NCBI RefSeq assembly: GCF_036345915.1
Contig: NZ_CP107785.1
Coordinates: 8,556,001 to 8,620,000 of the forward strand
DNA length: 64,000 bases
Direction of reading: 5' to 3'
DNA from: Nocardia sp. NBC_00565
GTDB lineage: Bacteria; Actinomycetota; Actinomycetes; Mycobacteriales; Mycobacteriaceae
This document shows positions 1 to 64,000 of this stretch, one piece after another. The notes below the pieces were generated by a model. That model saw nothing but the letters and a program-made list of their open reading frames with translations, ran no database searches and was not told the origin of the DNA. Made by a program: the position numbers and the translations under genes. The first letter of the stretch is position 1. Every line of letters starts with the position of its first letter.

Positions 1-347
1 CAGATCTCGGCCCCTAGTGTTTCGCGGCCGAGGTGTACGAGCTGGCATACCGGAACCGCACCCTCGCTATTGATCGCGGTCGCGCGCGCCCGCAGCCCGC
101 TGATCGCCTCGGGCCGCCATGCCTCGGTGATATTGCCGATTCGATTCGCCGATTCCGGACTCACCACCGTGCCACCCGCGATCACCATCGCCGCACCCCC
201 GGCGGCGCAGCGCCGCCAGTAGTCCGCGTCACCGTGCTGTGCCAGGCCGCCGCCGACCACCCCGGATCCGTGCGCGGTGGCGACCAGACGATTCCGCAGC
301 CGAACTGCGCCGATCCGCAGCGGCCGGGATGCCCGGCGAGTGGGCAC
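1..347 (-). CDS. Old-yellow-enzyme family NADH:flavin oxidoreductase, N-terminal part
   Basis: The frame runs off the left edge, so only about 115 N-terminal residues are seen. They contain PLRIGAVRLRNRLVATAHG, then GGAAMVIAGGTVVSP, then CQLVHLGRE, which matches the QLxHxGR flavin-contact strand of FMN TIM-barrel enzymes (OYE and 2,4-dienoyl-CoA reductase class). Such enzymes reduce the C=C bond of enones or dienoyl-CoA. The chosen GTG at 347 has an AAGAAG sequence just upstream and leaves the palindrome at 355-373 outside the gene. A GTG at 371 in the same frame is possible but would overlap that palindrome. The gene is divergent from the transporter operon and shares its operator region, so it is probably part of the same regulon. 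Substrate unknown. Confidence 0.75.
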   Translation of the reverse strand, partial: MPTRRASRPLRIGAVRLRNRLVATAHGSGVVGGGLAQHGDADYWRRCAAGGAAMVIAGGTVVSPESANRIGNITEAWRPEAISGLRARATAINSEGAVPVCQLVHLGRETLGAEI

Positions 348-354
348 AAGATCT

Positions 355-373
355 TCTTGAACTGGATTCACTT
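355..373. promoter_or_regulatory. Operator-like palindrome, regulon copy A
   Basis: TCTTGAA-CTGGA-TTCACTT matches the 7-5-7 pattern AACTGAA-N5-TTCAGTT seen at five other promoters between here and 19692. It sits just upstream of the leftward flavin oxidoreductase gene. A TetR-type operator is the natural reading; the binding protein is inferred. Confidence 0.6.
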
Positions 374-427
374 CATGAGTTTGCCTCGATGTGATTGACA
401 CCACAAGGGGCTGCGGATAGATTCTCA

Positions 428-446
428 AACTGAGGTCAGTTCAGTT
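428..446. promoter_or_regulatory. Operator-like palindrome, regulon copy B
   Basis: AACTGAG-GTCAG-TTCAGTT, one mismatch from the consensus. It lies 11 bp upstream of the short frame at 458 and in front of the transporter operon. Copies A and B together occupy the divergent promoter region. Confidence 0.7.
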
Positions 447-457
447 TCGGAGGTTCG

Positions 458-520
458 ATGGATTTCTTGCTGGTGCACGGAGCCTGCCCGGCGAGCTGGC
501 CGCTCTTCTCGATCAGGTAA
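458..520 (+). pseudogene. 20-codon stub resembling the start of an alpha/beta hydrolase
   Basis: ATG at 458 has a good GGAGG at 449-453 and lies directly after operator copy B. The 20 residues begin MDFLLVHGACPASWP and stop at TAA (518-520). The pattern FLLVHGA-x(3)-W is the first beta strand and oxyanion loop of alpha/beta hydrolases of the salicylate-esterase/hydroxynitrile-lyase type, which continue for about 220 more residues. I infer an internal deletion that left the promoter, ribosome site and first codons. The stub may now act as a translated leader for the downstream lipoprotein gene, which starts 16 bp later and has a poorer ribosome site of its own. Confidence 0.5.
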
Positions 521-536
521 GGAAACAGATTCCCTC

Positions 537-1574
537 ATGAAATCTCTGACCAAGGCGGTCGCGGCGCTCGCGATTGTCGCCTCGACATTCGGCCTGGCCG
601 CCTGCGGTGGGAATTCGTCCGCCGCCAAGCCCGTCGATGGGAGCTGGGAGGACGTTGTCGCCGCGGCCAACGGGGAGGGCGCCGTGATGCTCTACTCGAG
701 CCAGAAGCCGGCCAACCTCGAAGCCCTGAAGACCGCGTTCCAGGCGAAGTATCCGCGGATCAAGCTGGACTTCGTGCGCGGTACCGACGCCGACATCAAC
801 CCGCGGGTGGAGACGGAGAAGAAGACCGGGAAGGGCACAGCCGATGTGCACATGCTGACCGATGCCGCGTGGATCGCCAATGCCGCGAAATCGGGGGCGT
901 ACTCCACCGAGTTGGTCGGGCCGGATCTGAAGGCTCCCGAGTATCAGCCGGACAAGAGTGTGCTCAACAACCGGTTCTTGCTGACGAGCGCGGCAGTTTT
1001 CGCGCTGGGCTGGAACACCGGTGCGGTCCCGAACGGCCTGAAATCTCCCCAGGACATAGTGAATCCGGCCTATCGGGGCAAGATCGGAATCGTCAATCCG
1101 TCCGGCATCGCCTCCTACGTCGATCTGTACCGGTACTACGCGCGCACCTACGGCGAGGACTACTGGAAGCAACTCGCCGCCCTGAAGCCACGGATCTACC
1201 CAAGCGCTCTGGGTGTCGCCCAGGCGCTGACCTCCGGTGAAATTGTTGTGACGCCTTCGGTTCAGCCCTTGGTGACCGAAGTGGCCGCAGGGGCTCCGGT
1301 CAATTGGACCCTGCCACCGTCGCCGTGGGGCACCCCCTGGTACAGCCAGGTGACGAGTGTGGCGCCGCATCCCAATGCCGCTCAGGTCCTGGCGAATTTC
1401 ATGGTCACCCGCGAGGGACAGGCAGCGCTCAACGGGGGATACGCGGCGGTGTTATCCGATGTCCCCGGCGCGGTAGCCCGGGCTCAGGACATCGCTGCAC
1501 CGGACACCAGTGATCTGACGCCCGAGAAGATCGAGAAGTACTCCCAAGAGTGGTCCCAACTTTTCCAGAGCTGA
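537..1574 (+). CDS. ABC transporter substrate-binding lipoprotein (family 1, Fe3+/AfuA-like fold)
   Basis: 345 residues. The first 22 form a lipoprotein signal peptide ending in the lipobox LAAC-GG, so the mature protein should be anchored outside the membrane by Cys22. The body has the features of family-1 extracellular solute-binding proteins of the iron/AfuA group: VMLYSSQKPANLEALKTAF in the first lobe, a TADVHML hinge strand and GWNTGAVP. It delivers its ligand to the permease and ATPase at 2358-5212, which lie in the same operon separated by one SDR gene. This fold binds ferric ion but also small organic acids and phosphonates; given the catabolic neighbours, an organic acid is likelier than iron (inference). 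Confidence 0.85.
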   Translation: MKSLTKAVAALAIVASTFGLAACGGNSSAAKPVDGSWEDVVAAANGEGAVMLYSSQKPANLEALKTAFQAKYPRIKLDFVRGTDADINPRVETEKKTGKGTADVHMLTDAAWIANAAKSGAYSTELVGPDLKAPEYQPDKSVLNNRFLLTSAAVFALGWNTGAVPNGLKSPQDIVNPAYRGKIGIVNPSGIASYVDLYRYYARTYGEDYWKQLAALKPRIYPSALGVAQALTSGEIVVTPSVQPLVTEVAAGAPVNWTLPPSPWGTPWYSQVTSVAPHPNAAQVLANFMVTREGQAALNGGYAAVLSDVPGAVARAQDIAAPDTSDLTPEKIEKYSQEWSQLFQS

Positions 1575-1594
1575 CAGTGGACGGGAGTACTGCA

Positions 1595-2347
1595 TTGCGT
1601 GGAGTCAACGTATTGGTCACCGGAGCGTCCGGCGGAATCGGCGGCGCGACCGCCGAACTGTTCGCGAGCAAGGGCGCGACGGTGTACCTCACCGACGTCG
1701 ACGACGCGGCGGGGGAGCGCCGCGCACATGAACTGGGGCCGACTGCGCATTACCGTCGGCTCGATGTGACTGCCGAATCCGATTGGCAGGCAGTCACATC
1801 CGATATGGATCGCGCGGGGCACCCCCTGCAGGTGCTGGTGAACAGCGCCGGGGCAGCGATGAAAGCGCCACTGACCCAAACCACGCTGCAGCAGTTCCGC
1901 AGGATGATCGACCTCAATCTGGTCGGCACCTTCCTCGGACTGCAGGCGGCCGCCGCGGCGATGGTCGCAGGTGGGTCGGTCATCAACATCTCGTCGCTGC
2001 GGGGCGTGCTCGCGACCGCCGAACTCGGTGCCTACGGCGCGTCGAAGTTCGGTGTCCGCGCCCTGAGCAAGGTCGCGGCACTGGAACTGGCCGATCGTGG
2101 CATCCGTATCAACACGGTGTGTCCGGGCAGCATCGACACCGAGATCACCTCGGTTCCCGACTTCGCCGCCGACGATGTCGAAGCCTATGTGCGATCCATC
2201 CCCATGCAGCGGCGTGGCAGCCCCATGGAGGTCGCGAAGGCGATCTTGTTCCTGGCCGGTGCCGACAGCAGCTATGTCACCGGGATCGACCTGCTGGTCG
2301 ATGGCGGCACTGCCGCCGGAGTCCGCACACCCAAGAAGCAGACCTAG
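1595..2347 (+). CDS. Short-chain dehydrogenase/reductase
   Basis: About 250 residues with the classical SDR layout: nucleotide-binding TGASGGIGG near residue 10, NSAGA, catalytic Ser in INISSLRG, and the YGASKFG Tyr/Lys pair, followed by VCPGSIDTE. It would oxidise or reduce a hydroxyl/keto group with NAD(P). I chose TTG at 1595 because GGGAG at 1583-1587 gives ideal 7-base spacing and the residues after it (RGVNVLVTG) are a normal SDR start. GTG 1577 and ATG 1550 are in frame but would overlap or abut the preceding gene. It sits between the binding protein and the ATPase, so import and first oxidation are probably co-expressed. Substrate not predictable. Confidence 0.85.
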   Translation: MRGVNVLVTGASGGIGGATAELFASKGATVYLTDVDDAAGERRAHELGPTAHYRRLDVTAESDWQAVTSDMDRAGHPLQVLVNSAGAAMKAPLTQTTLQQFRRMIDLNLVGTFLGLQAAAAAMVAGGSVINISSLRGVLATAELGAYGASKFGVRALSKVAALELADRGIRINTVCPGSIDTEITSVPDFAADDVEAYVRSIPMQRRGSPMEVAKAILFLAGADSSYVTGIDLLVDGGTAAGVRTPKKQT

Positions 2348-2357
2348 AAGGCATGAA

Positions 2358-3521
2358 ATGAGCTCGCAGTTCACAGTTTCCGGTCTCACCAAGACCTACG
2401 GATCGAACGTCGTCGTCGACCAGCTCGACCTCGCGATCGAGGAAGGCGAACTCCTCGTACTACTCGGCCCGAGCGGTTGCGGCAAGACGACCACCTTGCG
2501 CTGCCTCGCCGGATTGGAGACGCCACAGGATGGTTCGATCACCTTCAAGGACCGGCGTGTGTTCGACGCGCAGTCGAAGCTGAATGTGCCTGTCCACAAA
2601 CGGAATATCGGGATGGTGTTCCAGTCGTACGCGCTGTGGCCACATATGACCGTGCGCAATAACATTCGGTATCCGCTCCAGGTCCGCAAATTGCGGAAGG
2701 AGATCTCGAGCGGAGCCGTCGAAAGTGCCGCTGCCATGGTCGATTGCGCAGAGCTGCTCGACCGGTACCCGGCGCAGCTCAGCGGTGGACAGCAGCAGCG
2801 CGTCGCGGTGGCCCGTGGCTTGGTGGCCCAACCGGATCTGGTGCTCTTCGACGAACCGTTGAGCAACCTGGATGCCAGATTGCGAGATCAGGTTCGTTCA
2901 CAAATCCATCAGCTGCATCGAAGTCTCGGATTCACGGCGGTTTTCGTCACCCATGACCAAGCCGAGGCGTTTGCCCTCGGCGACCGCGTCGCCATTATGA
3001 AGGCGGGCAAGATCGAACAATACGATGCGCCGGAGCAGGTTTTCGAGCATCCGGTGTCGGAGTACGTGGCCGCATTCATCGGTATGGCCAACCGGCTGGA
3101 ACTGCGCCGTGGTCCCGGTGGCTGGATGACCTCGGCCGGTGACGATATCGACCTGACGCGTGCGGTTGTGCGCGGACGAGCCGACGAAGGTACGTCCGCG
3201 GTCGCGCGGCTGCGTCCCGACGATGTCGTGGTGCATTCGTCGATCGACGAAGTGCCGCAGGGCGATGTGGCATTGCATGCCGAGTTGGTGACATACGAAT
3301 ACGGCGGCCGCCACTTCGACGTGACCGTCCGAACGGGTGGCGAACAGCTCGCGGTGCGGGTCGATGCGGCCGCCTATGGTGCCACGTTGCGACGAAGCCG
3401 CCCAGGAGATCCCATGATCGTCAGTTTCTCTCCCGCCAGCTTGCGCGTGTTCGCACACCCAGACGGCGCCGACGCCGATGTGCCGGAGCTGGCGACGGCG
3501 GGTGCGGGAGGGCAGTCGTGA
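2358..3521 (+). CDS. ABC transporter ATP-binding protein (Fe3+/spermidine/putrescine type, TOBE domain)
   Basis: 387 residues. The ATPase domain shows Walker A GPSGCGKTT, signature LSGGQQQRVAVARGL, Walker B LVLFDEPLSNLDA and the H-loop THDQAEA. The ~140 C-terminal residues form a TOBE-type regulatory domain, as in FbpC/PotA proteins. ATG 2358 follows an AAGG sequence; the frame is open further upstream but that part lies inside the SDR gene. The stop overlaps the permease start (GTGATGG), which indicates translational coupling. It energises uptake through the membrane protein encoded next. Confidence 0.9.
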   Translation: MSSQFTVSGLTKTYGSNVVVDQLDLAIEEGELLVLLGPSGCGKTTTLRCLAGLETPQDGSITFKDRRVFDAQSKLNVPVHKRNIGMVFQSYALWPHMTVRNNIRYPLQVRKLRKEISSGAVESAAAMVDCAELLDRYPAQLSGGQQQRVAVARGLVAQPDLVLFDEPLSNLDARLRDQVRSQIHQLHRSLGFTAVFVTHDQAEAFALGDRVAIMKAGKIEQYDAPEQVFEHPVSEYVAAFIGMANRLELRRGPGGWMTSAGDDIDLTRAVVRGRADEGTSAVARLRPDDVVVHSSIDEVPQGDVALHAELVTYEYGGRHFDVTVRTGGEQLAVRVDAAAYGATLRRSRPGDPMIVSFSPASLRVFAHPDGADADVPELATAGAGGQS

Positions 3522-5212
3522 TGGCCACGCTGACCGCCACCCGGTCCCTTGCGATACCCGCGCACTGGCGGGCCAGAATTGGATATCTGGCGTTGCTGGC
3601 AGTTCTCGCCTATCTGGTCGTATTGCCGATGATCCGGCTGCAATCGTTGGCATTCGAAAACGGCGCGCAGGGTTATCGAAACCAGTACGGGCGCTTCGAT
3701 ATCGCGGAAACGATCGGGACCACCATCGCACTGGCCCTCGGATCGCTCGTGATCGCGATGGTGCTCGGCACGGTGCTGGCGTTCGCGGCGAGCCGACTTC
3801 CGGCGAAACTCGGCTTCCTGCGGATCATCCCGATCCTGCCGATCGTCATGCCCGCGGTCGCCAATGTCGTCGGCTGGGCCTTTCTGCTGTCGCCAGGGCC
3901 CGGTTACCTGAACCTGGTGCTCAGGAAGTTGCCGTGGTGGAGCGGATCGGACATCGGACCGATCGATGTCTACACCGTTCCGTGGATCATCATTCTCACG
4001 GCCTTCGGACTGACGTCGTTCGTCTACCTTTTCGTCAGTGCGGGCATGCAGAACATCAGCTCGGAACATCTCGAGGCCGCACAGGTGAGTGGGTCGTCCA
4101 CGCTCGGAGTGTTCTTCCGGGTGGTGCTGCCACTGCTGCGCCCGTCGTTGATCTACGGCGGCGGAATTGCGTTGTTGCTGGGGCTCGGTCAGTTCACCGG
4201 TCCACTGCTGCTGGGCCAGAACAGTGGCGTCAAAGTGCTCACCACCGAGATGTATCGGCGAGTGTCCGAATCACCGTCCGACTTCGCCGCCGCCGCTGCG
4301 GCCGGTTCGCCACTGGTGATCTTCGGGCTTGTCCTGGTGCTGATCCAGAAGGCCTTGCTGGGCAACCAGATTCGCTTCGTCACCCACGGCGGCAAGGCGT
4401 TCGCGCCGTCCACCGGCCGCGCCACCTGGGCCACGGTGACGATCGTCGGCTACGCGTTGTTCGCCCTCGTCATCCCCTTGGTCGGGTTGATCATCGTGGC
4501 CTCGACGCGGTACTGGTCAGGGTCACTGTCGTGGGATCTGTTCACGCTCGACAATTTCCGAGAGTTGGCCTCCACCGACGCGATCGTCGAATCGGTGATC
4601 ACCAGTGTGCTGACATCGCTCGGCGCGGTGGCGATCTGCGTACCCATCGGCTACGTGATGGCCAACCTGATGGTGCGGGGCCGACGCTACAAAATATTGG
4701 CGCTGATCGGTGACTTCGTCACGGCATTGCCGCTCGGCATCCCGGCGGTGATCTTCGGCGTCGGTTTCTTGCTCACCTATACCGAGCCGCCACTGATTCT
4801 GTACGGGACGCGAACAGTGATCATCCTCGTCTACGTCGTACTGATGTTGCCCTTCGCGACGCGCATGCAGATGACCGCGATGCTGTCGCTCGGTAGCACC
4901 TATACCGAGGCGTCGGCAACCAGCGGAGCATCACCATTCGTCACGAACGCGCGGATCATGCTGCCGTTGATGCGCCCCACCATCCTCAGCGCGGTCGCGC
5001 TGATGTTCATTCTGCTGACGCACGAATTCGCGGCCTCGCTATTGGTGCGTGCGTCGACCACCCAGGTGATGGGGACCCTGCTGTTCGATATGTGGCAGAA
5101 CGGTTCCTACCCACTGGTCGCGGCGATGGCGCTGCTCATGACAGCGGTCACCACGATCGGCGTTGCACTCGCCATGCTGGTCGGCGGCCGCAACGTCCTC
5201 AGTAATCTCTGA
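3518..5212 (+). CDS. ABC transporter permease, two fused inner-membrane domains
   Basis: 564 residues, about twice the normal size of a binding-protein-dependent permease. Two repeats of roughly six membrane segments are visible, each with an EAA-type loop: LEAAQVSGSS in the first half and YTEASATSGAS in the second. This is the fused ThiP/FbpB arrangement, in which one polypeptide supplies both permease halves. GTG 3518 overlaps the ATPase stop and has GGGAGGG upstream; ATG 3521 is an alternative. With the lipoprotein and ATPase it makes a complete importer. A second SDR gene follows after 21 bp. Confidence 0.88.
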   Translation: MMATLTATRSLAIPAHWRARIGYLALLAVLAYLVVLPMIRLQSLAFENGAQGYRNQYGRFDIAETIGTTIALALGSLVIAMVLGTVLAFAASRLPAKLGFLRIIPILPIVMPAVANVVGWAFLLSPGPGYLNLVLRKLPWWSGSDIGPIDVYTVPWIIILTAFGLTSFVYLFVSAGMQNISSEHLEAAQVSGSSTLGVFFRVVLPLLRPSLIYGGGIALLLGLGQFTGPLLLGQNSGVKVLTTEMYRRVSESPSDFAAAAAAGSPLVIFGLVLVLIQKALLGNQIRFVTHGGKAFAPSTGRATWATVTIVGYALFALVIPLVGLIIVASTRYWSGSLSWDLFTLDNFRELASTDAIVESVITSVLTSLGAVAICVPIGYVMANLMVRGRRYKILALIGDFVTALPLGIPAVIFGVGFLLTYTEPPLILYGTRTVIILVYVVLMLPFATRMQMTAMLSLGSTYTEASATSGASPFVTNARIMLPLMRPTILSAVALMFILLTHEFAASLLVRASTTQVMGTLLFDMWQNGSYPLVAAMALLMTAVTTIGVALAMLVGGRNVLSNL

Positions 5213-5233
5213 CCTCGAAAGGGCTGCACGGCA

Positions 5234-5998
5234 ATGACTCTCGGTGTTTCGAGGCTCGACGGCAAGGTCGTACTGGTGACCGGCGCGACAGGGGGAATCG
5301 GCGTCGAAATCGTGCGCCGCCTGGCCGAGGAAGGGGCATCGGTCGTGGTGACCGATATCGATGTCGAGGCATGCGCGAAGCTGACCGCCGGTCTGGAACA
5401 CGGTGAGCGGCACCAGGTTCTAGGACTGGACATCGCGCAGGAGGCCCAGTGGCAGCAGGTGGTGTCCGCGGTCTCCGAACGCTTCCCGGGTCTCGATGCT
5501 GTGGTCAACAACGGCGCCATCGGCAGTCTGGCATCGGTAGTCGACGAGGATCTGAACCGATACAACCGGGTGATCGAGGTGAGCCAGACCGGCACCTGGC
5601 TGGGTATGAAGCATGCGGGCGCACTGATCGAGCACACCGGCGGCGGATCGATCGTCAATATCTGCTCGATCCTCGGCACCGTCGGCGGCCTGGGCAACAG
5701 TCTGGCCTACGCCGCGGCGAAGGGCGCCGTCCGCAGCATGACGAAAAACGCCGCATTGCATTGGGCGACAAGGGGAGTGCGAGTCAACTCGATCCACCCG
5801 GGATTCATCGAAACCCCGCAACTCCTCGAACGATACGAGGGCACCGAGCGACACCAGGCGATGGTCGCGAACACCCCGATGGGCAGACTCGGCCGCGCCG
5901 AAGAGGTCGCGGCCGCAGTCGCATTCCTGGCGGGCAACGATTCGACCTTCATCACCGGCACCGAACTCTACGTGGACGGCGGCTGGACCTGCGCCTGA
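5234..5998 (+). CDS. Short-chain dehydrogenase/reductase
   Basis: 254 residues. It has TGATGGIG for cofactor binding, VVTDIDVEA (an acidic end of beta-2, favouring NAD over NADP), NNGAIG, NICSILG with the catalytic Ser, and YAAAKGA with the Tyr/Lys pair. The tail IETPQLLERYEG and the C-terminal YVDGGWTCA are typical of 3-hydroxyacyl or alcohol SDRs. It is the last gene of the rightward transporter operon, starting 21 bp after the permease. Downstream lies an IS630 remnant and then convergent leftward genes. Confidence 0.85.
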   Translation: MTLGVSRLDGKVVLVTGATGGIGVEIVRRLAEEGASVVVTDIDVEACAKLTAGLEHGERHQVLGLDIAQEAQWQQVVSAVSERFPGLDAVVNNGAIGSLASVVDEDLNRYNRVIEVSQTGTWLGMKHAGALIEHTGGGSIVNICSILGTVGGLGNSLAYAAAKGAVRSMTKNAALHWATRGVRVNSIHPGFIETPQLLERYEGTERHQAMVANTPMGRLGRAEEVAAAVAFLAGNDSTFITGTELYVDGGWTCA

Positions 5999-6074
5999 CC
6001 GGCGAAGCCCGTGGTGCCCGCCGACCGAGAGCGGGGCGGTCATATCTTGCTGACCGCTAAGGAGTCGCCGCCAA

Positions 6075-6270
6075 CTAGTGGTCCTGTGATTCGATCCGGC
6101 GGGGTGTCTCGCGGTTGTCCAACACCGCGTGCACATCCAACTCGACCGGAATGCTCGCGTCGATCTGTTCGAAGAACCGCAGGACATCGCTGCCTGCGTG
6201 GCCCTTGTGCAGCTCTGTCAGGACCTCGCCGGTGGCGATGTTCATCGCGGCGGCTACTTTGTCATCGAAT
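6075..6270 (-). pseudogene. IS630-family transposase, C-terminal remnant
   Basis: The last ~61 residues of a transposase frame are left. They read AAAMNIATGEVLTELHKGH, then FFEQIDASIPVELDVH, then AVLDNRETP. The strand ending VLDN corresponds to the second catalytic Asp region (LHLVLDN) of IS630-type DDE transposases. No N-terminal part or inverted repeats are visible. The remnant overlaps the end of the metallo-hydrolase gene, so it marks a junction made by an old insertion and deletion between the two catabolic operons. Confidence 0.65.
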
Positions 6271-7303
6271 GGTCCGACAGCTGTCCATCGCCTTGCTCGA
6301 AGTGCTCCACGCCGTCTGCATCCTTCGCGGACAGCACATTTCGGGCGACCAGTACGTCCAGATGTGCCATCGTCTCGCACGTCGCAACCATCTGATTGAA
6401 ATCGTCGAGCGTGCTGAACGCGCGGTCGCGCCGCGTCCACGTCAACGCTCGGGCCACCGCCACGCCGGTGCACGGTCCCAGATCGCCGACGACAGTGACG
6501 ATTTGCTCGAACCGGTGGTCATGATGGGCGAGGAGTGCACGAGCGCGTTGCCCGACGCTGCCTCCGGTGGGACCGTGCGCGGGCAACATCTTCTGCTCGT
6601 CATCGTGCTGCAGTAACGCCAATGACCGGAGGAAGTTGTCCAACGGCAGTTCCCACGGGCCCAATTCGAAACCGATCGACGGGGTGATCGTGGGCAGCAC
6701 GTGGTCTCCGGTGAAGACGAGCCCCCGGTCGCGATCCTGAAAGATCATGTGGCCCTTGGTATGTCCGGGTGTGGCTACCGCATGGAGATCGAGCCCGGCG
6801 ATGGCCAGCGCGCCGGGGCGCAGCCAGTGGTCGGGCTGTTCCCAGTCGTCGCGGTCGAACGGTTCGGCGATGCCTGCCGCATGGGCTCGTCGCGCGATAT
6901 CGTCCGCGCCGGCCCGACGTAGTTCCCGCAGCGAACTGTCGGGGACGTTGCTGTTCAGTGCGTGAATGGCGCTGAGCCCGCCGGCTTCATCGGCGCCGAG
7001 ATGAACTCGGCAGCCGTGCCGACGACGCAGTTCGATGGCGAAGGTGTAGTGGTCGCGGTGGATATGGGTGACGAAGACATCGTGAATATCGGCTGCCGAC
7101 CGGCCGATTCGGGCCAGCGCGCCGGACAGCTCCCGGTAGGTGTCGGGCCGGTGCCAGCCGCCGTCGATGAGTACGAGGCCGTTGTCGGTTTCCAGTACGT
7201 ACACGTTGACCGCGCGCAGGCCGTCCTGCGGCATCTGCAGCGGGATGCGGTGGATCCCATCGGTTATCGGATAACACCCGGGTTCGGCCCATTCGGCGCT
7301 CAT
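6254..7303 (-). CDS. Metallo-beta-lactamase fold hydrolase
   Basis: 349 residues. The zinc-binding motif HIHRDH is at residues 80-85, preceded by LVLIDGGW. ATPGHTKGHM and TGDHVLP supply the further metal ligands. The ~100 C-terminal residues form the winged-helix extension (VAVARALTWTRRDRAFS) seen in LACTB2/thioesterase-like members. The fold hydrolyses thioesters, lactones or phosphodiesters; in this context a lactonase or acyl-CoA thioesterase is the best guess. Start ATG 7303 overlaps the EthD gene stop by 4 bp. The stop falls inside the IS630 remnant, so the original C-terminus may have been replaced by ~10 residues. Confidence 0.85.
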   Translation of the reverse strand: MSAEWAEPGCYPITDGIHRIPLQMPQDGLRAVNVYVLETDNGLVLIDGGWHRPDTYRELSGALARIGRSAADIHDVFVTHIHRDHYTFAIELRRRHGCRVHLGADEAGGLSAIHALNSNVPDSSLRELRRAGADDIARRAHAAGIAEPFDRDDWEQPDHWLRPGALAIAGLDLHAVATPGHTKGHMIFQDRDRGLVFTGDHVLPTITPSIGFELGPWELPLDNFLRSLALLQHDDEQKMLPAHGPTGGSVGQRARALLAHHDHRFEQIVTVVGDLGPCTGVAVARALTWTRRDRAFSTLDDFNQMVATCETMAHLDVLVARNVLSAKDADGVEHFEQGDGQLSDHSMTK

Positions 7304-7635
7304 TGGGTCGCGGGGGCGAGTGGCACCATCGTCTTCTCCTCGCCGTACCAGATCATGCGCCGTCCCCGCATAGTGCCCACGTTCTCGACGGCGGCCTGCC
7401 ATTCCGGGCTCGCCAATGCGGCGTCGAGCGCCTCGCGGGATTCGAAACTCAGAATCGACAGACCGTCCCAGCCGGACGACTTCTCGTCGAAGAATTCGAG
7501 GAGTTCGGTGTGCTGCCAGCGCAGCAGGCCCGGCAGCGGGTAGGTCACCTCCGCGTGTTCACCCCGCCACCATTCGATGAACTGCTCGTGGGTCCAATCG
7601 TTGGGACGTGATGCGAGGACGATCAGGTTGTACAT
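7300..7635 (-). CDS. EthD-domain protein
   Basis: 111 residues: MYNLIVLASRPNDWTHEQF, then EWWRGEHAEV and a beta-rich half. This is the dimeric alpha-beta barrel of EthD-like proteins, normally ~100 residues. Members occur in alkyl-ether, polyketide and steroid catabolic clusters, and in most the chemistry is unproven. ATG 7635 is preceded by TAGGAG. Operator copy C lies just upstream, so this gene and the metallo-hydrolase form their own two-gene unit, separate from the large operon to the right. Confidence 0.75.
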   Translation of the reverse strand: MYNLIVLASRPNDWTHEQFIEWWRGEHAEVTYPLPGLLRWQHTELLEFFDEKSSGWDGLSILSFESREALDAALASPEWQAAVENVGTMRGRRMIWYGEEKTMVPLAPATQ

Positions 7636-7644
7636 GCGACTCCT

Positions 7645-7663
7645 AACTGAATTCTGTTCAGTT
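7645..7663. promoter_or_regulatory. Operator-like palindrome, regulon copy C (perfect arms)
   Basis: AACTGAA-TTCTG-TTCAGTT, a perfect 7-bp inverted repeat with a 5-bp spacer. It is 10 bp upstream of the EthD start and just downstream of the TetR gene. It is the best match to the regulon consensus. Confidence 0.75.
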
Positions 7664-7703
7664 TCGGCGGGCGTAGAGCTCCCACCGTGTGGGCGGTGGG
7701 AGC

Positions 7704-8327
7704 TCAGTTACGCACGATCCGTACTGCTGCTTCGGTGACCGACTCGGTGATCTGCTCGAGGGTGACGTTGCCCCTCGGCCGGTACCAGCGCCAGACGCTG
7801 ATCACCAGGCCGAGGACCATTCGACCGAGCATGCGGGGATCGCCCGGAGTGAAGACGCCGGCCTCGATTCCGTCCGAAATCAGCCCGGTCCAATTCTGCT
7901 CGATCTGTCGCACGAGCTCGCGCGACCGCAGGCGTTCGGCCTCTTCCTTGGCCGACTGACGCGGGGCGGCCAGCAAATCCATATGGTTCTGCAGGATGCG
8001 GCGCTGTAGGGCATCGGTCGGCGAGGCAGTCAGCGCCGCGCCGATGGCGGCGCGCAGCGCCTGCTCCGGGTCGGCCTGATCGGCAACCGCGACGTTGAAC
8101 CTTTCGGCCGAGTCGGCCAGTTCGAGTCGCATGATCGTCAGCAGGCAGTGGGCCTTCGATTCGAAATAGTGGTACAGCGCGGTCTGACCGATACCCACCT
8201 CGTCGGCGATCGACGCCCATTTGGTGTGCTCGTAACCGACTTTTCCGAACTGTTCGATGGCAGCGGTGAGGATTCCGCTGCGCTTCGAGCGCGCGCTTTC
8301 GCGGCGGACCTCCGAGTCAACGGTCAT
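7704..8327 (-). CDS. TetR-family transcriptional regulator
   Basis: 207 residues. The N-terminal DNA-binding domain is plain: RRSGILTAAIEQFGKVGYEH-like helix 1, then TKWASIADEVGIGQTALYHY with the recognition helix ending in YHYFESK near residue 55. The C-terminal ~150 residues form the helical ligand domain with KstR/FadR-like character (VISVWRWYRPRG). It is encoded 45 bp after the acyl-CoA ligase gene and is probably co-transcribed with the large operon. It is the obvious candidate to bind the AACTGAA-N5-TTCAGTT palindromes and to be released by an acyl-CoA intermediate, by analogy with KstR2 and similar regulators (inference). Confidence 0.88.
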   Translation of the reverse strand: MTVDSEVRRESARSKRSGILTAAIEQFGKVGYEHTKWASIADEVGIGQTALYHYFESKAHCLLTIMRLELADSAERFNVAVADQADPEQALRAAIGAALTASPTDALQRRILQNHMDLLAAPRQSAKEEAERLRSRELVRQIEQNWTGLISDGIEAGVFTPGDPRMLGRMVLGLVISVWRWYRPRGNVTLEQITESVTEAAVRIVRN

Positions 8328-8372
8328 CAGCGCTCATACCCCCGCATTCGATGGTGTGCATTCGAAACGACT

Positions 8373-9887
8373 CTACCGGAACTGAGGTGAACTCGGGTCA
8401 ACTGCGGCCAGCTGTGTCGCCAACCGCACAGCCTCGGGCCGGGACAACTTGCCGACGGTGTTCTGCGGCAGGTCTTGCACCGTGAACAGGTACTCGGGCC
8501 ACTTCGACTTGGGAAAGTCCGCCGCCGCGAGTTGATCGGTGACAGTGGCCAATGTCAGCGGTTCGCCGTCGGCGACAACCAGCGCTGCCGCTCGTTCACC
8601 GAGCAGAGCGTCGGGCACCGGGACCACACACACTTGCACGATGCCCGGCACGTTCGCGATGGCCGATTCGAGTTCGTTGATATCGATATTGCGCCCGCCG
8701 CGGATAATGATCTGCTTCTGGCGCCCCGTCACCCGGATGGAGCCGTCGATTGCCACCTCGACCAGATCACCGGTCGGGAGGAAACCGTCCGCGGTGAGTG
8801 TCGGGGGAATCGCGACGCCGTCTCGGGCATAGCCGACGAACAGGGACGGGCCCTTTACCTGTGCATCGCCGATCGCACCGGCGGCCACGACCTTCCCGGC
8901 GGTGTCGACCGCCCGCACGACGGTGCCTCGGAACGGTCGCCCGTCCCGGCCGAGCCTGATGGCGGTCGGGTCGTCGAGTTGTGGCGTGGTGTGTCCGAGA
9001 CATTCGGACATACCGAAAACCCGCAGGAACGTGGTACCGAGCTTTTCCTCGGCCGTATGCAGCGCGCGTTCGTTCATCGGACCGCCGCCTACGGTCATCG
9101 CGCGCAGGGCGGACAACGTGCCTTCGGAGCCGTCGGCCACCGACAGTTGCAGGGCCATGGTCGGAACCAGCATTGTCCAGGCGACGCGGTGCTCCGCCAT
9201 GGCCGCCAGGGCCGCGGCAGGTTCCCATTTGCCGATCGACACCATCGTGCCGCCGAGATAGGCAGGTAGGTACATGCCGAAACAGAACGCGGCCACCGAA
9301 GACAGTGGTACGAACGCTCCCACAGCCTCATCCGGCTCCAGTCGAACGGTGTCGATGGTGCACTGGCAGGCGTAGCGGATGGCTTCTTCGGATTGCACAA
9401 CACATTTGGGACGCCCGGTAGAACCGGAGGTCATCGCAATGGCCGTGCCTCCGTGCCATCGGTCCACCGAATCGAACGGGCCGGTTCGCGAGCGCAACAC
9501 GCGTGCGTCGAAGGCAGCCGCCCGAATCGGGAAGCGATCCTCCCGCACACCCCAGCGCAGCAGCGAGTCCGGTGCCGCGACGACCATATCCGGGGCAATA
9601 TCCTCGACAGCCAGCGCGAACTCGGATTCGGTGGCATGCGCGCCGAATACCGCGACGACACCACCCCGCAGACCGACCGCCACGGCGGCCGCCACCGTGT
9701 GCCAGGTGTTGTCGGCCTGGATGAGGGCAGTGGGCGGGGCCGAATCGATGGACTCGATCCGCTCGGCCAGCGCTCGGGCCGCTGCGACGATCTTTCCGAG
9801 GGTGTGGCGACCGAATTCGTCCACGACCGCGATCTGGTCCGGCGCACGCTGTGCCCGCTCGATCATTTCCTGCGCAAGTGTCTTCAT
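8373..9887 (-). CDS. Acyl-CoA synthetase / AMP-dependent ligase
   Basis: 504 residues of the class I adenylate-forming family. The P-loop TSGSTGRPK is at 153-161, then FGMSECLGH (A5-type motif), PTGDLV, the hinge GRQKQIIIRGG, and PQNTVGKLSR with the catalytic Lys near the C-terminus. It would activate a carboxylic acid, via the acyl-AMP, to its CoA thioester, the entry step for the CoA-dependent enzymes upstream in the operon. ATG 9887 overlaps the stop of the alcohol dehydrogenase gene by 4 bp. It is slightly short for a FadD, consistent with short or medium substrates. Confidence 0.87.
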   Translation of the reverse strand: MKTLAQEMIERAQRAPDQIAVVDEFGRHTLGKIVAAARALAERIESIDSAPPTALIQADNTWHTVAAAVAVGLRGGVVAVFGAHATESEFALAVEDIAPDMVVAAPDSLLRWGVREDRFPIRAAAFDARVLRSRTGPFDSVDRWHGGTAIAMTSGSTGRPKCVVQSEEAIRYACQCTIDTVRLEPDEAVGAFVPLSSVAAFCFGMYLPAYLGGTMVSIGKWEPAAALAAMAEHRVAWTMLVPTMALQLSVADGSEGTLSALRAMTVGGGPMNERALHTAEEKLGTTFLRVFGMSECLGHTTPQLDDPTAIRLGRDGRPFRGTVVRAVDTAGKVVAAGAIGDAQVKGPSLFVGYARDGVAIPPTLTADGFLPTGDLVEVAIDGSIRVTGRQKQIIIRGGRNIDINELESAIANVPGIVQVCVVPVPDALLGERAAALVVADGEPLTLATVTDQLAAADFPKSKWPEYLFTVQDLPQNTVGKLSRPEAVRLATQLAAVDPSSPQFR

Positions 9888-10999
9888 CGCCCCACTTCTC
9901 TCGCGACGCTCGATATCTGTCTACTCGCTTCCACGTGCTGCGGCGCACCGCACGTCGACGGCGGCGGCACGAGGACCGCGCGTCCGGTGACGGTCCCGGC
10001 CCGAAGGCGCCGGTAGATGTCGACCGCGTCCGTGAGGGGATAGGTCGTGGCCGCGACGTGGAGTGTCGCGCCGATAGCCATATCGACCACGGCCTCCAGA
10101 TCCGATCGGGTACCCCAGAACGGTGCGTCCACCTGCCACCCGGCGGCGAGGCCGATACGTTTGCCCATGGCCAGGCGGCCGCCCGCACTGCCGACGACCG
10201 CGAGTCGGCCCCCTGGCGCGAGCGCTCGCGCGGCCGACTCCATCGTGTCGGACGTGCCGACGAAATCGAGGATCAGGTCGGCACCGCCGTCGAGTGCGGG
10301 GAGCGCCGAGGCGAGATCGGCAAACGCCGCATCGCTGCCCAGCCGCAATGCGACGGGGAGCGTCTCCGGCCGGTTGTCGATGGCGAGGACACGTCCGGCA
10401 CCGAAGTGGCGAAGGATCTGAATCGCCAGGTGACCGAGTCCGCCGACACCGATCACCACACAGATCGCGGATTCGTCGATGACATCGGCGTGCTGGCGCA
10501 CAGCGTGGTAGGCGGTCGTCCCGGCGTCCGCGAGGGGAGCGGCGATGGCGGGTGCCAGATCGCCGGTCCGAACAAGGTATCGGGCCGAGGGAACAACCAT
10601 GGCCTGTGCCAGACCACCGTGATAGCCGAGGCCATTGCCGATCGGAGCCAGTCTGCCGTCGGACCGAGGCCGCAGTGTCAGACAGTAGTTCTCCCGTCCA
10701 CGCGCACAATTGCGGCAGCGGCCACAGCCCCAGATGCCATGGACCACAACGGCTTCGCCGAGCCAGGACTTATCCGCACCGGGGCCGGCATCGATCACCG
10801 TGCCCGCGACTTCATGGCCGAGGGTGAGCGGCAGTGGATAGTCGAAACTCGATTCGGCGGCATCCATGACATGCAGATCGGAGCGACACAACCCTGCCGC
10901 GGTGACCTGCAGCAGGAGTTCCGCACCACGCGGCTCCGGAACGGCGACTTCGCGCAACTGTGGTTCGGTACCCCACTCGGTCAGTTGGACGGCCAGCAT
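9884..10999 (-). CDS. Zinc-dependent alcohol dehydrogenase (MDR superfamily)
   Basis: 371 residues. Catalytic zinc site AGLCRSDLH and GHEVAG. The structural zinc cysteines are in GCGRCRNCARGRENYC with the standard spacing. Rossmann motif GVGGLGHLAIQ is followed by AIDNRPET, whose Asp favours NAD. It would oxidise a primary or secondary alcohol. Start and stop both overlap or abut neighbours in an unbroken leftward operon, implying coupling. The C-terminal ~30 residues (CGAPQHVEASRQ onward) go beyond the usual family end and look like an unstructured tail. Confidence 0.87.
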   Translation of the reverse strand: MLAVQLTEWGTEPQLREVAVPEPRGAELLLQVTAAGLCRSDLHVMDAAESSFDYPLPLTLGHEVAGTVIDAGPGADKSWLGEAVVVHGIWGCGRCRNCARGRENYCLTLRPRSDGRLAPIGNGLGYHGGLAQAMVVPSARYLVRTGDLAPAIAAPLADAGTTAYHAVRQHADVIDESAICVVIGVGGLGHLAIQILRHFGAGRVLAIDNRPETLPVALRLGSDAAFADLASALPALDGGADLILDFVGTSDTMESAARALAPGGRLAVVGSAGGRLAMGKRIGLAAGWQVDAPFWGTRSDLEAVVDMAIGATLHVAATTYPLTDAVDIYRRLRAGTVTGRAVLVPPPSTCGAPQHVEASRQISSVAREVGR

Positions 11000-11799
11000 C
11001 AGCGAGCCGTCCAGCCGCCGTCGACAATGAGCGTCTGCCCGGTCATATAGGACGACGCGCCGGAGGCGAGAAACAGGACCGCGCCGTCGATTTCACCGGC
11101 ATTGCCACCACGGCCGAGCATGGTGTTGCGCCGCACCCACCCCGCCGACTTCTCGTTGTCGAACAGGCCATCGGTCATCTCGGTGTCGAACCAGCCCGGG
11201 ACGACGGCGTTCACCCGGATCCCTCTGCGCCCCCACTGCCCGGCGAGTTCCCTGGTGAGTCCGAGTATCCCGGCCTTGGATGCGGCGTAGCTCGCGCCGC
11301 CGATCGGTGCGGTCGAGACCAGCCCGATCACCGACGAAATATTGATATACGACGCGCGTTCCCCTTCGGGCAGTCGCGTCGCGGCATAGGTGGCGAGGTG
11401 AAATCCAGCCACCAGGTTGACCTCGAGTATCGATGCGAACCCGGCTACCGTTTCGTCCTCGGCGTGCGGGGGACCGGGCCTGCCCGCGTTGTTGACCAGT
11501 ACGTCGAGCCGTCCGGACTGCTCATAGCAGCGGTCGACCAACATTCGGCGGTCCTCGTCGGATGTCACATCACAGCGAACCGGAATGAGCCGGGGGTTAT
11601 CCGCGGCCAGCGCCGCCAACCGGTCGAGCCTGCGAGCGGCCGCGTACACGGTGGCCCCGGCACCGGCGAGAGCGTTCGCGAAGCCCATCCCGAGGCCGGA
11701 CGACGCGCCGGTGACGACGGCGACCCGGCCGGACAAACCGAACAGATCGTCCAGCGTCGTTCCGGTGTCGGATCCGTTGGCACTCATATCGTTTCGCAT
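10999..11799 (-). CDS. Short-chain dehydrogenase/reductase
   Basis: 266 residues from ATG 11799. There is an N-terminal extension of about 20 residues, then VAVVTGASSGLG, NNAGRPGPP, catalytic INISSVIG and YAASKAG, and VPGWFDTEM. The start is 2 bp from the stop of the preceding SDR gene; ATG 11787 is an in-frame alternative that would trim four residues. The stop overlaps the alcohol dehydrogenase start (TGATG). It probably oxidises a hydroxyacyl-CoA or alcohol intermediate; NAD versus NADP is not clear. Confidence 0.85.
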   Translation of the reverse strand: MRNDMSANGSDTGTTLDDLFGLSGRVAVVTGASSGLGMGFANALAGAGATVYAAARRLDRLAALAADNPRLIPVRCDVTSDEDRRMLVDRCYEQSGRLDVLVNNAGRPGPPHAEDETVAGFASILEVNLVAGFHLATYAATRLPEGERASYINISSVIGLVSTAPIGGASYAASKAGILGLTRELAGQWGRRGIRVNAVVPGWFDTEMTDGLFDNEKSAGWVRRNTMLGRGGNAGEIDGAVLFLASGASSYMTGQTLIVDGGWTAR

Positions 11800-11800
11800 A

Positions 11801-12562
11801 TCAGTACACCGCGGTCCGGCCGCCGTCGACGGGGATGATCGCACCGGTGGTGTAACCGGCGGCGGCGCTCGCCAGGTGGGTGACCAGACCGGCGATTTCC
11901 GCCGGCCGCCCCAGCCGACCGGCGGGCAGGCGATCGATGATCTTCCCGACGAACTCCTCATCCCAGTTCTCGGCCATATCCGTCGCGAATCCGCCCGGCA
12001 TCACGCAGTTGACGCGCACAGTGGGCGCGTACTCCTGAGCGAACGCCATGGTCAATGCGTTGAGCCCGTTCTTGGCCGCCGCGTACATCGCCTCGGGCGG
12101 ACTCGGCCGGACCGCCCCGATGCTCGAGATATTGATGATCGACCCGCCACCGGCGGCGGCCATCCGGTCACCGGCAACCGCCATCAGGCGAAACGGGCCC
12201 TTCAGGTTGACCTCGATGGTCTTGTCCCACAGTGCTTCCGAGACCGACAGCAGATTGTCGGCCAGCGGTGCGATACCCGCGTTGTTCACGACGATATCGA
12301 GCCTGCCGAAATCGGCGATGATTCGATCGACGGCCGGTTCGATCGACTCCCACTTGCCGACATGCAATACGAACGGGTGCGCGCTGCCCGGCCCATCGCC
12401 GTCGCTGAGTGCGGCAACGGCCTGCTCGCACGCGTCGCGTTTGCGGCTGGACACGATAACCGTGCAGCCCGCGTCACGCAGCCCGCGCGCGATCGCCAGT
12501 CCGAGGCCGCGGCTGGCGCCGGTGACCAAGGCGACCTTTCCGGTCAATTCCGTTGTGCTCAT
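11801..12562 (-). CDS. Short-chain dehydrogenase/reductase
   Basis: 253 residues from ATG 12562, which overlaps the upstream ACAD stop as ATGA and has GAAGAAG in front. Motifs: VALVTGASRGLGLA, NNAGIAP, catalytic INISSIGAV and YAAAKNG, then VMPGGFATDM and PVDGGRTAVY at the end. Longer frames upstream lie inside the ACAD gene and are not used. It is paired with the next SDR; two sequential oxidations, or oxidation of two different alcohols, are plausible. Confidence 0.86.
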   Translation of the reverse strand: MSTTELTGKVALVTGASRGLGLAIARGLRDAGCTVIVSSRKRDACEQAVAALSDGDGPGSAHPFVLHVGKWESIEPAVDRIIADFGRLDIVVNNAGIAPLADNLLSVSEALWDKTIEVNLKGPFRLMAVAGDRMAAAGGGSIINISSIGAVRPSPPEAMYAAAKNGLNALTMAFAQEYAPTVRVNCVMPGGFATDMAENWDEEFVGKIIDRLPAGRLGRPAEIAGLVTHLASAAAGYTTGAIIPVDGGRTAVY

Positions 12563-13761
12563 TTGTGCTTCTTCAATTCGAGGCGGGCGATGGTACGCAG
12601 GTGTACTTCGTTGGGACCGTCGGCGATCTGCAGTGCCCGGGTGATGGCGTACAGGCGGGCCAGGACGGTGTCGTCGCTGACGCCTGCGGCACCGTAGGTC
12701 TGCACCGCGCGGTCGACGACGGTGTGCGCCACTTCCATCGCCGAGACCTTGATGGCGGCGACTTCCGATCGAGCGGCCGCGTTGCCGTAATTGTCGATGA
12801 GCCAGGCCGACTTCAGGACGAGCAGGCGGATCTGATCGATCTCGATGCGGCTGCGGGCAATCCACTCGCGTACGACACCGCGATCGGCCAGTGGACCGCC
12901 GAATGCGATGCGCTCCAGGGAGCGTTGGCACATCATGTCGAGTGCACGCTCGGCCATGCCGATGGCGCGCATCGCGTAGTGCATGCGGCCCGGTCCCAAC
13001 CGGCCCTGGGCAATGGCGAAACCGTCACCTTCGGCGCCGAGCATATTCTCGGCCGGAACGCGGACATCGGTGAACTGGACTTCGCCGTGGCCGAGCCGGT
13101 CACGGAAGCCGAACATCGGAAGATCGCGCAGCACTTCGATCCCCGGGGTGTCACGGGGGACCAGAATCATGCTCTGCTGGCGATATGTCGGTGCCTGCGG
13201 ATCCGATTTGCCCATGAAGATGATGAGCTTGCAGTCCGGGTCGAGAATGCCGGAGGTGTACCACTTACGGCCGTTGAGGACGTACTCGTCGCCGTCACGA
13301 ACGATGGTGGAGGTGATGTTGGTGGCGTCGGAGCTGGCCACCGCGGGTTCGGTCATCGCGAATGCGGAGCGAATAGTGCAGTCCAACAATGGTTTCAGCC
13401 AAAGCTGGCGCTGCTGCTCGGTCCCGTACATGGCCAGAATTTCCATATTGCCGGTGTCTGGAGCCGAGCAATTGATGGCTTCGTTGCCGATGATGGATCG
13501 ACCGACTACCTCGGCCAGTGGCGCGTACTCCAGATTGGTGAGCCCGGCGCCGAGGCCGTCGTGGGTCATGAACAGATTCCACAGACCTGATTCGCGGGCC
13601 TTGACCTGCATATCTCGCATGACCTGCGGCTGCTCATGGGGGTTGTCGTTCGCCGCGATCTGGGCGTCGAACACCTGCTCCGCGGGATAGACGTACTCGT
13701 CCATGAAGGATTCGAGTTTGCCGAGCAGATCCTGCGTGCGGGGGGAGTAGGAGAAATCCAC
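12559..13761 (-). CDS. Acyl-CoA dehydrogenase of the ACAD10/11 type
   Basis: 400 residues, full length. It has AMTEPAVASSDATNI and RKWYTSG for the flavin/substrate region, FGGPLADRGVVREWIA, and a C-terminus GPNEVHLRTIARLEL. That terminal pattern is typical of the ACAD10/ACAD11 and LvaC branch rather than of ordinary FadE proteins. The gene lies 30 bp downstream of an APH-like kinase gene, the same order as the two domains in animal ACAD10/11. Members of that branch act on phosphorylated 4-hydroxyacyl-CoA. I infer that role here. FAD flavoprotein, cytoplasmic. Confidence 0.85.
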   Translation of the reverse strand: MDFSYSPRTQDLLGKLESFMDEYVYPAEQVFDAQIAANDNPHEQPQVMRDMQVKARESGLWNLFMTHDGLGAGLTNLEYAPLAEVVGRSIIGNEAINCSAPDTGNMEILAMYGTEQQRQLWLKPLLDCTIRSAFAMTEPAVASSDATNITSTIVRDGDEYVLNGRKWYTSGILDPDCKLIIFMGKSDPQAPTYRQQSMILVPRDTPGIEVLRDLPMFGFRDRLGHGEVQFTDVRVPAENMLGAEGDGFAIAQGRLGPGRMHYAMRAIGMAERALDMMCQRSLERIAFGGPLADRGVVREWIARSRIEIDQIRLLVLKSAWLIDNYGNAAARSEVAAIKVSAMEVAHTVVDRAVQTYGAAGVSDDTVLARLYAITRALQIADGPNEVHLRTIARLELKKHK

Positions 13762-13791
13762 GGTGCGGCTCCTGAACTGGTGCGGTCGATA

Positions 13792-14793
13792 TCAACCGGC
13801 GAGTAGCGCGGTCCCGGTCTCGATCAGGCGGTTGATGGTGGCGGGCAGCTTTTCCTGGTCGGGGTCGTAGTGCCGACCTTCGCGGTGTCGGCGCAGGTTG
13901 TGGCCCATGATCGCGGCCATCTTGAGGCGGCCCAGCGCGTCGAACCACGTCATATCGGTGAGCGCGGGCCCGTCGCCGACATACAGGTCGACCAGCTCTT
14001 GCGCCGAAGCCAGCCCGGGCACCTCCCGGCCGACGCCGGGAAAGTTGCTGCCATCGGCAAAGACGAGGAACCAGCCCAATTCGACCCGAGGGTCGCCTGC
14101 GCTCCAGATCTCCCAATCGATCAACGCGACCGGTTCGACCCCGTCGGAAATGATGTTTCCGAGGCGGTAATCACCATGCACCAGTGTCGGTGTGGTCGGT
14201 TCGGGTGTGGTCCGGCCGAGCAGCTCGAGCAGCCGGTCGCCACCGGCAACGAGGTCGGGCGGGACGGCGCCGAGGGTGCGAGCCCAGCGGGCGAGTTCGG
14301 CGTCCGGTGTCAGCGGTGCTTGCGCGCCGGGCACGGTGTTCGGATCTATTGCGTGCAGGCGCGGCAGAATTTCCGCGGCCCGCCGCATCCGGGCCGCGGC
14401 CAAGCCGGTTTCGACGGCCGGATCGTCCAGTACCGGTTCCAACGCCTCCCCGGCCACGAATTCCATGGCGAACCAGGCGGGTTCGATGTCGTCGACCGCA
14501 ACGATGTCCGGTACGGGAACAGGTGTGTGCGCCAATGCCTGCATGATCCGGGCCTGTCGCAGCATGTCGTGCCGGCCGATGGCCTGCTGCCCCTCGGGTA
14601 CGGCCTTGACCACGAAGTCACCGCCGGTCGTTCGCACCCGGTACGTCAAGCCGGAATGTCCGCCGAGCAGCGGTTCGAATGCGGTGACCGTCACGTCGCG
14701 GTCCGCCTGCAGCCGGGTTCTGACGCGTTGTTCCACGGTGTGCCCACCCGTCGCCCGACCGCCACCCCCTACGGAATCGCTACCTGAACTCAT
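13792..14793 (-). CDS. APH-like phosphotransferase (ACAD10/11-kinase or LvaA type)
   Basis: 333 residues with an aminoglycoside-phosphotransferase/choline-kinase fold. FVVKAVPEGQ carries the ATP-binding Lys, LVHGDYRLGNI is the Brenner catalytic loop (HGDxxxxN), and LIDWEIWSAGDP is the metal-binding segment. The gene starts at ATG 14793, overlapping the preceding ACAD stop, and is followed directly by an ACAD10/11-type dehydrogenase. Relatives in levulinate catabolism (LvaA) and in mitochondria phosphorylate the hydroxyl of 4-hydroxyacyl-CoA. An antibiotic-resistance role is unlikely because the gene is embedded in a beta-oxidation operon. Confidence 0.82.
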   Translation of the reverse strand: MSSGSDSVGGGGRATGGHTVEQRVRTRLQADRDVTVTAFEPLLGGHSGLTYRVRTTGGDFVVKAVPEGQQAIGRHDMLRQARIMQALAHTPVPVPDIVAVDDIEPAWFAMEFVAGEALEPVLDDPAVETGLAAARMRRAAEILPRLHAIDPNTVPGAQAPLTPDAELARWARTLGAVPPDLVAGGDRLLELLGRTTPEPTTPTLVHGDYRLGNIISDGVEPVALIDWEIWSAGDPRVELGWFLVFADGSNFPGVGREVPGLASAQELVDLYVGDGPALTDMTWFDALGRLKMAAIMGHNLRRHREGRHYDPDQEKLPATINRLIETGTALLAG

Positions 14794-15998
14794 GGGCGTG
14801 GCTCCCTCGGTAGTCCGAGAACTCGCTCGGCGATGATGTTGTGCTGAATCTCGTCGGTTCCCCCGGCGATCCGATAGCCGGGCGCGCCGAGAATGTGCTC
14901 GGCCCACGCGAAGGTTCCCCAGCGACCGGAGTCCACGGTGAGGTCTGGCCCGAGTAGCAGGCGCACCACCTCGGACGTGCGCGCCATCGTGTCGGTCGCC
15001 AGTAGTTTCCCGATCGAGGCCTCCGGTCCGGGGTCCTTGCCCGCGACGACGGCGCCCGCCACCCGCATATTGCCGATTCGCTGTAGATAGCTGCGTATTA
15101 CCAGGTCGGCGACCTTATCGCGTTCGATCTCGGTCAGCTCCCGTCCGAGATGCTGGGCCAGCGCGACCGCCTGATCCGCGTTCGCCAGACCGAGGTTGCC
15201 GCCGTCGAGGCGTTCGGCGGCCAATACGGTGAGCGCTACCGGCCAGCCCTGCCCCACCGGTCCGAGCCGGTAGCTGTCGTCGAGTCGAACACCATCGAGG
15301 AAGACCTCGTTGAACGAGCTGCCACCGGTCATCTGCCGGATCGGGCGAACGGTCACCCCCGGTGTGGTCATCGGCACCAGGAAGACGGTGAGTCCGGCGT
15401 GTTTCGCTGCCGCGGTATCGGTTCGGCACACGGCGACGCCGATATCGGACACCCGCGCGCCCGAGGTCCACACCTTGTGGCCGTCGAGCGTCCACATGCC
15501 ATCGGCGGATCGGACGGCGCGCGTCCGCACCGCTGCCAGATCGGAACCGGCCTCGGTTTCCGAGAACAATTGGCAGGCAATGATATCCGTGCGCAGCATG
15601 GCCCGGACATAGCGTGACCGCTGCTCGTCGGTGCCCCATTGCTCGATGGTGGGAGCGACCAGTTGTTGTGTCACCGAGAACATCTCGGTGCGCCGTGGCA
15701 CATCGAAGTCCGCTTCGGCGCGCCGGAAAGCAAGGACGTACGACAGCGGCAGACCGCGGCCGCCGTAGGTCTCGGGCCAGTTCAGCGCGCCCCAGCCCGC
15801 GTCGAATTTGGCGCGCTCGTACTCGCGGATCCGGTCGGTGTGCGCGCGTTCCTCCTCGGCGTTCCAGCTCTCGAAAACGGCTACCGAATCCGAACCCGAA
15901 CCCCAGACCGATTCCGCTCGGCGGACTGCCACACTGCTCAACCAGGCGAGCGCCTCATCGGTGAAGCGGACGAGGTCGGGAAGTGTCTGTGTGGTCAC
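14790..15998 (-). CDS. Acyl-CoA dehydrogenase (FadE type)
   Basis: 402 residues. N-terminal helical domain with WPETYGGRGLPL, middle beta domain with QLFSETEAGSDLA and GHKVWTSGA, C-terminal helices ending GGTDEIQHNIIAERVLG. This is the actinobacterial FadE form found in steroid and branched-chain clusters, where two different FadE chains often make an alpha2-beta2 enzyme. The shorter FadE-like protein at 18466-19602 is a possible partner. It lies 27 bp downstream of the thiolase gene and overlaps the kinase gene. Confidence 0.85.
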   Translation of the reverse strand: MTTQTLPDLVRFTDEALAWLSSVAVRRAESVWGSGSDSVAVFESWNAEEERAHTDRIREYERAKFDAGWGALNWPETYGGRGLPLSYVLAFRRAEADFDVPRRTEMFSVTQQLVAPTIEQWGTDEQRSRYVRAMLRTDIIACQLFSETEAGSDLAAVRTRAVRSADGMWTLDGHKVWTSGARVSDIGVAVCRTDTAAAKHAGLTVFLVPMTTPGVTVRPIRQMTGGSSFNEVFLDGVRLDDSYRLGPVGQGWPVALTVLAAERLDGGNLGLANADQAVALAQHLGRELTEIERDKVADLVIRSYLQRIGNMRVAGAVVAGKDPGPEASIGKLLATDTMARTSEVVRLLLGPDLTVDSGRWGTFAWAEHILGAPGYRIAGGTDEIQHNIIAERVLGLPREPRP

Positions 15999-16025
15999 TG
16001 ATTCACCTCGAAAAGTGTTGTCATG

Positions 16026-17177
16026 TCACACCGAAAGCACGGTGCAGGCGCTGATTCCGGGCGCTCCGTACACGTGCGTGAAGCCGACCTTCGGTGCTCC
16101 GGGTACCTGTCGATCTCCGGCTTCGCCGCGCAGCTGGGTGACTATCTCGTGCACCTGGCGCAGACCCGATGCGCCGATGGGTTCGCCGTTGGCGATGCAC
16201 CCACCGTCGGTATTGACCGGCAGTCGCCCGCCGATCTCGGTGTCGCCTGCCGCGATCATCGACTCCTGCTCGCCGTGCTCGCAGAAGCCGCATTCGGCCA
16301 TATGCATGATCTCGGCACCGCTCTCGGTGTCCTGAAGTTGCGCGACGTCGACATCGGCAGGGGAAATGCCCGCCTGTTCGAAGGCCGCCGCGGCCGCGTC
16401 GGCGCTCACGCTGGTCGGTTCGCCCCCGCCTTGGACGGCCGGGCTGAATACTTCGAATGAGCCGAAGCGGCGGGTGCGGTGGCTGATCGCGCGCAACCGG
16501 ACCGGGCGACCGCCGAGTCGCCGGACCGCGGCCTCGGTGGCGACGATGACGGCGGCCCCGCCCTCGCCCGGGGAGCAGAACATATATCGCGTCAACGGGT
16601 CGTTCACCATATCGGCGGCGGCGATCTCGTCGGCCGAGATCGCTGCACGTCGCCAGGCATTCGGGTTCAGACTGCCGTTTCGGTACGCCTTTTCGGCAAC
16701 CTTCGCCAAGGTCGTGCCGGAAATCCCGTATTCGCGCATATATCGGCCGATCTTGGCGCCGAAGAACTGCGTGGTGACCATGAGCCCGGCCGCGCCGTAA
16801 CCCTCGGGCAGCCCCCATTCGGCCGGTGTCGGATCGAAGGCTCCGCGTGGGTGTTTATCGAATCCGACCGCCAGCGCGATTTCGGCGGTTCCGGAACGGA
16901 CCGCATTGACCGCCGAGAACAGTGCGCTGCCACCGGTGGCGCAGCCATTCTTCACATTGCTGAAAGATATTCCGGTGAAACCGAGTTCGGCGACGAGGGT
17001 GTCGGCGAGTCCCGAACCGTCGCTACCGCCGACGGCGACATCGATGTCGGGCCAGGTCAACCCGGCATCGTCGAGTGCGGCGGCGATGGCGCTGACCGCC
17101 ATCTGACGGCCGGTGCTGCCGGGCTGCCTGCCGAACTTCGACAGCCCGGCTCCGATGATCGAAACTGTTTGTGTCAC
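16026..17177 (-). CDS. Thiolase-like lipid-transfer protein (Ltp/SCPx thiolase type)
   Basis: 383 residues from GTG 17177. The N-terminal reactive-Cys region reads VKNGCATGGSALFSAV (Cys near residue 79). The C-terminal segment is FTHVYGAPGISACTVLS in place of the usual GGGGG-containing thiolase end. That combination is characteristic of Ltp-type thiolases and retro-aldolases, which work with a DUF35 protein. The start overlaps the DUF35 stop (GTGA), so the two are translationally coupled and probably form one complex. It should cleave a C-C bond by thiolysis or retro-aldol chemistry late in side-chain shortening. Confidence 0.86.
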   Translation of the reverse strand: MTQTVSIIGAGLSKFGRQPGSTGRQMAVSAIAAALDDAGLTWPDIDVAVGGSDGSGLADTLVAELGFTGISFSNVKNGCATGGSALFSAVNAVRSGTAEIALAVGFDKHPRGAFDPTPAEWGLPEGYGAAGLMVTTQFFGAKIGRYMREYGISGTTLAKVAEKAYRNGSLNPNAWRRAAISADEIAAADMVNDPLTRYMFCSPGEGGAAVIVATEAAVRRLGGRPVRLRAISHRTRRFGSFEVFSPAVQGGGEPTSVSADAAAAAFEQAGISPADVDVAQLQDTESGAEIMHMAECGFCEHGEQESMIAAGDTEIGGRLPVNTDGGCIANGEPIGASGLRQVHEIVTQLRGEAGDRQVPGAPKVGFTHVYGAPGISACTVLSV

Positions 17178-17545
17178 TGCGCTTCTCTTTGCTGTGAAAC
17201 GACCGCGAACCGAGGTACCGGTGCGGTGCCGACGAGGTGCACCGGTGCCCGGTCCAACTCGGTGAAGTCCGCGCACTCCAGGATTGCTTGAATGCGAATA
17301 CCTTCCGGAAGCTCGACATAGCCCACCGCGAATGCTGAAAAGCCTTCGGCAGGAGGGATATACGGTGGCGACTTCGGTGGGAACCGTTGGACCGTGTAGG
17401 CCCACACCACTCCCCGCGTGCTCAACTCCATTGCGGTGGCCGTCGGCTGGACGCATCGTGCGCACATGGTGGTTGCCGGATATGCGACCGTGTCACAGAC
17501 CGTGCACCGGCTACCTTCCAGTACCGATGCTGCGTGCTCGCCCAT
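17174..17545 (-). CDS. DUF35 zinc-ribbon/OB-fold protein, partner of the thiolase
   Basis: 123 residues. The N-terminal rubredoxin-like zinc ribbon has four cysteines in CTVCDTVAYPATTMCARC. The rest is an OB-fold containing GVVWAYTVQR and FAVGYVELPEGIRI. DUF35 proteins bind Ltp2-type aldolases or thiolases and supply part of the acyl-CoA site, as with ChsH2 in cholesterol catabolism. Gene order and coupling with the thiolase are exactly as in those systems. No catalytic residues of its own are expected. Confidence 0.87.
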   Translation of the reverse strand: MGEHAASVLEGSRCTVCDTVAYPATTMCARCVQPTATAMELSTRGVVWAYTVQRFPPKSPPYIPPAEGFSAFAVGYVELPEGIRIQAILECADFTELDRAPVHLVGTAPVPRFAVVSQQREAQ

Positions 17546-17582
17546 GTCGATCTCCTCTTCGAGTCGTACGGAGCGGCGTTGT

Positions 17583-18371
17583 TCAGCGACCGACCCACTT
17601 CGGTTCGCGCTTCTCGAGGAATGCGTTCACGCCCTCGCGTGCGTCTTCGGACTGCAGGGCATTGCCCACCGCGAGATGCTCCATCACCATGAGCGATTGG
17701 ATGTCCGCATCCAGACCGCGGTCGATGGTCATCTTCGTGAGCTTCATGGCGAATGGGCTCTTGTCGACGATCGGTGCGATGAATTCGGCGACCAGGTCGT
17801 CGAGTTCGGCCGCGGGTGCCGAAGCATTGATCAGATCGAAGTCCACGGCTTGCTTGCCGGACAGCAGCTTTCCGGTCAACATCAGTTCCTTGGTCTTACG
17901 GATACCGATCATGCGGGGCAACCGGTAGATCGGACCCGCGCCACCGAAAAGCGCACGGCGAATGTGGAAGTCACCGATCAGCGCGTCCTCGGATGCGACA
18001 GCGAAGTCGCAGGAGATCATCAGCTCGAATCCGCCGGCCGTCACATGCCCCTCGAGGACCGCCACCGATGGCGTGTTCATCGAGTAGAGGCGGTCGCACA
18101 CCTTGGCCGAGAGCACCGCGACATCCATCGCATTGGTGCTGCCGACATAGTTGGCAAGCAGTTCGTCCAGGTCGAAGCCCGAGCAGAACGTATTGCCGCG
18201 GCCGCGTAGCACGAGGACTTTGAGATCTGGGTCGTTGTCGACCTCGACGATGATTTCGTCGAGTCGGTGCAGAAGTTCTGTGGTGACAGCGTTCTTCTTG
18301 TGCGGGCGATTGAGCCACACGCGGGCGACGTCGCCGTCCTTCTCCAACACGATGTGGTCGGTGTCCACCAT
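17583..18371 (-). CDS. Enoyl-CoA hydratase/isomerase (crotonase family)
   Basis: 262 residues. Oxyanion-hole segments are FCSGFDLDELL and VLEGHVTAGGFELMISCDFA. The catalytic region carries RRALFGGAGPIYRLPRMIG. At the position of the second crotonase Glu the sequence is FGGAGPIYRLPR, without a clear Glu, so an isomerase or other crotonase reaction is possible. It is the first gene of the long leftward operon, with AAAGAGG ahead of ATG 18371 and operator copy E 24 bp upstream. Confidence 0.84.
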   Translation of the reverse strand: MVDTDHIVLEKDGDVARVWLNRPHKKNAVTTELLHRLDEIIVEVDNDPDLKVLVLRGRGNTFCSGFDLDELLANYVGSTNAMDVAVLSAKVCDRLYSMNTPSVAVLEGHVTAGGFELMISCDFAVASEDALIGDFHIRRALFGGAGPIYRLPRMIGIRKTKELMLTGKLLSGKQAVDFDLINASAPAAELDDLVAEFIAPIVDKSPFAMKLTKMTIDRGLDADIQSLMVMEHLAVGNALQSEDAREGVNAFLEKREPKWVGR

Positions 18372-18394
18372 CTCGAACCTCTTTCTTGAACTTG

Positions 18395-18413
18395 AACTGG
18401 ATTCAATTCAGTT
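18395..18413. promoter_or_regulatory. Operator-like palindrome, regulon copy E
   Basis: AACTGGA-TTCAA-TTCAGTT, one mismatch from the perfect copy. It lies between the end of the ACAD gene at 18466 and the start of the crotonase gene, where the promoter of the long operon is expected. Confidence 0.7.
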
Positions 18414-18465
18414 TTACCTAGGCAACCGCTCCACGTCAACAGGAGGGCTGGCGCCGTTGGCTGAT

Positions 18466-19602
18466 TCAGATACCGATCAGGGTGCCGATTCGCGCTCGCT
18501 GCGCACGTGAATCACCCTGTAGCGCTTCGTTTCCCATTGCCCTGCGGAAGTAGGAGTGGGCGGGGTGTTCCCAGGTGAAACCGACGCCACCGTGCAGCTG
18601 GATCGCTTCTGCCGCCGCGTGCACCGCCGCATCGGTACAAACGGCTCCGGCGACCGCCACGGCCAACGAGGCCGATCCTGGGTCCTGTGCATATATCGCC
18701 GCCGCATAGCGGGAGGCCGATCGAGCACGTTCGAGAGTGACCAGCAGATCGGCCAGCCGATGTTTGACAGCCTGGAACGAGCCGATGGGGCGACCGAACT
18801 GGTGCCGAGTCCGCACGTACTCCACGGTCATCTCGAGCAGGCGGTCGACGATGCCGGTGTTCTCGCACGCTAGCGCCAGCGTTGCCAGCTCGCCCAGCCG
18901 CGCGGCGGTCGCCTCGGTGGCATCGACGTCGGTGAGCGCGATCGCCGGACATTGATCGAAGGTGAGATCGGCTCGACGGCGCGTGGGGTCGAGTACTCGA
19001 CGTTCGGTTCGGACGAGCGGTGCGCCCGGTTGGGTAGCGAACAGCCGGCGGCCGTCCGGGCATTGCGCCGAAACGACGGCTATATCGGCATTGCCGCCGC
19101 CTACCAGGTGGGTCGCTGTGCCGTGCAATAGCCACCCGGTCCGCGTCGACTCCGCGTGCACGTGATCGGTGGTGGCGGACAAGGCGCTGACCGTCGCCAG
19201 CAGGCTTCCGTCGAGAACTCCGGCGAGCAGGTCCGCGTCCTGAATGGGATCCGCCGACAGTAGTGCGTGGACGCCGAGGACTGCCGATGTGTACACCGGC
19301 TCGCATGCGAGCGCGCGACCACATTCCTCGAGCACGATCCCCAGCTCGACCATGCCGTAGCCGAGGCCGCCGCGGTTTTCGGGGACCGCCAATGTGGTGA
19401 CCGACATGTCATCGACGAGGGTTTTCCACAGCTGTGGTGAATAGCCGAGTTCGGCGGAAGCGGCCGTTCGTACCTGCTCGATACCGCTGTGTTTGGCGAG
19501 TAGGCCGCGGATGGCCGCACGCAGCTCCGACTGCTCCGGTCCGGGTGTCAGCGCAGGTGGATCCGTGCGGGGCCATGGCACTTCTATCGCGGGTGCGGAC
19601 AT
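18466..19602 (-). CDS. Acyl-CoA dehydrogenase, small FadE subunit type
   Basis: 378 residues. The family is clear from VPENRGGLGYGMVELG, RRADLTFDQCP, RHQFGRPIGSFQAVKHRLAD and the end IQLHGGVGFTWEHPAHSYF. It is shorter and more divergent in the middle domain than the 402-residue FadE of the same cluster, and its HGGVGFTWEH end is typical of one chain of heteromeric actinobacterial FadE pairs. ATG 19602 lies just downstream of operator copy F and is divergent from the NTF2-like pair. The crotonase operon follows 95 bp later with its own operator. Confidence 0.84.
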   Translation of the reverse strand: MSAPAIEVPWPRTDPPALTPGPEQSELRAAIRGLLAKHSGIEQVRTAASAELGYSPQLWKTLVDDMSVTTLAVPENRGGLGYGMVELGIVLEECGRALACEPVYTSAVLGVHALLSADPIQDADLLAGVLDGSLLATVSALSATTDHVHAESTRTGWLLHGTATHLVGGGNADIAVVSAQCPDGRRLFATQPGAPLVRTERRVLDPTRRRADLTFDQCPAIALTDVDATEATAARLGELATLALACENTGIVDRLLEMTVEYVRTRHQFGRPIGSFQAVKHRLADLLVTLERARSASRYAAAIYAQDPGSASLAVAVAGAVCTDAAVHAAAEAIQLHGGVGFTWEHPAHSYFRRAMGNEALQGDSRAQRARIGTLIGI

Positions 19603-19609
19603 CTAACCT

Positions 19610-19628
19610 ACCTAAATTGAGTTCAGTT
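19610..19628. promoter_or_regulatory. Operator-like palindrome, regulon copy F
   Basis: ACCTAAA-TTGAG-TTCAGTT: perfect right arm, two mismatches on the left. It is 8 bp upstream of the leftward ACAD start, in the same divergent promoter region as copy G. Confidence 0.6.
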
Positions 19629-19673
19629 TGATGTCTCGAGAGTATCGCGCCGGAGCCTGGACAAGAAGGGAGA

Positions 19674-19692
19674 TACTGAACTAAGTTCATTT
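19674..19692. promoter_or_regulatory. Operator-like palindrome, regulon copy G, abutting a start codon
   Basis: TACTGAA-CTAAG-TTCATTT. It ends one base before ATG 19694. The only purine-rich stretch (GGGAG) is more than 20 bases from that ATG, so the transcript of the NTF2-like pair may be leaderless, with repressor bound over the transcription start. Confidence 0.6.
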
Positions 19693-19693
19693 C

Positions 19694-20077
19694 ATGACTT
19701 TGGCCATCGAGGGCTACTACGCGACCTTGGACAGCGGGCGACTGGACGACGCGGTGGCGTTGCTCGCCGAAGACGTCCAGTTCGCGATGCTGCTGCCCAC
19801 CGGAGTGAACCTCGGACACGGCCGGGCGGCCATGCTCGAATACCTGAAGGGCCGGCCGAAGGTGAACCGCAAGCACCGGCTGTTGCGGGTGGCCGCCGCC
19901 GACGGCGTGGAGTTCGCATACGGCGCCGTCACCGAGAACGACGTGACGACAACCGGTTACTTCGTCGGCGCGATGCATATCGGCGCCGACGGGCTGATCG
20001 ATCGCTACCAAGTGTCGTTCAGCGCCGAATTCGCGCTGCTACCAACAGATTTCCACGTCGAGGGAGCGGTAGGATGA
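19694..20077 (+). CDS. NTF2-like (SnoaL-type) protein
   Basis: 127 residues of a cone-shaped NTF2-like domain: IEGYYATLDSGRLDDAVAL, EDVQFAMLLPTG, and TTTGYFVGAMHIGADGLIDR-type strands. Members include ketosteroid isomerases, SnoaL cyclases and small hydratases; catalytic residues vary and cannot be assigned. It overlaps the next gene by 4 bp and both are of the same family, so a heterodimer is likely. Operator copy G touches the start codon. Its position at the edge of the catabolic regulon suggests a role as isomerase or hydratase of a pathway intermediate (inference). Confidence 0.75.
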   Translation: MTLAIEGYYATLDSGRLDDAVALLAEDVQFAMLLPTGVNLGHGRAAMLEYLKGRPKVNRKHRLLRVAAADGVEFAYGAVTENDVTTTGYFVGAMHIGADGLIDRYQVSFSAEFALLPTDFHVEGAVG

Positions 20078-20448
20078 CGAGCGCGGTGCCCCCGGTGCTG
20101 GCCCGGTGGTTCGAATACATGGATTCGGACGATCCCGACTGCGTACTGGGCATGATCTCCGACGACTTCGCGATGTCGGTGCAGTTCTCCAAAGGTGCAG
20201 GCCTGTCCGCCGAATTCGTGGGAGACCGCGCGGGCTTGGTCGACTACTTGGCGCAGCGCGAGAAGAGCACGCTGGTCCATCACATCGACACCGGTGCGGT
20301 GGTCGGTGATTACGAGTTGGTGCTCGGCCGCACAACCCGTGCCGGAGCATTCGAGGCTTCCTTCAACGCCACCGCCCAACTCGACGCAGAAGGCAAAGTC
20401 CGCCGCCTCCTCATCGCCCGCACCCCAGAAGTATCCTTCGCGCGCTGA
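20074..20448 (+). CDS. NTF2-like (SnoaL-type) protein
   Basis: 124 residues, the same fold as the gene before it: VLARWFEYMDSDDPDCVLGM, ISDDFAMSVQFSKG, FVGDRAGLVDYLAQR, and TRAGAFEASFNATAQ-type strands. It starts at ATG 20074, overlapping the previous stop as ATGA. Identity between the two proteins is low by eye, so this is an old duplication or two recruited relatives. No export signal. Function unproven. Confidence 0.75.
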   Translation: MTSAVPPVLARWFEYMDSDDPDCVLGMISDDFAMSVQFSKGAGLSAEFVGDRAGLVDYLAQREKSTLVHHIDTGAVVGDYELVLGRTTRAGAFEASFNATAQLDAEGKVRRLLIARTPEVSFAR

Positions 20449-20569
20449 GCTCGCGGCCCGGAGCTTCCGAAACTCACAGCCAATCCACTGCTGATCACCA
20501 GCTTCGATTCATCTGCTCGGGAAAGCATGGGTGAGATTTGCTGGCGTTCGGGCGAGAAGGAGCTGTGAG

Positions 20570-21169
20570 TTGCTTGCTGGGTTCGGCCGTTTTCCTGTGG
20601 GTGTAGGTGTGGGGCTGGCGGCGATACTGCTCGGATGTGGTGTGGCACAAGGAGATACGGTGGTGCCACTGCCCGACGGTCAGCAGGCTTTCACGACGGC
20701 AACCGGTGTCCGGATCGACCTGAGCCGGACCGGGGAGAGTGCGGTCGTGTCTCCATCGCTGGCCTATAACGGTCTGTCGCGCACGGCGAGCATGTCGGGC
20801 ACGGTGTATGCCACGGTCGACGGCGCTACCGGCGGCACCCTCGTCACCGGCTACCTCGTCGGTTGCCAAGTCGATCTGTCCGGTGGCGTGAGTCTGGGCG
20901 GTGATGTGTATGTGTCGCCGAACTCGGTGAGTCCGGAGCTGTCACCCAGCATCAATCTCGTACCGGGCGGCGTTGCCCGGGTGAAGTTCGATACCAAGCG
21001 GCTCGATCCCGCGGCCGGGGCCGTCGGCGTGGAGTACCACGACCGCGGTGTCCAGGTCGACGGTTGTGCCGGATATGCGCAGGCTCGCGCGTTCACGATG
21101 TTGACCGTGACCAACGAGCGCGGTTCGGCCGAGGTGACGTTGTACGGCGATCCGTTCAGCATCGGCTGA
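20570..21169 (+). CDS. MspA-family porin
   Basis: 199 residues from TTG 20570, chosen because GGAG at 20559-20562 is 7 bases upstream; GTG 20531 would add 13 residues with no ribosome site. A Sec signal peptide of ~27 residues ends GVAQG-DTVVP. The mature part matches MspA-family proteins: a central TGYLVGCQVDL strand, CAGYAQARAFTMLTV and the end LYGDPFSIG, equivalent to the YGEPWNMN end of MspA. MspA porins form octameric channels in the mycolic-acid outer membrane. Two cysteines (GCQVDL and GCAGY) could form a disulfide. A paralogue follows 87 bp downstream. Confidence 0.82.
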   Translation: MLAGFGRFPVGVGVGLAAILLGCGVAQGDTVVPLPDGQQAFTTATGVRIDLSRTGESAVVSPSLAYNGLSRTASMSGTVYATVDGATGGTLVTGYLVGCQVDLSGGVSLGGDVYVSPNSVSPELSPSINLVPGGVARVKFDTKRLDPAAGAVGVEYHDRGVQVDGCAGYAQARAFTMLTVTNERGSAEVTLYGDPFSIG

Positions 21170-21256
21170 GCTCGCATGCGCTCCGATGCCCTGCGGCTCA
21201 TGTCGGAAAATGCAGTGCCGCAACGTGATTCGAAGATAGTCGAGAGGAATATAGCC

Positions 21257-22039
21257 GTGCGGGGTTGGCTGTGCAGTGCGATCGTGGTGTGCGCCGTTGC
21301 GCCGATGCTGGTCGGGACGGGTCCGGCGGCGGCCGATACGCAGGTAGCGCTGCCGGACGGGCACGGCCAGTTCACCACGCGCGACGGGCTGACCGTTCAG
21401 GTCGACCGCAGCGGTGAACATGCGACGGTCTCCGGGTCCATGGCGTCGAGCCCGCTCTCCCGCAACGTGTGGGTATCGGGTGTGGCATCGGTCGACGTCA
21501 CCGCGCCGGACGGTGTCAAGGTCACCGGTGGTCGTATCGAGACCGGATATCTGGTGGGCTGCCAGGTCGACCTGGGTTCTGCAGCGCACGCCAACAGCAG
21601 CGGTGATGCGGCAGGTCAGCCGAAGAAGGGCGGGGACGCCGACGGCGCCGGTGCGGGCGCAAGCCCGTCCAATTCCGATGGTGCGGAGGGCGGCGGCGAC
21701 TCGAGTGGCGGCGGCAACTCGGGCGGCGGCGGCGGAGGCGGCGGCGGGCTGACGCTCGGGGACGGCGATTTGGGTGCGGGTGTCGGCACCTCGGGAATCA
21801 GCCCCTACTCCGACCCCAATATGCGGCTGCAATTGAAGCCGGGCACGGTCGGCACCAAGCAGATCGAGACATACAACTTCACCGGTTCCTCGGGCGTCAC
21901 CCAGTATGTCGACCACACCCTGTCGATCGACGGCTGCGGCGGCTACGCCGAGGCGCGGTCGTACACCACGATCGTCATCCACGACAATGTCATGGACGCC
22001 ACCCAAACCCTCTGGGGCCAGCCATTCAGTCTCGGTTAG
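21257..22039 (+). CDS. MspA-family porin with a Gly/Ser-rich insertion
   Basis: 260 residues from GTG 21257 (GAGAGGA upstream). Signal peptide of ~26 residues ending GPAAA-DTQVA. It is a paralogue of the previous gene (ETGYLVGCQVDL, then CGGYAEARSYTTIVI, ending LWGQPFSLG), but has about 60 extra residues directly after GCQVDL. The insertion is almost all Gly, Ser, Asp and Ala, including a run of 9-10 glycines. By alignment with MspA the insertion falls where the constriction-zone strands begin. The pair probably shares one transcript. Confidence 0.8.
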   Translation: MRGWLCSAIVVCAVAPMLVGTGPAAADTQVALPDGHGQFTTRDGLTVQVDRSGEHATVSGSMASSPLSRNVWVSGVASVDVTAPDGVKVTGGRIETGYLVGCQVDLGSAAHANSSGDAAGQPKKGGDADGAGAGASPSNSDGAEGGGDSSGGGNSGGGGGGGGGLTLGDGDLGAGVGTSGISPYSDPNMRLQLKPGTVGTKQIETYNFTGSSGVTQYVDHTLSIDGCGGYAEARSYTTIVIHDNVMDATQTLWGQPFSLG

Positions 22040-22056
22040 TAAGGGCGTCACACGAG

Positions 22057-22362
22057 TTATTCGCCGCGATACGATTCCATGTGGTCGAGGAATTTCCGAC
22101 GCATCGCCGGAACTTTGCCTGTCAGGCTGAAATATCCGCGGGCTGCGGCGAGAGCGAATCGGCCGGCGATGGGACGGTAGAGCGAATCGTCGCCGTGTGT
22201 GCCGAAACTCTCGAGCGAGTCCGCGACTCGGGCGAACCCATAGGGGACCATTTCCGCCTCGTACTGGCCGATGGCTTGTGTAGGCGTCTGTTCTCCGCGT
22301 GCGGCCGCGGTGAGTGAACTGTTGCAGCGTGGCGTACAGCTCGGTGTACGTTCGACCGGCAC
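22057..22362 (-). pseudogene. FAD-dependent monooxygenase, C-terminal remnant
   Basis: The last ~85 residues contain AIGQYEAEMVPYGFARVADS and GYFSLTGKVPAMRRKF, the C-terminal helices of PheA/TfdB-type FAD monooxygenases (A-x-YE-x-EM-x-x-YGF). Just upstream the frame shifts: TELYATLQQ is in another frame near 22322-22350. The FAD-binding domain is missing. It lies directly downstream of an MFS remnant on the same strand, so a transporter/monooxygenase pair has been lost here. Confidence 0.65.
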
Positions 22363-22369
22363 CACGATG

Positions 22370-22490
22370 TCAGTGGGCGATGCCGCCGGTGGCCGGGGTG
22401 CGGCCGTGCTTCATTACCAGCGCGAGCGAGAGGGCGAGCACCGAAGCGGCCGCGCAGACCCAGAAACCCAACTGGTAGCCGGAAGGCGAG
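22370..22490 (-). pseudogene. MFS transporter, C-terminal remnant
   Basis: About 38 residues remain before TGA at 22370-22372: SGYQLGFWVCAAASVLALSL, then ALVMKHGRTPATGG. A GYxLGFWVCAA segment followed by one hydrophobic helix and a short basic tail is the last membrane span of many MFS drug transporters. Nothing further upstream can be assigned to the transporter. Confidence 0.55.
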
Positions 22491-22689
22491 CGAAGCCGCC
22501 TCGACATGCGCTCGTCCCGTCAGAGGCTCGCAGCGCCAACAAGATTCGCACAGACGCTTACCCAGCCGACCGGAAACCCGAAGTCCCGACGAATTGGGTA
22601 GGTGGATCAGTCGGCTGGAGGCCCGACGAAACCCTCTCGGGCGCAGGTTCATTCATCTCGAGGCCGAGCAGTGCCGACGAAATACGAGT

Positions 22690-22818
22690 AGGCACTTGCT
22701 ACTTGGACAAATCGAGCCCCAAGGACCTGGTAGGTGCCGTCGGCGGCCTCGTACAAGCCCTGCATCGCGCACAATTTCGACTGCCGCCACAGCTCGTGTC
22801 GGCAGCGATTGCTCACCG
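22690..22818 (-). pseudogene. Alkylsulfatase (BDS1/SdsA-like), N-terminal remnant with frameshift
   Basis: The frame contains HELWRQSKLCAMQGLYEAAD and then GTYQV. This resembles the LWRQ-x(3)-N-x(2)-GLFEV-x-DGIYQVRG segment before the metal site of linear alkylsulfatases. After YQV the continuation GLDLSK is found only in another frame, so there is a single-base frameshift, and then the homology stops. The metallo-hydrolase core is absent. Confidence 0.5.
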
Positions 22819-22895
22819 GACTCAGCGGAGCGTGGTCCGGTGTTCCCATATGAACAGAAGAACGTCCCGAAGGGGTAAGCAGTAACTTCTCTGGA

Positions 22896-22905
22896 TGCCT
22901 AGTAC
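22896..22905. repeat. Left target-site duplication of the IS4-family element
   Basis: TGCCTAGTAC, identical to 24404-24413 on the other side of the element. Ten bases fits the 9-12 bp duplications known for IS4-family elements. Confidence 0.9.
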
Positions 22906-24403
22906 CAAGGCCGCGCAGTTAACGCGTGAGCTGGTGTGTCAAGCGGGGTGGGGTGGTGAGTGGGGACAGCGGAACTGTTGGTAGAGAGGTGTTGTCCGCC
23001 AAGACAATCCGCTCGATCGAGGAGTTCCGCTGTCAGTTCAGTGTGTCATTGATCGTTCCTCGCCGGTCGCGGAGGGTGTGTTCGCGCCGGGGCATCTGGG
23101 GGAACTGACCCGGATCGTGTCGTTCGACCTGGTCGACGCGGCGCTGGAAACGGCCGGTGCCGTGCGGTCACGAGTGCGGCTGCTGCCGTCGCGGGTGGTG
23201 GTGTATCTGCTGCTGGCCGGAGCGTTGTTCTCCGATATCGGGTATCGGCAGGTATGGGCGCGGTTGTGTGCCGGGCTGCCCGGCGGATCGTTCGTGTGTC
23301 CTGGTTCCCCGGCCTTGTCACAGGCGTTGCGCCGCGTCGGGGTCAAACCCCTGAAGGCGTTGTTCGATCTGCTCGCCGGCCCGGCCGCCGGGACCCGGCG
23401 GTGGCGGGGACTGCTGGTGTGCGCGATCGACGGCACCAGTGTGTTCGTGGCTGACAGTCCAGGCAACGTGGCCGAGTTCGGGCGTCACGGCGGCGGTCAC
23501 GCCCAGGCTGGGTATCCGATGCTGCGGTTGCTGACGGTGGTGGCGTGTGGCACCCGCACCGTCGTCGATGTCGTGTTCGGCCCGTTGCGGATCGCGGAAA
23601 CAGCCTATGCACCACAACTTTTGGGGTGCCTGCGCCCAGGCATGCTGTTGCTGGCCGACCGGAACTTCGCGGTCACGGCGTTGATCGAGCAGATCACCGG
23701 CACCGGAGCAGATCTGCTGATCCGCGCCAAACTCAACCGGCGCGTCCCCGCGATCGCGCGGTTGGGTGACAGATCGTGGCTGACCCGCACCGGTACGGCG
23801 ACCGTGCGCGTGATCGACGCCGAGATCGCCGTCAGCTGCGCCGGCGGGCCACGCCGGGTCGAGCGGTACCGGCTGATCACAACCCTGACCGACGACAAGC
23901 GTTATCCAGCAAAGGAATTGGTGGATCTCTACCATCAGCGGTGGGAGATCGAAACCAGCTATTTCGAACTGAAATCGACCATCCTCGGCGGGCGGGTGCT
24001 GCGCGCCCGCACCCCGGCCGGGGTCGCCCAAGAGGTCTACGCCTTGTTGATCACCTACCAGGCGCTGCGCACCGCGATCGCCGATACCGCGCTCGCCACA
24101 CCGAGTTTCAGCCCCGACCGCGGCAGTTTCACCATCGCCGTGCACACCGCCCGCGATCAGCTCATCCAGGCCACCGGAGTTCTCGCCACCACCACGATCA
24201 ACCTGATCGGCACCATCGGCCGCGCGGTCCTGTCCAGCCCGATGCCACTACGACGCCAACGCTCCAGCCCCCGCATCGTCAAACGTGCCATCTCCAAACA
24301 CCGCGCCAAGGGCGAGGTCGACCGCAACATCTACAAAACCCAGATCAGCGTTCATATCCTGCCCGGTTGACAACCGAGCAGAAACCCAAACTGCGCGGCC
24401 TTG
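22906..24403 (+). mobile_element. Complete IS4-family insertion sequence, 1498 bp
   Basis: The ends are perfect 15-bp inverted repeats, CAAGGCCGCGCAGTT at 22906-22920 and its complement at 24389-24403. Identical 10-bp direct repeats flank the element. It encodes one DDE transposase. Perfect ends, a perfect target duplication and an open transposase frame indicate a recent insertion. It landed between the alkylsulfatase remnant and the 3' end of the VOC gene, 5 bp beyond that gene's stop codon, so it did not break a gene. Confidence 0.93.
23078..24370 (+). CDS. IS4-family transposase
   Basis: 430 residues. The DDE catalytic set is visible: Asp in LVCAIDGTSVFVAD, Asp in LLADRNFAVTALI, and the IS4 signature YHQRWEIETSYFELK with the canonical Y-2-R-3-E-6-K spacing. 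GTG 23078 is the first standard start in the frame. The same frame is open further upstream with plausible protein (VQCVIDRSSPVAEG), so the true start may be an unusual codon near 23035. The gene fills most of the element. It should cut and paste the 15-bp ends. Confidence 0.9.
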   Translation: MFAPGHLGELTRIVSFDLVDAALETAGAVRSRVRLLPSRVVVYLLLAGALFSDIGYRQVWARLCAGLPGGSFVCPGSPALSQALRRVGVKPLKALFDLLAGPAAGTRRWRGLLVCAIDGTSVFVADSPGNVAEFGRHGGGHAQAGYPMLRLLTVVACGTRTVVDVVFGPLRIAETAYAPQLLGCLRPGMLLLADRNFAVTALIEQITGTGADLLIRAKLNRRVPAIARLGDRSWLTRTGTATVRVIDAEIAVSCAGGPRRVERYRLITTLTDDKRYPAKELVDLYHQRWEIETSYFELKSTILGGRVLRARTPAGVAQEVYALLITYQALRTAIADTALATPSFSPDRGSFTIAVHTARDQLIQATGVLATTTINLIGTIGRAVLSSPMPLRRQRSSPRIVKRAISKHRAKGEVDRNIYKTQISVHILPG

Positions 24404-24413
24404 TGCCTAGTAC
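24404..24413. repeat. Right target-site duplication of the IS4-family element
   Basis: TGCCTAGTAC, identical to 22896-22905. Confidence 0.9.
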
Positions 24414-24418
24414 TCCAC

Positions 24419-24817
24419 CTATTCCCGGTCGTGGTGACATACGGCCTCAAGCATGAGCCCGAACGGATCGAGCCAGAATGCCGCGAAGTACGGCGGTGGA
24501 TACTGCGGGAACTCCTGCGGCTCATGCACGGTCGTAGACCCGAGTTCCAGAGCACGTTCGAGTACGGTGCTCACGGAGGTCCGTGTGGGGACTATGAACG
24601 CGAGGTGCTGTAGACCGGTGCGCTGCCGGGAGAAGTCGCCGGACTCCTGGGCTGGATAGAAGAACAGGTAGGTACCCGGCTTGCCGTTGGCGGGCAGGTA
24701 GGCGAACTCGTCATCGCTGTTGAGGAACTCGGCGAAGCCGAGCAGCGGCATCAGCTCGCCGTAGTAGGCCCGGGCCGCTGCCAAGTCCGGCACGTTGATG
24801 CCGATATGTCCGATCAT
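24419..24817 (-). CDS. VOC-family (glyoxalase/bleomycin-resistance fold) protein
   Basis: 132 residues: IGHIGINVPDLAAARAYYGE, then TGLQHLAFIVP, then the C-terminal FAAFWLDPFGLMLEAVCH. These are the metal-site strands of the vicinal-oxygen-chelate fold (His in GHIGI, His in LQHLAF, Glu in MLEAV). Members are dioxygenases, glyoxalases or resistance proteins; the substrate cannot be told. GGAGGAG precedes ATG 24817, and a short inverted repeat TGCCGC-N7-GCGGCA lies at 24833-24851. The gene stands alone between the IS and an IS701 remnant. Confidence 0.82.
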   Translation of the reverse strand: MIGHIGINVPDLAAARAYYGELMPLLGFAEFLNSDDEFAYLPANGKPGTYLFFYPAQESGDFSRQRTGLQHLAFIVPTRTSVSTVLERALELGSTTVHEPQEFPQYPPPYFAAFWLDPFGLMLEAVCHHDRE

Positions 24818-25106
24818 GTTCTACTCCTCCATTGCCGCGTCACATGCGGCACATTGCTGCTTATCACGACCGCTCACCAACCGGTCATGCGGTCGATCCG
24901 CTTCCGAGGGATGTCGGCGTGGCAGTTACGGCGGGCGCGCCGATAGCAATCTGCCTTTCGGTGGCGATGTATTGCGGCACTGTGTCATTGGTCGTGCCAG
25001 GAGGAAGCGAGACGGCCGCCGCGTGGTCAAGTCGAGGTTGTGTGGACAACGACTGATGCGTGGTGGCCGTGGACCTGAGCATAGTGGTGGCGGCGCGGAT
25101 GGGGTG

Positions 25107-25360
25107 ATGGACGAGTTGATGGGACGGATCGCGGGCCGGTTCCGACGGCGGGAGACCCGTGCGACGGCGAAAGCATTTGTGACAGCGCTGCTTTCCTCGC
25201 TGCCGTCGAAGAACTGTTGGACTCTGTCCGAACAGGCCGGGGATGCTACACCGGACAGGATGCAGCACTTGTTGGCGCGGGCGTCGTGGGATGACGACGG
25301 TGTGCGTGATGACCTGCGCGGATTCGTCGCCGAGCGGCTCGGCACCGCCGGTGCTGTGAT
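25107..25360 (+). pseudogene. IS701-family transposase, N-terminal remnant
   Basis: From ATG 25107 the frame reads MDELMGRIAGRFRRRETR, then SLPSKNCWTLSEQAGDATP and MQHLLARASWDDDGVRDDLR, which is the conserved N-terminal domain of IS701-type transposases. Homology ends near 25360; the DDE core is missing and the frame continues only to a stop at 25439. No inverted repeats found. It abuts a catalase-related pseudogene, so the element probably caused a deletion there. Confidence 0.75.
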
Positions 25361-25439
25361 CGGAAAGCCCGAGTCGATCGTGATAGACGCCACGGAAGTC
25401 GATTCCTGTGTCGAAATATTCAGGCTGCTTCTTCAGTGA

Positions 25440-25745
25440 AAATCCTATTCGCGGCAGCAACTCGCCGATTAGGTAGTCGTTCTGTGCCGACGGCGGGGTA
25501 CCGGTGGACTGACCGTTTTGTAGCGGGACTGTCACCCAGCGGACGGGAGCGGTGGCGCCCGTGTCGCGTTGGTGAAATGAAACGCGTTGAGCCCGTGAAA
25601 GGTGCTGTTGGCGAACCCCGAGCTGGGCGGGGACTGGTTGATGATCTTCATGGCGGCGGCGGACTCGGGGTGGCGGGCCAAAAACGCGGCCATCAGCTGC
25701 GGGTGGCACTCGCCACCTTGCCTTTCCACCGCCTGCGTCACTGGT
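25440..25745 (-). pseudogene. Catalase-related peroxidase (SrpA-like), frameshifted remnant
   Basis: One frame gives AAFLARHPESAAAMKIINQ and SSGFANSTFHGLNAFHFTNA. The next frame continues GATAPVRWVTVPLQNGQ and NDYLIGELLPRI. Together they match the middle of SrpA-type catalase-family peroxidases (LNAFxFxNAxGxxxPVRW). The frames join at 25560-25564, where AC is duplicated; removing two bases restores the reading frame. Both ends of the gene are missing. An intact monofunctional catalase lies 85 bp away on the same strand. Confidence 0.7.
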
Positions 25746-25829
25746 ATCGACGCCCGAGCGGTTCACCCATCGCGGGCGATCGTCCGGCACTCGTTGCCAG
25801 CGGCGCGCCTCAGGTCGATGCGGCTGTGA

Positions 25830-27302
25830 TCAGGATTTGGCCGCGTGGACACCTTTGTGTGCGTGAACGTCGTGTTCGACTCGGTCACCCAGGTTGGTGT
25901 CGACGTTGCGCAGGTATTCGAAGACACGTTTCAGGACCGGCTCGGTCACGCCGGCCAGCAGGTGGCTCACGATGTTGTCGACGAGGCGATCGCGTGCTGC
26001 AGCATCCATCACGGTGCGGACGAGGGTTCCCGCTTGGCCCCAATCGTCGTCTTCGCGGTGTCGTTCATAGGCGGTACGCATGATGTCGCCGTCTGTGTAC
26101 CAACTGGCGGGTGGGTAGTGCTCGCTGTCGGCGCGCGGTCCGCCCTTGGAATTGGGTGCATAGACCGGGTCGGTGCGGTTCTGGATCCGCATCATGCCGT
26201 CTTTGCTGTAGGTGTGCACGGGCACGACCGGTGCGTTGACCGGGATTTGCTCGTAGTTCACGCCTAGCCGGGCGCGGTGCGCGTCGGTGTAGGAGAACAG
26301 GCGCGCCAGCAGCATCCGGTCCGGGCTCGGCCCGATACCTGGGACCAGATTGTTGGGCTGGAAGGCAACCTGCTCGATCTGCGTGTGATTGTCGACCGGG
26401 TTGCGGTCCAGGGTCAGCCGTCCGACCTCGCTGAGTGGGTAGTCGCCGTGCGGCCACACCTTGGTCAGGTCGAACGGGTTGAACCGATAGCCTGCGGCAT
26501 CATCGAAGGGCATGATCTGCACAAACAGCGTCCAGCTCGGGTGCTCGCCGTGCTCGATTGCCTCGAACAAATCACGGGTGTGGTAGTCGGGGTCGGTCCC
26601 GGCGAGCAGGTCGGCTTCGGTCTGGGTGTAGCACTGGATGCCCTGATCTGTCTTGAATTGATACTTCACCCAGAACCGCTCGCCCGTGGCGTTGATCCAC
26701 ATGTACGCATGCGAGCTGTAGCCGTTCATGTGCCGCCACGTACGCGGTATACCGCGGTCGCCCATCAGCCAGATCACCTGGTGCGCGGTTTCGGGCAGCA
26801 GCGTCCAGAAGTCCCACTGCATGTCGTTGTCGCGCAGGTTGTTGTCGGCACGGCGCTTCTGCGAACGGATGAAATGCTGGAAGTGCAGCGGGTCCTTCAC
26901 GAAGAAGATCGGCGTGGCGTTGCCGACCATGTCGTAGTTGCCTTCGCTGGTGTAGAACTTCAGCGCGAACCCACGCAGGTCCCGCACTGTGTCGGGGTAT
27001 CCGCGCTCCCCGGCGACCTGTGAGAATCTGGCCACCAATCGGGTCGAGGTGCCCGGCTGGAACACCGCCGCTTTGGTATAGGCACTGAGGTCACGGGTGA
27101 CCTCGAACCGGCCGAACGCGCCGCTGCCCTTGGCGTGCGGCTGCCGCTCTGTGATCCGCTCCCGGTTGAACTGAGCCATCTGCTCGATCAGATAGGCATC
27201 CTGCAGCAGAATCGGGCCTCCAGGACCGACAGTCAGCGAAAACTCGTCGCTTTCAACCGGAATACCCGAATCTGTTGTCAGTTTCGACTGTGAGGTATTC
27301 AT
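25830..27302 (-). CDS. katA: Monofunctional haem catalase
   Basis: 490 residues, the size of a small-subunit clade catalase. The catalytic His is in RQPHAKGSGAFG, the distal Asn in DMVGNATPIFFVKDP, and the proximal haem Tyr in RLFSYTDAHRARLG. It converts hydrogen peroxide to water and oxygen in the cytoplasm. ATG 27302 was chosen because GGAGG lies 7 bases upstream; the open frame extends 25 residues further without a ribosome site. It stands alone in a region of remnants. No obvious Fur or OxyR box was recognised upstream. Confidence 0.93.
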   Translation of the reverse strand: MNTSQSKLTTDSGIPVESDEFSLTVGPGGPILLQDAYLIEQMAQFNRERITERQPHAKGSGAFGRFEVTRDLSAYTKAAVFQPGTSTRLVARFSQVAGERGYPDTVRDLRGFALKFYTSEGNYDMVGNATPIFFVKDPLHFQHFIRSQKRRADNNLRDNDMQWDFWTLLPETAHQVIWLMGDRGIPRTWRHMNGYSSHAYMWINATGERFWVKYQFKTDQGIQCYTQTEADLLAGTDPDYHTRDLFEAIEHGEHPSWTLFVQIMPFDDAAGYRFNPFDLTKVWPHGDYPLSEVGRLTLDRNPVDNHTQIEQVAFQPNNLVPGIGPSPDRMLLARLFSYTDAHRARLGVNYEQIPVNAPVVPVHTYSKDGMMRIQNRTDPVYAPNSKGGPRADSEHYPPASWYTDGDIMRTAYERHREDDDWGQAGTLVRTVMDAAARDRLVDNIVSHLLAGVTEPVLKRVFEYLRNVDTNLGDRVEHDVHAHKGVHAAKS

Positions 27303-28039
27303 CTCCCTACCTCCGATGTGTGTGGAAATCCGGGGCAGTGACCGAGCGCGGCGAACCTGTAGCTCACAAATCGACACACCGTCGCGGCATCACACCGCGC
27401 AACGGATAAATCGCCGATCATCCCCAGTGCTTCGAGCGCCGAAAACACCGCTACACCCGCACTGCTCTGCGGAAAAATCTTACTCTTCCGCCAATCAGAC
27501 CGAGGGCCCGTCAGTGAGATCACCGCTGTAGCGGGTCGAGGGTGGCTGGCGGCCATCGGGCGTCGCCGACTGGAAGCGACACCGTCCGGTGTCGATGTGT
27601 GATCGGGCCTGGCCGATCGAAATACTTTCCGCCGCTACACAAGCCGCCGCGGCGCTGACCGCTCCGCACCCCCGGAACCAGCCGCCGAACCACCACCGGC
27701 ACCAAGCCGAACCAGCACGCGACACGACACGACAGGCCGGGCAACAACTGAAACAGTTGCCCATGTTTTCGGTGCCCTCGGCCGGACACACAAAACATGG
27801 GCAACCGGAAAACGGCTGGTCATCGTGGGTGTGTACCCGGTTTGAGTACCGCGCCGCCCTGCGTCGATTATGCAGCCGGACCCATCCCTTTAGAGTCCCA
27901 GGCAGGGCTCTATAAGGATGGGACCCGTTCTGACCGGCGATTCTTCTGGTGAACGACTGGCAGTTGAAGTGGGATTCGACTGTCTGAAGTCCGGTCGGTG
28001 AGTCCCAGTTTCGAGCTGCCACCAGGGCTTGCCGCCCAG
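27303..28039. other. 737-bp stretch without a recognisable gene
   Basis: Upstream region of the catalase gene. Frames here show no family features. It holds the 14-bp inverted repeat at 27756-27805 described separately. The sequence next to the catalase start may contain its promoter, but no box was recognised. Confidence 0.5.
27756..27805. repeat. 14-bp perfect inverted repeat; one arm extended recurs at 37377
   Basis: GTTGCCCATGTTTT at 27756-27769 and its exact complement at 27792-27805 enclose 22 bp. The right arm read on the minus strand continues GTGTGTCC, and a 22-bp sequence with only one difference occurs at 37377-37398 on the plus strand. A dispersed repeat, the end of a small mobile element or a structured RNA are possible. 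The G+C-rich loop and lack of a T-run make a plain terminator less likely. Confidence 0.7.
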
Positions 28040-28309
28040 CCGATGTGGGGGATTCTGGTCTATCGTGAACGGCCGTGCGTATGGGTCGGCATCGAAGTGC
28101 CCACGATCTCGGCGGACCTGTTGCGGGTCGCGCGCAAGGTGCAGAACAGATACATGGCCGTGCGCCTGGATCTCACCGACGCCACCAATGTTTCATTAGC
28201 CGAGCGATACGAAACTGTGGAGGTGTTGACACTCGACCGACGTGATTTCCGCGCAGTTACCCCGCTCACTGGTCATGCCGCGTTCCGCCTGCTGCCCGAC
28301 GATCTCTAG
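28040..28309 (+). pseudogene. PIN-domain (VapC-like) toxin, C-terminal remnant
   Basis: Residues VPTISADLLRVARKVQNRY, then RLDLTDATNVSLAERY, then EVLTLDRRDFRAVTPLTGHA match the C-terminal half of PIN nucleases: a conserved Asp in LTDATNVSLAE and the LTLDRRHF strand. The N-terminal strand with the first catalytic Asp is absent and is replaced by unrelated sequence. No antitoxin gene is next to it. An intact VapBC pair is present at 47272-47900. Confidence 0.55.
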
Positions 28310-28839
28310 CCGATCTGTCGGTGCTCACATCGAACCCTCTTTGTCGCCCCTTGCCACCAGCATCGTAGGATTCGTCACCGAAGTTGTTGTTTCTGCTGCA
28401 TGATCCAGCTCGGCACCTGTGGGGTGTCGATGACAGGGTTGCGGATCTTCGAGACCTGGAAGTCCGACGCCGAGGACATCGGCGAGGAACGCTGAAAAGG
28501 TTGCCGAAGGCTGCCAGCGATCGACGCCGATCAGCCAGCTACCGTGACTGGCGTGAAGCGGTAGCGCGCAGTTTCGATGCGTTCGCGGATCGCGCAGGCC
28601 AGTACAACCGCTCGCACCGATTCCGGGACTACAGATCAGAAGGTTAGTGGTCGGCGCGATACGAGCCAGCGCCACTGCCAGGCTGATGTCGTTCAATGGT
28701 AGAACTTCTGGTCTAAAGCAGATTCTTGCTCATCGGCCCTCTGGTGTTCGGGGACAATGCGAGTCAGCCCGCGGGCGCGTGAGGCGGGCCGCCAGGCCCG
28801 ACTACGGGCCCGCACACGACGGCCCGATGAGGGTGTCCG
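28310..28839. other. 530-bp stretch without a protein gene
   Basis: No frame has recognisable protein features. The only structure noted is the tRNA-like segment at 28681-28769. Confidence 0.5.
28681..28769 (+). other. Degenerate tRNA-like sequence (tRNA-Gly-like 5' half)
   Basis: GGCTGAT at 28681 can pair with GTCAGCC at 28763-28769. A perfect D-arm GTTC-AATGGTA-GAAC follows, as in tRNA-Gly, and then an anticodon-like arm TCTG...CAGA with an abnormal loop. No T-arm is present. It cannot be a normal tRNA; it may be a decayed tRNA or chance similarity. Confidence 0.3.
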
Positions 28840-29406
28840 TCAGCTGTCGATGTTTTCGGCGATCTCCACGCCCGCCGCCTGGAGTTCGTCCAGGGCCCGT
28901 TCGATGTTGGCGGGGGAGACGCCGGCGGACAGGCCCAGGAGCACCCGGGTGTCGAACCCGGCGGTGCGGGCATCCAGGGCGGTGGCGCGAACGCAGTGGT
29001 CGGTGGCGATGCCGCAGACGTCGACGGTGTCGATTCCCTTGGTGCGCAACCAGTCCGCGAGGGCCGTGCCGTCCTCTGTCGCGCCCTCGAATCCGGAGTA
29101 GGCGGCGGCGTAGGCGCCTTTGAAGAAGACCTCGTCGATCGGCGCGGTGTCCAGGTTCGGATGGAACTCGGCGCCAGGGGTGTCGATCCGGCAGTGCGGC
29201 GGCCACGAGTCGACGAAGTCCGGGTTGTCGGAGAAGTGTGCACCGGGGTCGATGTGGTAGTCGCGGGTGGCGGTGATCGCGGCGTAGTCGCTGGCGCGCA
29301 GATATTCGCTGATCCGTTCGGCCAGCGCGGCTCCGCCCGTGACGGGCACCGAACCGCCCTCGCAGAAGTCGTTCTGTACGTCGACGATGATCAGAGCTGT
29401 GCTCAT
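28840..29406 (-). CDS. pncA: Nicotinamidase / pyrazinamidase
   Basis: 188 residues from ATG 29406. The catalytic triad is visible: Asp9 in IIVDVQNDF, Lys in FFKGAYA and Cys in ATDHCVRAT. The metal site is RDYHIDPGAHF (Asp, His, His). GIATDHC carries the cis-peptide. It converts nicotinamide to nicotinate for NAD salvage; in mycobacteria it activates pyrazinamide. It stands alone, transcribed leftward. Downstream sequence (28780-28840) is G+C-rich and able to form hairpins. Confidence 0.93.
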   Translation of the reverse strand: MSTALIIVDVQNDFCEGGSVPVTGGAALAERISEYLRASDYAAITATRDYHIDPGAHFSDNPDFVDSWPPHCRIDTPGAEFHPNLDTAPIDEVFFKGAYAAAYSGFEGATEDGTALADWLRTKGIDTVDVCGIATDHCVRATALDARTAGFDTRVLLGLSAGVSPANIERALDELQAAGVEIAENIDS

Positions 29407-29813
29407 GACGCCTCCACGAGATCGGTCCCGCAACGATTTTCGGCCAGCACTTATTGTAGGTGGCTATCACCAATGCACATCGCCGAACGCGCCGTCGGAC
29501 ATCCGCGCCCCGTGATCTGCTCAATCGGTTATCGGCGGTCAGCCGAGAACACGCAGGTCAGCGCCGATGAGAGTTCGAGCGGGCATCCACCCGCAGGATC
29601 TTCCGCAGACTCCGCTCTACCCGGACGCATCACTCACATTTGCCCAGCTCAGCGGCGGAGTGACGCGACGGCCCCCGACATCAGGTGGGAAACCTACTGA
29701 GCGGGGAGCGTCACAACTCGACCGCTGCGGTGTCGGACCGGCAGTCGCGCGCCTGTCACGCGACCACGGACACCTGGCAGCACTCGATACTTCCTATTCG
29801 TGTCTGCGGCAGT
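29407..29813. other. 407-bp intergenic stretch
   Basis: No convincing gene. On the minus strand upstream of pncA there is a TACAAT hexamer (near 29455) that could be its -10 element. The part next to the P450 gene is its 3' side. Confidence 0.4.
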
Positions 29814-31244
29814 TCACTCCACCCGTCTGGTCGACCGTTCGGTTCGCGGGCGAGAGCATGTGCGGTTGGGAACGTTGTTGCTGTCGGCGCCGTGCGGCAG
29901 GCGCTGCACTGCTCGGGCTGCCAGGGAAAAATAGATCAACTGTGCCGCGCCGAAGGCAACGCGCTCCGCGCGGTCGCGTGTCCACACGACCTTCTTCTTG
30001 AACACGATCCCGGGAGCTGAGGCCGAGCCGAGCGGCACCAGGCAGCACAGGCCGCCCCCCTCCAGCGCCCGGGTGTGGCGGATTGGTGCATGTACTGCAA
30101 AAGAGCTCAGCAGTTCTTGCACGATCACAGCCGCAGCTGTCCGGGAGAACCGCTCGGCAGGACATTTCCGTTGCCCCTTGCCGAAAACCACGAATCCGCT
30201 GTCGGCCCGGCTGCGCTGTTCCCATCGCTCCGGGATGAACGCGTCTGGTTCAGTGTGGCCCATTCGCTGGTGGCGGCTGATGTCCACCAGGAGCTGAGTC
30301 CCGCGCGGGATCGTCACCGTCGGGCTCAAAGCGACGTCGTCCACCACGAGGTGTTGGATCGTGGCGTGCTGGGGGTAGAGCCGCAGTGTTTCCGAGAGGA
30401 CGTGGTCGAGGTAGCCGGTGTCGCCCTCGATGATCCGCTCGACGACGTGTGGATGCTCCGATGCCGCGAGCACGGCATGGCAGACGCATTCGGAGAGCTG
30501 GTTGACGCCCTTGCTGAAGAACATCCCCTGCAGGTGTTTCGCCCTGGAGTTCGTGTCGAGCGTGCTGTCGGGACCGAAGATTTCGGGGCACCCTCCGTAC
30601 TCGGTCACCTTGGCCCGCAAAAGGTCGAGGAGCTCCAGCTTGGCGGAGATGTTTCCCGAGTTCCGAAGTCCCTTGAAGTTCTTCGCGGTATCAGTGGCGC
30701 AACGACCGATCAGCGCGATCTGTTCCTGCGACGGCGCGGCCCTGAAGACCAGTTCGAACATGAGACGGGAGGCGATAGGGACGGTAAGGTCCGTGAGTCG
30801 CAGCACGCGGCTTGTGGTGCCGACGGGCCAGAGGTCCTCCAGGACCTGATGGCTGCACCTGCGGGCCATGGCGACGATCTCCTCGCGTGGAACGGAGAGG
30901 GTACGCAACGTCGCCCCGGCCAGCTCCGCGTAGTGGGGGTGGTCGGTGTCGATGCATTCCTGGTGTTCGTCCGCTGGCCTGTTGTAGTAGAGGAAGGTTC
31001 GTCGCACGTGGGTTTGTCCGCGTTGGCTTGCGGACTTGTGGGCGAAGAGCTTCTCCAGTAGATCCCCATGGAGGTCCCGGTTGGGGATCCGGATCGTCGG
31101 GACATCAGCCGGGTCGTCGCCTGTGGCGAGCAAGCGCAGCCTGTAGGCGTCTGCAAGGCGTGGACTCGCGGCAAAAGCGAGCAGTACTACGGCGGCGGCA
31201 GCGGTCGGCGGGATCGCCTTCAGCAAGATCAGGGATACGCGCAT
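29814..31244 (-). CDS. Cytochrome P450, membrane-anchored and atypical
   Basis: 476 residues from ATG 31244. The haem loop FVVFGKGQRKCPAERF supplies the Cys ligand and SETLRLYP is the ExxR helix. The first ~30 residues (SLILLKAIPPTAAAAVVLLA) form a membrane anchor, rare in bacterial P450s. In the I-helix the usual G-x-D/E-T is replaced by GVNQ (in SKGVNQLSECV), so the acid-alcohol pair that activates oxygen is missing. A basic tail of ~60 residues follows the last haem-domain strand. No ferredoxin or reductase gene is adjacent. It may be a peroxygenase or isomerase-type P450 (inference). Confidence 0.82.
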   Translation of the reverse strand: MRVSLILLKAIPPTAAAAVVLLAFAASPRLADAYRLRLLATGDDPADVPTIRIPNRDLHGDLLEKLFAHKSASQRGQTHVRRTFLYYNRPADEHQECIDTDHPHYAELAGATLRTLSVPREEIVAMARRCSHQVLEDLWPVGTTSRVLRLTDLTVPIASRLMFELVFRAAPSQEQIALIGRCATDTAKNFKGLRNSGNISAKLELLDLLRAKVTEYGGCPEIFGPDSTLDTNSRAKHLQGMFFSKGVNQLSECVCHAVLAASEHPHVVERIIEGDTGYLDHVLSETLRLYPQHATIQHLVVDDVALSPTVTIPRGTQLLVDISRHQRMGHTEPDAFIPERWEQRSRADSGFVVFGKGQRKCPAERFSRTAAAVIVQELLSSFAVHAPIRHTRALEGGGLCCLVPLGSASAPGIVFKKKVVWTRDRAERVAFGAAQLIYFSLAARAVQRLPHGADSNNVPNRTCSRPRTERSTRRVE

Positions 31245-32004
31245 GTGGGCTCCGTAGATGAGACTCGGATCTTGTGTATGTCCGTTAGCCGGCTCCCGGA
31301 GCTTCAGTATGCGGGATACGCGCAACGTTGTCCGCCAAACCCGAAATACCCACCACCGCACAGGAAAACATCAACGCCATCCGTAGCGAGAGTGATCACA
31401 GCTGCTCGAGCCCTGTCGCATCGGCCACCTGTACCACCGCGCGCAGCCGTTGAGGAGGATTATGCGGACGGAAAGCAACACCCAGCTTCGTCATGCCCCA
31501 TCGTTACCAGTTGGCACCGTCGCTCTCGACAGAATATTCGGCAGCCCAAGGGATTTGATCAATGCGCTGCGCGGCTCGCCACATCAACGCACGGTAAGTA
31601 GCCGCTGAGCGCGTGATCGGTGGCGGTCGAGAGCGCTGGAGGCAATAGAACCGAGACCGAGACACAAGGCCGCCACACCGCCCCCTTCGATCGCCTACTG
31701 CGCCGTGACCGCGCGGGTGTTTTGGAGTCGGTGCGGATCGGCCCCCATTTCGGCAGCGGCACTGACGAATTCGTCGAGTATCCACATCCCGGCCCGGCCG
31801 AAGGACTCACCCGACGCATTGCCGCTGCGCGGGCCTGCGCGACGAGATCCACTGCGGTGGCAAACGTCTGGTCTTGCCAATTAGCATGCGTCGTCCTGAT
31901 GCTTCTGGCATACAAGCGGCGCGATCGTGCCGCTGGTCCGCCAGCCCCGCCGATCGTCGCGGGTCTCTTCGGATTCAGGGAGGGAGTTTCGATGATTGGT
32001 CGCG
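31245..32004. other. 760-bp stretch with no assignable gene
   Basis: Minus-strand frames between 31695 and 31915 contain protein-like pieces (WQDQTFATAVDLVAQARAAA in one frame, AGMWILDEFVSAAAEMGADP in another) that could be one broken gene. I recognise no family. Confidence 0.35.
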
Positions 32005-32200
32005 AAGCGTTGCGTGGAATCGTTCTACGGTCATTTCGAGACCGATCCGCCTCGCTGGGCGACTGTTGGCGACCTCATGCCGGAACAGCTCTGGAATGAG
32101 ATCTGCGACCACTACGACGATATCGCTACCGGTTATGTTCGATTGACAACGAGGAAGCGTTGCACTGGGGAAACGCCGTGGGCGACGGATCGATGTGGAA
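32005..32200 (+). pseudogene. Fragment of an unidentified protein with a frameshift
   Basis: Residues SFYGHFETDPPRWATVGD and QLWNEICDHYDDIATGYVR have normal composition and codon use. The likely continuation IDNEEALHWGNAVGDGSMWK is in another frame, starting near 32142. No family recognised. It is not part of the peroxidase module that starts at 32381. Confidence 0.35.
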
Positions 32201-32309
32201 GACTCGATCGCGACGGGCGGCTCCACACAGGCGGAGACCCTCGTAGGTGACGAGAGGCCTTGTTCTCGTTGCCGGCTATCAGGATCTGGTACTTCGAAAC
32301 CCCTTGCTG

Positions 32310-32329
32310 GTCTGGTTCATGAACCGGAC
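32310..32329. promoter_or_regulatory. 20-bp near-perfect palindrome upstream of the peroxidase module
   Basis: GTCTGGTTCATGAACCGGAC, self-complementary except for one mismatched pair, with a perfect 12-bp core GGTTCATGAACC. It lies about 50 bp before the first gene of the module, a normal operator position. The regulator is not encoded next to it. Confidence 0.6.
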
Positions 32330-32380
32330 GGGCGAGGGTGAGTCACACGTCAGAAGTGACCGACTACGAAGGAGATAGCC

Positions 32381-32956
32381 ATGGCGAGTACGCAACAGGC
32401 AACGCCGGCCAGGCGGCCACGAAAGGGCAAGAAGAGCGGGCCGGTGACCGAGTATTGCGCCTTGTGGCATATAAAGCCCGGACATGCCGAGCAGGTGATC
32501 GATGAGATTGCGGCGGGCCTGTCGAGCCGGGGGGATGTACGGGACATGTACAAGAAGATCGGCGTTCACGACGCCAGGTATGTGGTCCTCGACAACGGTA
32601 CGCGGCTTCTCATCACGATCAGCTTCGACCTGGATTTCGACCCCTACTTCGACGACGCCATCGCATCCCTCGTCGGCGGCGACAAGAGCCAGATCAAGTT
32701 TGACTGGATGAATCATCTTGTCGAAGCACCCGAAGGCGGCTACGACTCCATGTCGTGGGAGGCGTTCAAGAATTGGCTGGTCGAGACCCAGACGGAAGCC
32801 GACATCTTCGCCAATACCAACGACGCGACCGTGCAAGAGATCGACAAGGCGCTGCGTGTGCAGCAGGCGTTCCAACAGGTGCTCGACCACCCCGAGGCCG
32901 CGCAGGCGCTCCAGCACCCGGCGTTGAAGCCGCTGCTGGAGGAAGCCGCGGGCTGA
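32381..32956 (+). CDS. Conserved protein of unknown function, first gene of the DyP/DUF4331 module
   Basis: 191 residues with an excellent AAGGAG ribosome site. A basic Ala/Arg/Lys N-terminus is followed by VTEYCALWHIKPGHAEQV, then YVVLDNGTRLLITISFDLDF, and a helical C-terminus rich in Gln and Ala (QQAFQQVLDHPEAAQALQHP). The central part looks like a ferredoxin-like alpha/beta (dimeric barrel) domain. No signal peptide. It is 37 bp upstream of the DyP gene. Possible role: partner, cargo adaptor or accessory to the peroxidase. I do not recognise a named family. Confidence 0.7.
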   Translation: MASTQQATPARRPRKGKKSGPVTEYCALWHIKPGHAEQVIDEIAAGLSSRGDVRDMYKKIGVHDARYVVLDNGTRLLITISFDLDFDPYFDDAIASLVGGDKSQIKFDWMNHLVEAPEGGYDSMSWEAFKNWLVETQTEADIFANTNDATVQEIDKALRVQQAFQQVLDHPEAAQALQHPALKPLLEEAAG

Positions 32957-32993
32957 ACCCGCACGGCGGAACGGTTGGCGGAGGCCACCGGTT

Positions 32994-34355
32994 ATGGAGA
33001 CGAACGTATCCATGGCAACAGTAGAAGAGCCTGTCGTGCTCGAATTGGATGATATCCAGAACGGGGCCATACATCCGCGGCCCTCGCCGTACGTCGGCGC
33101 CTATATTGTGCTGCGAATCGACGACCGGCGCGCCGGTCGTGAGCTGTTACGCAGGCTGATTCCGGCGCTCGCCGACGCCACCAGCCCGATGGATCCAAGC
33201 CACCAGGCCTGGGTCAGTGCCGGACTCAGCTTCCAGGGCCTCGAGGCGCTGGGTGTTCCGCAGGACTCGCTCGACAGCTTCCCCCTGCCGTTCCAGCAGG
33301 GCATGGCCGCGCGTGCGGCAGAGCTGGGGGATGTCGGTGACAGCGCCCCCGAAAACTGGGAGAAGCCGTTTGGGACCCCGGATGTCCATGTCGGGCTCAG
33401 CGCGCTCTCACCCGACGCGGCGCGGCTCGAGCCCGTACTCGCGCGCGCCCGGACGGCGTTCGAGGAACTCTCCGGGGTCACCGCTCTATGGAGCCTGGAT
33501 TGTCACGTGCTGCCCACGGAGAAAGAAGCTTTCGGGTTCCGGGACGGCATCAGTCATCCAGCAATTGAAGGAAGCGGTATTCCGGGATCGAACCCCCAAG
33601 AGAAGCCCCTTAAGGCGGGCGAGTTTTTGCTGGGCTATGAGAATGAGCGGCATGAACTGTCTCCGATGCCGCGGCCCGAGGTCCTGGGTAAGAACGGCAC
33701 CTATGTCGCTTTTCGCAAGCTGCACCAACGTGTTGCGGCGTTTCGCCAGTATCTGAAGGCGAACTCCTCGACTCCGCAAGAGGAAGACTTTCTGGCGGCA
33801 AAGATGATGGGGCGCTGGCAGAGCGGCGCGCCGTTGGCGCTGTGTCCGATGCGCGATGACCCCGAGTTGGGTGCCGACCCGAAACTCAACAATGATTTCC
33901 TCTACCAGGATGATGATCCGCAGGGCTTGAAAACACCCGCCGGCTCGCACATTCGACGTCTGAATCCGCGCGACTCGGACATCAGCGGCTTCGCGCGTTT
34001 TCATCGCATGATCCGGCGCGGCACCAGCTACGGCCCGATGCTTGCGCCCGGGGTCATCGACGACGATGGCGCCGAACGAGGGTTGGCGTTCGTCTTTGTC
34101 GGCGCGAACTTGGAGCGGCAATTCGAGTTCGTCCAGTCGGAGTGGGTGAACAAGGGGCAGTTCTTTCATGGCCCCGTCGGCGATAAGGACCCGATCGCGG
34201 GCGCGAACAGCGGAAGCGATCACTTCACCATCCCTCAACAGCCGATCCGCCGGCGGCTACAGGGTTTGCCGGCTTTCGTCGTCACACGGGGAGGCGAGTA
34301 TTTCTTCGTGCCCGGCCTGCGCGCCCTGCACTGGTTGGCCGATCTCGAGACCTGA
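32994..34355 (+). CDS. DyP-type haem peroxidase
   Basis: 453 residues. The family signature GXXDG appears as GFRDGISHP with the distal Asp. The proximal haem His is in GFARFHRMIRRGTSYG, and the C-terminal QGLPAFVVTRGGEYFFVPG is typical. N-terminal LDDIQNGAIHPRPSPYVGAY is the usual first strand. DyP peroxidases oxidise dyes, lignin-like phenols or porphyrins with hydrogen peroxide. There is no Tat signal and no encapsulin gene nearby, so it is probably cytosolic. GGAGG precedes ATG 32994; ATG 33012 is an alternative. It sits in a four-gene rightward module. Confidence 0.9.
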   Translation: METNVSMATVEEPVVLELDDIQNGAIHPRPSPYVGAYIVLRIDDRRAGRELLRRLIPALADATSPMDPSHQAWVSAGLSFQGLEALGVPQDSLDSFPLPFQQGMAARAAELGDVGDSAPENWEKPFGTPDVHVGLSALSPDAARLEPVLARARTAFEELSGVTALWSLDCHVLPTEKEAFGFRDGISHPAIEGSGIPGSNPQEKPLKAGEFLLGYENERHELSPMPRPEVLGKNGTYVAFRKLHQRVAAFRQYLKANSSTPQEEDFLAAKMMGRWQSGAPLALCPMRDDPELGADPKLNNDFLYQDDDPQGLKTPAGSHIRRLNPRDSDISGFARFHRMIRRGTSYGPMLAPGVIDDDGAERGLAFVFVGANLERQFEFVQSEWVNKGQFFHGPVGDKDPIAGANSGSDHFTIPQQPIRRRLQGLPAFVVTRGGEYFFVPGLRALHWLADLET

Positions 34356-34482
34356 CGAGGGAACGCAGCGATCCCACGCTCCCTGGCCCGCCCGCACTTC
34401 CCGACGGGATGGTCGGCACCTGCTGTGGATGAAATCGCGCTCTACCAGAGTCTTTTCGATGGTCTGAAGGAGTTGGTGAGAA

Positions 34483-35634
34483 ATGTCTGACCATAATTCC
34501 GGGCCTCGGGCCTTAGCAGATCCCGTTGTGGACATCACCGACGTCTACGCCTTCCCCAGTCCGGAACAGCCCGGCTTTCTGGTCTTGGTGCTCAACGTGT
34601 TTCCGAACGCAGAACCAGCCGCGCTGTTTTCCGATGCGGTCGACTACCGATTCCGGCTGCGGCCGGTCACGATCCCGCGCGGAACCGCTCCCGCGTTTGC
34701 CGTCGGCGAGAAGGAGTACACCTTCAGCTTCCGTTTTGCGGGCCCGGTCGAGCACCAGGCCGGCTCGCCGCTCGCGCAGGAAGGCACCTGCACCGCCTCA
34801 ACCGGCCAGACCGCGTCCTTCCGGGTGAACGACGAACAGGGTGGAAAGGCTCACGGCCTGCGCGCCTTTGCCGGACGGCGGATGGATCCATTTTTCTTCG
34901 ACGGCGTCAGGGCGGCGCAAACCATAATGACCCGACAGCTGGCGTTTGTCAGCCCCGGCGACAGCAGGCAGTACCGCCAAAACGTCCTCAGCATCGTCGT
35001 CGAACTCGACATCGCCACGACTTTCGGGGCGGACGCCGGACCGCTGTTTGCCGTCGTCGGCGAAACGATGATTCCCGGGCCGATCACGGTCCGTCTCGAG
35101 CGCTTCGGCCGCCCCCTGATGAAGAGCGTCGTCCTCGGCGCAAAGGACTTCGATACCGTCAACCGGGATCTGGATATTCGCGATCTGTATAACCAGGAGG
35201 ACCCATATAACCTGGGGCCGACATACCTTGGTGCGTACCGGGCGCGGATGAACGCGAATCTCGGCTTCTGGGATGGCCTCGACCACAAGACCGACTGGCC
35301 GCCGGACGCGCACGGCACCCACCCTCTGACCGAGCTGCTGTTGGCCGATTTCATGGTGATCGATGTGTCGAAGCCGTATGCCGAGGATAGCTACTTCGAG
35401 ATCGAGCGGGCGTTGTTGAACGGCGCCAGCCATCAGACCTGTGGTGGCCGAAGCCTCAATGACGATGTCGCAGACACCATTGTGACGACGCTGGTCAATG
35501 CAGGCAACGGCGCCCGGATCAGCGACGGTGTCGACCAACAGGCAGTTCGGGCCTCTCGCACCTTCCCATATCTCGTTCCCCCGGAACTGAACCCTCCGGC
35601 CAAGATCGAGCTTTCCCTTGACAAGTCCGGGTGA
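34483..35634 (+). CDS. DUF4331 family protein
   Basis: 383 residues. The start SDHNSGPRALADPVVDITDV followed by YAFPSPEQPGFLVLVLNVFP is the DUF4331 hallmark. Later segments FDTVNRDLDIRDLYNQEDPY and HPLTELLLADFMVIDVSKPY are also typical. The family is found with peroxidases, TPR proteins and oxidative or metal functions; no activity is established. No signal peptide here, although many relatives are secreted. It starts 127 bp after the DyP gene and overlaps the TPR gene region. Confidence 0.82.
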   Translation: MSDHNSGPRALADPVVDITDVYAFPSPEQPGFLVLVLNVFPNAEPAALFSDAVDYRFRLRPVTIPRGTAPAFAVGEKEYTFSFRFAGPVEHQAGSPLAQEGTCTASTGQTASFRVNDEQGGKAHGLRAFAGRRMDPFFFDGVRAAQTIMTRQLAFVSPGDSRQYRQNVLSIVVELDIATTFGADAGPLFAVVGETMIPGPITVRLERFGRPLMKSVVLGAKDFDTVNRDLDIRDLYNQEDPYNLGPTYLGAYRARMNANLGFWDGLDHKTDWPPDAHGTHPLTELLLADFMVIDVSKPYAEDSYFEIERALLNGASHQTCGGRSLNDDVADTIVTTLVNAGNGARISDGVDQQAVRASRTFPYLVPPELNPPAKIELSLDKSG

Positions 35635-35642
35635 GGACGGTG

Positions 35643-36716
35643 ATGACGGGACACAGCGACCCGGCAGCAACCGGCGGGGTGATCGATGGCGAGTTACCAA
35701 CGACGGCAGGTGTTCTCGCGCTAGCGAATCTGCAAGCGCAGATCGACGGCCAGCAGCGGATGGCCCTCGCGGGAGGGCTCGATGTTGGTGGTCGAGCCGA
35801 GCTCATTGAACTAGTGGCGCTGCGGGGGCACATCCTCGGTTGCATCGCAGACTACGAATGGGCGCAAGCGCGGGCCGAACAGCTCACGCACGATCGCCCG
35901 GCTGACGGCGCAGCCCTCATCGCGCGCGCCCGGGCGCGAGCGACATTCCATCGCTTCACCGATGCACTGGGTGACCTCGATGAAGCCCGGCGGCTCGGAG
36001 CAGATCCCCCCGTGGTGGATGCCGAACACGCCGCGATCCTGCAGGCGGTCGGACGCTACGACGAAGCCCTCACATTCATGCGGGAGGCTGTGAAACGCCG
36101 AGCCGATTTCGCCTCTGTCGCGGCGCTGGCTTCGCTCTGCGCTGAGAGCGGGGATGTGGCCACCGCCGAGCATCTATTCGACGAGAGTCGGGATCACTAC
36201 CGGGGGGTCTCGCCGATTCCGCTGGCGCAGCTCTACTTTCGGCGCGCCCAAATGTGGCTCGCGCAGGGGAATCTCCCACGCGGGCACAGTTGGCTCAGCG
36301 CCGCGCATCGCCGCCTTCCGGCCTACGCCCCCGCGCAAGGCCATCTGGCCGAAGTCGAGGCGGCGCTCGGCGAGACCGACTCCGCGATCGCCCGGCTGCA
36401 CCCGCTGACGATCTCCTCCGACGACCCCGACTACCCGGCACAACTCGCCCGCATACTGAGCGAGGTCGGCCGCGTAGAAGAGGCTCGTGAGTGGCGTGCC
36501 CGGGCGGCAGCCCGCTACGACGAACTGGTCACGCGACATCCCGAGGCCTTCGCCGACCACGCGGCGGAGTTCTGGCTCAACGCAGGTGCCGACCCCCATC
36601 GGGCACTACAGCTCGCGAGGAAGAACCTCGAGGTCCGCCAGACACGACGGGCCCATGAGCTCCTCGCTCACGCCACGCGTGCAGTTGACGGTGCTCGGGC
36701 CGCAGGCAGGAGATAG
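35643..36716 (+). CDS. Tetratricopeptide-repeat protein
   Basis: 357 residues of helical repeats of about 34 residues, for example DYEWAQARAEQLTHDRPADG, then RFTDALGDLDEARRLGADPP, then RYDEALTFMREAVKRRADFA. These have the TPR alternation of small residues and the Y/A-x-x-A pattern. No membrane segment or signal. ATG 35643 has GAGGA five bases upstream; in-frame GTGs at 35631 and 35640 are less likely. The gene follows DUF4331 within 10 bp and is probably coupled to it. It likely scaffolds protein contacts for the DyP/DUF4331 module (inference). Confidence 0.8.
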   Translation: MTGHSDPAATGGVIDGELPTTAGVLALANLQAQIDGQQRMALAGGLDVGGRAELIELVALRGHILGCIADYEWAQARAEQLTHDRPADGAALIARARARATFHRFTDALGDLDEARRLGADPPVVDAEHAAILQAVGRYDEALTFMREAVKRRADFASVAALASLCAESGDVATAEHLFDESRDHYRGVSPIPLAQLYFRRAQMWLAQGNLPRGHSWLSAAHRRLPAYAPAQGHLAEVEAALGETDSAIARLHPLTISSDDPDYPAQLARILSEVGRVEEAREWRARAAARYDELVTRHPEAFADHAAEFWLNAGADPHRALQLARKNLEVRQTRRAHELLAHATRAVDGARAAGRR

Positions 36717-37515
36717 GCCAAGCGGACGGCATCGTTATCGGTGCCGAACCGGCCAGTATGTTCGCCACACAGGCAACGGTGCGCCCTCATTGGGGCATCA
36801 TCTCTTCTGCAGACCGAATAGTTAGGGTTGTTGCCTCCCGGTTCCGGTGGGTGCATGGCCTCGTTCGCGTGCCGCATTCCACGCCAACCTATTTCACGCT
36901 CACCGCAGCGGCTATCGGGCACCTCGCCGGAATGACGCGACCCCCGGTCGAATACACCGGCGCTGACCGCAGTTGTCATCGTCGGTCGGATCGGCTCTCG
37001 TCCGCGCGCCTGCCCGAGTTGGAGTGATCTGATCGAGAATCTCGCGCGTGGCTGCGAGCAACGAGAGCGATCCCGTCGACTCGGTGATATCCGAGTCGGA
37101 CGTGCCGGTGAGCCGGGTCTCGATAGGCGACCGGGGCGGAGGTGGCGACCATGCATCAGCCGGATCGGACGGTAGTCCGGTCGGGATACCTGTCCAACGG
37201 GGTGTAGACATGGTGTGTGACGGGTTGACGGTGTCCTTCGAGGTTCGATACGTCGGTGGTGCGGAAGGAGATCGCATCGCTGCCGCGCAGGCGAAGGCGT
37301 TTGCCGGCGCTGTTGAAATGGCAGGCGGGTTGCTCCGAAGTCGGCCGGTCCTGAATTCCGGCGAGTTGCCGGCCCAGTTGCCCATGTTTTGTGTTTCCTG
37401 GGGGGCTCGCACCAGGGCAACCGTTTGACCTGCACATTTCGGTTTTGTTGGCTATCCGGAAGCGATGCACGGATCAGAAAAACCTGTTGACCTGCGGAAA
37501 CGCGTCGCAGGTTTG
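36717..37515. other. 799-bp stretch without a convincing gene
   Basis: One plus-strand frame (37048-37428) encodes GLTVSFEVRYVGGAEGDRI and could be a fragment of something, but no family is recognised and its end runs into the dispersed repeat at 37377. No promoter or hairpin signals were clear. Confidence 0.4.
37377..37398 (+). repeat. Second copy of the GTTGCCCATGTTTTGTG repeat
   Basis: 22 bp that differ at one position from the minus-strand sequence 27805-27784. Here the opposing full arm is missing, but a short GGGCAAC follows near 37415, so a 7-bp inverted repeat remains. Found 10 kb from the first copy in unrelated intergenic DNA. Confidence 0.65.
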
Positions 37516-37588
37516 TGCCCTCGGCAGGATTCGAACCTGCGACACCCGCTTTAGGAGAGCGGTGCTCTATCCCCTGAGCTACGAGGGC
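37516..37588 (-). tRNA. tRNA-Arg (anticodon CCT)
   Basis: On the minus strand the sequence starts GCCCTCG and ends CGAGGGC plus A. The D-arm contains GCTC-AGGGGATA-GAGC, the anticodon arm is CCGCT-CTCCTAA-AGCGG with CCT as anticodon, and the T-arm is GCAGG-TTCGAAT-CCTGC. All stems pair. CCA is not encoded. It reads AGG arginine codons, rare in such a G+C-rich genome. Such tRNA genes are frequent integration sites, but no duplicated 3' end was found inside this window. Confidence 0.97.
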
Positions 37589-37697
37589 TTACGTGGTGGG
37601 TGCTGGGGGCGCCTACCGGGACTTCGGGGAGTCTACCGGGTCGGGTGGGTGGGGGGCGCATCGATTTGGTTGGTGGGGCGTGATGGGGTCCGCGCGT

Positions 37698-38522
37698 TCA
37701 GAATCCGTCGAACCCGCCGCCATCGAAGCTACCGCCGTCGAACCCGCTGCCGGAGTCGTATCCACCCTGATCGGCACCCGAATCATAGCCACCCTGATTG
37801 CCGCCGGAGTCGGCTCCGCCCGTATCGCCGCCAGCGGCATCCAGCCCGTCCTGATAGCCGTCCCCGTAACCACTTTCGAATCCCTGCACGTCATATCCCA
37901 CCCCGGACATTCCGGAGAACAGTGACGAGAACAGCAGCGCCGACCCGAGTCCCCAAGCGCCGGCGATCAATGCGGGCCGCCACCACGGTTCGGAGTACCA
38001 GCCCGCGGGCACCGGCCGCCCCGCGACCCGGCCGCCCGGATAGTAATTCGGTGTCTGCGCGGACGGATTCGGTGCGGCGGCGACCTCGCGGCCGTCGTAT
38101 TCGACGACCCGCTTCTCGGTGACCCGCCCCGCGGTGTCCTGACCGTCCAGCGCCGGGATCACCGGACCGGGATCCATGCACATCGCTATGCGCGCCGCGC
38201 GGATGTAATACATACCCTCGGCCGCGGTCTGTTTCGCGAGCCGGGCTTGAGCGGGGGTGCGCGCCTGCTCGATCTGGGATCCGGCCGCGATGTGTCGCTC
38301 CGACGCGTCGGCGAGTGCCTGCTTCGCGGCGTCGTTGCTACCGCTGAGGTTGTACACCTGGCCGGCGAGGCGTTCGATCATCTGCCTGGCGTCGGCGGCC
38401 GCGTCGTCGAATTTGGACGCCGCGCGTCGTTTGGTCTGCTGGGTCAGGAACACGACGTAGGCCGCCGCGAGCAGAATGACAACGCCGATCAGTAGCCACA
38501 GCACCGCTCGCGCCCCTTTCAT
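37698..38522 (-). CDS. Membrane-anchored protein with Gly-rich C-terminal tail
   Basis: 274 residues. One N-terminal membrane span (AVLWLLIGVVILLAAAYVVF) is followed by a helical, coiled-coil-like region (RRAASKFDDAAADARQMIER), a Pro-rich linker, and a second hydrophobic segment near WRPALIAGAWGLGSALLFSS. The last ~65 residues consist almost only of Gly, Asp, Ser, Tyr, Gln and Phe in short repeats such as GGYDSG. This layout occurs in conserved actinobacterial envelope proteins of unknown role. No partner genes. Transcribed leftward toward the tRNA. Confidence 0.75.
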   Translation of the reverse strand: MKGARAVLWLLIGVVILLAAAYVVFLTQQTKRRAASKFDDAAADARQMIERLAGQVYNLSGSNDAAKQALADASERHIAAGSQIEQARTPAQARLAKQTAAEGMYYIRAARIAMCMDPGPVIPALDGQDTAGRVTEKRVVEYDGREVAAAPNPSAQTPNYYPGGRVAGRPVPAGWYSEPWWRPALIAGAWGLGSALLFSSLFSGMSGVGYDVQGFESGYGDGYQDGLDAAGGDTGGADSGGNQGGYDSGADQGGYDSGSGFDGGSFDGGGFDGF

Positions 38523-38600
38523 CCTCGGTCCAGGTCGCCCCCAGTTTACTGGTGACTTGCTGAGACTCGGCTGAGCTCGACGGCGGGGGATCGGCCTTTC

Positions 38601-39743
38601 CTACTGTCCGGCGAGTTGGCGGGCGATGACCAGCCGCTGGATCTGATTGGTGCCCTCGAAGATCTGCATGACCTTCGCCTCGCGCATATAGCGCTCGACC
38701 GGGAAATCCTGGGTGTAGCCGTAGCCGCCGAAAACCTGCACCGCATCGGTGGTGACCTTCATGGCGGCGTCGGTGGCGATCAGCTTGGCGACGCTGGCCT
38801 GACGGGAGTAGGGGAGTCCGGCATCGCGGCGGCGGGCGGCGTCGAGGTAGGTCGCACGCGCCGAATCCACCGCCGCGGCCATATCGGCGAGCAGGAAACC
38901 GAGGCCTTGGTGATCAATGATGTTGCGGCCGAAGGCTTCTCGTTCTTTGGCGTAGGCGACGGCGTCGTCGAGGGCGCGCTGGGCGAGGCCCGTCGCGACC
39001 GCGGCGATGCCGAGCCGACCCGAGTCCAAAGCGCTGAAAGCGATCGAAAGTCCTTGTCCCTCAACGCCTATCAGTCTTTCGGCGGGCAGTATGGCGTCGT
39101 CGTAGCTGGCGGTGGTGGTCGGGATGCCGCGCAGTCCCATCTTCTGCTCCGGCTTGCCGAAGCTCAGGCCCTCGGTGTCGCTGGGCACCAAGAAACAGGA
39201 GATGCCGCGCGAGCCCTCGCCGGTCCTGGCGAAGAGCGTGTAGAAATCGGCGCGACCGCCGTTGGTGATCCACGCCTTCGACCCGGTGATCCGATACCCG
39301 CCCTCGACCGCGGTGGCGCGGCAGCGCAGCGCGGCCGCGTCGGATCCGGCGTGCGATTCGGAGAGGCTGTAGGCCCCGATGGTCTCACCGGAGAGCATGG
39401 TCGCGAGCCAGCGCTGCTTCTGGTCATCGGTGCCGAAGGTGAACAGCGGATGGCAGGACAGGCTGTGCACGCTGACCGCGACGGCGACCGCGGCCCACCG
39501 GCTCGCCAACTCCTCGAGCACCTGCAGATATACCTCGTAGGGCTGATCGCCGCCGCCGAACTCCTCCGGATATGGCAGGCTCAGCAGCCCGGCCGCGCCC
39601 AGTGCCGGAAAGACGCCGTCGGGGAAGGTGCCGGTCTTCTCGCACTCGACCACGCGTGGCTCGAGCACCTTGTCGGCGATATCGCGAGTCAGCTCGATCA
39701 GGTCGCGAGCCTCGGGCGTCGGCAGCATCCGGTCAACAGGCAT
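38601..39743 (-). CDS. Acyl-CoA dehydrogenase (short/medium-chain type)
   Basis: 380 residues from ATG 39743 (AGGTGG upstream). Motifs: YSLSESHAGSDAAAL, GSKAWITNGG, REAFGRNIIDHQGLGFLLAD, and QIFEGTNQIQRLVIARQL with the catalytic Glu that abstracts the alpha proton. It makes trans-2-enoyl-CoA with FAD and electron-transfer flavoprotein. Unlike the ACADs in the left cluster it stands alone and has a different operator, an 18-bp palindrome at 39799-39816. A housekeeping beta-oxidation or branched-chain role is likely. Confidence 0.9.
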   Translation of the reverse strand: MPVDRMLPTPEARDLIELTRDIADKVLEPRVVECEKTGTFPDGVFPALGAAGLLSLPYPEEFGGGDQPYEVYLQVLEELASRWAAVAVAVSVHSLSCHPLFTFGTDDQKQRWLATMLSGETIGAYSLSESHAGSDAAALRCRATAVEGGYRITGSKAWITNGGRADFYTLFARTGEGSRGISCFLVPSDTEGLSFGKPEQKMGLRGIPTTTASYDDAILPAERLIGVEGQGLSIAFSALDSGRLGIAAVATGLAQRALDDAVAYAKEREAFGRNIIDHQGLGFLLADMAAAVDSARATYLDAARRRDAGLPYSRQASVAKLIATDAAMKVTTDAVQVFGGYGYTQDFPVERYMREAKVMQIFEGTNQIQRLVIARQLAGQ

Positions 39744-39798
39744 GCCACCTGTTCTACCCGGTCGGCGCCGTAGTTCGAAAGGTGACCACCGGTGCCGC

Positions 39799-39816
39799 TG
39801 TGTCCAATTGGACACA
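39799..39816. promoter_or_regulatory. 18-bp perfect palindrome upstream of the ACAD gene
   Basis: TGTGTCCAATTGGACACA, fully self-complementary. It is 55 bp upstream of the leftward ACAD start, a typical repressor position. The size and symmetry suggest a TetR-type regulator; none is encoded nearby. Confidence 0.7.
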
Positions 39817-39895
39817 ACCCGAATGCGGCACAGGCGAAATAGCGCGCGCAATCAGCGGTAATTGATCGCCGCTGTGTCAAACTTGGCCCCGCACA

Positions 39896-39959
39896 GCTGA
39901 CCATTTCGAGCGACCTTTAGGTCGCTGCTGACCATTTCGAGCGACCTGCGAGCAGTCGC
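39896..39959. repeat. Partition-site-like array upstream of parA
   Basis: Two identical 21-bp direct repeats (39896-39916 and 39927-39947, core GACCATTTCGAGCGACCT) are spaced 31 bp apart, three helical turns. Between them AGCGACCT-TT-AGGTCGCT (39909-39926) is a perfect 8-bp-arm palindrome, and a weaker AGTCGCT arm follows at 39954-39960. This is how ParB binding sites or parA operators of plasmid-like partition systems look. It ends 34 bp before the parA start. Confidence 0.7.
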
Positions 39960-39993
39960 TACGGCCGCACTCCTCACCCTCGGAGGACTGTCT

Positions 39994-40719
39994 ATGAATA
40001 ATTCTGTTGCGCCACTCGAACTACCCGAACCGCTGGTCGTCACGCTGGGGAATCTCAAAGGCGGCGTCGGCAAGACGACATCAGCGTTTTTCCTGGCCAC
40101 GTATTTCGCGCAGGTCCACGAATTGCGCGTACTCGTCATCGACGCCGACCCGCTCAGTCAGACCGGATATTCCTGGTATCGGCGGCTGGTCAGGGGCGGG
40201 ATCGAGGTGCCCTTCGAGTTGATCGCCTTCCCCTCGCGGCACGTCAACGACTGCATTACCGACAACGCCGGGAAATTCGATGTGATCATCGTCGATGCCG
40301 GGGGTGAGTCGGCCGAGATATTCAAGGCTGCCATTCCACAGAGCGATGAGCTGATTCTGTTGACCAGCGTGAGTCCCTCGGAAGTGAAGCGTGTGCCGAG
40401 TACGTATAAGGCCGCTGAGGAGGCTGCGGTGGATAGCGGCCGCGAGATACGCGTGCGCGTGCTGATGACCAAGGTGCCGGTAACGATGAAGAAAGGCGTG
40501 AACGTCTCGACCGAATATCGCACGCAGCGCGGGAATCTGGAGGATGCGGGCTACGACGTATTCGAGTCCTATTTGAGTGCTTGGAAATGGTATCGGGAGG
40601 CGGCCGACGGTGAGGTCGGCGACGGTGCCGAGAATCCGATCGCGGACCTGGGGGAGTATCTCCGGGTCGGCGACGAGCTGGTGAGCCCGTATCGGGTCGC
40701 GGTGGAGGTGCCCGCCTGA
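39994..40719 (+). CDS. ParA-family ATPase
   Basis: 241 residues. The deviant Walker A motif is GNLKGGVGKTTSAFF with the signature Lys; switch I/Walker B are VLVIDADPLSQTGYSW and VIIVDAGGES. The size fits a small (type Ib-like) ParA without an N-terminal DNA-binding domain. GGAGG precedes ATG 39994. It overlaps the next gene by one base and follows a repeat array, together forming a complete partition-type cassette. It is not the chromosomal ParA, which would lie near the replication origin with gidB and parB. Confidence 0.87.
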   Translation: MNNSVAPLELPEPLVVTLGNLKGGVGKTTSAFFLATYFAQVHELRVLVIDADPLSQTGYSWYRRLVRGGIEVPFELIAFPSRHVNDCITDNAGKFDVIIVDAGGESAEIFKAAIPQSDELILLTSVSPSEVKRVPSTYKAAEEAAVDSGREIRVRVLMTKVPVTMKKGVNVSTEYRTQRGNLEDAGYDVFESYLSAWKWYREAADGEVGDGAENPIADLGEYLRVGDELVSPYRVAVEVPA

Positions 40720-41621
40720 TGCCTCCGCAGCGTAGGAAGGGTTCCATCGGCAAGGGCGCGATCGGTGGCGCGAATCCGTTGGCGGATAGTGCCGAACACA
40801 CGCCGCCGGTTTCGCCGCTGCGTGACGCCGAGTGGCGCACGGGCACGCTGAATGCCGCGTCCGTGGATGTGATCGCACCGCTCGCGGATGCGGCCGCACC
40901 GGTCGTGAACACGGCCGCACCGGTCGTGAACTCGGCCGACGGTGCGGATGTGCTGATGATGCCGCTGCCCGCGCCGGGCGAGGCCGCGCTGGCAGGCCCG
41001 CTCGACGATCGTGAGCAGGCGCAGCTGACGGCCTGCGAATCGTCGATCGATGGTCTGCGCGTCGCCTTCTGGGCGGCTGGACGGGCGCTACAGATCGTGC
41101 GGGACGGTCGCCTGTACCGCGATCGGCACGCGACGTTCGACGAGTACGTCGAGCAGCGCTGGGATATGCAGCGGTCGTACGCGCACAAGCTGATTCGGGC
41201 CTGGCCGCTGGCCGCCAAACTGCACCCGGTCGCGCCCGCCATCAATGAGGGACAGGTCCGCGAGTTGCTGCCGGTCGCGGTCCAACATGGCGAGGATGCC
41301 GCGGTCACGGTGTATACGACGATCGCGGGCACCGATGATGTGAAGGTCACCGCGGGCATGCTCCGCGAGGCCGTCGCGTTGCTGCCCGAGCGATTCGACA
41401 AGGCCGAGGTGGTCGCGTTGCTGCAGGCGTGGCTGCGCGGGGAGTTACGCGACGAATCGAACGCGCGGGCCGTCGATCTGTTCGCCGCCGTGGAATCGCG
41501 GTTCGCGGCGTTGACGCGTCGAGTTGTCAAGGGCTCGAACAACGATCCGGCGGCGGCGCGCGAATTCGCTGCGAAACTGCGCACTCTCGCCGAGCAGATC
41601 GAGGAACAGATCACCGCGTGA
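40719..41621 (+). CDS. ParB-like DNA-binding partner of the ParA-family ATPase
   Basis: 300 residues. An N-terminal Ala/Pro/Val-rich linker includes a tandem APVVNTA repeat. The central region RDGRLYRDRHATFDEYVEQR and WDMQRSYAHKLIRAWPLA has a helix-turn-helix pattern seen in plasmid partition and replication proteins of actinobacteria. A helical C-terminus ends LRTLAEQIEEQITA. It is coupled to parA by TGATG and followed by a strong terminator. It probably binds the repeats at 39896-39959. The ParB nuclease-like motif GERRxRA is not seen, so it is not a canonical ParB. Confidence 0.65.
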   Translation: MPPQRRKGSIGKGAIGGANPLADSAEHTPPVSPLRDAEWRTGTLNAASVDVIAPLADAAAPVVNTAAPVVNSADGADVLMMPLPAPGEAALAGPLDDREQAQLTACESSIDGLRVAFWAAGRALQIVRDGRLYRDRHATFDEYVEQRWDMQRSYAHKLIRAWPLAAKLHPVAPAINEGQVRELLPVAVQHGEDAAVTVYTTIAGTDDVKVTAGMLREAVALLPERFDKAEVVALLQAWLRGELRDESNARAVDLFAAVESRFAALTRRVVKGSNNDPAAAREFAAKLRTLAEQIEEQITA

Positions 41622-41638
41622 GCAATTTATTTGCCGGA

Positions 41639-41677
41639 ATGCCCCGTCGCGAAAGTGGTTCCGCGACGGGGCATTTT
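41639..41677 (+). terminator. Rho-independent terminator after the parAB-like operon
   Basis: Perfect 13-bp stem ATGCCCCGTCGCG / CGCGACGGGGCAT with a 10-base loop, followed by TTTCGATT. It starts 17 bp after the stop codon. Confidence 0.88.
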
Positions 41678-41890
41678 CGATTAGTTATGGTTTTGTTACC
41701 CCGACTTCGCGTGTCGTGTTGCATAATTCGTCCGGAGTGCCGAAATATGGGCGCTCGGATCCGCTGGACTACATATCACCGTGATGGTTTTCGAATCTAT
41801 TCGAGGTCTTGGTGAAGTCCTACGCGCCAATGCAATACGGCGTCGCACGGCCAGCCAGGACCTTCGATACGAGCATCGGAGGACCGGATC

Positions 41891-43597
41891 ATGGCTTCAT
41901 CTTCGGAGGGTCGATATTCCCGCTTCCTGCGGCGCGTGCTCCCATGGGCCGTCGGCGCAGGAGTCATCGCAGGCACGGCCATCGCCGCGACACTGCTGGC
42001 GGGAGGACAGGCCGCGGCACAGCCGCTGACGATTCCAGGTATCGGGACATTCGAAGTCCCGGACGAGTTTTCGATTCCAACCGCGATTCCCGGCGTCGAG
42101 GTTCCGCATTCATCGCCTGCTTCACTTCCCGCGGTTGCAGAATCCACTGTTCTTTCCGAAATCGCTCCCGCTGAAGTTCTGGGGAAGGAACTTTCGGGTC
42201 CGCTCTTGGTTTCGGGTGTGGAATTCTCGGCGCCATCGGCGGCGGTCGTGCGTTCGGCTCTTCCGGTGGTTCCTGCGATCGGTGATTCGGTCGCGCCGGT
42301 GGAACTCGCGCCCGTTGTGGTTTCGGGGAAGGAGCTTTCGGCTCCGTTCGTGGTTTCGGGTGTGGAATTCTCGGCGCCATCGGCGGCGGCTGTGCGTTCG
42401 GCTCTTCCGGTGGTTCCTGCGATCGGTGATTCGGTCGCGCCGGTGGAACTCGCGCCCGTTGTGGTTTGGGGGAAGGAGCTTTCGGCTCCGTTCGTGGTTT
42501 CGGGTGTGGAATTCTCGGCGCCATCGGCGGCGGCTGTGCGTTCGGCTCTTCCGGTGGTTCCTGCGATCGGTGATTCGGTCGCGCCGGTGGAACTCGCGCC
42601 CGTTGTGGTTTGGGGGAAGAAGCTTTCGGATCCGCTCGTGGGTCCGGGTGTGGGATTCGCTGTGCCTCTGCGAGTTCTGGGGATCGAGCGTTCAGCGTTG
42701 CCTTTGGTTCCTGCGATCGGTGATTCGGTCGCGCCGGTGGAACTCGCGCCCGCTGTGGTTTCGGGGAAGGAGCTTTCGGCTCCGCTCGTGGTTTCGGGTG
42801 TGGAATTCTTGGCCCCATCGGCGGCGGTCGTGCGTTCGGCTCTCCCGGTGGTTCCTGCGATCGGTGATTCCGTCGCACCGGTGGAACTCGCGCCCGCTGT
42901 GGTTCCGGGCAAGGAGCTTTCGATGCCGCTCGAGGTTCCGGGTGCGGACTTTTCAGCGCCTCTTGCGGTGCTGAGGATCGGGCGTTCGGCGCCGCTGGCG
43001 GTTCCCGGGATGGAGACTGCAGCGCCGCTGCCGGTTCCCGGGTCGGACCGTTCGGCGCCGTTGGCGGTTCCGGTGCCCGAGCGCTGGGTGCCCCTCGAGG
43101 TTCCGGGGCTGGAGCTATCTGTGCCTGCGACTATTCCGGGGACCGGGATTCAGTTGCCCGCCGATGTGCTCCGTCGCGAACTCTCGTTCCTCACCGGTGT
43201 TCTCGGCATCAAGCCGCCTGCTCCGACGCCGGCGCCCGCGGTGTCGCCGGAGCGGACGCATGGCGCGATCGCCGTCGATGCCGCGCGCGGCAAGGTCGGC
43301 ACCGGATACAGCATGGGTGCGACGGGTCCGGACGCCTTCGACTGTTCCGGACTGGTGCAGTGGTCGTACGGGCAGGCCGGGGTGAAGGTGCCGCGCACGA
43401 GCTATGAGCAGTTGTCCGCAGGCACTCCGGTCGCCGAGGATCAATTGGAGCCAGGTGACATGGTGTCCTTCTACGGCGGCAGTCATTCGGCCCTCTATGC
43501 CGGTGACGGCAAAGTCATCCACGCCTCCACCTACGGCACCGGCGTGACGACGTCACCGATGTCCTCGATGCCGTACGCGGGCGCACGCCGCTTCTGA
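41891..43597 (+). CDS. Secreted NlpC/P60 peptidoglycan hydrolase with Val/Pro-rich repeats
   Basis: 568 residues; GGAGG is eight bases before ATG 41891. A twin-Arg-like FLRRVLPW start and a hydrophobic span end at AAA-QPLTI, a signal peptide. Residues ~90-450 consist of repeats rich in Val, Pro, Ala and Ser; the best conserved unit is 48 residues (144 bp). The last ~115 residues are an NlpC/P60 domain: catalytic Cys in AFDCSGLVQWSYG, His in GGSHSALYAG and a further His in KVIHAST. It should cut stem-peptide bonds in the cell wall, with the repeat region as a spacer or wall-binding stalk. Confidence 0.87.
   Translation: MASSSEGRYSRFLRRVLPWAVGAGVIAGTAIAATLLAGGQAAAQPLTIPGIGTFEVPDEFSIPTAIPGVEVPHSSPASLPAVAESTVLSEIAPAEVLGKELSGPLLVSGVEFSAPSAAVVRSALPVVPAIGDSVAPVELAPVVVSGKELSAPFVVSGVEFSAPSAAAVRSALPVVPAIGDSVAPVELAPVVVWGKELSAPFVVSGVEFSAPSAAAVRSALPVVPAIGDSVAPVELAPVVVWGKKLSDPLVGPGVGFAVPLRVLGIERSALPLVPAIGDSVAPVELAPAVVSGKELSAPLVVSGVEFLAPSAAVVRSALPVVPAIGDSVAPVELAPAVVPGKELSMPLEVPGADFSAPLAVLRIGRSAPLAVPGMETAAPLPVPGSDRSAPLAVPVPERWVPLEVPGLELSVPATIPGTGIQLPADVLRRELSFLTGVLGIKPPAPTPAPAVSPERTHGAIAVDAARGKVGTGYSMGATGPDAFDCSGLVQWSYGQAGVKVPRTSYEQLSAGTPVAEDQLEPGDMVSFYGGSHSALYAGDGKVIHASTYGTGVTTSPMSSMPYAGARRF
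42211..42935 (+). repeat. 144-bp tandem repeats inside the NlpC/P60 gene
   Basis: Units starting TTCGGGTGTGGAATTC occur at 42211, 42355 and 42499, exactly 144 bp apart and almost identical. A diverged unit follows, and another good copy starts at 42793. The near-identity of the first three suggests recent slippage or unequal recombination, so copy number probably differs between strains. Confidence 0.88.
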
Positions 43598-43803
43598 CGC
43601 CGCGACCGATAACCCGGCGAAAGCGCGATGTTCGGTTTCATGCAGATCTTCGTCGGCAGGTTGGGTGGCGTGGCCGTGCCGGAGCGACTGAGGCAATGAC
43701 CTGTTGGAAGTGGGCGGGGACCGGTCGGTCGGCGGCCGTGCGGAGGGCATCGCCGTCGGGCCGGTCCGTAAGGACTGTTCCATTGTTCGGCTAACCGTTC
43801 TAC

Positions 43804-43825
43804 TATCTGCGTATGAATGCAGATA
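43804..43825. promoter_or_regulatory. ArsR-type operator overlapping the start codon
   Basis: TATCTGC-GTATGAAT-GCAGATA, a perfect 7-bp inverted repeat with the ATG of the ArsR gene in its centre. TACTAT at 43801-43806 resembles a -10 box seven bases before the ATG, so the message is probably leaderless and autorepressed. Confidence 0.7.
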
Positions 43826-44208
43826 AAGAGCCACTGCGGCCGCCGATCGCGGAGGATCAGGTCGGGCTGGTTGTCGAGGTCTTCCGAATGCTGGCCGACT
43901 CGACCCGCGTGCAGGTGCTGTGGGCGCTGGTGGACCGGGAGTTGTCGGTCAACGATCTTGCCGACCACATCGGAAAGCCGGGCCCGTCGGTCTCGCAGCA
44001 TCTGGCCAAGCTGCGGATGGCGCGATTGGTCCGCACGCGCCGCGCCGGAACCACGATCTTCTACAGCCTGGAGAACGAGCACGTCCGCCAGTTGGTCGTG
44101 GACGCGGTGTACAACGCAGAACACGCGGGCCCCGGAGTGCCCGCACACCACCGCGGCGACGGTGTGGTCCGCGAATTGCCATCCCGTAATCGGGCGGTGT
44201 CGAAATGA
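43813..44208 (+). CDS. ArsR/SmtB-family metal-sensing repressor
   Basis: 131 residues with a winged helix: LADSTRVQVLWALVDREL, then VNDLADHIGKPGPSVSQHLA as the recognition helix region, then LVRTRRAGTTIFYSLEN for the wing. The C-terminal helix carries HVRQLVVDAVYNAEH and PAHHRGD, a pattern of Asp/His residues like the alpha-5 zinc site of SmtB-type sensors. It overlaps the CDF exporter gene by 4 bp, so it is most likely a zinc- or cobalt/nickel-responsive repressor of its own operon. A perfect inverted repeat spans its start codon. Confidence 0.88.
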   Translation: MNADKEPLRPPIAEDQVGLVVEVFRMLADSTRVQVLWALVDRELSVNDLADHIGKPGPSVSQHLAKLRMARLVRTRRAGTTIFYSLENEHVRQLVVDAVYNAEHAGPGVPAHHRGDGVVRELPSRNRAVSK

Positions 44209-45392
44209 CCCACAAGCGCAATCCCGCACGCTGGCAGGATATTTCGGGTGATGAAGACCGAAATATCCAGGCGCGCAGCGATAATGCTGGCACCGAGCAT
44301 CGTGGTAGCGCCGGAGACGGTCATGAGCATGGCCGGGGATTCGGGCACAGTCATCGGCGGACCGATGGGCACGGCCACAGCCATGGATCTGAGGACAGGC
44401 ACGGGGCCGGCCACCGCCATGGCGCGCACGATGATCATGACCACCCGGGTGGTCTGCGCGGTGCGCTGCGCGAGATCTTCGTGCCGCACAGCCATGATGC
44501 CGCCGACAGCGTCGACGATGCGTTGGAGGCCAGTGCGGTAGGGATTCGCGCGGTGAAGATCAGTCTGGGGGTGCTGGGGGTGACCGCGGTGCTCCAGATG
44601 CTGATCGTGGTGGTTTCCGGGTCGGTTGCATTGGCGGCTGACACCATTCACAACTTCTCCGATGCGCTGACCGCGGTGCCGCTGTGGATCGCGTTCGCGC
44701 TGGGGCGGCGGGCCGCAACTCGGCGCTACACCTATGGATTCGGGCGGGCCGAGGATCTGGCGGGGTTGTTCGTGGTCGGCATGATCACGCTGTCCGCGAT
44801 CATTGCCGGATACGAGGCGGTGCGCAGACTGCTCGATCCGGTCGAGATCCAGCATTTGAGCTGGGTTGCCGCAGCGGGGCTGATCGGGTTCCTCGGCAAT
44901 GAGACCGTCGCGCTCTATCGGATCCGGGTCGGGCGGCGCATCGGCTCGGCCGCGCTGGTCGCCGACGGATTGCATGCGCGGACCGACGGATTCACATCGC
45001 TGGCGGTGCTCATCGGCGCGGGTGGCGTCGCGCTGGGGTTCCCGCTCGCGGATCCCATTGTCGGACTGCTGATTACGGTCGCGATCCTCGCTGTGCTGCG
45101 GACGGCGGCACGAGATGTGTTCCGCCGCTTGATGGATGGTGTCGAGCCCGCGCTGGTGTCGAGCGCCGAGCAGGCGCTGGTCGGCGAACCCGGGGTGGTC
45201 GGTGTGCGCAGCCTGAGAATGCGCTGGATCGGCCACCGCCTCCATGCGGACGTCGAACTCGATGTCGCCCCGACCATCACCCTCGCCGACGCCCACCGCC
45301 TCGCCCACGGGGCCGAACACACGCTCACCCACGCGGTTCCCAAACTCGACACCGCCCTGGTCCATGCGTACCCCGCCCACTCCCCGGCCTGA
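44205..45392 (+). CDS. Cation diffusion facilitator metal exporter with His-rich N-terminus
   Basis: 395 residues. The first ~80 contain more than 15 His in Gly/Asp-rich sequence (GHSHRRTDGHGHSHGSEDRH). Six membrane spans follow, with the CDF metal site residues in ALAADTIHNFSDAL (Asp, His, Asp) and LVADGLHARTDGFTSL (Asp, His, Asp). The cytoplasmic C-terminal domain is present. It exports Zn2+ or a similar divalent ion in exchange for protons. Coupled to the ArsR regulator by ATGA. The HxxxD arrangement in both metal half-sites suits zinc. Confidence 0.9.
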   Translation: MTHKRNPARWQDISGDEDRNIQARSDNAGTEHRGSAGDGHEHGRGFGHSHRRTDGHGHSHGSEDRHGAGHRHGAHDDHDHPGGLRGALREIFVPHSHDAADSVDDALEASAVGIRAVKISLGVLGVTAVLQMLIVVVSGSVALAADTIHNFSDALTAVPLWIAFALGRRAATRRYTYGFGRAEDLAGLFVVGMITLSAIIAGYEAVRRLLDPVEIQHLSWVAAAGLIGFLGNETVALYRIRVGRRIGSAALVADGLHARTDGFTSLAVLIGAGGVALGFPLADPIVGLLITVAILAVLRTAARDVFRRLMDGVEPALVSSAEQALVGEPGVVGVRSLRMRWIGHRLHADVELDVAPTITLADAHRLAHGAEHTLTHAVPKLDTALVHAYPAHSPA

Positions 45393-45559
45393 CCAGCCGA
45401 GTCGCATGGTGACCGTTCAGCTCCGGGAAGTGAGGGCGGGTGCCTGCTGATGGGAATCGCGGGTGCGGCTTCCGGTCGCCCTACTCTTCGGTAGCATCCG
45501 GGGTGTGATGTGGCTCATGGTCGGCAGGCCGCCGTAGTCACCGAAGAAAAGGAGTACCG

Positions 45560-47197
45560 ATGTTGAGCACCATGCAGGACGAGCCGTTGTCACTGGCGAC
45601 GTTGCTGCGCTACGCATCGACGTTCATGGGCGATTCCACCGTATCGACCTGGACCGGCACCGGCGTACGCACCATGACCTACCGTGAGCTGGGCGCCGAG
45701 TCGGCGCGTCTGGCAAATGCGTTGCGCGGCTTGGGGATTGGTGTCGGCGATCGTGTCGGCACATTCATGTGGAACAACAACGAGCACATGGTCGCCTACA
45801 TCGCGGTGCCCGCGATGGGCGCGGTGCTGCACGCACTCAACATCCGGCTCTTCCCGGAGCAGCTCGTCTTCGTGGCCAACCACGCCGAGGACCAGGTGGT
45901 GATCGTCGACGGCACGCTGGTGCCGATGTTCGCCCAGTACCTGCCCAATTTGAAGACCGTGCGCCACGTCATCGTGGCCAATGGCGACGCTGCCGCGCTG
46001 ACGGCCCCAGAGGGCGTCCAGGTGCACTCCTACACCGAACTGCTCGCCGCGCAACCGGACACCTACGACTTTCCCGTGATCGACGAACGATCCTCCGCCG
46101 CAATGTGTTACACCTCCGGCACCACCGGCGACCCCAAGGGCGTGGTGTATTCGCACCGCTCCAACTGGCTGCACGCCATGCAGGTCTGCCAGCCGACCAG
46201 CATGGGCTTCTCCAATCGCGACTACGTGCTCGCGATCGTCCCGCTCTTCCACGCCAACGCCTGGGGCCTGCCCTACGCCGCGCTGATGTCCGGCGCGAAT
46301 GTCCTTATGCCCGACCGCTTCCTGCAGCCCGGCCCGCTGCTGGAGATGATGGCGGCGGAAAAGCCCACCTTTGCCGCCGCGGTCCCGACCATCTGGGGCG
46401 GCGTACTCGCCGGATTGGCCGCGAACTCGCAGGACATCTCCCATCTGCGCTCGGTGGTCGTCGGTGGTTCGGCGGTACCTCCGTCGATGATGCGCGCCTT
46501 CCAGGACAAGCACGGCGTCCGAATCCTGCACGCCTGGGGCATGACCGAGACCTCCCCGCTGGGCAGTGTCGCGCACCCGCCCGCCGGAGTGACCGGCGAG
46601 GACGAGTGGGAGTATCGCTTCACGCAGGGTCGCTTCCCGGCCAGCGTGCAGGCGCGCCTGGTCGCCGATGACGGCAGCGTGGTCCCCAATGACGGTGAGT
46701 CCCTGGGCGAGTTGGAAGTTCGCGGGCCCTGGATCACCGGTTCGTACTACGCCCCGGACGGCGCACAGATCGACCCGGACAAGTTCGACAACGGCTGGTT
46801 GCGCACCGGCGACGTCGGCAAGATCAGCCCCGACGGTTACCTCACCCTGGTCGACCGCTCCAAGGACGTCATCAAGTCCGGCGGTGAATGGATCTCCTCG
46901 GTGGACCTGGAGAACGCGGTCATGGGTCATCCGGCTGTCGCCGAGGCCGCGGTAATCGGTGTGCCGGACGAGAAGTGGGATGAACGGCCGCTCGTTGCCA
47001 TCGTGCTCGCCGATGGTTCCGAAGCCAAACCCGAAGAGCTGCGCGACTTCCTCGCCGACAAGTTCGCCAAATGGCAACTGCCGGAACGGTGGACCTTCAT
47101 CGCGGAGGTCCCGAAGACCAGCGTCGGCAAGTTCGACAAGAAGCGCCTGCGCGCTCAGTACGCCGACGGCGATCTCACGGTCACCACACTGTCCTGA
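45560..47197 (+). CDS. Long-chain fatty-acid-CoA ligase (FadD-like)
   Basis: 545 residues, full length. AAGGAG precedes ATG 45560. Motifs: CYTSGTTGDPKGVVYSHRS (P-loop), HAWGMTETSP, GWLRTGDVGKISPDGYL, DRSKDVIKSGGEWISSVDLE (hinge and A8) and PKTSVGKFDKKRLR with the catalytic Lys. It makes acyl-CoA via acyl-AMP. The gene stands alone and ends at a strong bidirectional hairpin. Similar proteins handle medium to long fatty acids; exact chain length cannot be told. Confidence 0.9.
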   Translation: MLSTMQDEPLSLATLLRYASTFMGDSTVSTWTGTGVRTMTYRELGAESARLANALRGLGIGVGDRVGTFMWNNNEHMVAYIAVPAMGAVLHALNIRLFPEQLVFVANHAEDQVVIVDGTLVPMFAQYLPNLKTVRHVIVANGDAAALTAPEGVQVHSYTELLAAQPDTYDFPVIDERSSAAMCYTSGTTGDPKGVVYSHRSNWLHAMQVCQPTSMGFSNRDYVLAIVPLFHANAWGLPYAALMSGANVLMPDRFLQPGPLLEMMAAEKPTFAAAVPTIWGGVLAGLAANSQDISHLRSVVVGGSAVPPSMMRAFQDKHGVRILHAWGMTETSPLGSVAHPPAGVTGEDEWEYRFTQGRFPASVQARLVADDGSVVPNDGESLGELEVRGPWITGSYYAPDGAQIDPDKFDNGWLRTGDVGKISPDGYLTLVDRSKDVIKSGGEWISSVDLENAVMGHPAVAEAAVIGVPDEKWDERPLVAIVLADGSEAKPEELRDFLADKFAKWQLPERWTFIAEVPKTSVGKFDKKRLRAQYADGDLTVTTLS

Positions 47198-47204
47198 CCA
47201 ACTG

Positions 47205-47261
47205 CCTCGCGGCGGACGTGGAATCGACTGTTCCGAATAGCAATTCACGTCCGCCACGAGG
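47205..47261. terminator. Bidirectional hairpin between fadD-like gene and vapC
   Basis: CCTCG-C-GGCGGACGTG pairs with CACGTCCGCC-A-CGAGG, 15 base pairs with one mismatch, around a 25-base loop. It lies between two convergent genes. No long T-run on either side. Confidence 0.7.
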
Positions 47262-47271
47262 TAATTCGGCG

Positions 47272-47679
47272 CTACGATCTATCGATACGCCGAACCGGCT
47301 GGCCGGTGACTCGTGCGATGGTCTCGAAGTCGTTGTCCGCGTGGAGAACTGTGAGCCCGTGGTGCACAGCGGTTACCGCGACGAGTAGGTCGATCGCACT
47401 AGCGCATTGGTGCCAGCCCTTGTCCGCAAGCCGTCGTTGTAGGTCCGCACTGTCATCCCACGATGTATCGCGCATAGAGAAGTAAGGAAAGGTCTCACGG
47501 AGCAGGCCGTCTGCCTCGTAATATGCGGGCGTACCGCCGACTGCACGCAAGTACTCTCGGCGCACCGGTTGGCAGATGCCGATGAGTCCAGCGTCAACCG
47601 CCTCATCCCATTGTGGTCCGGTCTGTCCCCGATAAAAGCGCACCAAGGCGCTGGTGTCGACGAGGAACAGTTCCGTCAC
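47272..47679 (-). CDS. vapC: VapC-type PIN-domain ribonuclease toxin
   Basis: 135 residues. The conserved acids are Asp in LFLVDTSALVRFYR, Glu in REYLRAVGG, and Asp in SAIDLLVAVTAVHHG and LHADNDFETIARVT. The size is normal for VapC, an endoribonuclease that cuts tRNA or rRNA. It overlaps the antitoxin gene by 4 bp. All catalytic residues are present, so the pair is probably active. Confidence 0.9.
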   Translation of the reverse strand: MTELFLVDTSALVRFYRGQTGPQWDEAVDAGLIGICQPVRREYLRAVGGTPAYYEADGLLRETFPYFSMRDTSWDDSADLQRRLADKGWHQCASAIDLLVAVTAVHHGLTVLHADNDFETIARVTGQPVRRIDRS

Positions 47680-47900
47680 GCGACGGACTCGTGCGGATGC
47701 TCACCTGATTCGATGACCGAGAAGTCGATCTCACCCGATGCGACCATCTCGCGCATTCGTGCGACAGCAGCCGCTCGCCGACGGCGATCGATGATTTCGT
47801 GTAGCGCTGCGTTGACGGTGTCGCGCTTGGTAGAAGTGCCCAGGTACCGAGCCGCCTCGGTCAGGGCGTCGTCGTCCAGATCGATCACTGTTCGCGCCAT
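47676..47900 (-). CDS. vapB: VapB-type antitoxin
   Basis: 74 residues from ATG 47900 with GGGAGG upstream. The N-terminus ARTVIDLDDDALTEAARYLG is a ribbon-helix-helix DNA-binding motif, followed by KRDTVNAALHEIIDRRRR. The C-terminal region (SGEIDFSVIES) should wrap around the toxin. An inverted repeat 21 bp upstream is the likely autoregulatory operator. Confidence 0.88.
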   Translation of the reverse strand: MARTVIDLDDDALTEAARYLGTSTKRDTVNAALHEIIDRRRRAAAVARMREMVASGEIDFSVIESGEHPHESVA

Positions 47901-47920
47901 CGTGAGCCTCCCGATCCATT

Positions 47921-47946
47921 GATATCTATTCTCAAAATAAGATATC
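47921..47946. promoter_or_regulatory. VapBC promoter/operator palindrome
   Basis: GATATCTATT at 47921 mirrors AATAAGATATC ending at 47946 with a 5-6 base centre. It is strikingly A+T-rich against its surroundings and lies 21 bp before vapB. It fits an RHH antitoxin operator over the -10 region. Confidence 0.7.
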
Positions 47947-47985
47947 ACCGCCCATGATCGTGCCGCTACCGCGGTGAATACGCGC

Positions 47986-48023
47986 AAAGCCGACGCGGCC
48001 GATATCTCGATCGCGTCGGCTTT
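47986..48023. terminator. Bidirectional terminator hairpin
   Basis: AAAGCCGACGCG and CGCGTCGGCTTT are perfect 12-bp complements around 14 bases. It lies 8 bp beyond the stop of the leftward gene at 48031 and ends in TTT on both strands. Confidence 0.8.
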
Positions 48024-48030
48024 GGCGGCC

Positions 48031-48423
48031 CTAGCAGTTGCGGAGTTCGGGGCTCTGGTTCAGCAGTTGGGCGCGGGTTCCGATGAAGGTGCTGTAGGTG
48101 TCGCCGCCGACGGCGGCGATCGGGAAGGCCGCGACTCGGTGGCAGTTCTGGAAGGCGAGTTTCACGTTGAAGTGGCGTTCCAGGCCGCCGCGGATGGCGT
48201 CGGAGGCCATGGCACGCAGCAGTTGTCCACGGGCCACCTCATCGGGGGGCGGTACGACATTGTCGGCGTATTCGGCTGTGCCGGAATGCAGCTCACCGGC
48301 TACCCGGCTGACTACCTCCCAGGCGTACGGGAGCGAGACCCGCACACATTCGACGAAGTCGGCGTCGTCGACCTCGCCGCGTTCGGCGCGTTCCAGTATG
48401 GCGGTGGGAACATCGAGGGACAT
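48031..48423 (-). CDS. SCO5389-family conserved actinobacterial protein
   Basis: 130 residues: LDVPTAILERAERGEVDDAD, then VRVSLPYAWEVVSRVAGEL, then ASDAIRGGLERHFNVKLAFQ and the end QLLNQSPELRNC. The family is highly conserved in streptomycetes and related genera and has no proven function. The C-terminal Cys is conserved as I recall the family. No signal peptide or membrane span. The gene stands alone before a strong hairpin. Confidence 0.75.
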   Translation of the reverse strand: MSLDVPTAILERAERGEVDDADFVECVRVSLPYAWEVVSRVAGELHSGTAEYADNVVPPPDEVARGQLLRAMASDAIRGGLERHFNVKLAFQNCHRVAAFPIAAVGGDTYSTFIGTRAQLLNQSPELRNC

Positions 48424-48483
48424 AGCGCTCTCCTGACGTGGATGGCTGATGCGATGTCCTTCGAGTCTAATCGGTAATTGTTG

Positions 48484-49530
48484 TCAACAAGACTGGAATC
48501 GCCGCGAAAGTGCTGTGGTCAGGGCGGTTTTCGTATCGGCGGCCAGTTGGCCGACCAGTTCGCCGGCCGGTAACTCGGGTGCCAGTGTATGGGTCTGGCC
48601 CGCCCACATGTTCACTTCATCCGGGTTGCCTGCCGTCCGTGCGGCGGCCCGCAACGGCGCTGTGGCGTAATGGATTTCCGGATAGGCCGCCGGTGCCGTC
48701 GCGGAGTGTTCGGCCATGAATTGATTGCGCAGGCCGCGCGCCCGGCGGCCGGTGAAGGCGCGGGTCAGCATGGTCGGGGTGTCGGTGCTCAGCGCGGCGC
48801 GGTGTACCTGGTTGGTGCCCGCTTCCGGGCAGCGCAGGAAAACGGTCCCGAGTTGCACGGCCGACGCGCCCGCCGCGAGCGCTGCCGCGATGCCCGCACC
48901 CGTGCTGATGCCGCCGGTGGCCACGATCGGCCGGTCCACAGCGGCGGTCAGAATCTGCAGCAGGGCCAGCAGTCCGAGCGGATCGGTGGCGTCGTCCGCG
49001 ACCCGGTCGACGAAGGTGGCGCGATGCCCACCGGCTTCCGCGCCCTGCGCGATCAGGACATCGGCACCCGCCGCCGCGGCGATCCGGCCCTCGGCGGCCG
49101 AGGTCACCGTCACCCACACCTGCGAACCGGCGTCGTGCAGCCGAGCGATCTCCGTTGCGCTCGGACATCCGAAGGTGAAGGTGACCACCGCGACCGGTGC
49201 GGCGACGAGCAGATCCAGCTTGGCGTCCCAGTCGTCGGTGTCGTACTTCGGCGTGCCGAGTTCGTGTGTGCGACCCAACTCGGCGAGGTAGTCGGCGAAA
49301 TCCTCGGACGGGGTGGCGGGTCCGGGCATGAAGAGGTTCACGCCGAACGGCGCGGTGGTGAGTTCTCGGGTGGCCGCGAGCCGTGCGGCGGTGTCGGCGG
49401 CCGTCAGGTATCCGGCGGCCAGCAGTCCCAGTCCGCCCGCCGCGGAAACCGCCGCGGTCAGCTCGGGTGTGGACGGCCCGCCCGCCATCGGCGCCAGCAC
49501 GATCGGGACGCTCAGTTCGTCGAGGATCAC
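48484..49530 (-). CDS. Nitronate monooxygenase (2-nitropropane dioxygenase family)
   Basis: 348 residues, FMN TIM barrel. The start VPIVLAPMAGGPSTPELTAA, FGVNLFMPG, the catalytic-His segment AQGAEAGGHRATF, and VATGGISTGAGIAAALAAGA with VQLGTVFLRCPEA for phosphate binding are all present. It oxidises alkyl nitronates such as propionate-3-nitronate; some relatives act as enoyl reductases. It has its own start, 60 bp beyond the SCO5389-like gene, both transcribed leftward. Length is normal. Confidence 0.88.
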   Translation of the reverse strand: MILDELSVPIVLAPMAGGPSTPELTAAVSAAGGLGLLAAGYLTAADTAARLAATRELTTAPFGVNLFMPGPATPSEDFADYLAELGRTHELGTPKYDTDDWDAKLDLLVAAPVAVVTFTFGCPSATEIARLHDAGSQVWVTVTSAAEGRIAAAAGADVLIAQGAEAGGHRATFVDRVADDATDPLGLLALLQILTAAVDRPIVATGGISTGAGIAAALAAGASAVQLGTVFLRCPEAGTNQVHRAALSTDTPTMLTRAFTGRRARGLRNQFMAEHSATAPAAYPEIHYATAPLRAAARTAGNPDEVNMWAGQTHTLAPELPAGELVGQLAADTKTALTTALSRRFQSC

Positions 49531-49798
49531 GGATCTCAGTCTGGCCCATCGACCGCCGCTGCCGATCGAGGCGGGTCACTGGAAAGTCACGGCTTCGTGA
49601 TGTTCGGCCAGACGTCTGACCAGGCCTTAAACAGGAACTTCGACAGAGAAGGTTGCGGAATGGTCACGACGGGGTAGAGTTCCCGTCACAACGGATACCG
49701 AAACGTTACATAGTTCGAAACCGGCGAATCGTTACCGAAAACGTCGGCTTCGGCCCGGAATTCGTTGAGCCACTGTAGGTCGAGCGCAAGGACCAGCT

Positions 49799-50662
49799 TT
49801 GTCGCAGCATCGGGTAGGCCCCAGTTCCATAACCGTCATGAGCCTGATCGGTGAAGGCGTTGCGGGTCGGCCGACGCGGCATCGCGCCGAGCCGACCACC
49901 ACCGACCGGGTGAAGATCGCGGCCGGCGCCGCGGTCGCCGCCGGCGCCCTCATCGGCACCGCCGCCCAGGTCGCTCCGGCCATCGCCGCCCCGCTGATGC
50001 CGGGTGCGCATGAGGGAGACGAGGAAGCTGCCGCTCCCATGACATTCAAGGGCACGGCAGAACTCCCGGTCGAAGAGGCGCGGGCGTCGGCTCCCATCGC
50101 CGAAGCCGCCCAGGTCGCGACCACCCCGGTGGCCGCGCCCGTCGCGGCCCCGGTCGCCAACCCGTTCGGCATCAACGGTCTGCCGCCGGAGATCGCGGGC
50201 CCGCTGGCCCAGGTCGAACAGATCCTCAAGGGCGCGCAGCAGCAGATCGCCCCGGCTGGCGCGGTGCGCCCGGTCGCCGGTGAGATCAGCTCCGGATTCG
50301 GTTCCCGCTGGGGCGAATTCCACTACGGCCTCGACTTCGCCGATCAGCTCGGCGCCCCCATCCACTCGGTGAGCAACGGCACCGTCATCGAGGCGGGCCC
50401 GGCCTCCGGGTTCGGCCTGTGGGTGCGGGTCCAGCAGGACGACGGCACCATCGCGGTCTATGGCCACGTGAACGAGATGTTCGTGCACGAGGGTCAGCGG
50501 GTGAACGCGGGCGATGTCATCGCCACCGTCGGCAACCGTGGCAACTCGACCGGCCCGCACCTGCACCTGGAGATCTGGGATCAGGGCGGCAACAAGGTCG
50601 ATCCGATGCCGTACCTGGCCGCCAAGGGCGTCCCGCTGCAGTGGGGCCCGTCGGCGCACTGA
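49799..50662 (+). CDS. Secreted M23-family (LytM) peptidase
   Basis: 287 residues from TTG 49799, supported by AAGGA seven bases upstream; ATG 49838 is an alternative. A hydrophobic segment (KIAAGAAVAAGALIGTAAQV) ending AIAA-PLMPG is a signal peptide or anchor. An Ala/Pro/Val linker leads to the M23 domain: FGSRWGEFHYGLDFAD (HxxxD zinc ligands), YGHVNEM and GPHLHLEIW (HxH). It should cleave peptide cross-links in peptidoglycan or process wall proteins. Two CGTTAC words at 49704 and 49730 lie upstream and could be part of an MtrA-like site (weak). Confidence 0.85.
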   Translation: MSQHRVGPSSITVMSLIGEGVAGRPTRHRAEPTTTDRVKIAAGAAVAAGALIGTAAQVAPAIAAPLMPGAHEGDEEAAAPMTFKGTAELPVEEARASAPIAEAAQVATTPVAAPVAAPVANPFGINGLPPEIAGPLAQVEQILKGAQQQIAPAGAVRPVAGEISSGFGSRWGEFHYGLDFADQLGAPIHSVSNGTVIEAGPASGFGLWVRVQQDDGTIAVYGHVNEMFVHEGQRVNAGDVIATVGNRGNSTGPHLHLEIWDQGGNKVDPMPYLAAKGVPLQWGPSAH

Positions 50663-50738
50663 TTTTTCGTTGCCCGGCTTGATAGTCCAATACGCACTGC
50701 GCTCCCATAGGGACCGGACGGTCGTTAGGCTCGGGCCC

Positions 50739-50822
50739 GTGAGCGAGCGTGGCGAGCGAGCAATTAGTACAGCCGAGCACTCGCTCGTGCCGGAACCGAG
50801 CGTCAGCGAGGTGCAGGCATGA
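50739..50822 (+). CDS. 27-codon frame duplicating the start of the LuxR-type gene
   Basis: GTG 50739 to TGA 50822 encodes VSERGERAISTAEHSLVPEP and seven more residues, overlapping the next start as ATGA. The first ~11 residues repeat the start of the next protein (MSERSERAIST). The DNA of the two starts is a 33-bp direct repeat with one mismatch. It may be a short leader peptide or only the product of a repeat unit. Confidence 0.35.
   Translation: MSERGERAISTAEHSLVPEPSVSEVQA
50740..50772 (+). repeat. GAGCGAGCG repeat, copy 1
   Basis: 33 bp (TGAGCGAGCGTGGCGAGCG and continuing through CAATTAGTACAG) repeated 80 bp downstream with a single difference. Such GAGCGAGCG-rich units recur in actinobacterial intergenic DNA. 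Confidence 0.85.
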
Positions 50823-51832
50823 GCGAGCGTAGCGAGCGAGCAATTAGTACAGGCGAGCTGGGCGACATCTTCGAGCCTGGATCACCGCACGGGCGTACCT
50901 ACGCCGTGCTGGTGCATCATCCGCGATCCAGCCTGGCCCAGGTCGCCCGATATCTCGGTGTCTCGACCGAGGCCGCGGGCGAATCGCTGGCGGTGCTGAC
51001 CGGGCTGCAGGCCGCGGTCAGTCAGTTGTCCGCCGACGGCGAGGCCGTCTGGGACGCGCACGCCCCGGAATCGCTGTCGGAGGCCGAGGCGCGGCGCAGA
51101 CAGCACGAGATCAACCAGATGCACGCCGCGGCGGCGCGGCTCAGCGAGACCTTCCGCTCGGTGCGGCGCTCGCCGCGCACCAACGGCGCAATCGTTCCGG
51201 TATTCGAACGTCTGGAGATGTTGGCGGACTTCGAGGAGGTGCAGACGTCGGCGCGCAATACCGTCAAGGTGATCGAACGCGGCCCCTACCTCAGCGATCC
51301 CGAGCGGGAGCGACAGTTGTTCCTGCTCAAGCGCTCTCGGATCGGCGAGGGCATCCGCTACCAGACGCTCTATCAGGACACCATCTACCAGGACGCGGAG
51401 CGGCTGCGGCACGCGCTGTCCACCAATGCCAGCGGCGCTCAGGCACGCACGCTGCCCGAGCCGCCGTTCAAGCTGATCATCAGCGACGACGAACGGGCCA
51501 GTCTGGTGCTGCACGCCGATGAGCGCCGCCCGGATCCGATGGGGCTGCGCGTCGCCGGATCGCCCGGATTGCGTTTGCTGATCAAGACTTTCGATGTGCT
51601 GTGGTCGCTGGCCGCGCCGATTTCGGTGAATCCGGCTGCCGAGGAACTCGACGAGCGGGACAAGGCGATCCTGACCCTGATGGGTCTCGGCGCGACCGAT
51701 GACACCATTGCCCGCAGGCTGGGCATGTCCCGGCGCACCGTGGTCCGGCGCACGGCGCGGTTGCTGGAGCGGCTCGGCGCGAGCACTCGGTTCCAGGCGG
51801 GGGTACAGGCGACCAGGCGCGGATGGTTGTGA
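50819..51832 (+). CDS. LuxR-type transcriptional regulator (TrmB-like N-terminus)
   Basis: 337 residues. The first 11 derive from a repeat. Then comes a winged-helix-like region (SSLAQVARYLGVSTEAAGES), a long helical middle with ARNTVKVIERGPYLSDPERE, and a C-terminal LuxR/GerE HTH: DERDKAILTLMGLGATDDTI, then ARRLGMSRRTVVRRTARLLE. This two-HTH plan is common in actinobacteria near specialised-metabolite clusters. It lies 250 bp upstream of the NRPS genes in the same direction and could control them (inference). No receiver domain. The alternative start inside the repeat cannot be excluded. Confidence 0.82.
   Translation: MSERSERAISTGELGDIFEPGSPHGRTYAVLVHHPRSSLAQVARYLGVSTEAAGESLAVLTGLQAAVSQLSADGEAVWDAHAPESLSEAEARRRQHEINQMHAAAARLSETFRSVRRSPRTNGAIVPVFERLEMLADFEEVQTSARNTVKVIERGPYLSDPERERQLFLLKRSRIGEGIRYQTLYQDTIYQDAERLRHALSTNASGAQARTLPEPPFKLIISDDERASLVLHADERRPDPMGLRVAGSPGLRLLIKTFDVLWSLAAPISVNPAAEELDERDKAILTLMGLGATDDTIARRLGMSRRTVVRRTARLLERLGASTRFQAGVQATRRGWL
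50820..50852 (+). repeat. GAGCGAGCG repeat, copy 2, forming the start of the LuxR-type gene
   Basis: Same unit as 50740-50772 with G to A at one position. It encodes the first 11 residues of the regulator. Confidence 0.85.
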
Positions 51833-51953
51833 GTTCCCGCCAGTGAACTGCTCGATTCGACAACGTATGACGATTGTTGAACGATCAGGGCCGGGAGGTT
51901 TGAGGGCTTGTGCGGCAATGGGTTCGGAGGTACTGCCACACACCTCAGCGCTT

Positions 51954-51976
51954 CGGGGGTAGCCGCGCTACCCCCG
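51954..51976. terminator. 10-bp perfect hairpin between regulator and NRPS1
   Basis: CGGGGGTAGC-CGC-GCTACCCCCG. A very stable stem 121 bp after the regulator's stop and 107 bp before the NRPS start. There is no T-run, so it may be a factor-dependent terminator or a regulatory structure in the NRPS leader. Confidence 0.55.
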
Positions 51977-52083
51977 AATCCCGATGGCGTGGTGCGGGGC
52001 GGACACGGCCGCGGCGGCAATCGTCGTGGTGGTTGGCTAGTTCGGCCCCGTGGCCTGGCGTGATGTGAGAGGTAGTTGCTCGA

Positions 52084-55000
52084 GTGGATGGAGTACGTCG
52101 TTCCGTTCGGAGTAGCCGTCGACGCCGGGCGGGCGCACCACTTTTCGGGCAGCTGCTCACCGCTGCCGTCGAATCCGCGGCCGATGCGATCGCGATCCGA
52201 TTCGATCCGACCGGTGATCCGGCGACCCGGGTCGAGCTGACCTATCGCGAATTCGATGAGGCGTCGTCGCGGCTGGCCAGAGAGCTGATCGAGCGGGGCA
52301 TCGGCCCCGGCGATGTGGTGGCTGTCGCGCTGCTGCGTTCGGTCGAGTCGGTGCTGGCCGTGTGGGCCATCGCGAAGACGGGCGCGGCCTATGTTCCGGT
52401 CGATCCGGGCTATCCCGCGGAGCGGATCACCCATATGGTGACCGATTCCCGCGCCGTGCTCGGCGTGACCATCTCGGCGCACCGGGTCGCACTCGGTACC
52501 TCGCTCGATTGGATCGAACTGGACGATCCGGCTGTGGCCGCGCGGGTCGCCGCTCAGCCGGAACGGCCGATCTCCTATACCGATCGGGTGCGTCGGCTCG
52601 ACGAACGGCATCCGGCGTACGTCATCTACACGTCGGGGTCCACCGGGCGGCCGAAGGGTGTCGTGGTGACGCATGCCGGTCTGGCCGCGCTGGCCGCGGT
52701 CGGGCAGCGGTACGCGGTGACCAGCGCTTCGCGGGTCACCCATCTCAGCTCGCCGAGCTTCGACTTTTCCCTGATGGAGCTGCTGTTCACCTTCTCGGCC
52801 GGTGCGACGCTGGTCATCGCGCCGCCGACGGTGTTCGGCGGCGACGAACTCGCGGATCTGCTGCGGCGCGAGCGGGTCACGCATCTGCTGATCACGCCGG
52901 GCGCGCTGGCATCGGTCGATCCGGCCGGGCTGGACGAGCTGCGGGTGGTGGTCGCCGGCGGCGACAAACTGAGCGCCGAGCTCGTCGAGCGGTGGGCGCG
53001 CGACGGCCGGGCCGTCTTCAATGCCTATGGCCCGACCGAGGTCACGGTCATGGTCACCACGGGACAGATGGTCTCCGGCGAACCGGTGACCCTGGGCGGC
53101 GCGGTCGCGGGTATCGGGGCGTTCGTACTGGATTCCCGGATGCGTCCGGTGCCATCGGGTGTCGTCGGCGAGCTCTATCTGACCGGACCCGCGCTCGCGC
53201 AGGGCTATCTCGGTCGACCGGGGCTCACCGCGGATCGGTTCGTGGCCAGCCCATTCGGCGCGGAGACCGGAGCACCGGGCGCTCGGCTGTACCGCACCGG
53301 CGATCTGGTGCGGCGCGATGCCGGCGGCAACCTCGAGTATCTGGGCCGGTCGGATTTCCAGGTGAAGATCCGCGGTCTGCGCATCGAACTCGGTGAGATC
53401 GACAGTGCACTGGCCGCGCATCGGGATATCGACTTCGCGGCGACGCTCGGGCGGACCTTGCCGTCCGGGGTGAGCGCCCTGGTGTCTTATGTCCGGCCGC
53501 GCGCCGGTGCGATGGTGGATACCGCCGAGCTGCTGGCCGGGCTCGCGGAGTCGTTGCCCGCGTATATGGTTCCGGCCGCCATCGTGGTGCTCGACGAGAT
53601 TCCGTTGACCCCGGTGGGGAAGCTGGATCGGGCGGCATTGCCGGAGCCGGTATTCGAGGCCCGGGAGTTCCGTGCGCCGTCCACTCCAGTGCAGCAGATC
53701 GTCGCGCAGGTGTTCGCCGCGTTGCTGCTGGCCGAGGGCACGGATGCGCGCGTCGGCGTCGATGACGATTTCTTCGCCCTCGGCGGCAACTCGCTGCTGG
53801 CCGCGCAGGCCGCGGCGCGGATCGGCACCGCACTGCAGACCCGGGTTCCGGTGCAGCTGGTCTTCGAGGCGCCGGCGGTCGGCGAGCTCGCCGACCGCGT
53901 GGCCCGCCACCTCGGTTCGGCCGGGGACCCGCTGACCGCGCAGCAACGTCCGGAGCACATCCCGCTGTCGTACGCGCAGCAGCGGATGTGGTTCCTCAAC
54001 CGCTTCGATCCGGCCAGCGGGGTCAACAATATTCCGCTCGCGGTGCGGTTGGCCGGTGTGCTCGACGTCGTGGCGCTGCGGGCCGCGGCGCGCGATCTGG
54101 TGGCGCGGCACGAGGTGCTGCGGACGGTCTATCCGGAGATCGACGGCGACGGTACCCAGTTGGTGTTGCCGATCGACGATGCTCGTGCGGTACCGGAACT
54201 TCCCGTGCTCGCCGCGACCATGGCCGAGCTGCCCGAACTCGTCGCCGCGGCGGCGGTCGCGGGCTTCGACGTCGTCGCGGTACCGCCGATTCGACTGCGG
54301 CTGTTGCGGATCAGCGAATCCGACCACGTGCTGGTGTGCGTGGTGCACCACATCGCGGCCGACGGGTTCTCGATGGGGCCGCTCGCGCGCGATCTGATGT
54401 CCGCCTATGCCGAACGGGTACGTGGTGACCAACCGCGGTGGCAGCCGCTCGAGGTGCACTACGCCGACTATGCGATCTGGCAGCGGCGGGTGCTCGGCGC
54501 GCCGGACGACGCCGAATCACTGCTCGCCACCCAGATCTCCTTCTGGCGTGCCGAATTGGCCGGTCTGCCCGAACAATTGGCGCTGCCCACCGATCGGCCA
54601 CGGCCCGCGGTGCTGTCCAACCGCGGCGCCGTGTACGTCTTCGAGATCGATGCCGAGATCCACACGGCGCTGGAACATATTGCCCGCGGCCATAATTCGA
54701 CTCTGTTCATGGTGGTGCACGCCGCGTTCGCGGTGCTGCTCGCGCGACTGTCCGGTACCCGGGATATCGCCATCGGGACACCGGTCGCCGGACGCGGTGC
54801 GGCCGCGCTCGACGATCTGATCGGCATGTTCGTCAATACGCTTGTGCTGCGCGGCGATATCGATCCGACGCTGTCGTTCGACGAGCTGCTGCGCGAATTC
54901 CGGCGCGGTGATGTCGCGGCCTTCGGGCACGCGGACGTCCCGTTCGAGCGCCTGGTCGAGCTGCTCGATCCGGTGCGGTCGATGTCGCGGCATCCGCTGT

Positions 55001-58000
55001 TCCAGGTGCTGCTGACCTTCCAGAACATGGCTCCGACAGCACTGGAGCTACCCGGGCTCGCCGTATCGGGTCTGGATCTCGGTGTGACGCAGTCGAAGTT
55101 CGATCTCGAGCTGACCGTGGTGCCGAATGCGGACAAGGGTGTGGCAGGCGGTATGGCGGCCTCGTTCACCTACGCGACCGATCTGTTCGACGAGACAACG
55201 GTGGCGAGCTTCGCGGCGCGCCTGACTCGAATACTCGCCGCGGTCGTCGCGGATCCACACCGGGCGGTGGGGCAGATCGAGCTGCTTACGGCCACCGAGC
55301 GGCAGCGAATGCTGGTGGACTGGAACGACACTGCGCACCAGGTCGCACCGGAGCTCCTGCTCGACGGATATCGGCGGGCAGCGGTGCGATATCCGGACGC
55401 GGTCGCGGTGGCCTTCGAAGGGACCGAACTCACCTATCGGGAGTTCGACGCGCGGGTCAATCGGCTCGCCAGGTTGCTGATCCAAGCGGGCGTCGGCGCG
55501 GAATCGCTGGTGGGGCTGGCGGTTCGGCGCTCGGTTGAGCTGGTGGTCGGCATGTACGCGATCATCACCGCGGGTGGTGCGTACCTGCCGTTGGATCCGG
55601 ATCATCCGGCCGACCGGATCGCGCACATCCTCGATACCGCCCGGCCCGTCTGCGTGCTGACCACCATGTCGGATGCCGTCGCGGTGCCGGGCGATACACC
55701 GGTGGTGTACCTGGATACCGTTGCGCTGGAGCTGTTCTCGGGGGATGCCGTCGAACTGTCGCGACCGGTGTCGCGGAACAACCCCGCCTATGTGATCTTC
55801 ACCTCGGGTTCCACCGGTCGCCCGAAAGGCGTCGCGGTGTCCCATGCGGCGATCCACAACCAGATCGAGTGGATGTTGTCGGAGTATCCGCTCGGTCCCG
55901 ATGATGTGTATCTGCAGAAGACCGCCACCACGTTCGATGTGTCGCTGTGGGGATACTTCATGCCGCTGCGGGTGGGAGCCAAGCTGGTGGTGGCCACTCA
56001 CGACGGTCACCGCGACCCGGTCTACCTGGCGGAAACGATTGCCGCACAAAAGGTTACGGTCACCGACTTCGTGCCGTCGATGCTGACGGCGTTCGCCGCG
56101 CATACCGCGCCCGGATCCTGCCCCACCCTGCGCGATGTGCTCGTGATCGGCGAGGCGCTGCCGCCGGAGACGGTCACCGCCCTCGGCGCGGTATCCGGCA
56201 CCGCGGTCCACAATCTGTACGGCCCGACCGAGGCAGCGGTATCGGTGACCGCGTGGCGGGCAAGTGCCGCCGACACGGTCACCGTGCCGATCGGCCTGCC
56301 GCAATGGAATACCCGTGTGTACGTGCTGGATTCGCGGCTGCGGCCGGTTCCGGCCGGTGTCGTCGGTGAGTTGTATCTGGCGGGGGATCAGCTGGCGCGC
56401 GGCTATGTCGGCCGACCGGATCTGACGGCGGATCGGTTCGTGGCCGACCCCTTGACCGTGGGTGCGCGGATGTATCGCACCGGTGACCTGGTGGCCTGGC
56501 GTGCGTCGGCCGACGCCCATGTTCTGGAATACCTGGGCCGCAGTGATTTCCAGGTGAAGTTCCGCGGCCAGCGGATCGAACTCGGTGAGATCGAGACCGC
56601 GCTGCAGGCCCAGCCCGCGGTCAGCCAGGCCGCGGCGGCGGTGGTATCCACGCCGACCGGCGATCAACTGGTCGGGTACGTCGTGCCGATGCCGCGACAT
56701 CAGGTCGAGCAGCGGGAATTGCGTTCGGGCATAGCGCAAGTGCTGCCGACCTACATGGTTCCGGCCGCCGTCGTGGTGCTCGCCGAGTTCCCGTTGAACA
56801 CCAGCGGGAAGCTGGATCGCAAGGCGTTGCCCGCACCGACCTTCAGCGCGCGTGAGTTCCGTGCCACGATCACCCCGGCGCAGGAGATCGTGGCGGCCGT
56901 ATTCGCCGAGGTGCTCGGTGTCGAGCGGGTCGGCCTCGACGACGACTTCTTCGACCTCGGCGGCAATTCGCTGCTGGCCACCCGGGTCATCGCCAGGATC
57001 AATGACGCGCTGGATACCGATGTGGCGGTGCGGGATCTGTTCGAGACCTCGGCCGTCGCCGCGCTCGCGGCCGGGATCGTGCCCGGTGCGGGCCGCGATG
57101 CCACCCACCGGCTGCCGCTGACGCGGGCCGAGCGGCCGGAGCTGGTGCCGCTTTCGCTTGCCCAGCAACGGATGTGGGTGCTCAACCGGATCGATCCGCG
57201 CTCGCCCGCCTACAACCTGCCCTTCGCGATCCGGCTGACCGGTGCGCTCGATATCGCGGCGCTGCGCCGGGCCGTCGAGGATGTGCTGGTGCGGCACGAG
57301 GCGCTGCGCACCCGCTTCCCGACGGCCGGGACCGGCGGGCAGCCCTATCAGGAGGTGCTTTCCGCCGCCGAGGCACTACCCGGCGGACTTCGCGTCGAGA
57401 CCGCCACCGACGTGTCCGCCCGGGTCGGGGAGCTGGCGTCGGAGGGCTTCGATGTCACCGAGCAGGTGCCGGTGCGGGTTCGGCTACTGGCCGACGAGGC
57501 CGGCGCGGACCATGTGCTCGTCCTTGTGGTGCACCATATTTCGGCCGACGGCGCCTCGCTCGCGCCGCTGGCCCGCGATCTGGTGACCGCCTACCTCGCA
57601 CGTATCGGAGGCAGCGCGCCCGGCTGGTCGGCGCTGCCGGTGCAGTACGCGGACTTCGCGCTCTGGCAGCGCGCGGTCATCGGCGTCGACGACGATGCGA
57701 ACTCCGTGGCCGCACGGCAATTGGCGTACTGGCGCGAGCAGTTGGCGGGTCTGTCGACGGCACCGGTACTACCGCTGGATCGGCAACGTCCGGTGACCGC
57801 GTCGGGCCGCGGTGCGTCGGTCGGGTGGACCGTGCCCGCCGAGGTGCACGAGGGTCTGCTGCGGATCGCGCGTGCGCACCGGTCTTCGCTGTTCATGGTG
57901 GTGCATGCCGCGCTGGCCGTCCTGCTCGCCCGACTATCGGGCGGTTCGGATATCGCGATCGGCACCCCGATCGCCGGGCGCGGTCAACGGGCGCTGGACG

Positions 58001-59397
58001 AGCTGGTCGGCATGTTCGTCAACACGCTCGCACTGCGCACGTCCGTCGATCGAGCGAGCACCTTCGACGAGCTGGTCGAGCAGACGCGGACGACGGATCT
58101 TTCCGCGTTCGCGCACGCGGATCTGCCGTTCGAGCGGGTGGTCGAGGCCATCGCCCCCGGCCGGGGCGCGGCGTCGCGGCATCCGCTGTTCCAGGTGATG
58201 CTGTCCTTCCAGAACCTCGAACAGCCCGGTCTGGAGCTGCCGGGTCTGACCGTCGCGGCATTGGACGCGGGCGATGTCGTCGCGAAGTTCGATCTGCAGG
58301 TGGTGGTCGAACCTCGGCGACAGCCGGACGGTACGCCCGGCGACCTGATCGCCGTATTCACCTATGCGACCGACCTTTTCGAGGAATCGACGGTGCACGG
58401 GCTCGGGCGCATGCTGGAGCGCATTCTGGCCGCGGTGGTCGCCGACCCGGGGGCGCGCATCGGCGGCATCGATATTCTCGACGCCGTCGAGCGGGATCGG
58501 GCGGTCACCGCGACCGCGCCGACCGAACCAACCCGGGCCGGCACCGATGGGACCGAGCTGACCCACCTGTTGACCGCCGCGGTGGAGGACGATCCGGACG
58601 CGCCCGCCCTGGTGTGGGGCGAACACGAACTGTCCTATGCCGAGCTCGACGCTCGGTCCTCGCGGCTGGCCAGGGTGCTGATCGGGTACGGCTGTGGGCC
58701 GGGCACCGGCGTCGCGATCCGGTTGGAGCGCGGCGTCGACTCGGCGGTGGCGGCGTGGGCGGTCCTTGAGGTGGGCGCGGCGCTGGTCCCGGTCGCCTCG
58801 ATCGACGCGGCACTGCCCGCTGGATCCGCGGTCCGGATCGGGCTGACCACCGGTTCGGATCCGATCGGCGGCGCGGGCGTCGAATGGCTGCGACTCGACG
58901 ATGCCGCAACCGCCGCCGTCATCGCCGCGCAATCGCCGCGACCGGTCAACCACGCGCACCGGACCGGAGTGTTGAGCGGTGGCGATCCAGCGCTCATCGC
59001 CGCCTCGGGGGTGCGGATGAGCTATGACGAGGTGGCGACCGCGGCGGATCGGTTGCGCGTGCGCACCGGGCTGACCTTCGAGTCGCGTACCTTCCGGCAT
59101 GGACGGCCCGATACGTCGGCGGCGCTGCTCGAGGTGGTGGTCGCGGGCGCGACCGGAGCCAGCCTGATCGTGCTGCCGGACGCCGAACTCGATCTGGGTG
59201 CGGCCCTCGCCGACGAGTGGGTGACGCATCTGATCACCGATGACGCCGTGCTGAGCGCCATCGATACGACTCGACTCACGGACCTGCGGGCGGTGGTGCT
59301 CGAACGGGGATCGGCCGCCGGGGTCGCGGTGCCGGGGTCGACCGAGCTGGTGCTGCTGGAGGAGCTGTTGCCGGTCGGGGTGGCCCTGAGGATGTGA
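52084..59397 (+). CDS. Non-ribosomal peptide synthetase 1: A-T-C-A-T-C-A*
   Basis: 2437 residues from GTG 52084. Domains by motif: A1 (TSGSTGRPKG near residue 182, NAYGPTEVT, LSKG-type end PVGKLDRAAL); T1 (FFALGGNSLL, pantetheine Ser ~571); C1 (LSYAQQRMWFLNRF ~629, VVHHIAADGFS ~754); A2 (TSGSTGRPKG ~1240, NLYGPTEAAV, TSGKLDRKAL); T2 (FFDLGGNSLL ~1625); C2 (LSLAQQRMWVLNRI ~1690, VVHHISADGAS ~1817). The last ~280 residues are a shortened A domain without P-loop, YGPTE or hinge. There is no N-terminal C domain, so A1-T1 is an initiation module. No epimerase or thioesterase domain. Condensation domains look like the LCL type. The N-terminus is Arg-rich. Confidence 0.93.
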   Translation: MDGVRRSVRSSRRRRAGAPLFGQLLTAAVESAADAIAIRFDPTGDPATRVELTYREFDEASSRLARELIERGIGPGDVVAVALLRSVESVLAVWAIAKTGAAYVPVDPGYPAERITHMVTDSRAVLGVTISAHRVALGTSLDWIELDDPAVAARVAAQPERPISYTDRVRRLDERHPAYVIYTSGSTGRPKGVVVTHAGLAALAAVGQRYAVTSASRVTHLSSPSFDFSLMELLFTFSAGATLVIAPPTVFGGDELADLLRRERVTHLLITPGALASVDPAGLDELRVVVAGGDKLSAELVERWARDGRAVFNAYGPTEVTVMVTTGQMVSGEPVTLGGAVAGIGAFVLDSRMRPVPSGVVGELYLTGPALAQGYLGRPGLTADRFVASPFGAETGAPGARLYRTGDLVRRDAGGNLEYLGRSDFQVKIRGLRIELGEIDSALAAHRDIDFAATLGRTLPSGVSALVSYVRPRAGAMVDTAELLAGLAESLPAYMVPAAIVVLDEIPLTPVGKLDRAALPEPVFEAREFRAPSTPVQQIVAQVFAALLLAEGTDARVGVDDDFFALGGNSLLAAQAAARIGTALQTRVPVQLVFEAPAVGELADRVARHLGSAGDPLTAQQRPEHIPLSYAQQRMWFLNRFDPASGVNNIPLAVRLAGVLDVVALRAAARDLVARHEVLRTVYPEIDGDGTQLVLPIDDARAVPELPVLAATMAELPELVAAAAVAGFDVVAVPPIRLRLLRISESDHVLVCVVHHIAADGFSMGPLARDLMSAYAERVRGDQPRWQPLEVHYADYAIWQRRVLGAPDDAESLLATQISFWRAELAGLPEQLALPTDRPRPAVLSNRGAVYVFEIDAEIHTALEHIARGHNSTLFMVVHAAFAVLLARLSGTRDIAIGTPVAGRGAAALDDLIGMFVNTLVLRGDIDPTLSFDELLREFRRGDVAAFGHADVPFERLVELLDPVRSMSRHPLFQVLLTFQNMAPTALELPGLAVSGLDLGVTQSKFDLELTVVPNADKGVAGGMAASFTYATDLFDETTVASFAARLTRILAAVVADPHRAVGQIELLTATERQRMLVDWNDTAHQVAPELLLDGYRRAAVRYPDAVAVAFEGTELTYREFDARVNRLARLLIQAGVGAESLVGLAVRRSVELVVGMYAIITAGGAYLPLDPDHPADRIAHILDTARPVCVLTTMSDAVAVPGDTPVVYLDTVALELFSGDAVELSRPVSRNNPAYVIFTSGSTGRPKGVAVSHAAIHNQIEWMLSEYPLGPDDVYLQKTATTFDVSLWGYFMPLRVGAKLVVATHDGHRDPVYLAETIAAQKVTVTDFVPSMLTAFAAHTAPGSCPTLRDVLVIGEALPPETVTALGAVSGTAVHNLYGPTEAAVSVTAWRASAADTVTVPIGLPQWNTRVYVLDSRLRPVPAGVVGELYLAGDQLARGYVGRPDLTADRFVADPLTVGARMYRTGDLVAWRASADAHVLEYLGRSDFQVKFRGQRIELGEIETALQAQPAVSQAAAAVVSTPTGDQLVGYVVPMPRHQVEQRELRSGIAQVLPTYMVPAAVVVLAEFPLNTSGKLDRKALPAPTFSAREFRATITPAQEIVAAVFAEVLGVERVGLDDDFFDLGGNSLLATRVIARINDALDTDVAVRDLFETSAVAALAAGIVPGAGRDATHRLPLTRAERPELVPLSLAQQRMWVLNRIDPRSPAYNLPFAIRLTGALDIAALRRAVEDVLVRHEALRTRFPTAGTGGQPYQEVLSAAEALPGGLRVETATDVSARVGELASEGFDVTEQVPVRVRLLADEAGADHVLVLVVHHISADGASLAPLARDLVTAYLARIGGSAPGWSALPVQYADFALWQRAVIGVDDDANSVAARQLAYWREQLAGLSTAPVLPLDRQRPVTASGRGASVGWTVPAEVHEGLLRIARAHRSSLFMVVHAALAVLLARLSGGSDIAIGTPIAGRGQRALDELVGMFVNTLALRTSVDRASTFDELVEQTRTTDLSAFAHADLPFERVVEAIAPGRGAASRHPLFQVMLSFQNLEQPGLELPGLTVAALDAGDVVAKFDLQVVVEPRRQPDGTPGDLIAVFTYATDLFEESTVHGLGRMLERILAAVVADPGARIGGIDILDAVERDRAVTATAPTEPTRAGTDGTELTHLLTAAVEDDPDAPALVWGEHELSYAELDARSSRLARVLIGYGCGPGTGVAIRLERGVDSAVAAWAVLEVGAALVPVASIDAALPAGSAVRIGLTTGSDPIGGAGVEWLRLDDAATAAVIAAQSPRPVNHAHRTGVLSGGDPALIAASGVRMSYDEVATAADRLRVRTGLTFESRTFRHGRPDTSAALLEVVVAGATGASLIVLPDAELDLGAALADEWVTHLITDDAVLSAIDTTRLTDLRAVVLERGSAAGVAVPGSTELVLLEELLPVGVALRM

Positions 59398-59517
59398 CGG
59401 TGCGTGGGGGCGGTGTTCGGTGTAACGACAAATGGTAGGAAGTAAATCCCTGATGGTGGGCTCGTTCGGATGTGTGTGGGTGACGCGGCAGCGCGTCGAG
59501 CGGCCGGGGTTCGGCGC

Positions 59518-62500
59518 ATGACGCGGCCGAATCGTGAGCGCCCCAACCGGATTCGACGCCCGCGGATCAAGACCCTGCCGCAGTTGCTGACCACCGCGGT
59601 GGAGGCCAATCCGGCCGGACCGGCGGTCGTCTTCGCGGACGCGACAACGACATCGGCGCGGCTGAGTTACGCCGAACTCGATGATCGGTCGAATCGCTTG
59701 GCGCGCTTGCTGATCGAACGCGGGGTCGGACCCGAGGATCTGGTCGCCGTCGGCATCGCGCGGTCGGTGGCGTCGGTGGTCGCGGTGTGGGCGATCGCCA
59801 AGACCGGTGCCGGATTCGTTCCGGTCGACCCGAACTATCCCGCTGATCGCGTGGCGCACATGCTGTCGGATTCCGGTGCGGCACTCGGCATCACGGTGGC
59901 GGCCGAGTCGCTACCCGGTACGACGGAGTGGCTGGCCATCGACACCGCGGCGTTCGCGCGGCGACTCGAGGCGTATTCGGCCGATCCCATCACTTACGCG
60001 GACCGGGTTCGGCAACTGCGGGCCGAACATCCGGCCTACGTCATCTATACCTCCGGATCGACCGGTACGCCCAAGGGCGTGGTCGTCACGCAGGCCGGGC
60101 TCTCGAATTTCTGCGACGAGCAGCGCGAGCGTTATCAGGTGACATCCGATTCGCGCACACTGCATTTCGCGTCGCCCTCCTTCGACGCGTCGGTACTGGA
60201 GCTGCTGTTGGCGTTGAGCCGGGGTGCGACGATGGTGGTCGCCGCGCCGACGGTGTACGGCGGTGCCGAACTGGCTGCGCTGCTGCGACGCGAGCGGGTG
60301 ACCCATGCCTTCATCACCCCGGCCGCACTCGCCTCGGTCTCGCCCGAGGGGCTGGACGAATTGCGTGTCGTGGTCGCCGGTGGTGAGGCGTGCCCGCCGG
60401 AGTTGGTGCAGCGCTGGGTTGTTCCGATCGCCCAGGGCCGAATCCGTGAGTTCTACAACGGATACGGGCCCACCGAGACCACGATCATGACCAATATCAG
60501 TGCGCCGATGACGCCCGGCGTGCCGGTGACGATCGGTGGGCCGATCCGCGGCATCACCGAGTATGTGCTGGACGAGGAACTGACGCCGGTACCGGGCCGG
60601 GTTGTCGGCGAACTCTATATCTCCGGTGCGCAACTGGCGCGCGGCTATCACGGCCGACCGGGACTGACCGCCGCCCGTTTCGTGGCCGACCCGTTCGGTG
60701 CGCCGGGCGCTCGGCTCTACCGCACCGGCGATCTGGTGCGCTGGACGGCGGAGCGGGAGCTGGAGTATCTGGGGCGCAACGACTTCCAGGTGAAGATTCG
60801 TGGCTTCCGCATCGAACTCGGTGAGATCGACGCGGTGCTGGCCGCGCACGAGAGTGTCGGTTTCGTGGTCACCGTCGGACACGAACAGGACAGCGGCACC
60901 ACGATTCTGGTGTCGTATGTGCGCGCCGCCGACGAGATGTCGGTCGATACCGCGGAATTGGCCGCACTGGCAGAACGGAAACTCCCGGCCCATATGGTGC
61001 CGAGCGACATCATGGTGCTCGCGGAAATCCCGCTGACCCCGGTCGGCAAGTTGGACCGGCAGGCGCTGCCCGCACCGCGGTTGCGCAGCACGACCTTCCG
61101 CGCGCCAACGGGCGCGGTCGAGCCGGTGCTCGCCGAACTCTTCGCCGAGGTCCTCGGGCTCGAGGTGCCGGTCGGTGCGGACGACGACTTCTTCGCACTC
61201 GGTGGCAACTCGCTGATCGGCACTCAGTTGATGGCGCGGCTCGGGGAGGCTTTGGACGCGCGGGTGCCGGTGCGGCTGCTCTTCGAGGAGCCGACTGTCG
61301 CCGGGCTGGCCGCCGCGGTAGCGCCGCACGCGGGTGCGGGGGATCGTACGGCGTTGCGGGCCGGTCCACGGCCGGCGGCGATTCCGCTGTCGCTCGCGCA
61401 GCAGCGGATGTGGTTCCTGAACCGCTTCGACGCGGCGTCGGCGGCGTACAACATCCCGATCGCGGTGCATGTGCGCGGTGCGCTCGACGTGTCCGCGTTG
61501 CGGGCGGCGGTCGCGGATCTCGTTACGCGCCATGAGGTGCTGCGGACGGTGTATCCGCAGACCGCATCCGGTCCGGTGCAGGTCATCCTGCCGCCGGATG
61601 ACGCGGTACCCGAGCTGATGGTTCAGGCGGTCGCGGTCGAGCATTTCGAATCCGTTGTGCGCGAATTGCTTTCGACGACCTTTGACGTGACCGCCGAAGT
61701 GCCGCTGCGGGTCGCGCTGTTCGCGGTCGATGATGCGGACGCGCCGGCCGAGTTCGTGCTGGCGCTGGTGGTGCACCACATCGCCGGCGACGGCACGTCG
61801 ATGGGGCCGCTGACTCGGGATCTGATGACGGCCTACGCCGCTCGATCGACCGGTACCGCACCGGAGTGGGCACCGCTGCCGGTGCAATACGCGGACTACA
61901 GCATCTGGCAGCGCGAGCTGCTGGGTGACGAGGACGATCCGGAATCGTTGGCGGCCGGGCAGATCGCCTATTGGCGCTGCGCACTCGCGGAGCTGCCGGA
62001 CCAGCTGGACCTGCCGACCGATCGGCCGCGGCCCGCGGTGCAATCCTTCGTCGGCGGCAAGGTCGCGGTGCATATCGATGCCGAAACCCACCGGGCGCTG
62101 GCCGAATTGGCCCGCACCGAGGGCGCGACACTGTTCATGGTCGTGCACACCGCGCTCGCGGTGCTGCTGGCCCGGCTGTCGGGCACCGATGACATCGCCG
62201 TCGGCACGCCCATGGCCGGTCGTGGTGAGGCGGCGCTGGACGATCTGATCGGCATGTTCGTCAATACCTTGGTGTTCCGGACGCGGGTCGATGCCGCCGC
62301 GCCCTTCACCGAACTGCTCGCGGGTCAGCGCGAACACGATATTCAGGCGTTCGCCAACGCGGATGTGCCGTTTGAGCGACTGGTCGAGGTACTCAACCCG
62401 GCGCGCTCGACCGCGCGGCATCCGCTGTTCCAGGTGGGATTGTCGTTCCAGAATCTGGCCGCGACGAGTCTGGAGCTGGCCGGACTGACCGTTTCGGGGG

Positions 62501-64000
62501 TGGACTTCGATGCCGCGGTCTCGCAGTTCGATCTGCACTGGATCGTGGGCGATGTCTTCGATGAGGCCGGTGCCCCAGCGGGTATCCGCGGTGCCGTCAC
62601 CTATGCCCGCGATCTGTTCGATGAGGCGACGGTCCGGGGTTTCGTGGCGCGGTTCACGCGGTTGCTCGGCGAGATCATCGCCGACCCGCGCACCGCCGTC
62701 GGCGACTTGGAGCTGCTCGATGCCGCGGAGCGGGCCGCGCTGATCTCCGGTCGGAATGCGACCGACCACGCGGTGGATGTGGACACGACCCTGGTGTCAT
62801 TGTTGGACGCGACTGTCGCAGCTACCCCGGCTGCGCTGGCATTGATGGGCTCCGATGGTACGCCGGTCACCTACGGCGAGCTGGATGCGCGGGTGAACCA
62901 GCTTGCGCGGTACCTGATTTCGCTGGGCATCGGTCCGGAGTCGCGGGTGGCGCTGGCGATAGGGCGGTCGGTGGATCTGGTCGTGGCGATGTATGCGGTG
63001 GCCAAATCCGGTGCCGCGTATGTGCCCCTGGATCCGGACCAAGCGCGGGAGCGGATCGATTACGTCCTGCGCACTGCGGCACCAGCGTGCGTATTGACCA
63101 GCACCGATGCGGATTTCGACACCGATGTCGCGCCGGTTGTGCCGCTGCGTCGGCTCGACCTCGGCCACCTGGCCGCGACGCCGATCGACGACGGCGAGCG
63201 GACGACGCCGCTGCGGGCGGCGAATACCGCGTATGTGACCTTCACATCGGGCTCCACGGGGCGTCCGAAGGGCGTCGCGGTGTCGCATGCCGCGATCGTC
63301 AACCAATTGCGTTGGAAGATCAGCGCATTCGGGCTCGGCCCCGGCGATGCGGTGGTGCTGAAGACGGCCGCCACCTTCGACCTGTCGGTATGGGAGTTCT
63401 GGACGACGGTCGTATGCGGCGGTCGACTGGTGCTCGCCACGCCCGACGGACACCGTGACCCCGCCTATCTGAACGACCTGATGGCGCGGGAAGCGGTGAC
63501 CACCCTGCACGCGGTGCCGTCGATGCTGGACGCGCTGCTCACCGGTCGGCTGCCGTTCACGTTGCGGCGGGTATTGGCGATCGGTGAGGCGCTGCCCGCC
63601 GGTCTGGCACAGCGGTTCCGGGCGACCTATCCGCAGAAGGAACTGTTCAATCTGTACGGTCCGACCGAGGCGGCGGTGTCGGTCACCAGTCATCGGGTGA
63701 CCGATGCGGATGTGGTGTCGGTGTCGATTGGTGCGCCGGAGTGGAACTGTCGTGTCTATGTGCTGGATTGGCGTTTGCGTCCGGTGCCGGTGGGTGTTTC
63801 GGGTGAGTTGTATTTGGCTGGTGTGCAGTTGGCGCGTGGTTATTTTGGTCGGCCGGATTTGACTGCGGATCGGTTTGTGGCGAATCCGTTCGAGCCTGGT
63901 GCGCGTATGTATCGCACGGGTGATGTGGTGGCGTGGAATGTTGATGGTGGGTTGGTTTATCGGGGTCGTACCGATTTCCAGGTGAAGATCCGTGGTTTCC
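59518..64000 (+). CDS. Non-ribosomal peptide synthetase 2, N-terminal part: A-T-C-A...
   Basis: About 1494 residues before the right edge. ATG 59518 is preferred because the residues after it (TRPNRERPNRIRRPR, then LPQLLTTAVE) parallel the Arg-rich start of NRPS1; ATG 59470 is in frame too. Domains: A1 (TSGSTGTPKG ~180, NGYGPTETTI), T1 (FFALGGNSLI ~560), C1 (LSLAQQRMWFLNRF ~625, VVHHIAGDGTS ~754), A2 (TSGSTGRPKG ~1243, NLYGPTEAAV), cut just after FQVKIRGF (A8). It begins 120 bp after NRPS1 and continues the assembly line. Codon use shifts to T/G third bases from about 63720. Confidence 0.92.
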   Translation, partial: MTRPNRERPNRIRRPRIKTLPQLLTTAVEANPAGPAVVFADATTTSARLSYAELDDRSNRLARLLIERGVGPEDLVAVGIARSVASVVAVWAIAKTGAGFVPVDPNYPADRVAHMLSDSGAALGITVAAESLPGTTEWLAIDTAAFARRLEAYSADPITYADRVRQLRAEHPAYVIYTSGSTGTPKGVVVTQAGLSNFCDEQRERYQVTSDSRTLHFASPSFDASVLELLLALSRGATMVVAAPTVYGGAELAALLRRERVTHAFITPAALASVSPEGLDELRVVVAGGEACPPELVQRWVVPIAQGRIREFYNGYGPTETTIMTNISAPMTPGVPVTIGGPIRGITEYVLDEELTPVPGRVVGELYISGAQLARGYHGRPGLTAARFVADPFGAPGARLYRTGDLVRWTAERELEYLGRNDFQVKIRGFRIELGEIDAVLAAHESVGFVVTVGHEQDSGTTILVSYVRAADEMSVDTAELAALAERKLPAHMVPSDIMVLAEIPLTPVGKLDRQALPAPRLRSTTFRAPTGAVEPVLAELFAEVLGLEVPVGADDDFFALGGNSLIGTQLMARLGEALDARVPVRLLFEEPTVAGLAAAVAPHAGAGDRTALRAGPRPAAIPLSLAQQRMWFLNRFDAASAAYNIPIAVHVRGALDVSALRAAVADLVTRHEVLRTVYPQTASGPVQVILPPDDAVPELMVQAVAVEHFESVVRELLSTTFDVTAEVPLRVALFAVDDADAPAEFVLALVVHHIAGDGTSMGPLTRDLMTAYAARSTGTAPEWAPLPVQYADYSIWQRELLGDEDDPESLAAGQIAYWRCALAELPDQLDLPTDRPRPAVQSFVGGKVAVHIDAETHRALAELARTEGATLFMVVHTALAVLLARLSGTDDIAVGTPMAGRGEAALDDLIGMFVNTLVFRTRVDAAAPFTELLAGQREHDIQAFANADVPFERLVEVLNPARSTARHPLFQVGLSFQNLAATSLELAGLTVSGVDFDAAVSQFDLHWIVGDVFDEAGAPAGIRGAVTYARDLFDEATVRGFVARFTRLLGEIIADPRTAVGDLELLDAAERAALISGRNATDHAVDVDTTLVSLLDATVAATPAALALMGSDGTPVTYGELDARVNQLARYLISLGIGPESRVALAIGRSVDLVVAMYAVAKSGAAYVPLDPDQARERIDYVLRTAAPACVLTSTDADFDTDVAPVVPLRRLDLGHLAATPIDDGERTTPLRAANTAYVTFTSGSTGRPKGVAVSHAAIVNQLRWKISAFGLGPGDAVVLKTAATFDLSVWEFWTTVVCGGRLVLATPDGHRDPAYLNDLMAREAVTTLHAVPSMLDALLTGRLPFTLRRVLAIGEALPAGLAQRFRATYPQKELFNLYGPTEAAVSVTSHRVTDADVVSVSIGAPEWNCRVYVLDWRLRPVPVGVSGELYLAGVQLARGYFGRPDLTADRFVANPFEPGARMYRTGDVVAWNVDGGLVYRGRTDFQVKIRGF

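Follow-up and report, generated by a model that had tools for sequence, protein, structure and literature searches.

A palindromic operator motif points to a conserved, apparently undescribed and probably TetR-controlled catabolic regulon from Nocardia to Streptomyces

A palindrome that returns ahead of several genes in one catabolic cluster of Nocardia sp. NBC_00565 raises the question of which regulator reads it and which pathway it governs. In the window, i.e., the whole stretch of 64,000 nucleotides that was analysed, the earlier note had listed six sites fitting AACTGAA-N5-TTCAGTT. At up to three mismatches, this pattern matches the window six times, at 428, 7645, 19610 and 19674 and at the overlapping 18390/18395. 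Shuffled windows give a mean of 0.40 and a maximum of 2. Five of the six listed sites are among these matches. The remaining one, at 355–373 (TCTTGAACTGGATTCACTT), has four mismatches and falls below the threshold; with 19.3 bits on a matrix from other genomes, it is a weak member of the predicted operator set. The spacer is not a free N5 but is constrained to the consensus Y-T-S-A-R in this comparative matrix, and the site at 18395 is a double one. The 19-bp matrix consensus is AACTGAAYTSARTTCAGTT, whose arms are not independent of the original motif, since the matrix was built from sites at most two mismatches off it. A scan of the window with the matrix gives 13 matches of at least 8 bits, versus a mean of 1.4 for column-permuted matrices. 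These are the originally listed sites and their partners shifted by 5 bp, as well as one weak pair, 8380/8385 (15.0 and 8.6 bits), within the last codons of an acyl-CoA synthetase gene (ACS), 53 nt ahead of tetR, where 8380–8398 is a weak possible operator.

The distribution of the motif in the 9.71-Mb genome is strongly local. The comparative consensus AANTGAANTNANTTCANTT has six matches at up to one mismatch, all within 44 kb (binomial 9e-15), and eight of the nine matches at up to two mismatches fall inside the same 44 kb. The motif as first written occurs 14 times versus 4 for the control at up to two mismatches and 4 times versus 0 at up to one. Seven two-mismatch sites are scattered elsewhere, with matrix scores of 9.0–22.5; all seven lie inside some open frame of at least 80 codons, which is weak evidence of coding. 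The genome-wide scatter that would have spoken against the earlier note is not what is seen. The predicted regulon reaches beyond the window, and two of the six strong sites lie 20–24 kb to the left of it (contig positions 8531506 and 8536391), ahead of P450/GMC genes and FAD-dehydrogenase/ALDH genes. Relatives of the far-left FAD protein and of h239 (adjoining ALDH) adjoin SBP or FMNox, two genes of the window described below, in other loci.

Each of the six sites precedes a gene start, as had been claimed. At the left edge, the minus-strand gene of an OYE/FadH-type NADH:flavin oxidoreductase (FMNox; PF00724 and PF07992) runs off the window with its 5′ end at 1–347, a GTG start at 347–345 and the rest at L006:16413–18344; against the mycofactocin OYE-like model TIGR03997 it reaches 295 bits, under the cut-off of 793. 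Its weak predicted operator, 355–373, has a 5-bp-offset partner at 360–378 (17.3 bits). The site at 428–446 (one mismatch, 28.0 bits) is placed at the expected transcription start of the putative SBP operon. The plus-strand genes that follow encode an extracellular solute-binding protein (SBP, 537–1574; PF13531/PF13416), the short-chain dehydrogenase SDR1 (1550–2347; PF13561), an ABC transporter ATPase with TOBE_2 (2355–3521; PF00005, PF08402), a permease with two BPD_transp_1 stretches (3518–5212; PF00528) and the short-chain dehydrogenase SDR2 (5234–5998), assigned by synteny with an R. qingshengii gene in the same place annotated as an SDR family oxidoreductase. The perfect site at 7645–7663 (0 mismatches, 32.5 bits) is the predicted operator of two minus-strand genes, for an EthD-domain protein (7300–7635; PF07110) and an MBL-fold hydrolase (6254–7303; PF00753). 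The latter was scanned as the longer frame 6254–7402, and its start was deduced from R. qingshengii, in which it overlaps EthD by 4 bp.

A further series of genes lies on the minus strand behind a predicted double operator at 18390–18413, in which 18390–18408 (23.6 bits) and 18395–18413 (30.2 bits) are offset by 5 bp. It runs from an enoyl-CoA hydratase family protein (ECH, 17583–18371; PF00378) through an OB-fold (ChsH2_C) protein (17174–17545; PF01796), the adjoining thiolase-fold protein LTP (16026–17198; PF22691), the acyl-CoA dehydrogenase ACAD2 (14790–15998), an APH-fold kinase with intact catalytic motifs (13792–14790; PF01636; HGDYRLGN, IDWE), the ACAD11-like ACAD3 (12559–13761), SDR4 (11801–12553), SDR3 (10999–11826), a protein of the zinc alcohol dehydrogenase type with sub-threshold NCBIfam matches (ADH, 9884–10999) and ACS (8373–9887; PF00501) to the TetR-family gene at 7704–8327. 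As tetR lies within this predicted ECH operon, TetR would be under its own control. Further right, the IpdE2-like acyl-CoA dehydrogenase ACAD1 (minus strand, 18466–19602; 184 bits to NF050027, under the cut-off of 450) has its predicted operator at 19610–19628 (two mismatches, 26.6 bits). The site at 19674–19692 (two mismatches, 27.3 bits) precedes the ATG at 19694 of the SnoaL-like Sno1 (plus strand, 19694–20077; PF12680). Sno2 (plus strand, 20074–20448), which has no Pfam match and is a neighbour in other loci as well, forms the right end of the predicted regulon.

A sigma-70-like promoter, TTGACA-17-TAGATT, lies at 395–423 on the plus strand ahead of the SBP operon and is the sole promoter-like match in 300–20000, but it is not significant alone because the shuffle mean is 2.9. 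In other loci, the -10 element ends 2–4 bp before the SBP operator in 26 of 26 cases (19 distinct sequences). Promoter-like sites accompany 26 of 35 ECH operators, the -10 ending 1–2 bp before the operator in 24, and they are found at 4/6 Sno1 and 5/9 ACAD1 operators. At EthD operators there is no clear promoter (5/33 with a promoter-like site).

A scan of related Nocardia genomes had been proposed in the earlier note, and the motif does recur among related actinobacteria. In 80 loci (1.615 Mb) around TetR relatives from Nocardia to Streptomyces, chosen for TetR so that its presence is by construction, the original motif gives 251 matches at up to three mismatches versus 5 for the reversed pattern (overlapping sites counted separately). 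At least one site is present in 75 of the 80 loci; L059, L072, L075, L078 and L080 are without any at this threshold. Loci L017–L034 did not enter the analysis. The sites come back ahead of orthologous genes. A site of at least 20 bits lies within 120 nt upstream of ECH in 29/29 cases, EthD in 33/65 and SBP in 17/33, and by the same measure of seven genes internal to operons in none: ACS in 0/67, APH in 0/66, LTP in 0/65, ACAD2 in 0/66, ACAD3 in 0/67, SDR3 in 0/67 and MBL in 0/63. Among the 32 of 65 loci in which EthD is without a 20-bit operator, 22 are from Streptomyces, with other genes between TetR and EthD. The doublet arrangement is found at 26 of 29 ECH operators, and weak sites ahead of tetR, mostly at -50 to -67, reach at least 15 bits in 18 of 81 loci. 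The site near FMNox, placed alike, reaches at least 15 bits in 13 of 14 loci; the FMNox row of the broader operator counts catches the operator of SBP, which lies in the same intergenic region, and is no independent evidence. The pathway is found in Nocardia, Rhodococcus, Gordonia, Williamsia, Dietzia, Aeromicrobium, Nocardioides and Streptomyces, and the region studied here is Nocardia-like, its TetR being 97% identical to that of Nocardia vinacea. Of 10 whole genomes with TetR, 9 have at least two sites at up to one mismatch, against 1 of the 89 that lack it (Fisher 6e-11), related species among loci and genomes not being independent. A close ECH is found in 9 of 99 genomes, and all nine also carry TetR.

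The TetR-family protein itself matches PF00440 (46.8 bits) and PF17932 (68.9 bits), both above cut-off. In 32 aligned TetRs, G45-I-G-Q-T49 and L51-Y-H-Y-F-E-S-K58 are invariant and Ala50 is nearly so; a second comparison of the recognition helix lists 82 TetRs. The link drawn earlier between the motif and the TetR gene inside the cluster is backed by synteny, by co-occurrence across genomes and by these invariant residues. Drawing on the computed sites, their clustering and conservation, their gene targets and the promoter geometry, we infer with a probability of about 0.8 that this TetR acts as a repressor on the 19-bp palindromes, blocking RNA polymerase across a CoA-dependent catabolic regulon. 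A TetR dimer on AACTGAA-YTSAR-TTCAGTT, just behind the -10 at the main promoters, would impose the block. The putative targets in the window are the ABC-transporter operon, the ECH-to-TetR operon, EthD–MBL, ACAD1, the SnoaL pair and the FMN oxidoreductase, joined 20–24 kb to the left by the P450/GMC pair and the FAD-dehydrogenase/ALDH pair. The substrate would be imported and then activated by the CoA ligase, and a CoA thioester intermediate would probably bind TetR and release it from the operator, inducing uptake and beta-oxidation-like breakdown of the compound. An acyl-CoA as the releasing ligand is probable in view of KstR2 among the nearest named structures, the PF17932 C-domain, the CoA ligase in the operon and the three acyl-CoA dehydrogenases in the cluster.

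Among known systems, Bacillus FadR (NF053878), a fatty-acid regulator, is the only NCBIfam model that the TetR matches at 1e-10, but the score, 45.8 bits, does not reach the cut-off of 200. The KstR operator is TnnAACnnGTTnnA; the matrix consensus is without it, which rules out KstR membership, and KstR chains are matched at 35 bits over residues 3–111 only. The KstR2 regulon resembles the present one in having a TetR repressor inside a CoA-dependent catabolic cluster and few palindromic operators close to gene starts and near the regulator. The KstR2 operator is the 14-bp AnCAAGnnCTTGnT, orthologues share over 50% identity with the protein of M. tuberculosis, and the genes are different ones (PMC3068626). 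KstR2 membership was rejected on this operator difference, which bears out the earlier distinction between the two motifs. The TetR studied here matches KstR2 (4w1u) at 49 bits, below 3dcf and 3vpr, which speaks against orthology. BkaR (Rv2506) is similarly a TetR repressor of a local acyl-metabolism operon with several palindromes, but it has other genes, those for branched-chain keto acids, and its core, GTTA(N)T(N4)A(N)TAAC, spans 16 bp (PMC3920632); membership is ruled out on the consensus. Literature searches found no description of this motif or TetR, and the analysis supports a previously undescribed palindrome regulon, apparently conserved from Nocardia to Streptomyces.

Other explanations of the same data have to be weighed. 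A chance origin, or an AT-rich promoter sequence shared by the genes, would account for the four-mismatch site and the seven scattered genomic ones, but it is ruled out by the shuffles, the reversed-pattern controls and the genome scan. It is improbable that the palindromes belong to another regulator, with the cluster TetR controlling something else. Candidates for such a regulator are one elsewhere or the far-left TetRs at L005:4305–4958 or 6137–6871; two further TetR genes lie no more than 6 kb from the site at contig position 8531506. This idea also gains from genome G021, which retains the cluster TetR (75%) without a close ECH or the cluster and has no site at up to one mismatch. Against it, the TetR at L005:6137–6871, the one other regulator included in the query, has no match in any of the 80 loci, and the presence of the cluster TetR predicts the sites genome-wide too. 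Even less probable is that TetR binds them as an activator or dual regulator. Site position alone would be compatible with such a role, but operators starting 1–4 bp after the -10 at all 26 SBP and 24 of 35 ECH operators occupy a blocking position, and KstR2 and BkaR are repressors (PMC3068626, PMC3920632).

The most serious competitor, though still unlikely, puts the cluster into steroid catabolism, as one of its branches, with a third KstR-like repressor in control. In Mycolicibacterium neoaurum, the TetR-type repressor KstR3 governs a small operon for the sterol side chain, with genes for an aldolase, a DUF35 protein and a reductase (PMC10398937). The similar parts here are LTP with its OB-fold ChsH2_C neighbour, the IpdE2-like ACAD1 and the SnoaL protein, together with a fumarate-reductase/KstD-type FAD enzyme that scores 87 bits to flavocytochrome c and 60 bits to KstD. 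Nevertheless, the steroid-specific NCBIfam models among the matches listed (IpdE2, EchA19 and KstD types) are matched far under their cut-offs. Repression of a CoA-dependent pathway by the cluster TetR is the preferred reading.

Two enzymes of the cluster carry altered active-site motifs. ACAD3 matches ACAD11 chains at 401–412 bits and the uncharacterised 4hr3 at 429, versus 146 for the next acyl-CoA dehydrogenase family. An APH-fold kinase beside an ACAD11-like dehydrogenase recalls LvaA/LvaC and mammalian ACAD10/11 (PMC12440821, PMC11342911). Among 71 relatives of at least 50% identity, the conserved Arg that precedes HCMR (R626 in mouse ACAD11) is kept as the R of RLGPG in 71/71. The catalytic Asp is kept as DGP in 70 of 70 relatives, both positions being mapped by eye on the alignment, in which chain 8v3v has N at the Asp. 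The HCMR motif, essential for ACAD10/11-type activity (PMC12440821), is replaced by YAMR in the window and in 68 of the 71 relatives and by HAMR in 3. Pro463 of human ACAD11, the conserved proline of a widened pocket (PMC11342911), corresponds by residue count on the alignment to the P of FFAPDVFNC; this position is P in 28 relatives and N in 43, and N in the window. Catabolism of 4-hydroxy acids as the plain function of the APH–ACAD3 pair is favoured by the likeness to ACAD11 but weakened by YAMR.

In LTP, NGCATGG aligns with NCSTG and retains its Cys in 66 of 66 relatives of at least 50% identity, while QD stands for HD and GEP for GHP in 66/66 each. In SCP2-type/BbsB thiolases, this Cys is the nucleophile and the HD and GHP histidines are catalytic. 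It is possible, if doubtful, that the undescribed regulon governs a widespread new route by which an alicyclic or terpenoid acid is broken down. Such a route would use an off-type kinase/ACAD pair, derived from a 4-hydroxyacyl-CoA system with a changed motif, and a thiolase-fold enzyme without both catalytic histidines, acting with its OB-fold partner as another C–C lyase. The pocket proline in only 28 of 71 relatives slightly lowers the odds of this reading.

An alicyclic or terpenoid acid as the substrate is a guess. The far-left P450 is P450cam-like, and further sites in genome G049 accompany a limonene-epoxide-hydrolase-like protein, a luciferase-like monooxygenase and a flavin reductase; together these are suggestive only of terpenoid or alicyclic chemistry. 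In some Streptomyces-type loci, a site lies ahead of a Liv-type binding protein, which is likewise only suggestive. Acyclic terpene utilisation (Atu) was rejected, as there is no carboxylase among the Pfam matches of the scanned cluster genes.

For these actinobacteria, the analysis provides a candidate sensor–operator pair and a defined group of some 26 genes that are probably regulated together, and it flags two enzyme families, those of ACAD3 and LTP, with conserved but altered active-site motifs. With the operator defined, a reporter with an SBP-type promoter could find the inducer and so name the pathway.

The earlier note had claimed six palindromes of the form AACTGAA-N5-TTCAGTT in a 20-kb region that also holds a TetR gene, which encodes a putative repressor (window 7704-8327, minus strand). 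At up to three mismatches, a scan of the window gave six matches at five places (428, 7645, 18390/18395, 19610 and 19674), compared with a mean of 0.40 in shuffled sequence. The remaining site, 355-373, is weaker, with four mismatches, yet reaches 19.3 bits with a matrix derived from other genomes. Every palindrome does lie in front of a gene start. The matrix was built from 132 distinct 31-mers, with the window genome and one related locus (L035) excluded, and its consensus is AACTGAA-Y-T-S-A-R-TTCAGTT. Because the 31-mers were chosen by closeness to the original motif, the arms and spacing are assumed in it, and the inner bases are not; the T and A within N5 carry 1.43 bits each, the same as the G of the arm.

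The window covers bases 8556001-8620000 of a 9.71-Mb contig, and the whole genome was scanned by pattern match with a mismatch limit. The original pattern was found at 14 places with up to two mismatches (four in the reversed control) and at 108 with up to three (72 in the control), so that, away from the cluster, a limit of three scarcely rises above background. All four places with at most one mismatch fall inside 8.531-8.575 Mb. With the comparative consensus AANTGAANTNANTTCANTT, all six places at up to one mismatch, and eight of nine (one pair overlapping) at up to two, lie between 8531506 and 8575692; up to three mismatches gave 41 places versus 11 in the control. The full genome, for which a matrix scan had been proposed, shows its best sites clustered in this pattern scan. 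Three identical weak matches (GATTGAGGTGAATTCAGTG) at contig positions 918313, 1135147 and 9149260 suggest a repeated element.

Two of the consensus sites (AANTGAANTNANTTCANTT) are outside the window. The site at 8531506 is immediately ahead of a P450 gene (L005:9559-10800), behind which lies a GMC oxidoreductase; the one at 8536391 has an FAD_binding_2 protein on one side and an aldehyde dehydrogenase on the other. The genes scanned between these sites and the FMN oxidoreductase (FMNox) appear unrelated (a glycosyltransferase, UDP-glucose dehydrogenase, WXG100, radical SAM and two MFS proteins). In other loci, genes related to that of the FAD protein and to h239, the gene behind the aldehyde dehydrogenase, adjoin FMNox or the solute-binding protein (SBP) of the ABC-transporter operon, which ties this far-left island to the cluster.

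The search of named genomes gave 132 TetR relatives. The best 80 of the 132 were kept with flanks of up to 10 kb; the genera represented are Nocardia, Williamsia, Rhodococcus, Rhodococcoides, Gordonia, Tomitella, Aeromicrobium, Dietzia, Nocardioides, Streptomyces, Kitasatospora, Sphaerisporangium, Nonomuraea and Saccharothrix. The motif recurs in these related genomes (a check in related Nocardia had been suggested): the 80 loci (1.615 Mb) hold 251 matches at up to three mismatches, overlapping sites counted apart, versus five for the reversed pattern, and 75 of the 80 have at least one. Each locus spans about 20 kb at most (41 kb for two plasmid loci), and more remote targets in other species therefore escape the scan. 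Relatives of the thiolase-fold protein (LTP), the acyl-CoA dehydrogenases ACAD2 and ACAD3, the APH-fold kinase, the short-chain dehydrogenase SDR3 and the acyl-CoA synthetase (ACS) occur in 66-68 of 82 loci (the 80 plus the two plasmid loci, with scorable upstream room required). The commonest gene order is ECH (enoyl-CoA hydratase family), LTP, ACAD2, APH, ACAD3, SDR4, SDR3, (ADH), ACS, TetR, EthD and MBL (MBL-fold hydrolase); it is rearranged in Gordonia, Aeromicrobium and Streptomyces. A contig filed as Kitasatospora arboriphila (L048) carries a cluster that resembles those of Williamsia in gene order and identity, through contamination or transfer. In an activated-sludge strain of R. qingshengii (L115), the cluster is on a 595-kb plasmid with two additional solute-binding proteins.

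In a set of 99 genomes, own included, TetR was present at E <= 1e-30 in ten. Two or more sites with at most one mismatch were found in nine of these ten versus one of the 89 others (Fisher 6e-11; 2e-5 for one or more sites); exactly one site was found in 17 of the 89. A close ECH occurs in nine genomes, all with TetR. The exception among the ten, taken as Nocardia harenae (G021/L059), has a TetR relative with an intact recognition helix and no cluster, close ECH or strong site genome-wide. One genome without TetR (G015), only 78% complete, has a site with the same sequence as the usual SBP operator of Nocardia. In G049, taken as Nocardia jiangxiensis, perfect extra operator copies lie on other contigs: one (L117:7808) about 110 bp behind a TetR gene, the other (within L118:5966-8394) with a flavin reductase on one side and, on the other, a limonene-epoxide-hydrolase-like SnoaL protein together with a luciferase-like monooxygenase.

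Target genes were scored by sites of at least 20 bits within 120 nt upstream of each gene's relatives. Such sites precede ECH in 29/29 cases, EthD in 33/65, SBP in 17/33, ACAD1 in 9/15, the SnoaL-like Sno1 in 6/9, FAD2 in 4/11, SDR2 in 3/67 and TetR in 4/81. None was found within this distance of ACS (0/67), APH (0/66), LTP (0/65), ACAD2 (0/66), ACAD3 (0/67), SDR3 (0/67) or MBL (0/63). The FMNox score of 14/14 reflects the SBP operator in a shared intergenic region and not a separate site; its own near site reaches at least 15 bits in 13/14 and at least 20 bits in 5/14. A weak site, mostly at -50 to -67, precedes tetR in 18/81 loci (at least 15 bits); in the window, the putative one is at 8380-8398, within the end of ACS. 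In L087 and nine other loci, at about 10.7 kb, the operator behind TetR precedes a member of a ten-member gene family instead of EthD, and the single member scanned is a Liv-type periplasmic binding protein; here the switch would govern a transporter of another kind.

The ECH promoter carries a further site (at least 15 bits), shifted by 5 bp, in 26/29 cases, or 23 of 26 distinct sequences, versus 9.5% of simulated sites. Such partners are found at EthD in 3/33, SBP in 1/26, ACAD1 in 1/9 and Sno1 in 3/6. The double operator seems characteristic of the main operon and looks able to accommodate two dimers. Related species share such sites by descent. The SBP operon has a predicted promoter, TTGACA-17-TAGATT (window 395-423), and its operator begins at 428. 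At all 26 SBP operators of at least 20 bits (19 distinct sequences), the -10 hexamer ends 2-4 bp ahead of the site; in the shuffle control, 18% had any promoter-like match. Promoter-like sequence occurs at 26 of 35 ECH operators, and in 24 of these the -10 ends 1-2 bp ahead, which is apparently a blocking position behind the -10, as at SBP. At EthD, such sequence was found at just 5/33 operators, and the site centre is mostly 18-20 nt ahead of the start. Immediately behind the operator at 428 is a 20-codon ORF (458-520, beginning MDFLLVHGA); it may be a relic or leader, since it begins much like a complete alpha/beta hydrolase found in the equivalent place in Williamsia (L036:17701-18393, minus).

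The operator placement and the kin of TetR suggest that this protein is a repressor. TetR has TetR_N and TetR_C_24 domains, and among sequences of solved structure it is closest to 3dcf (71 bits), 3vpr (60 bits) and KstR2 (49 bits). An alignment of 32 relatives shows no variation at G45-T49 and L51-K58, in the recognition-helix region, and almost none at Ala50. An acyl-CoA is the probable ligand because of these kin and the cluster's CoA genes. The KstR2 operator differs from the 19-bp palindrome, as had been noted, and so does that of BkaR. No description of the motif, gene set or regulon type was found in the full-text literature searched, which excludes most subscription papers and bioRxiv.

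The cluster encodes an ABC transporter with its binding protein, a CoA ligase, three ACADs, ECH, LTP with an OB-fold neighbour, several SDRs, an alcohol dehydrogenase, MBL, and EthD and SnoaL proteins. Adjoining it on the plasmid of R. qingshengii are a 3-hydroxyacyl-CoA dehydrogenase and a thiolase. Among the matches listed to curated NCBIfam models (SDR1, SDR2, EthD, MBL and the permease not included), all are below cut-offs except a broad SDR model, glucose 1-dehydrogenase subfamily (226 vs. 215); they therefore do not name a substrate. ACAD3 resembles ACAD11 (412 bits vs. 146) and adjoins the APH kinase, whose motifs are intact (window 12559-14790 for the pair). According to two papers (PMC12440821, PMC11342911), such pairing in LvaA/LvaC and ACAD10/11 brings 4-hydroxyacyl-CoA into beta-oxidation. 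ACAD3 relatives keep the arginine (71/71) and aspartate (70/70) that these papers name; in contrast, the HCMR motif reads YAMR in 68/71, and the pocket proline is variable (P in 28/71, N in 43/71). LTP (window 16026-17198) keeps its cysteine in 66/66, with Q replacing the His of HD and E that of GHP (QD and GEP, 66/66). The altered ACAD3 and LTP motifs suggest a changed chemistry or substrate.
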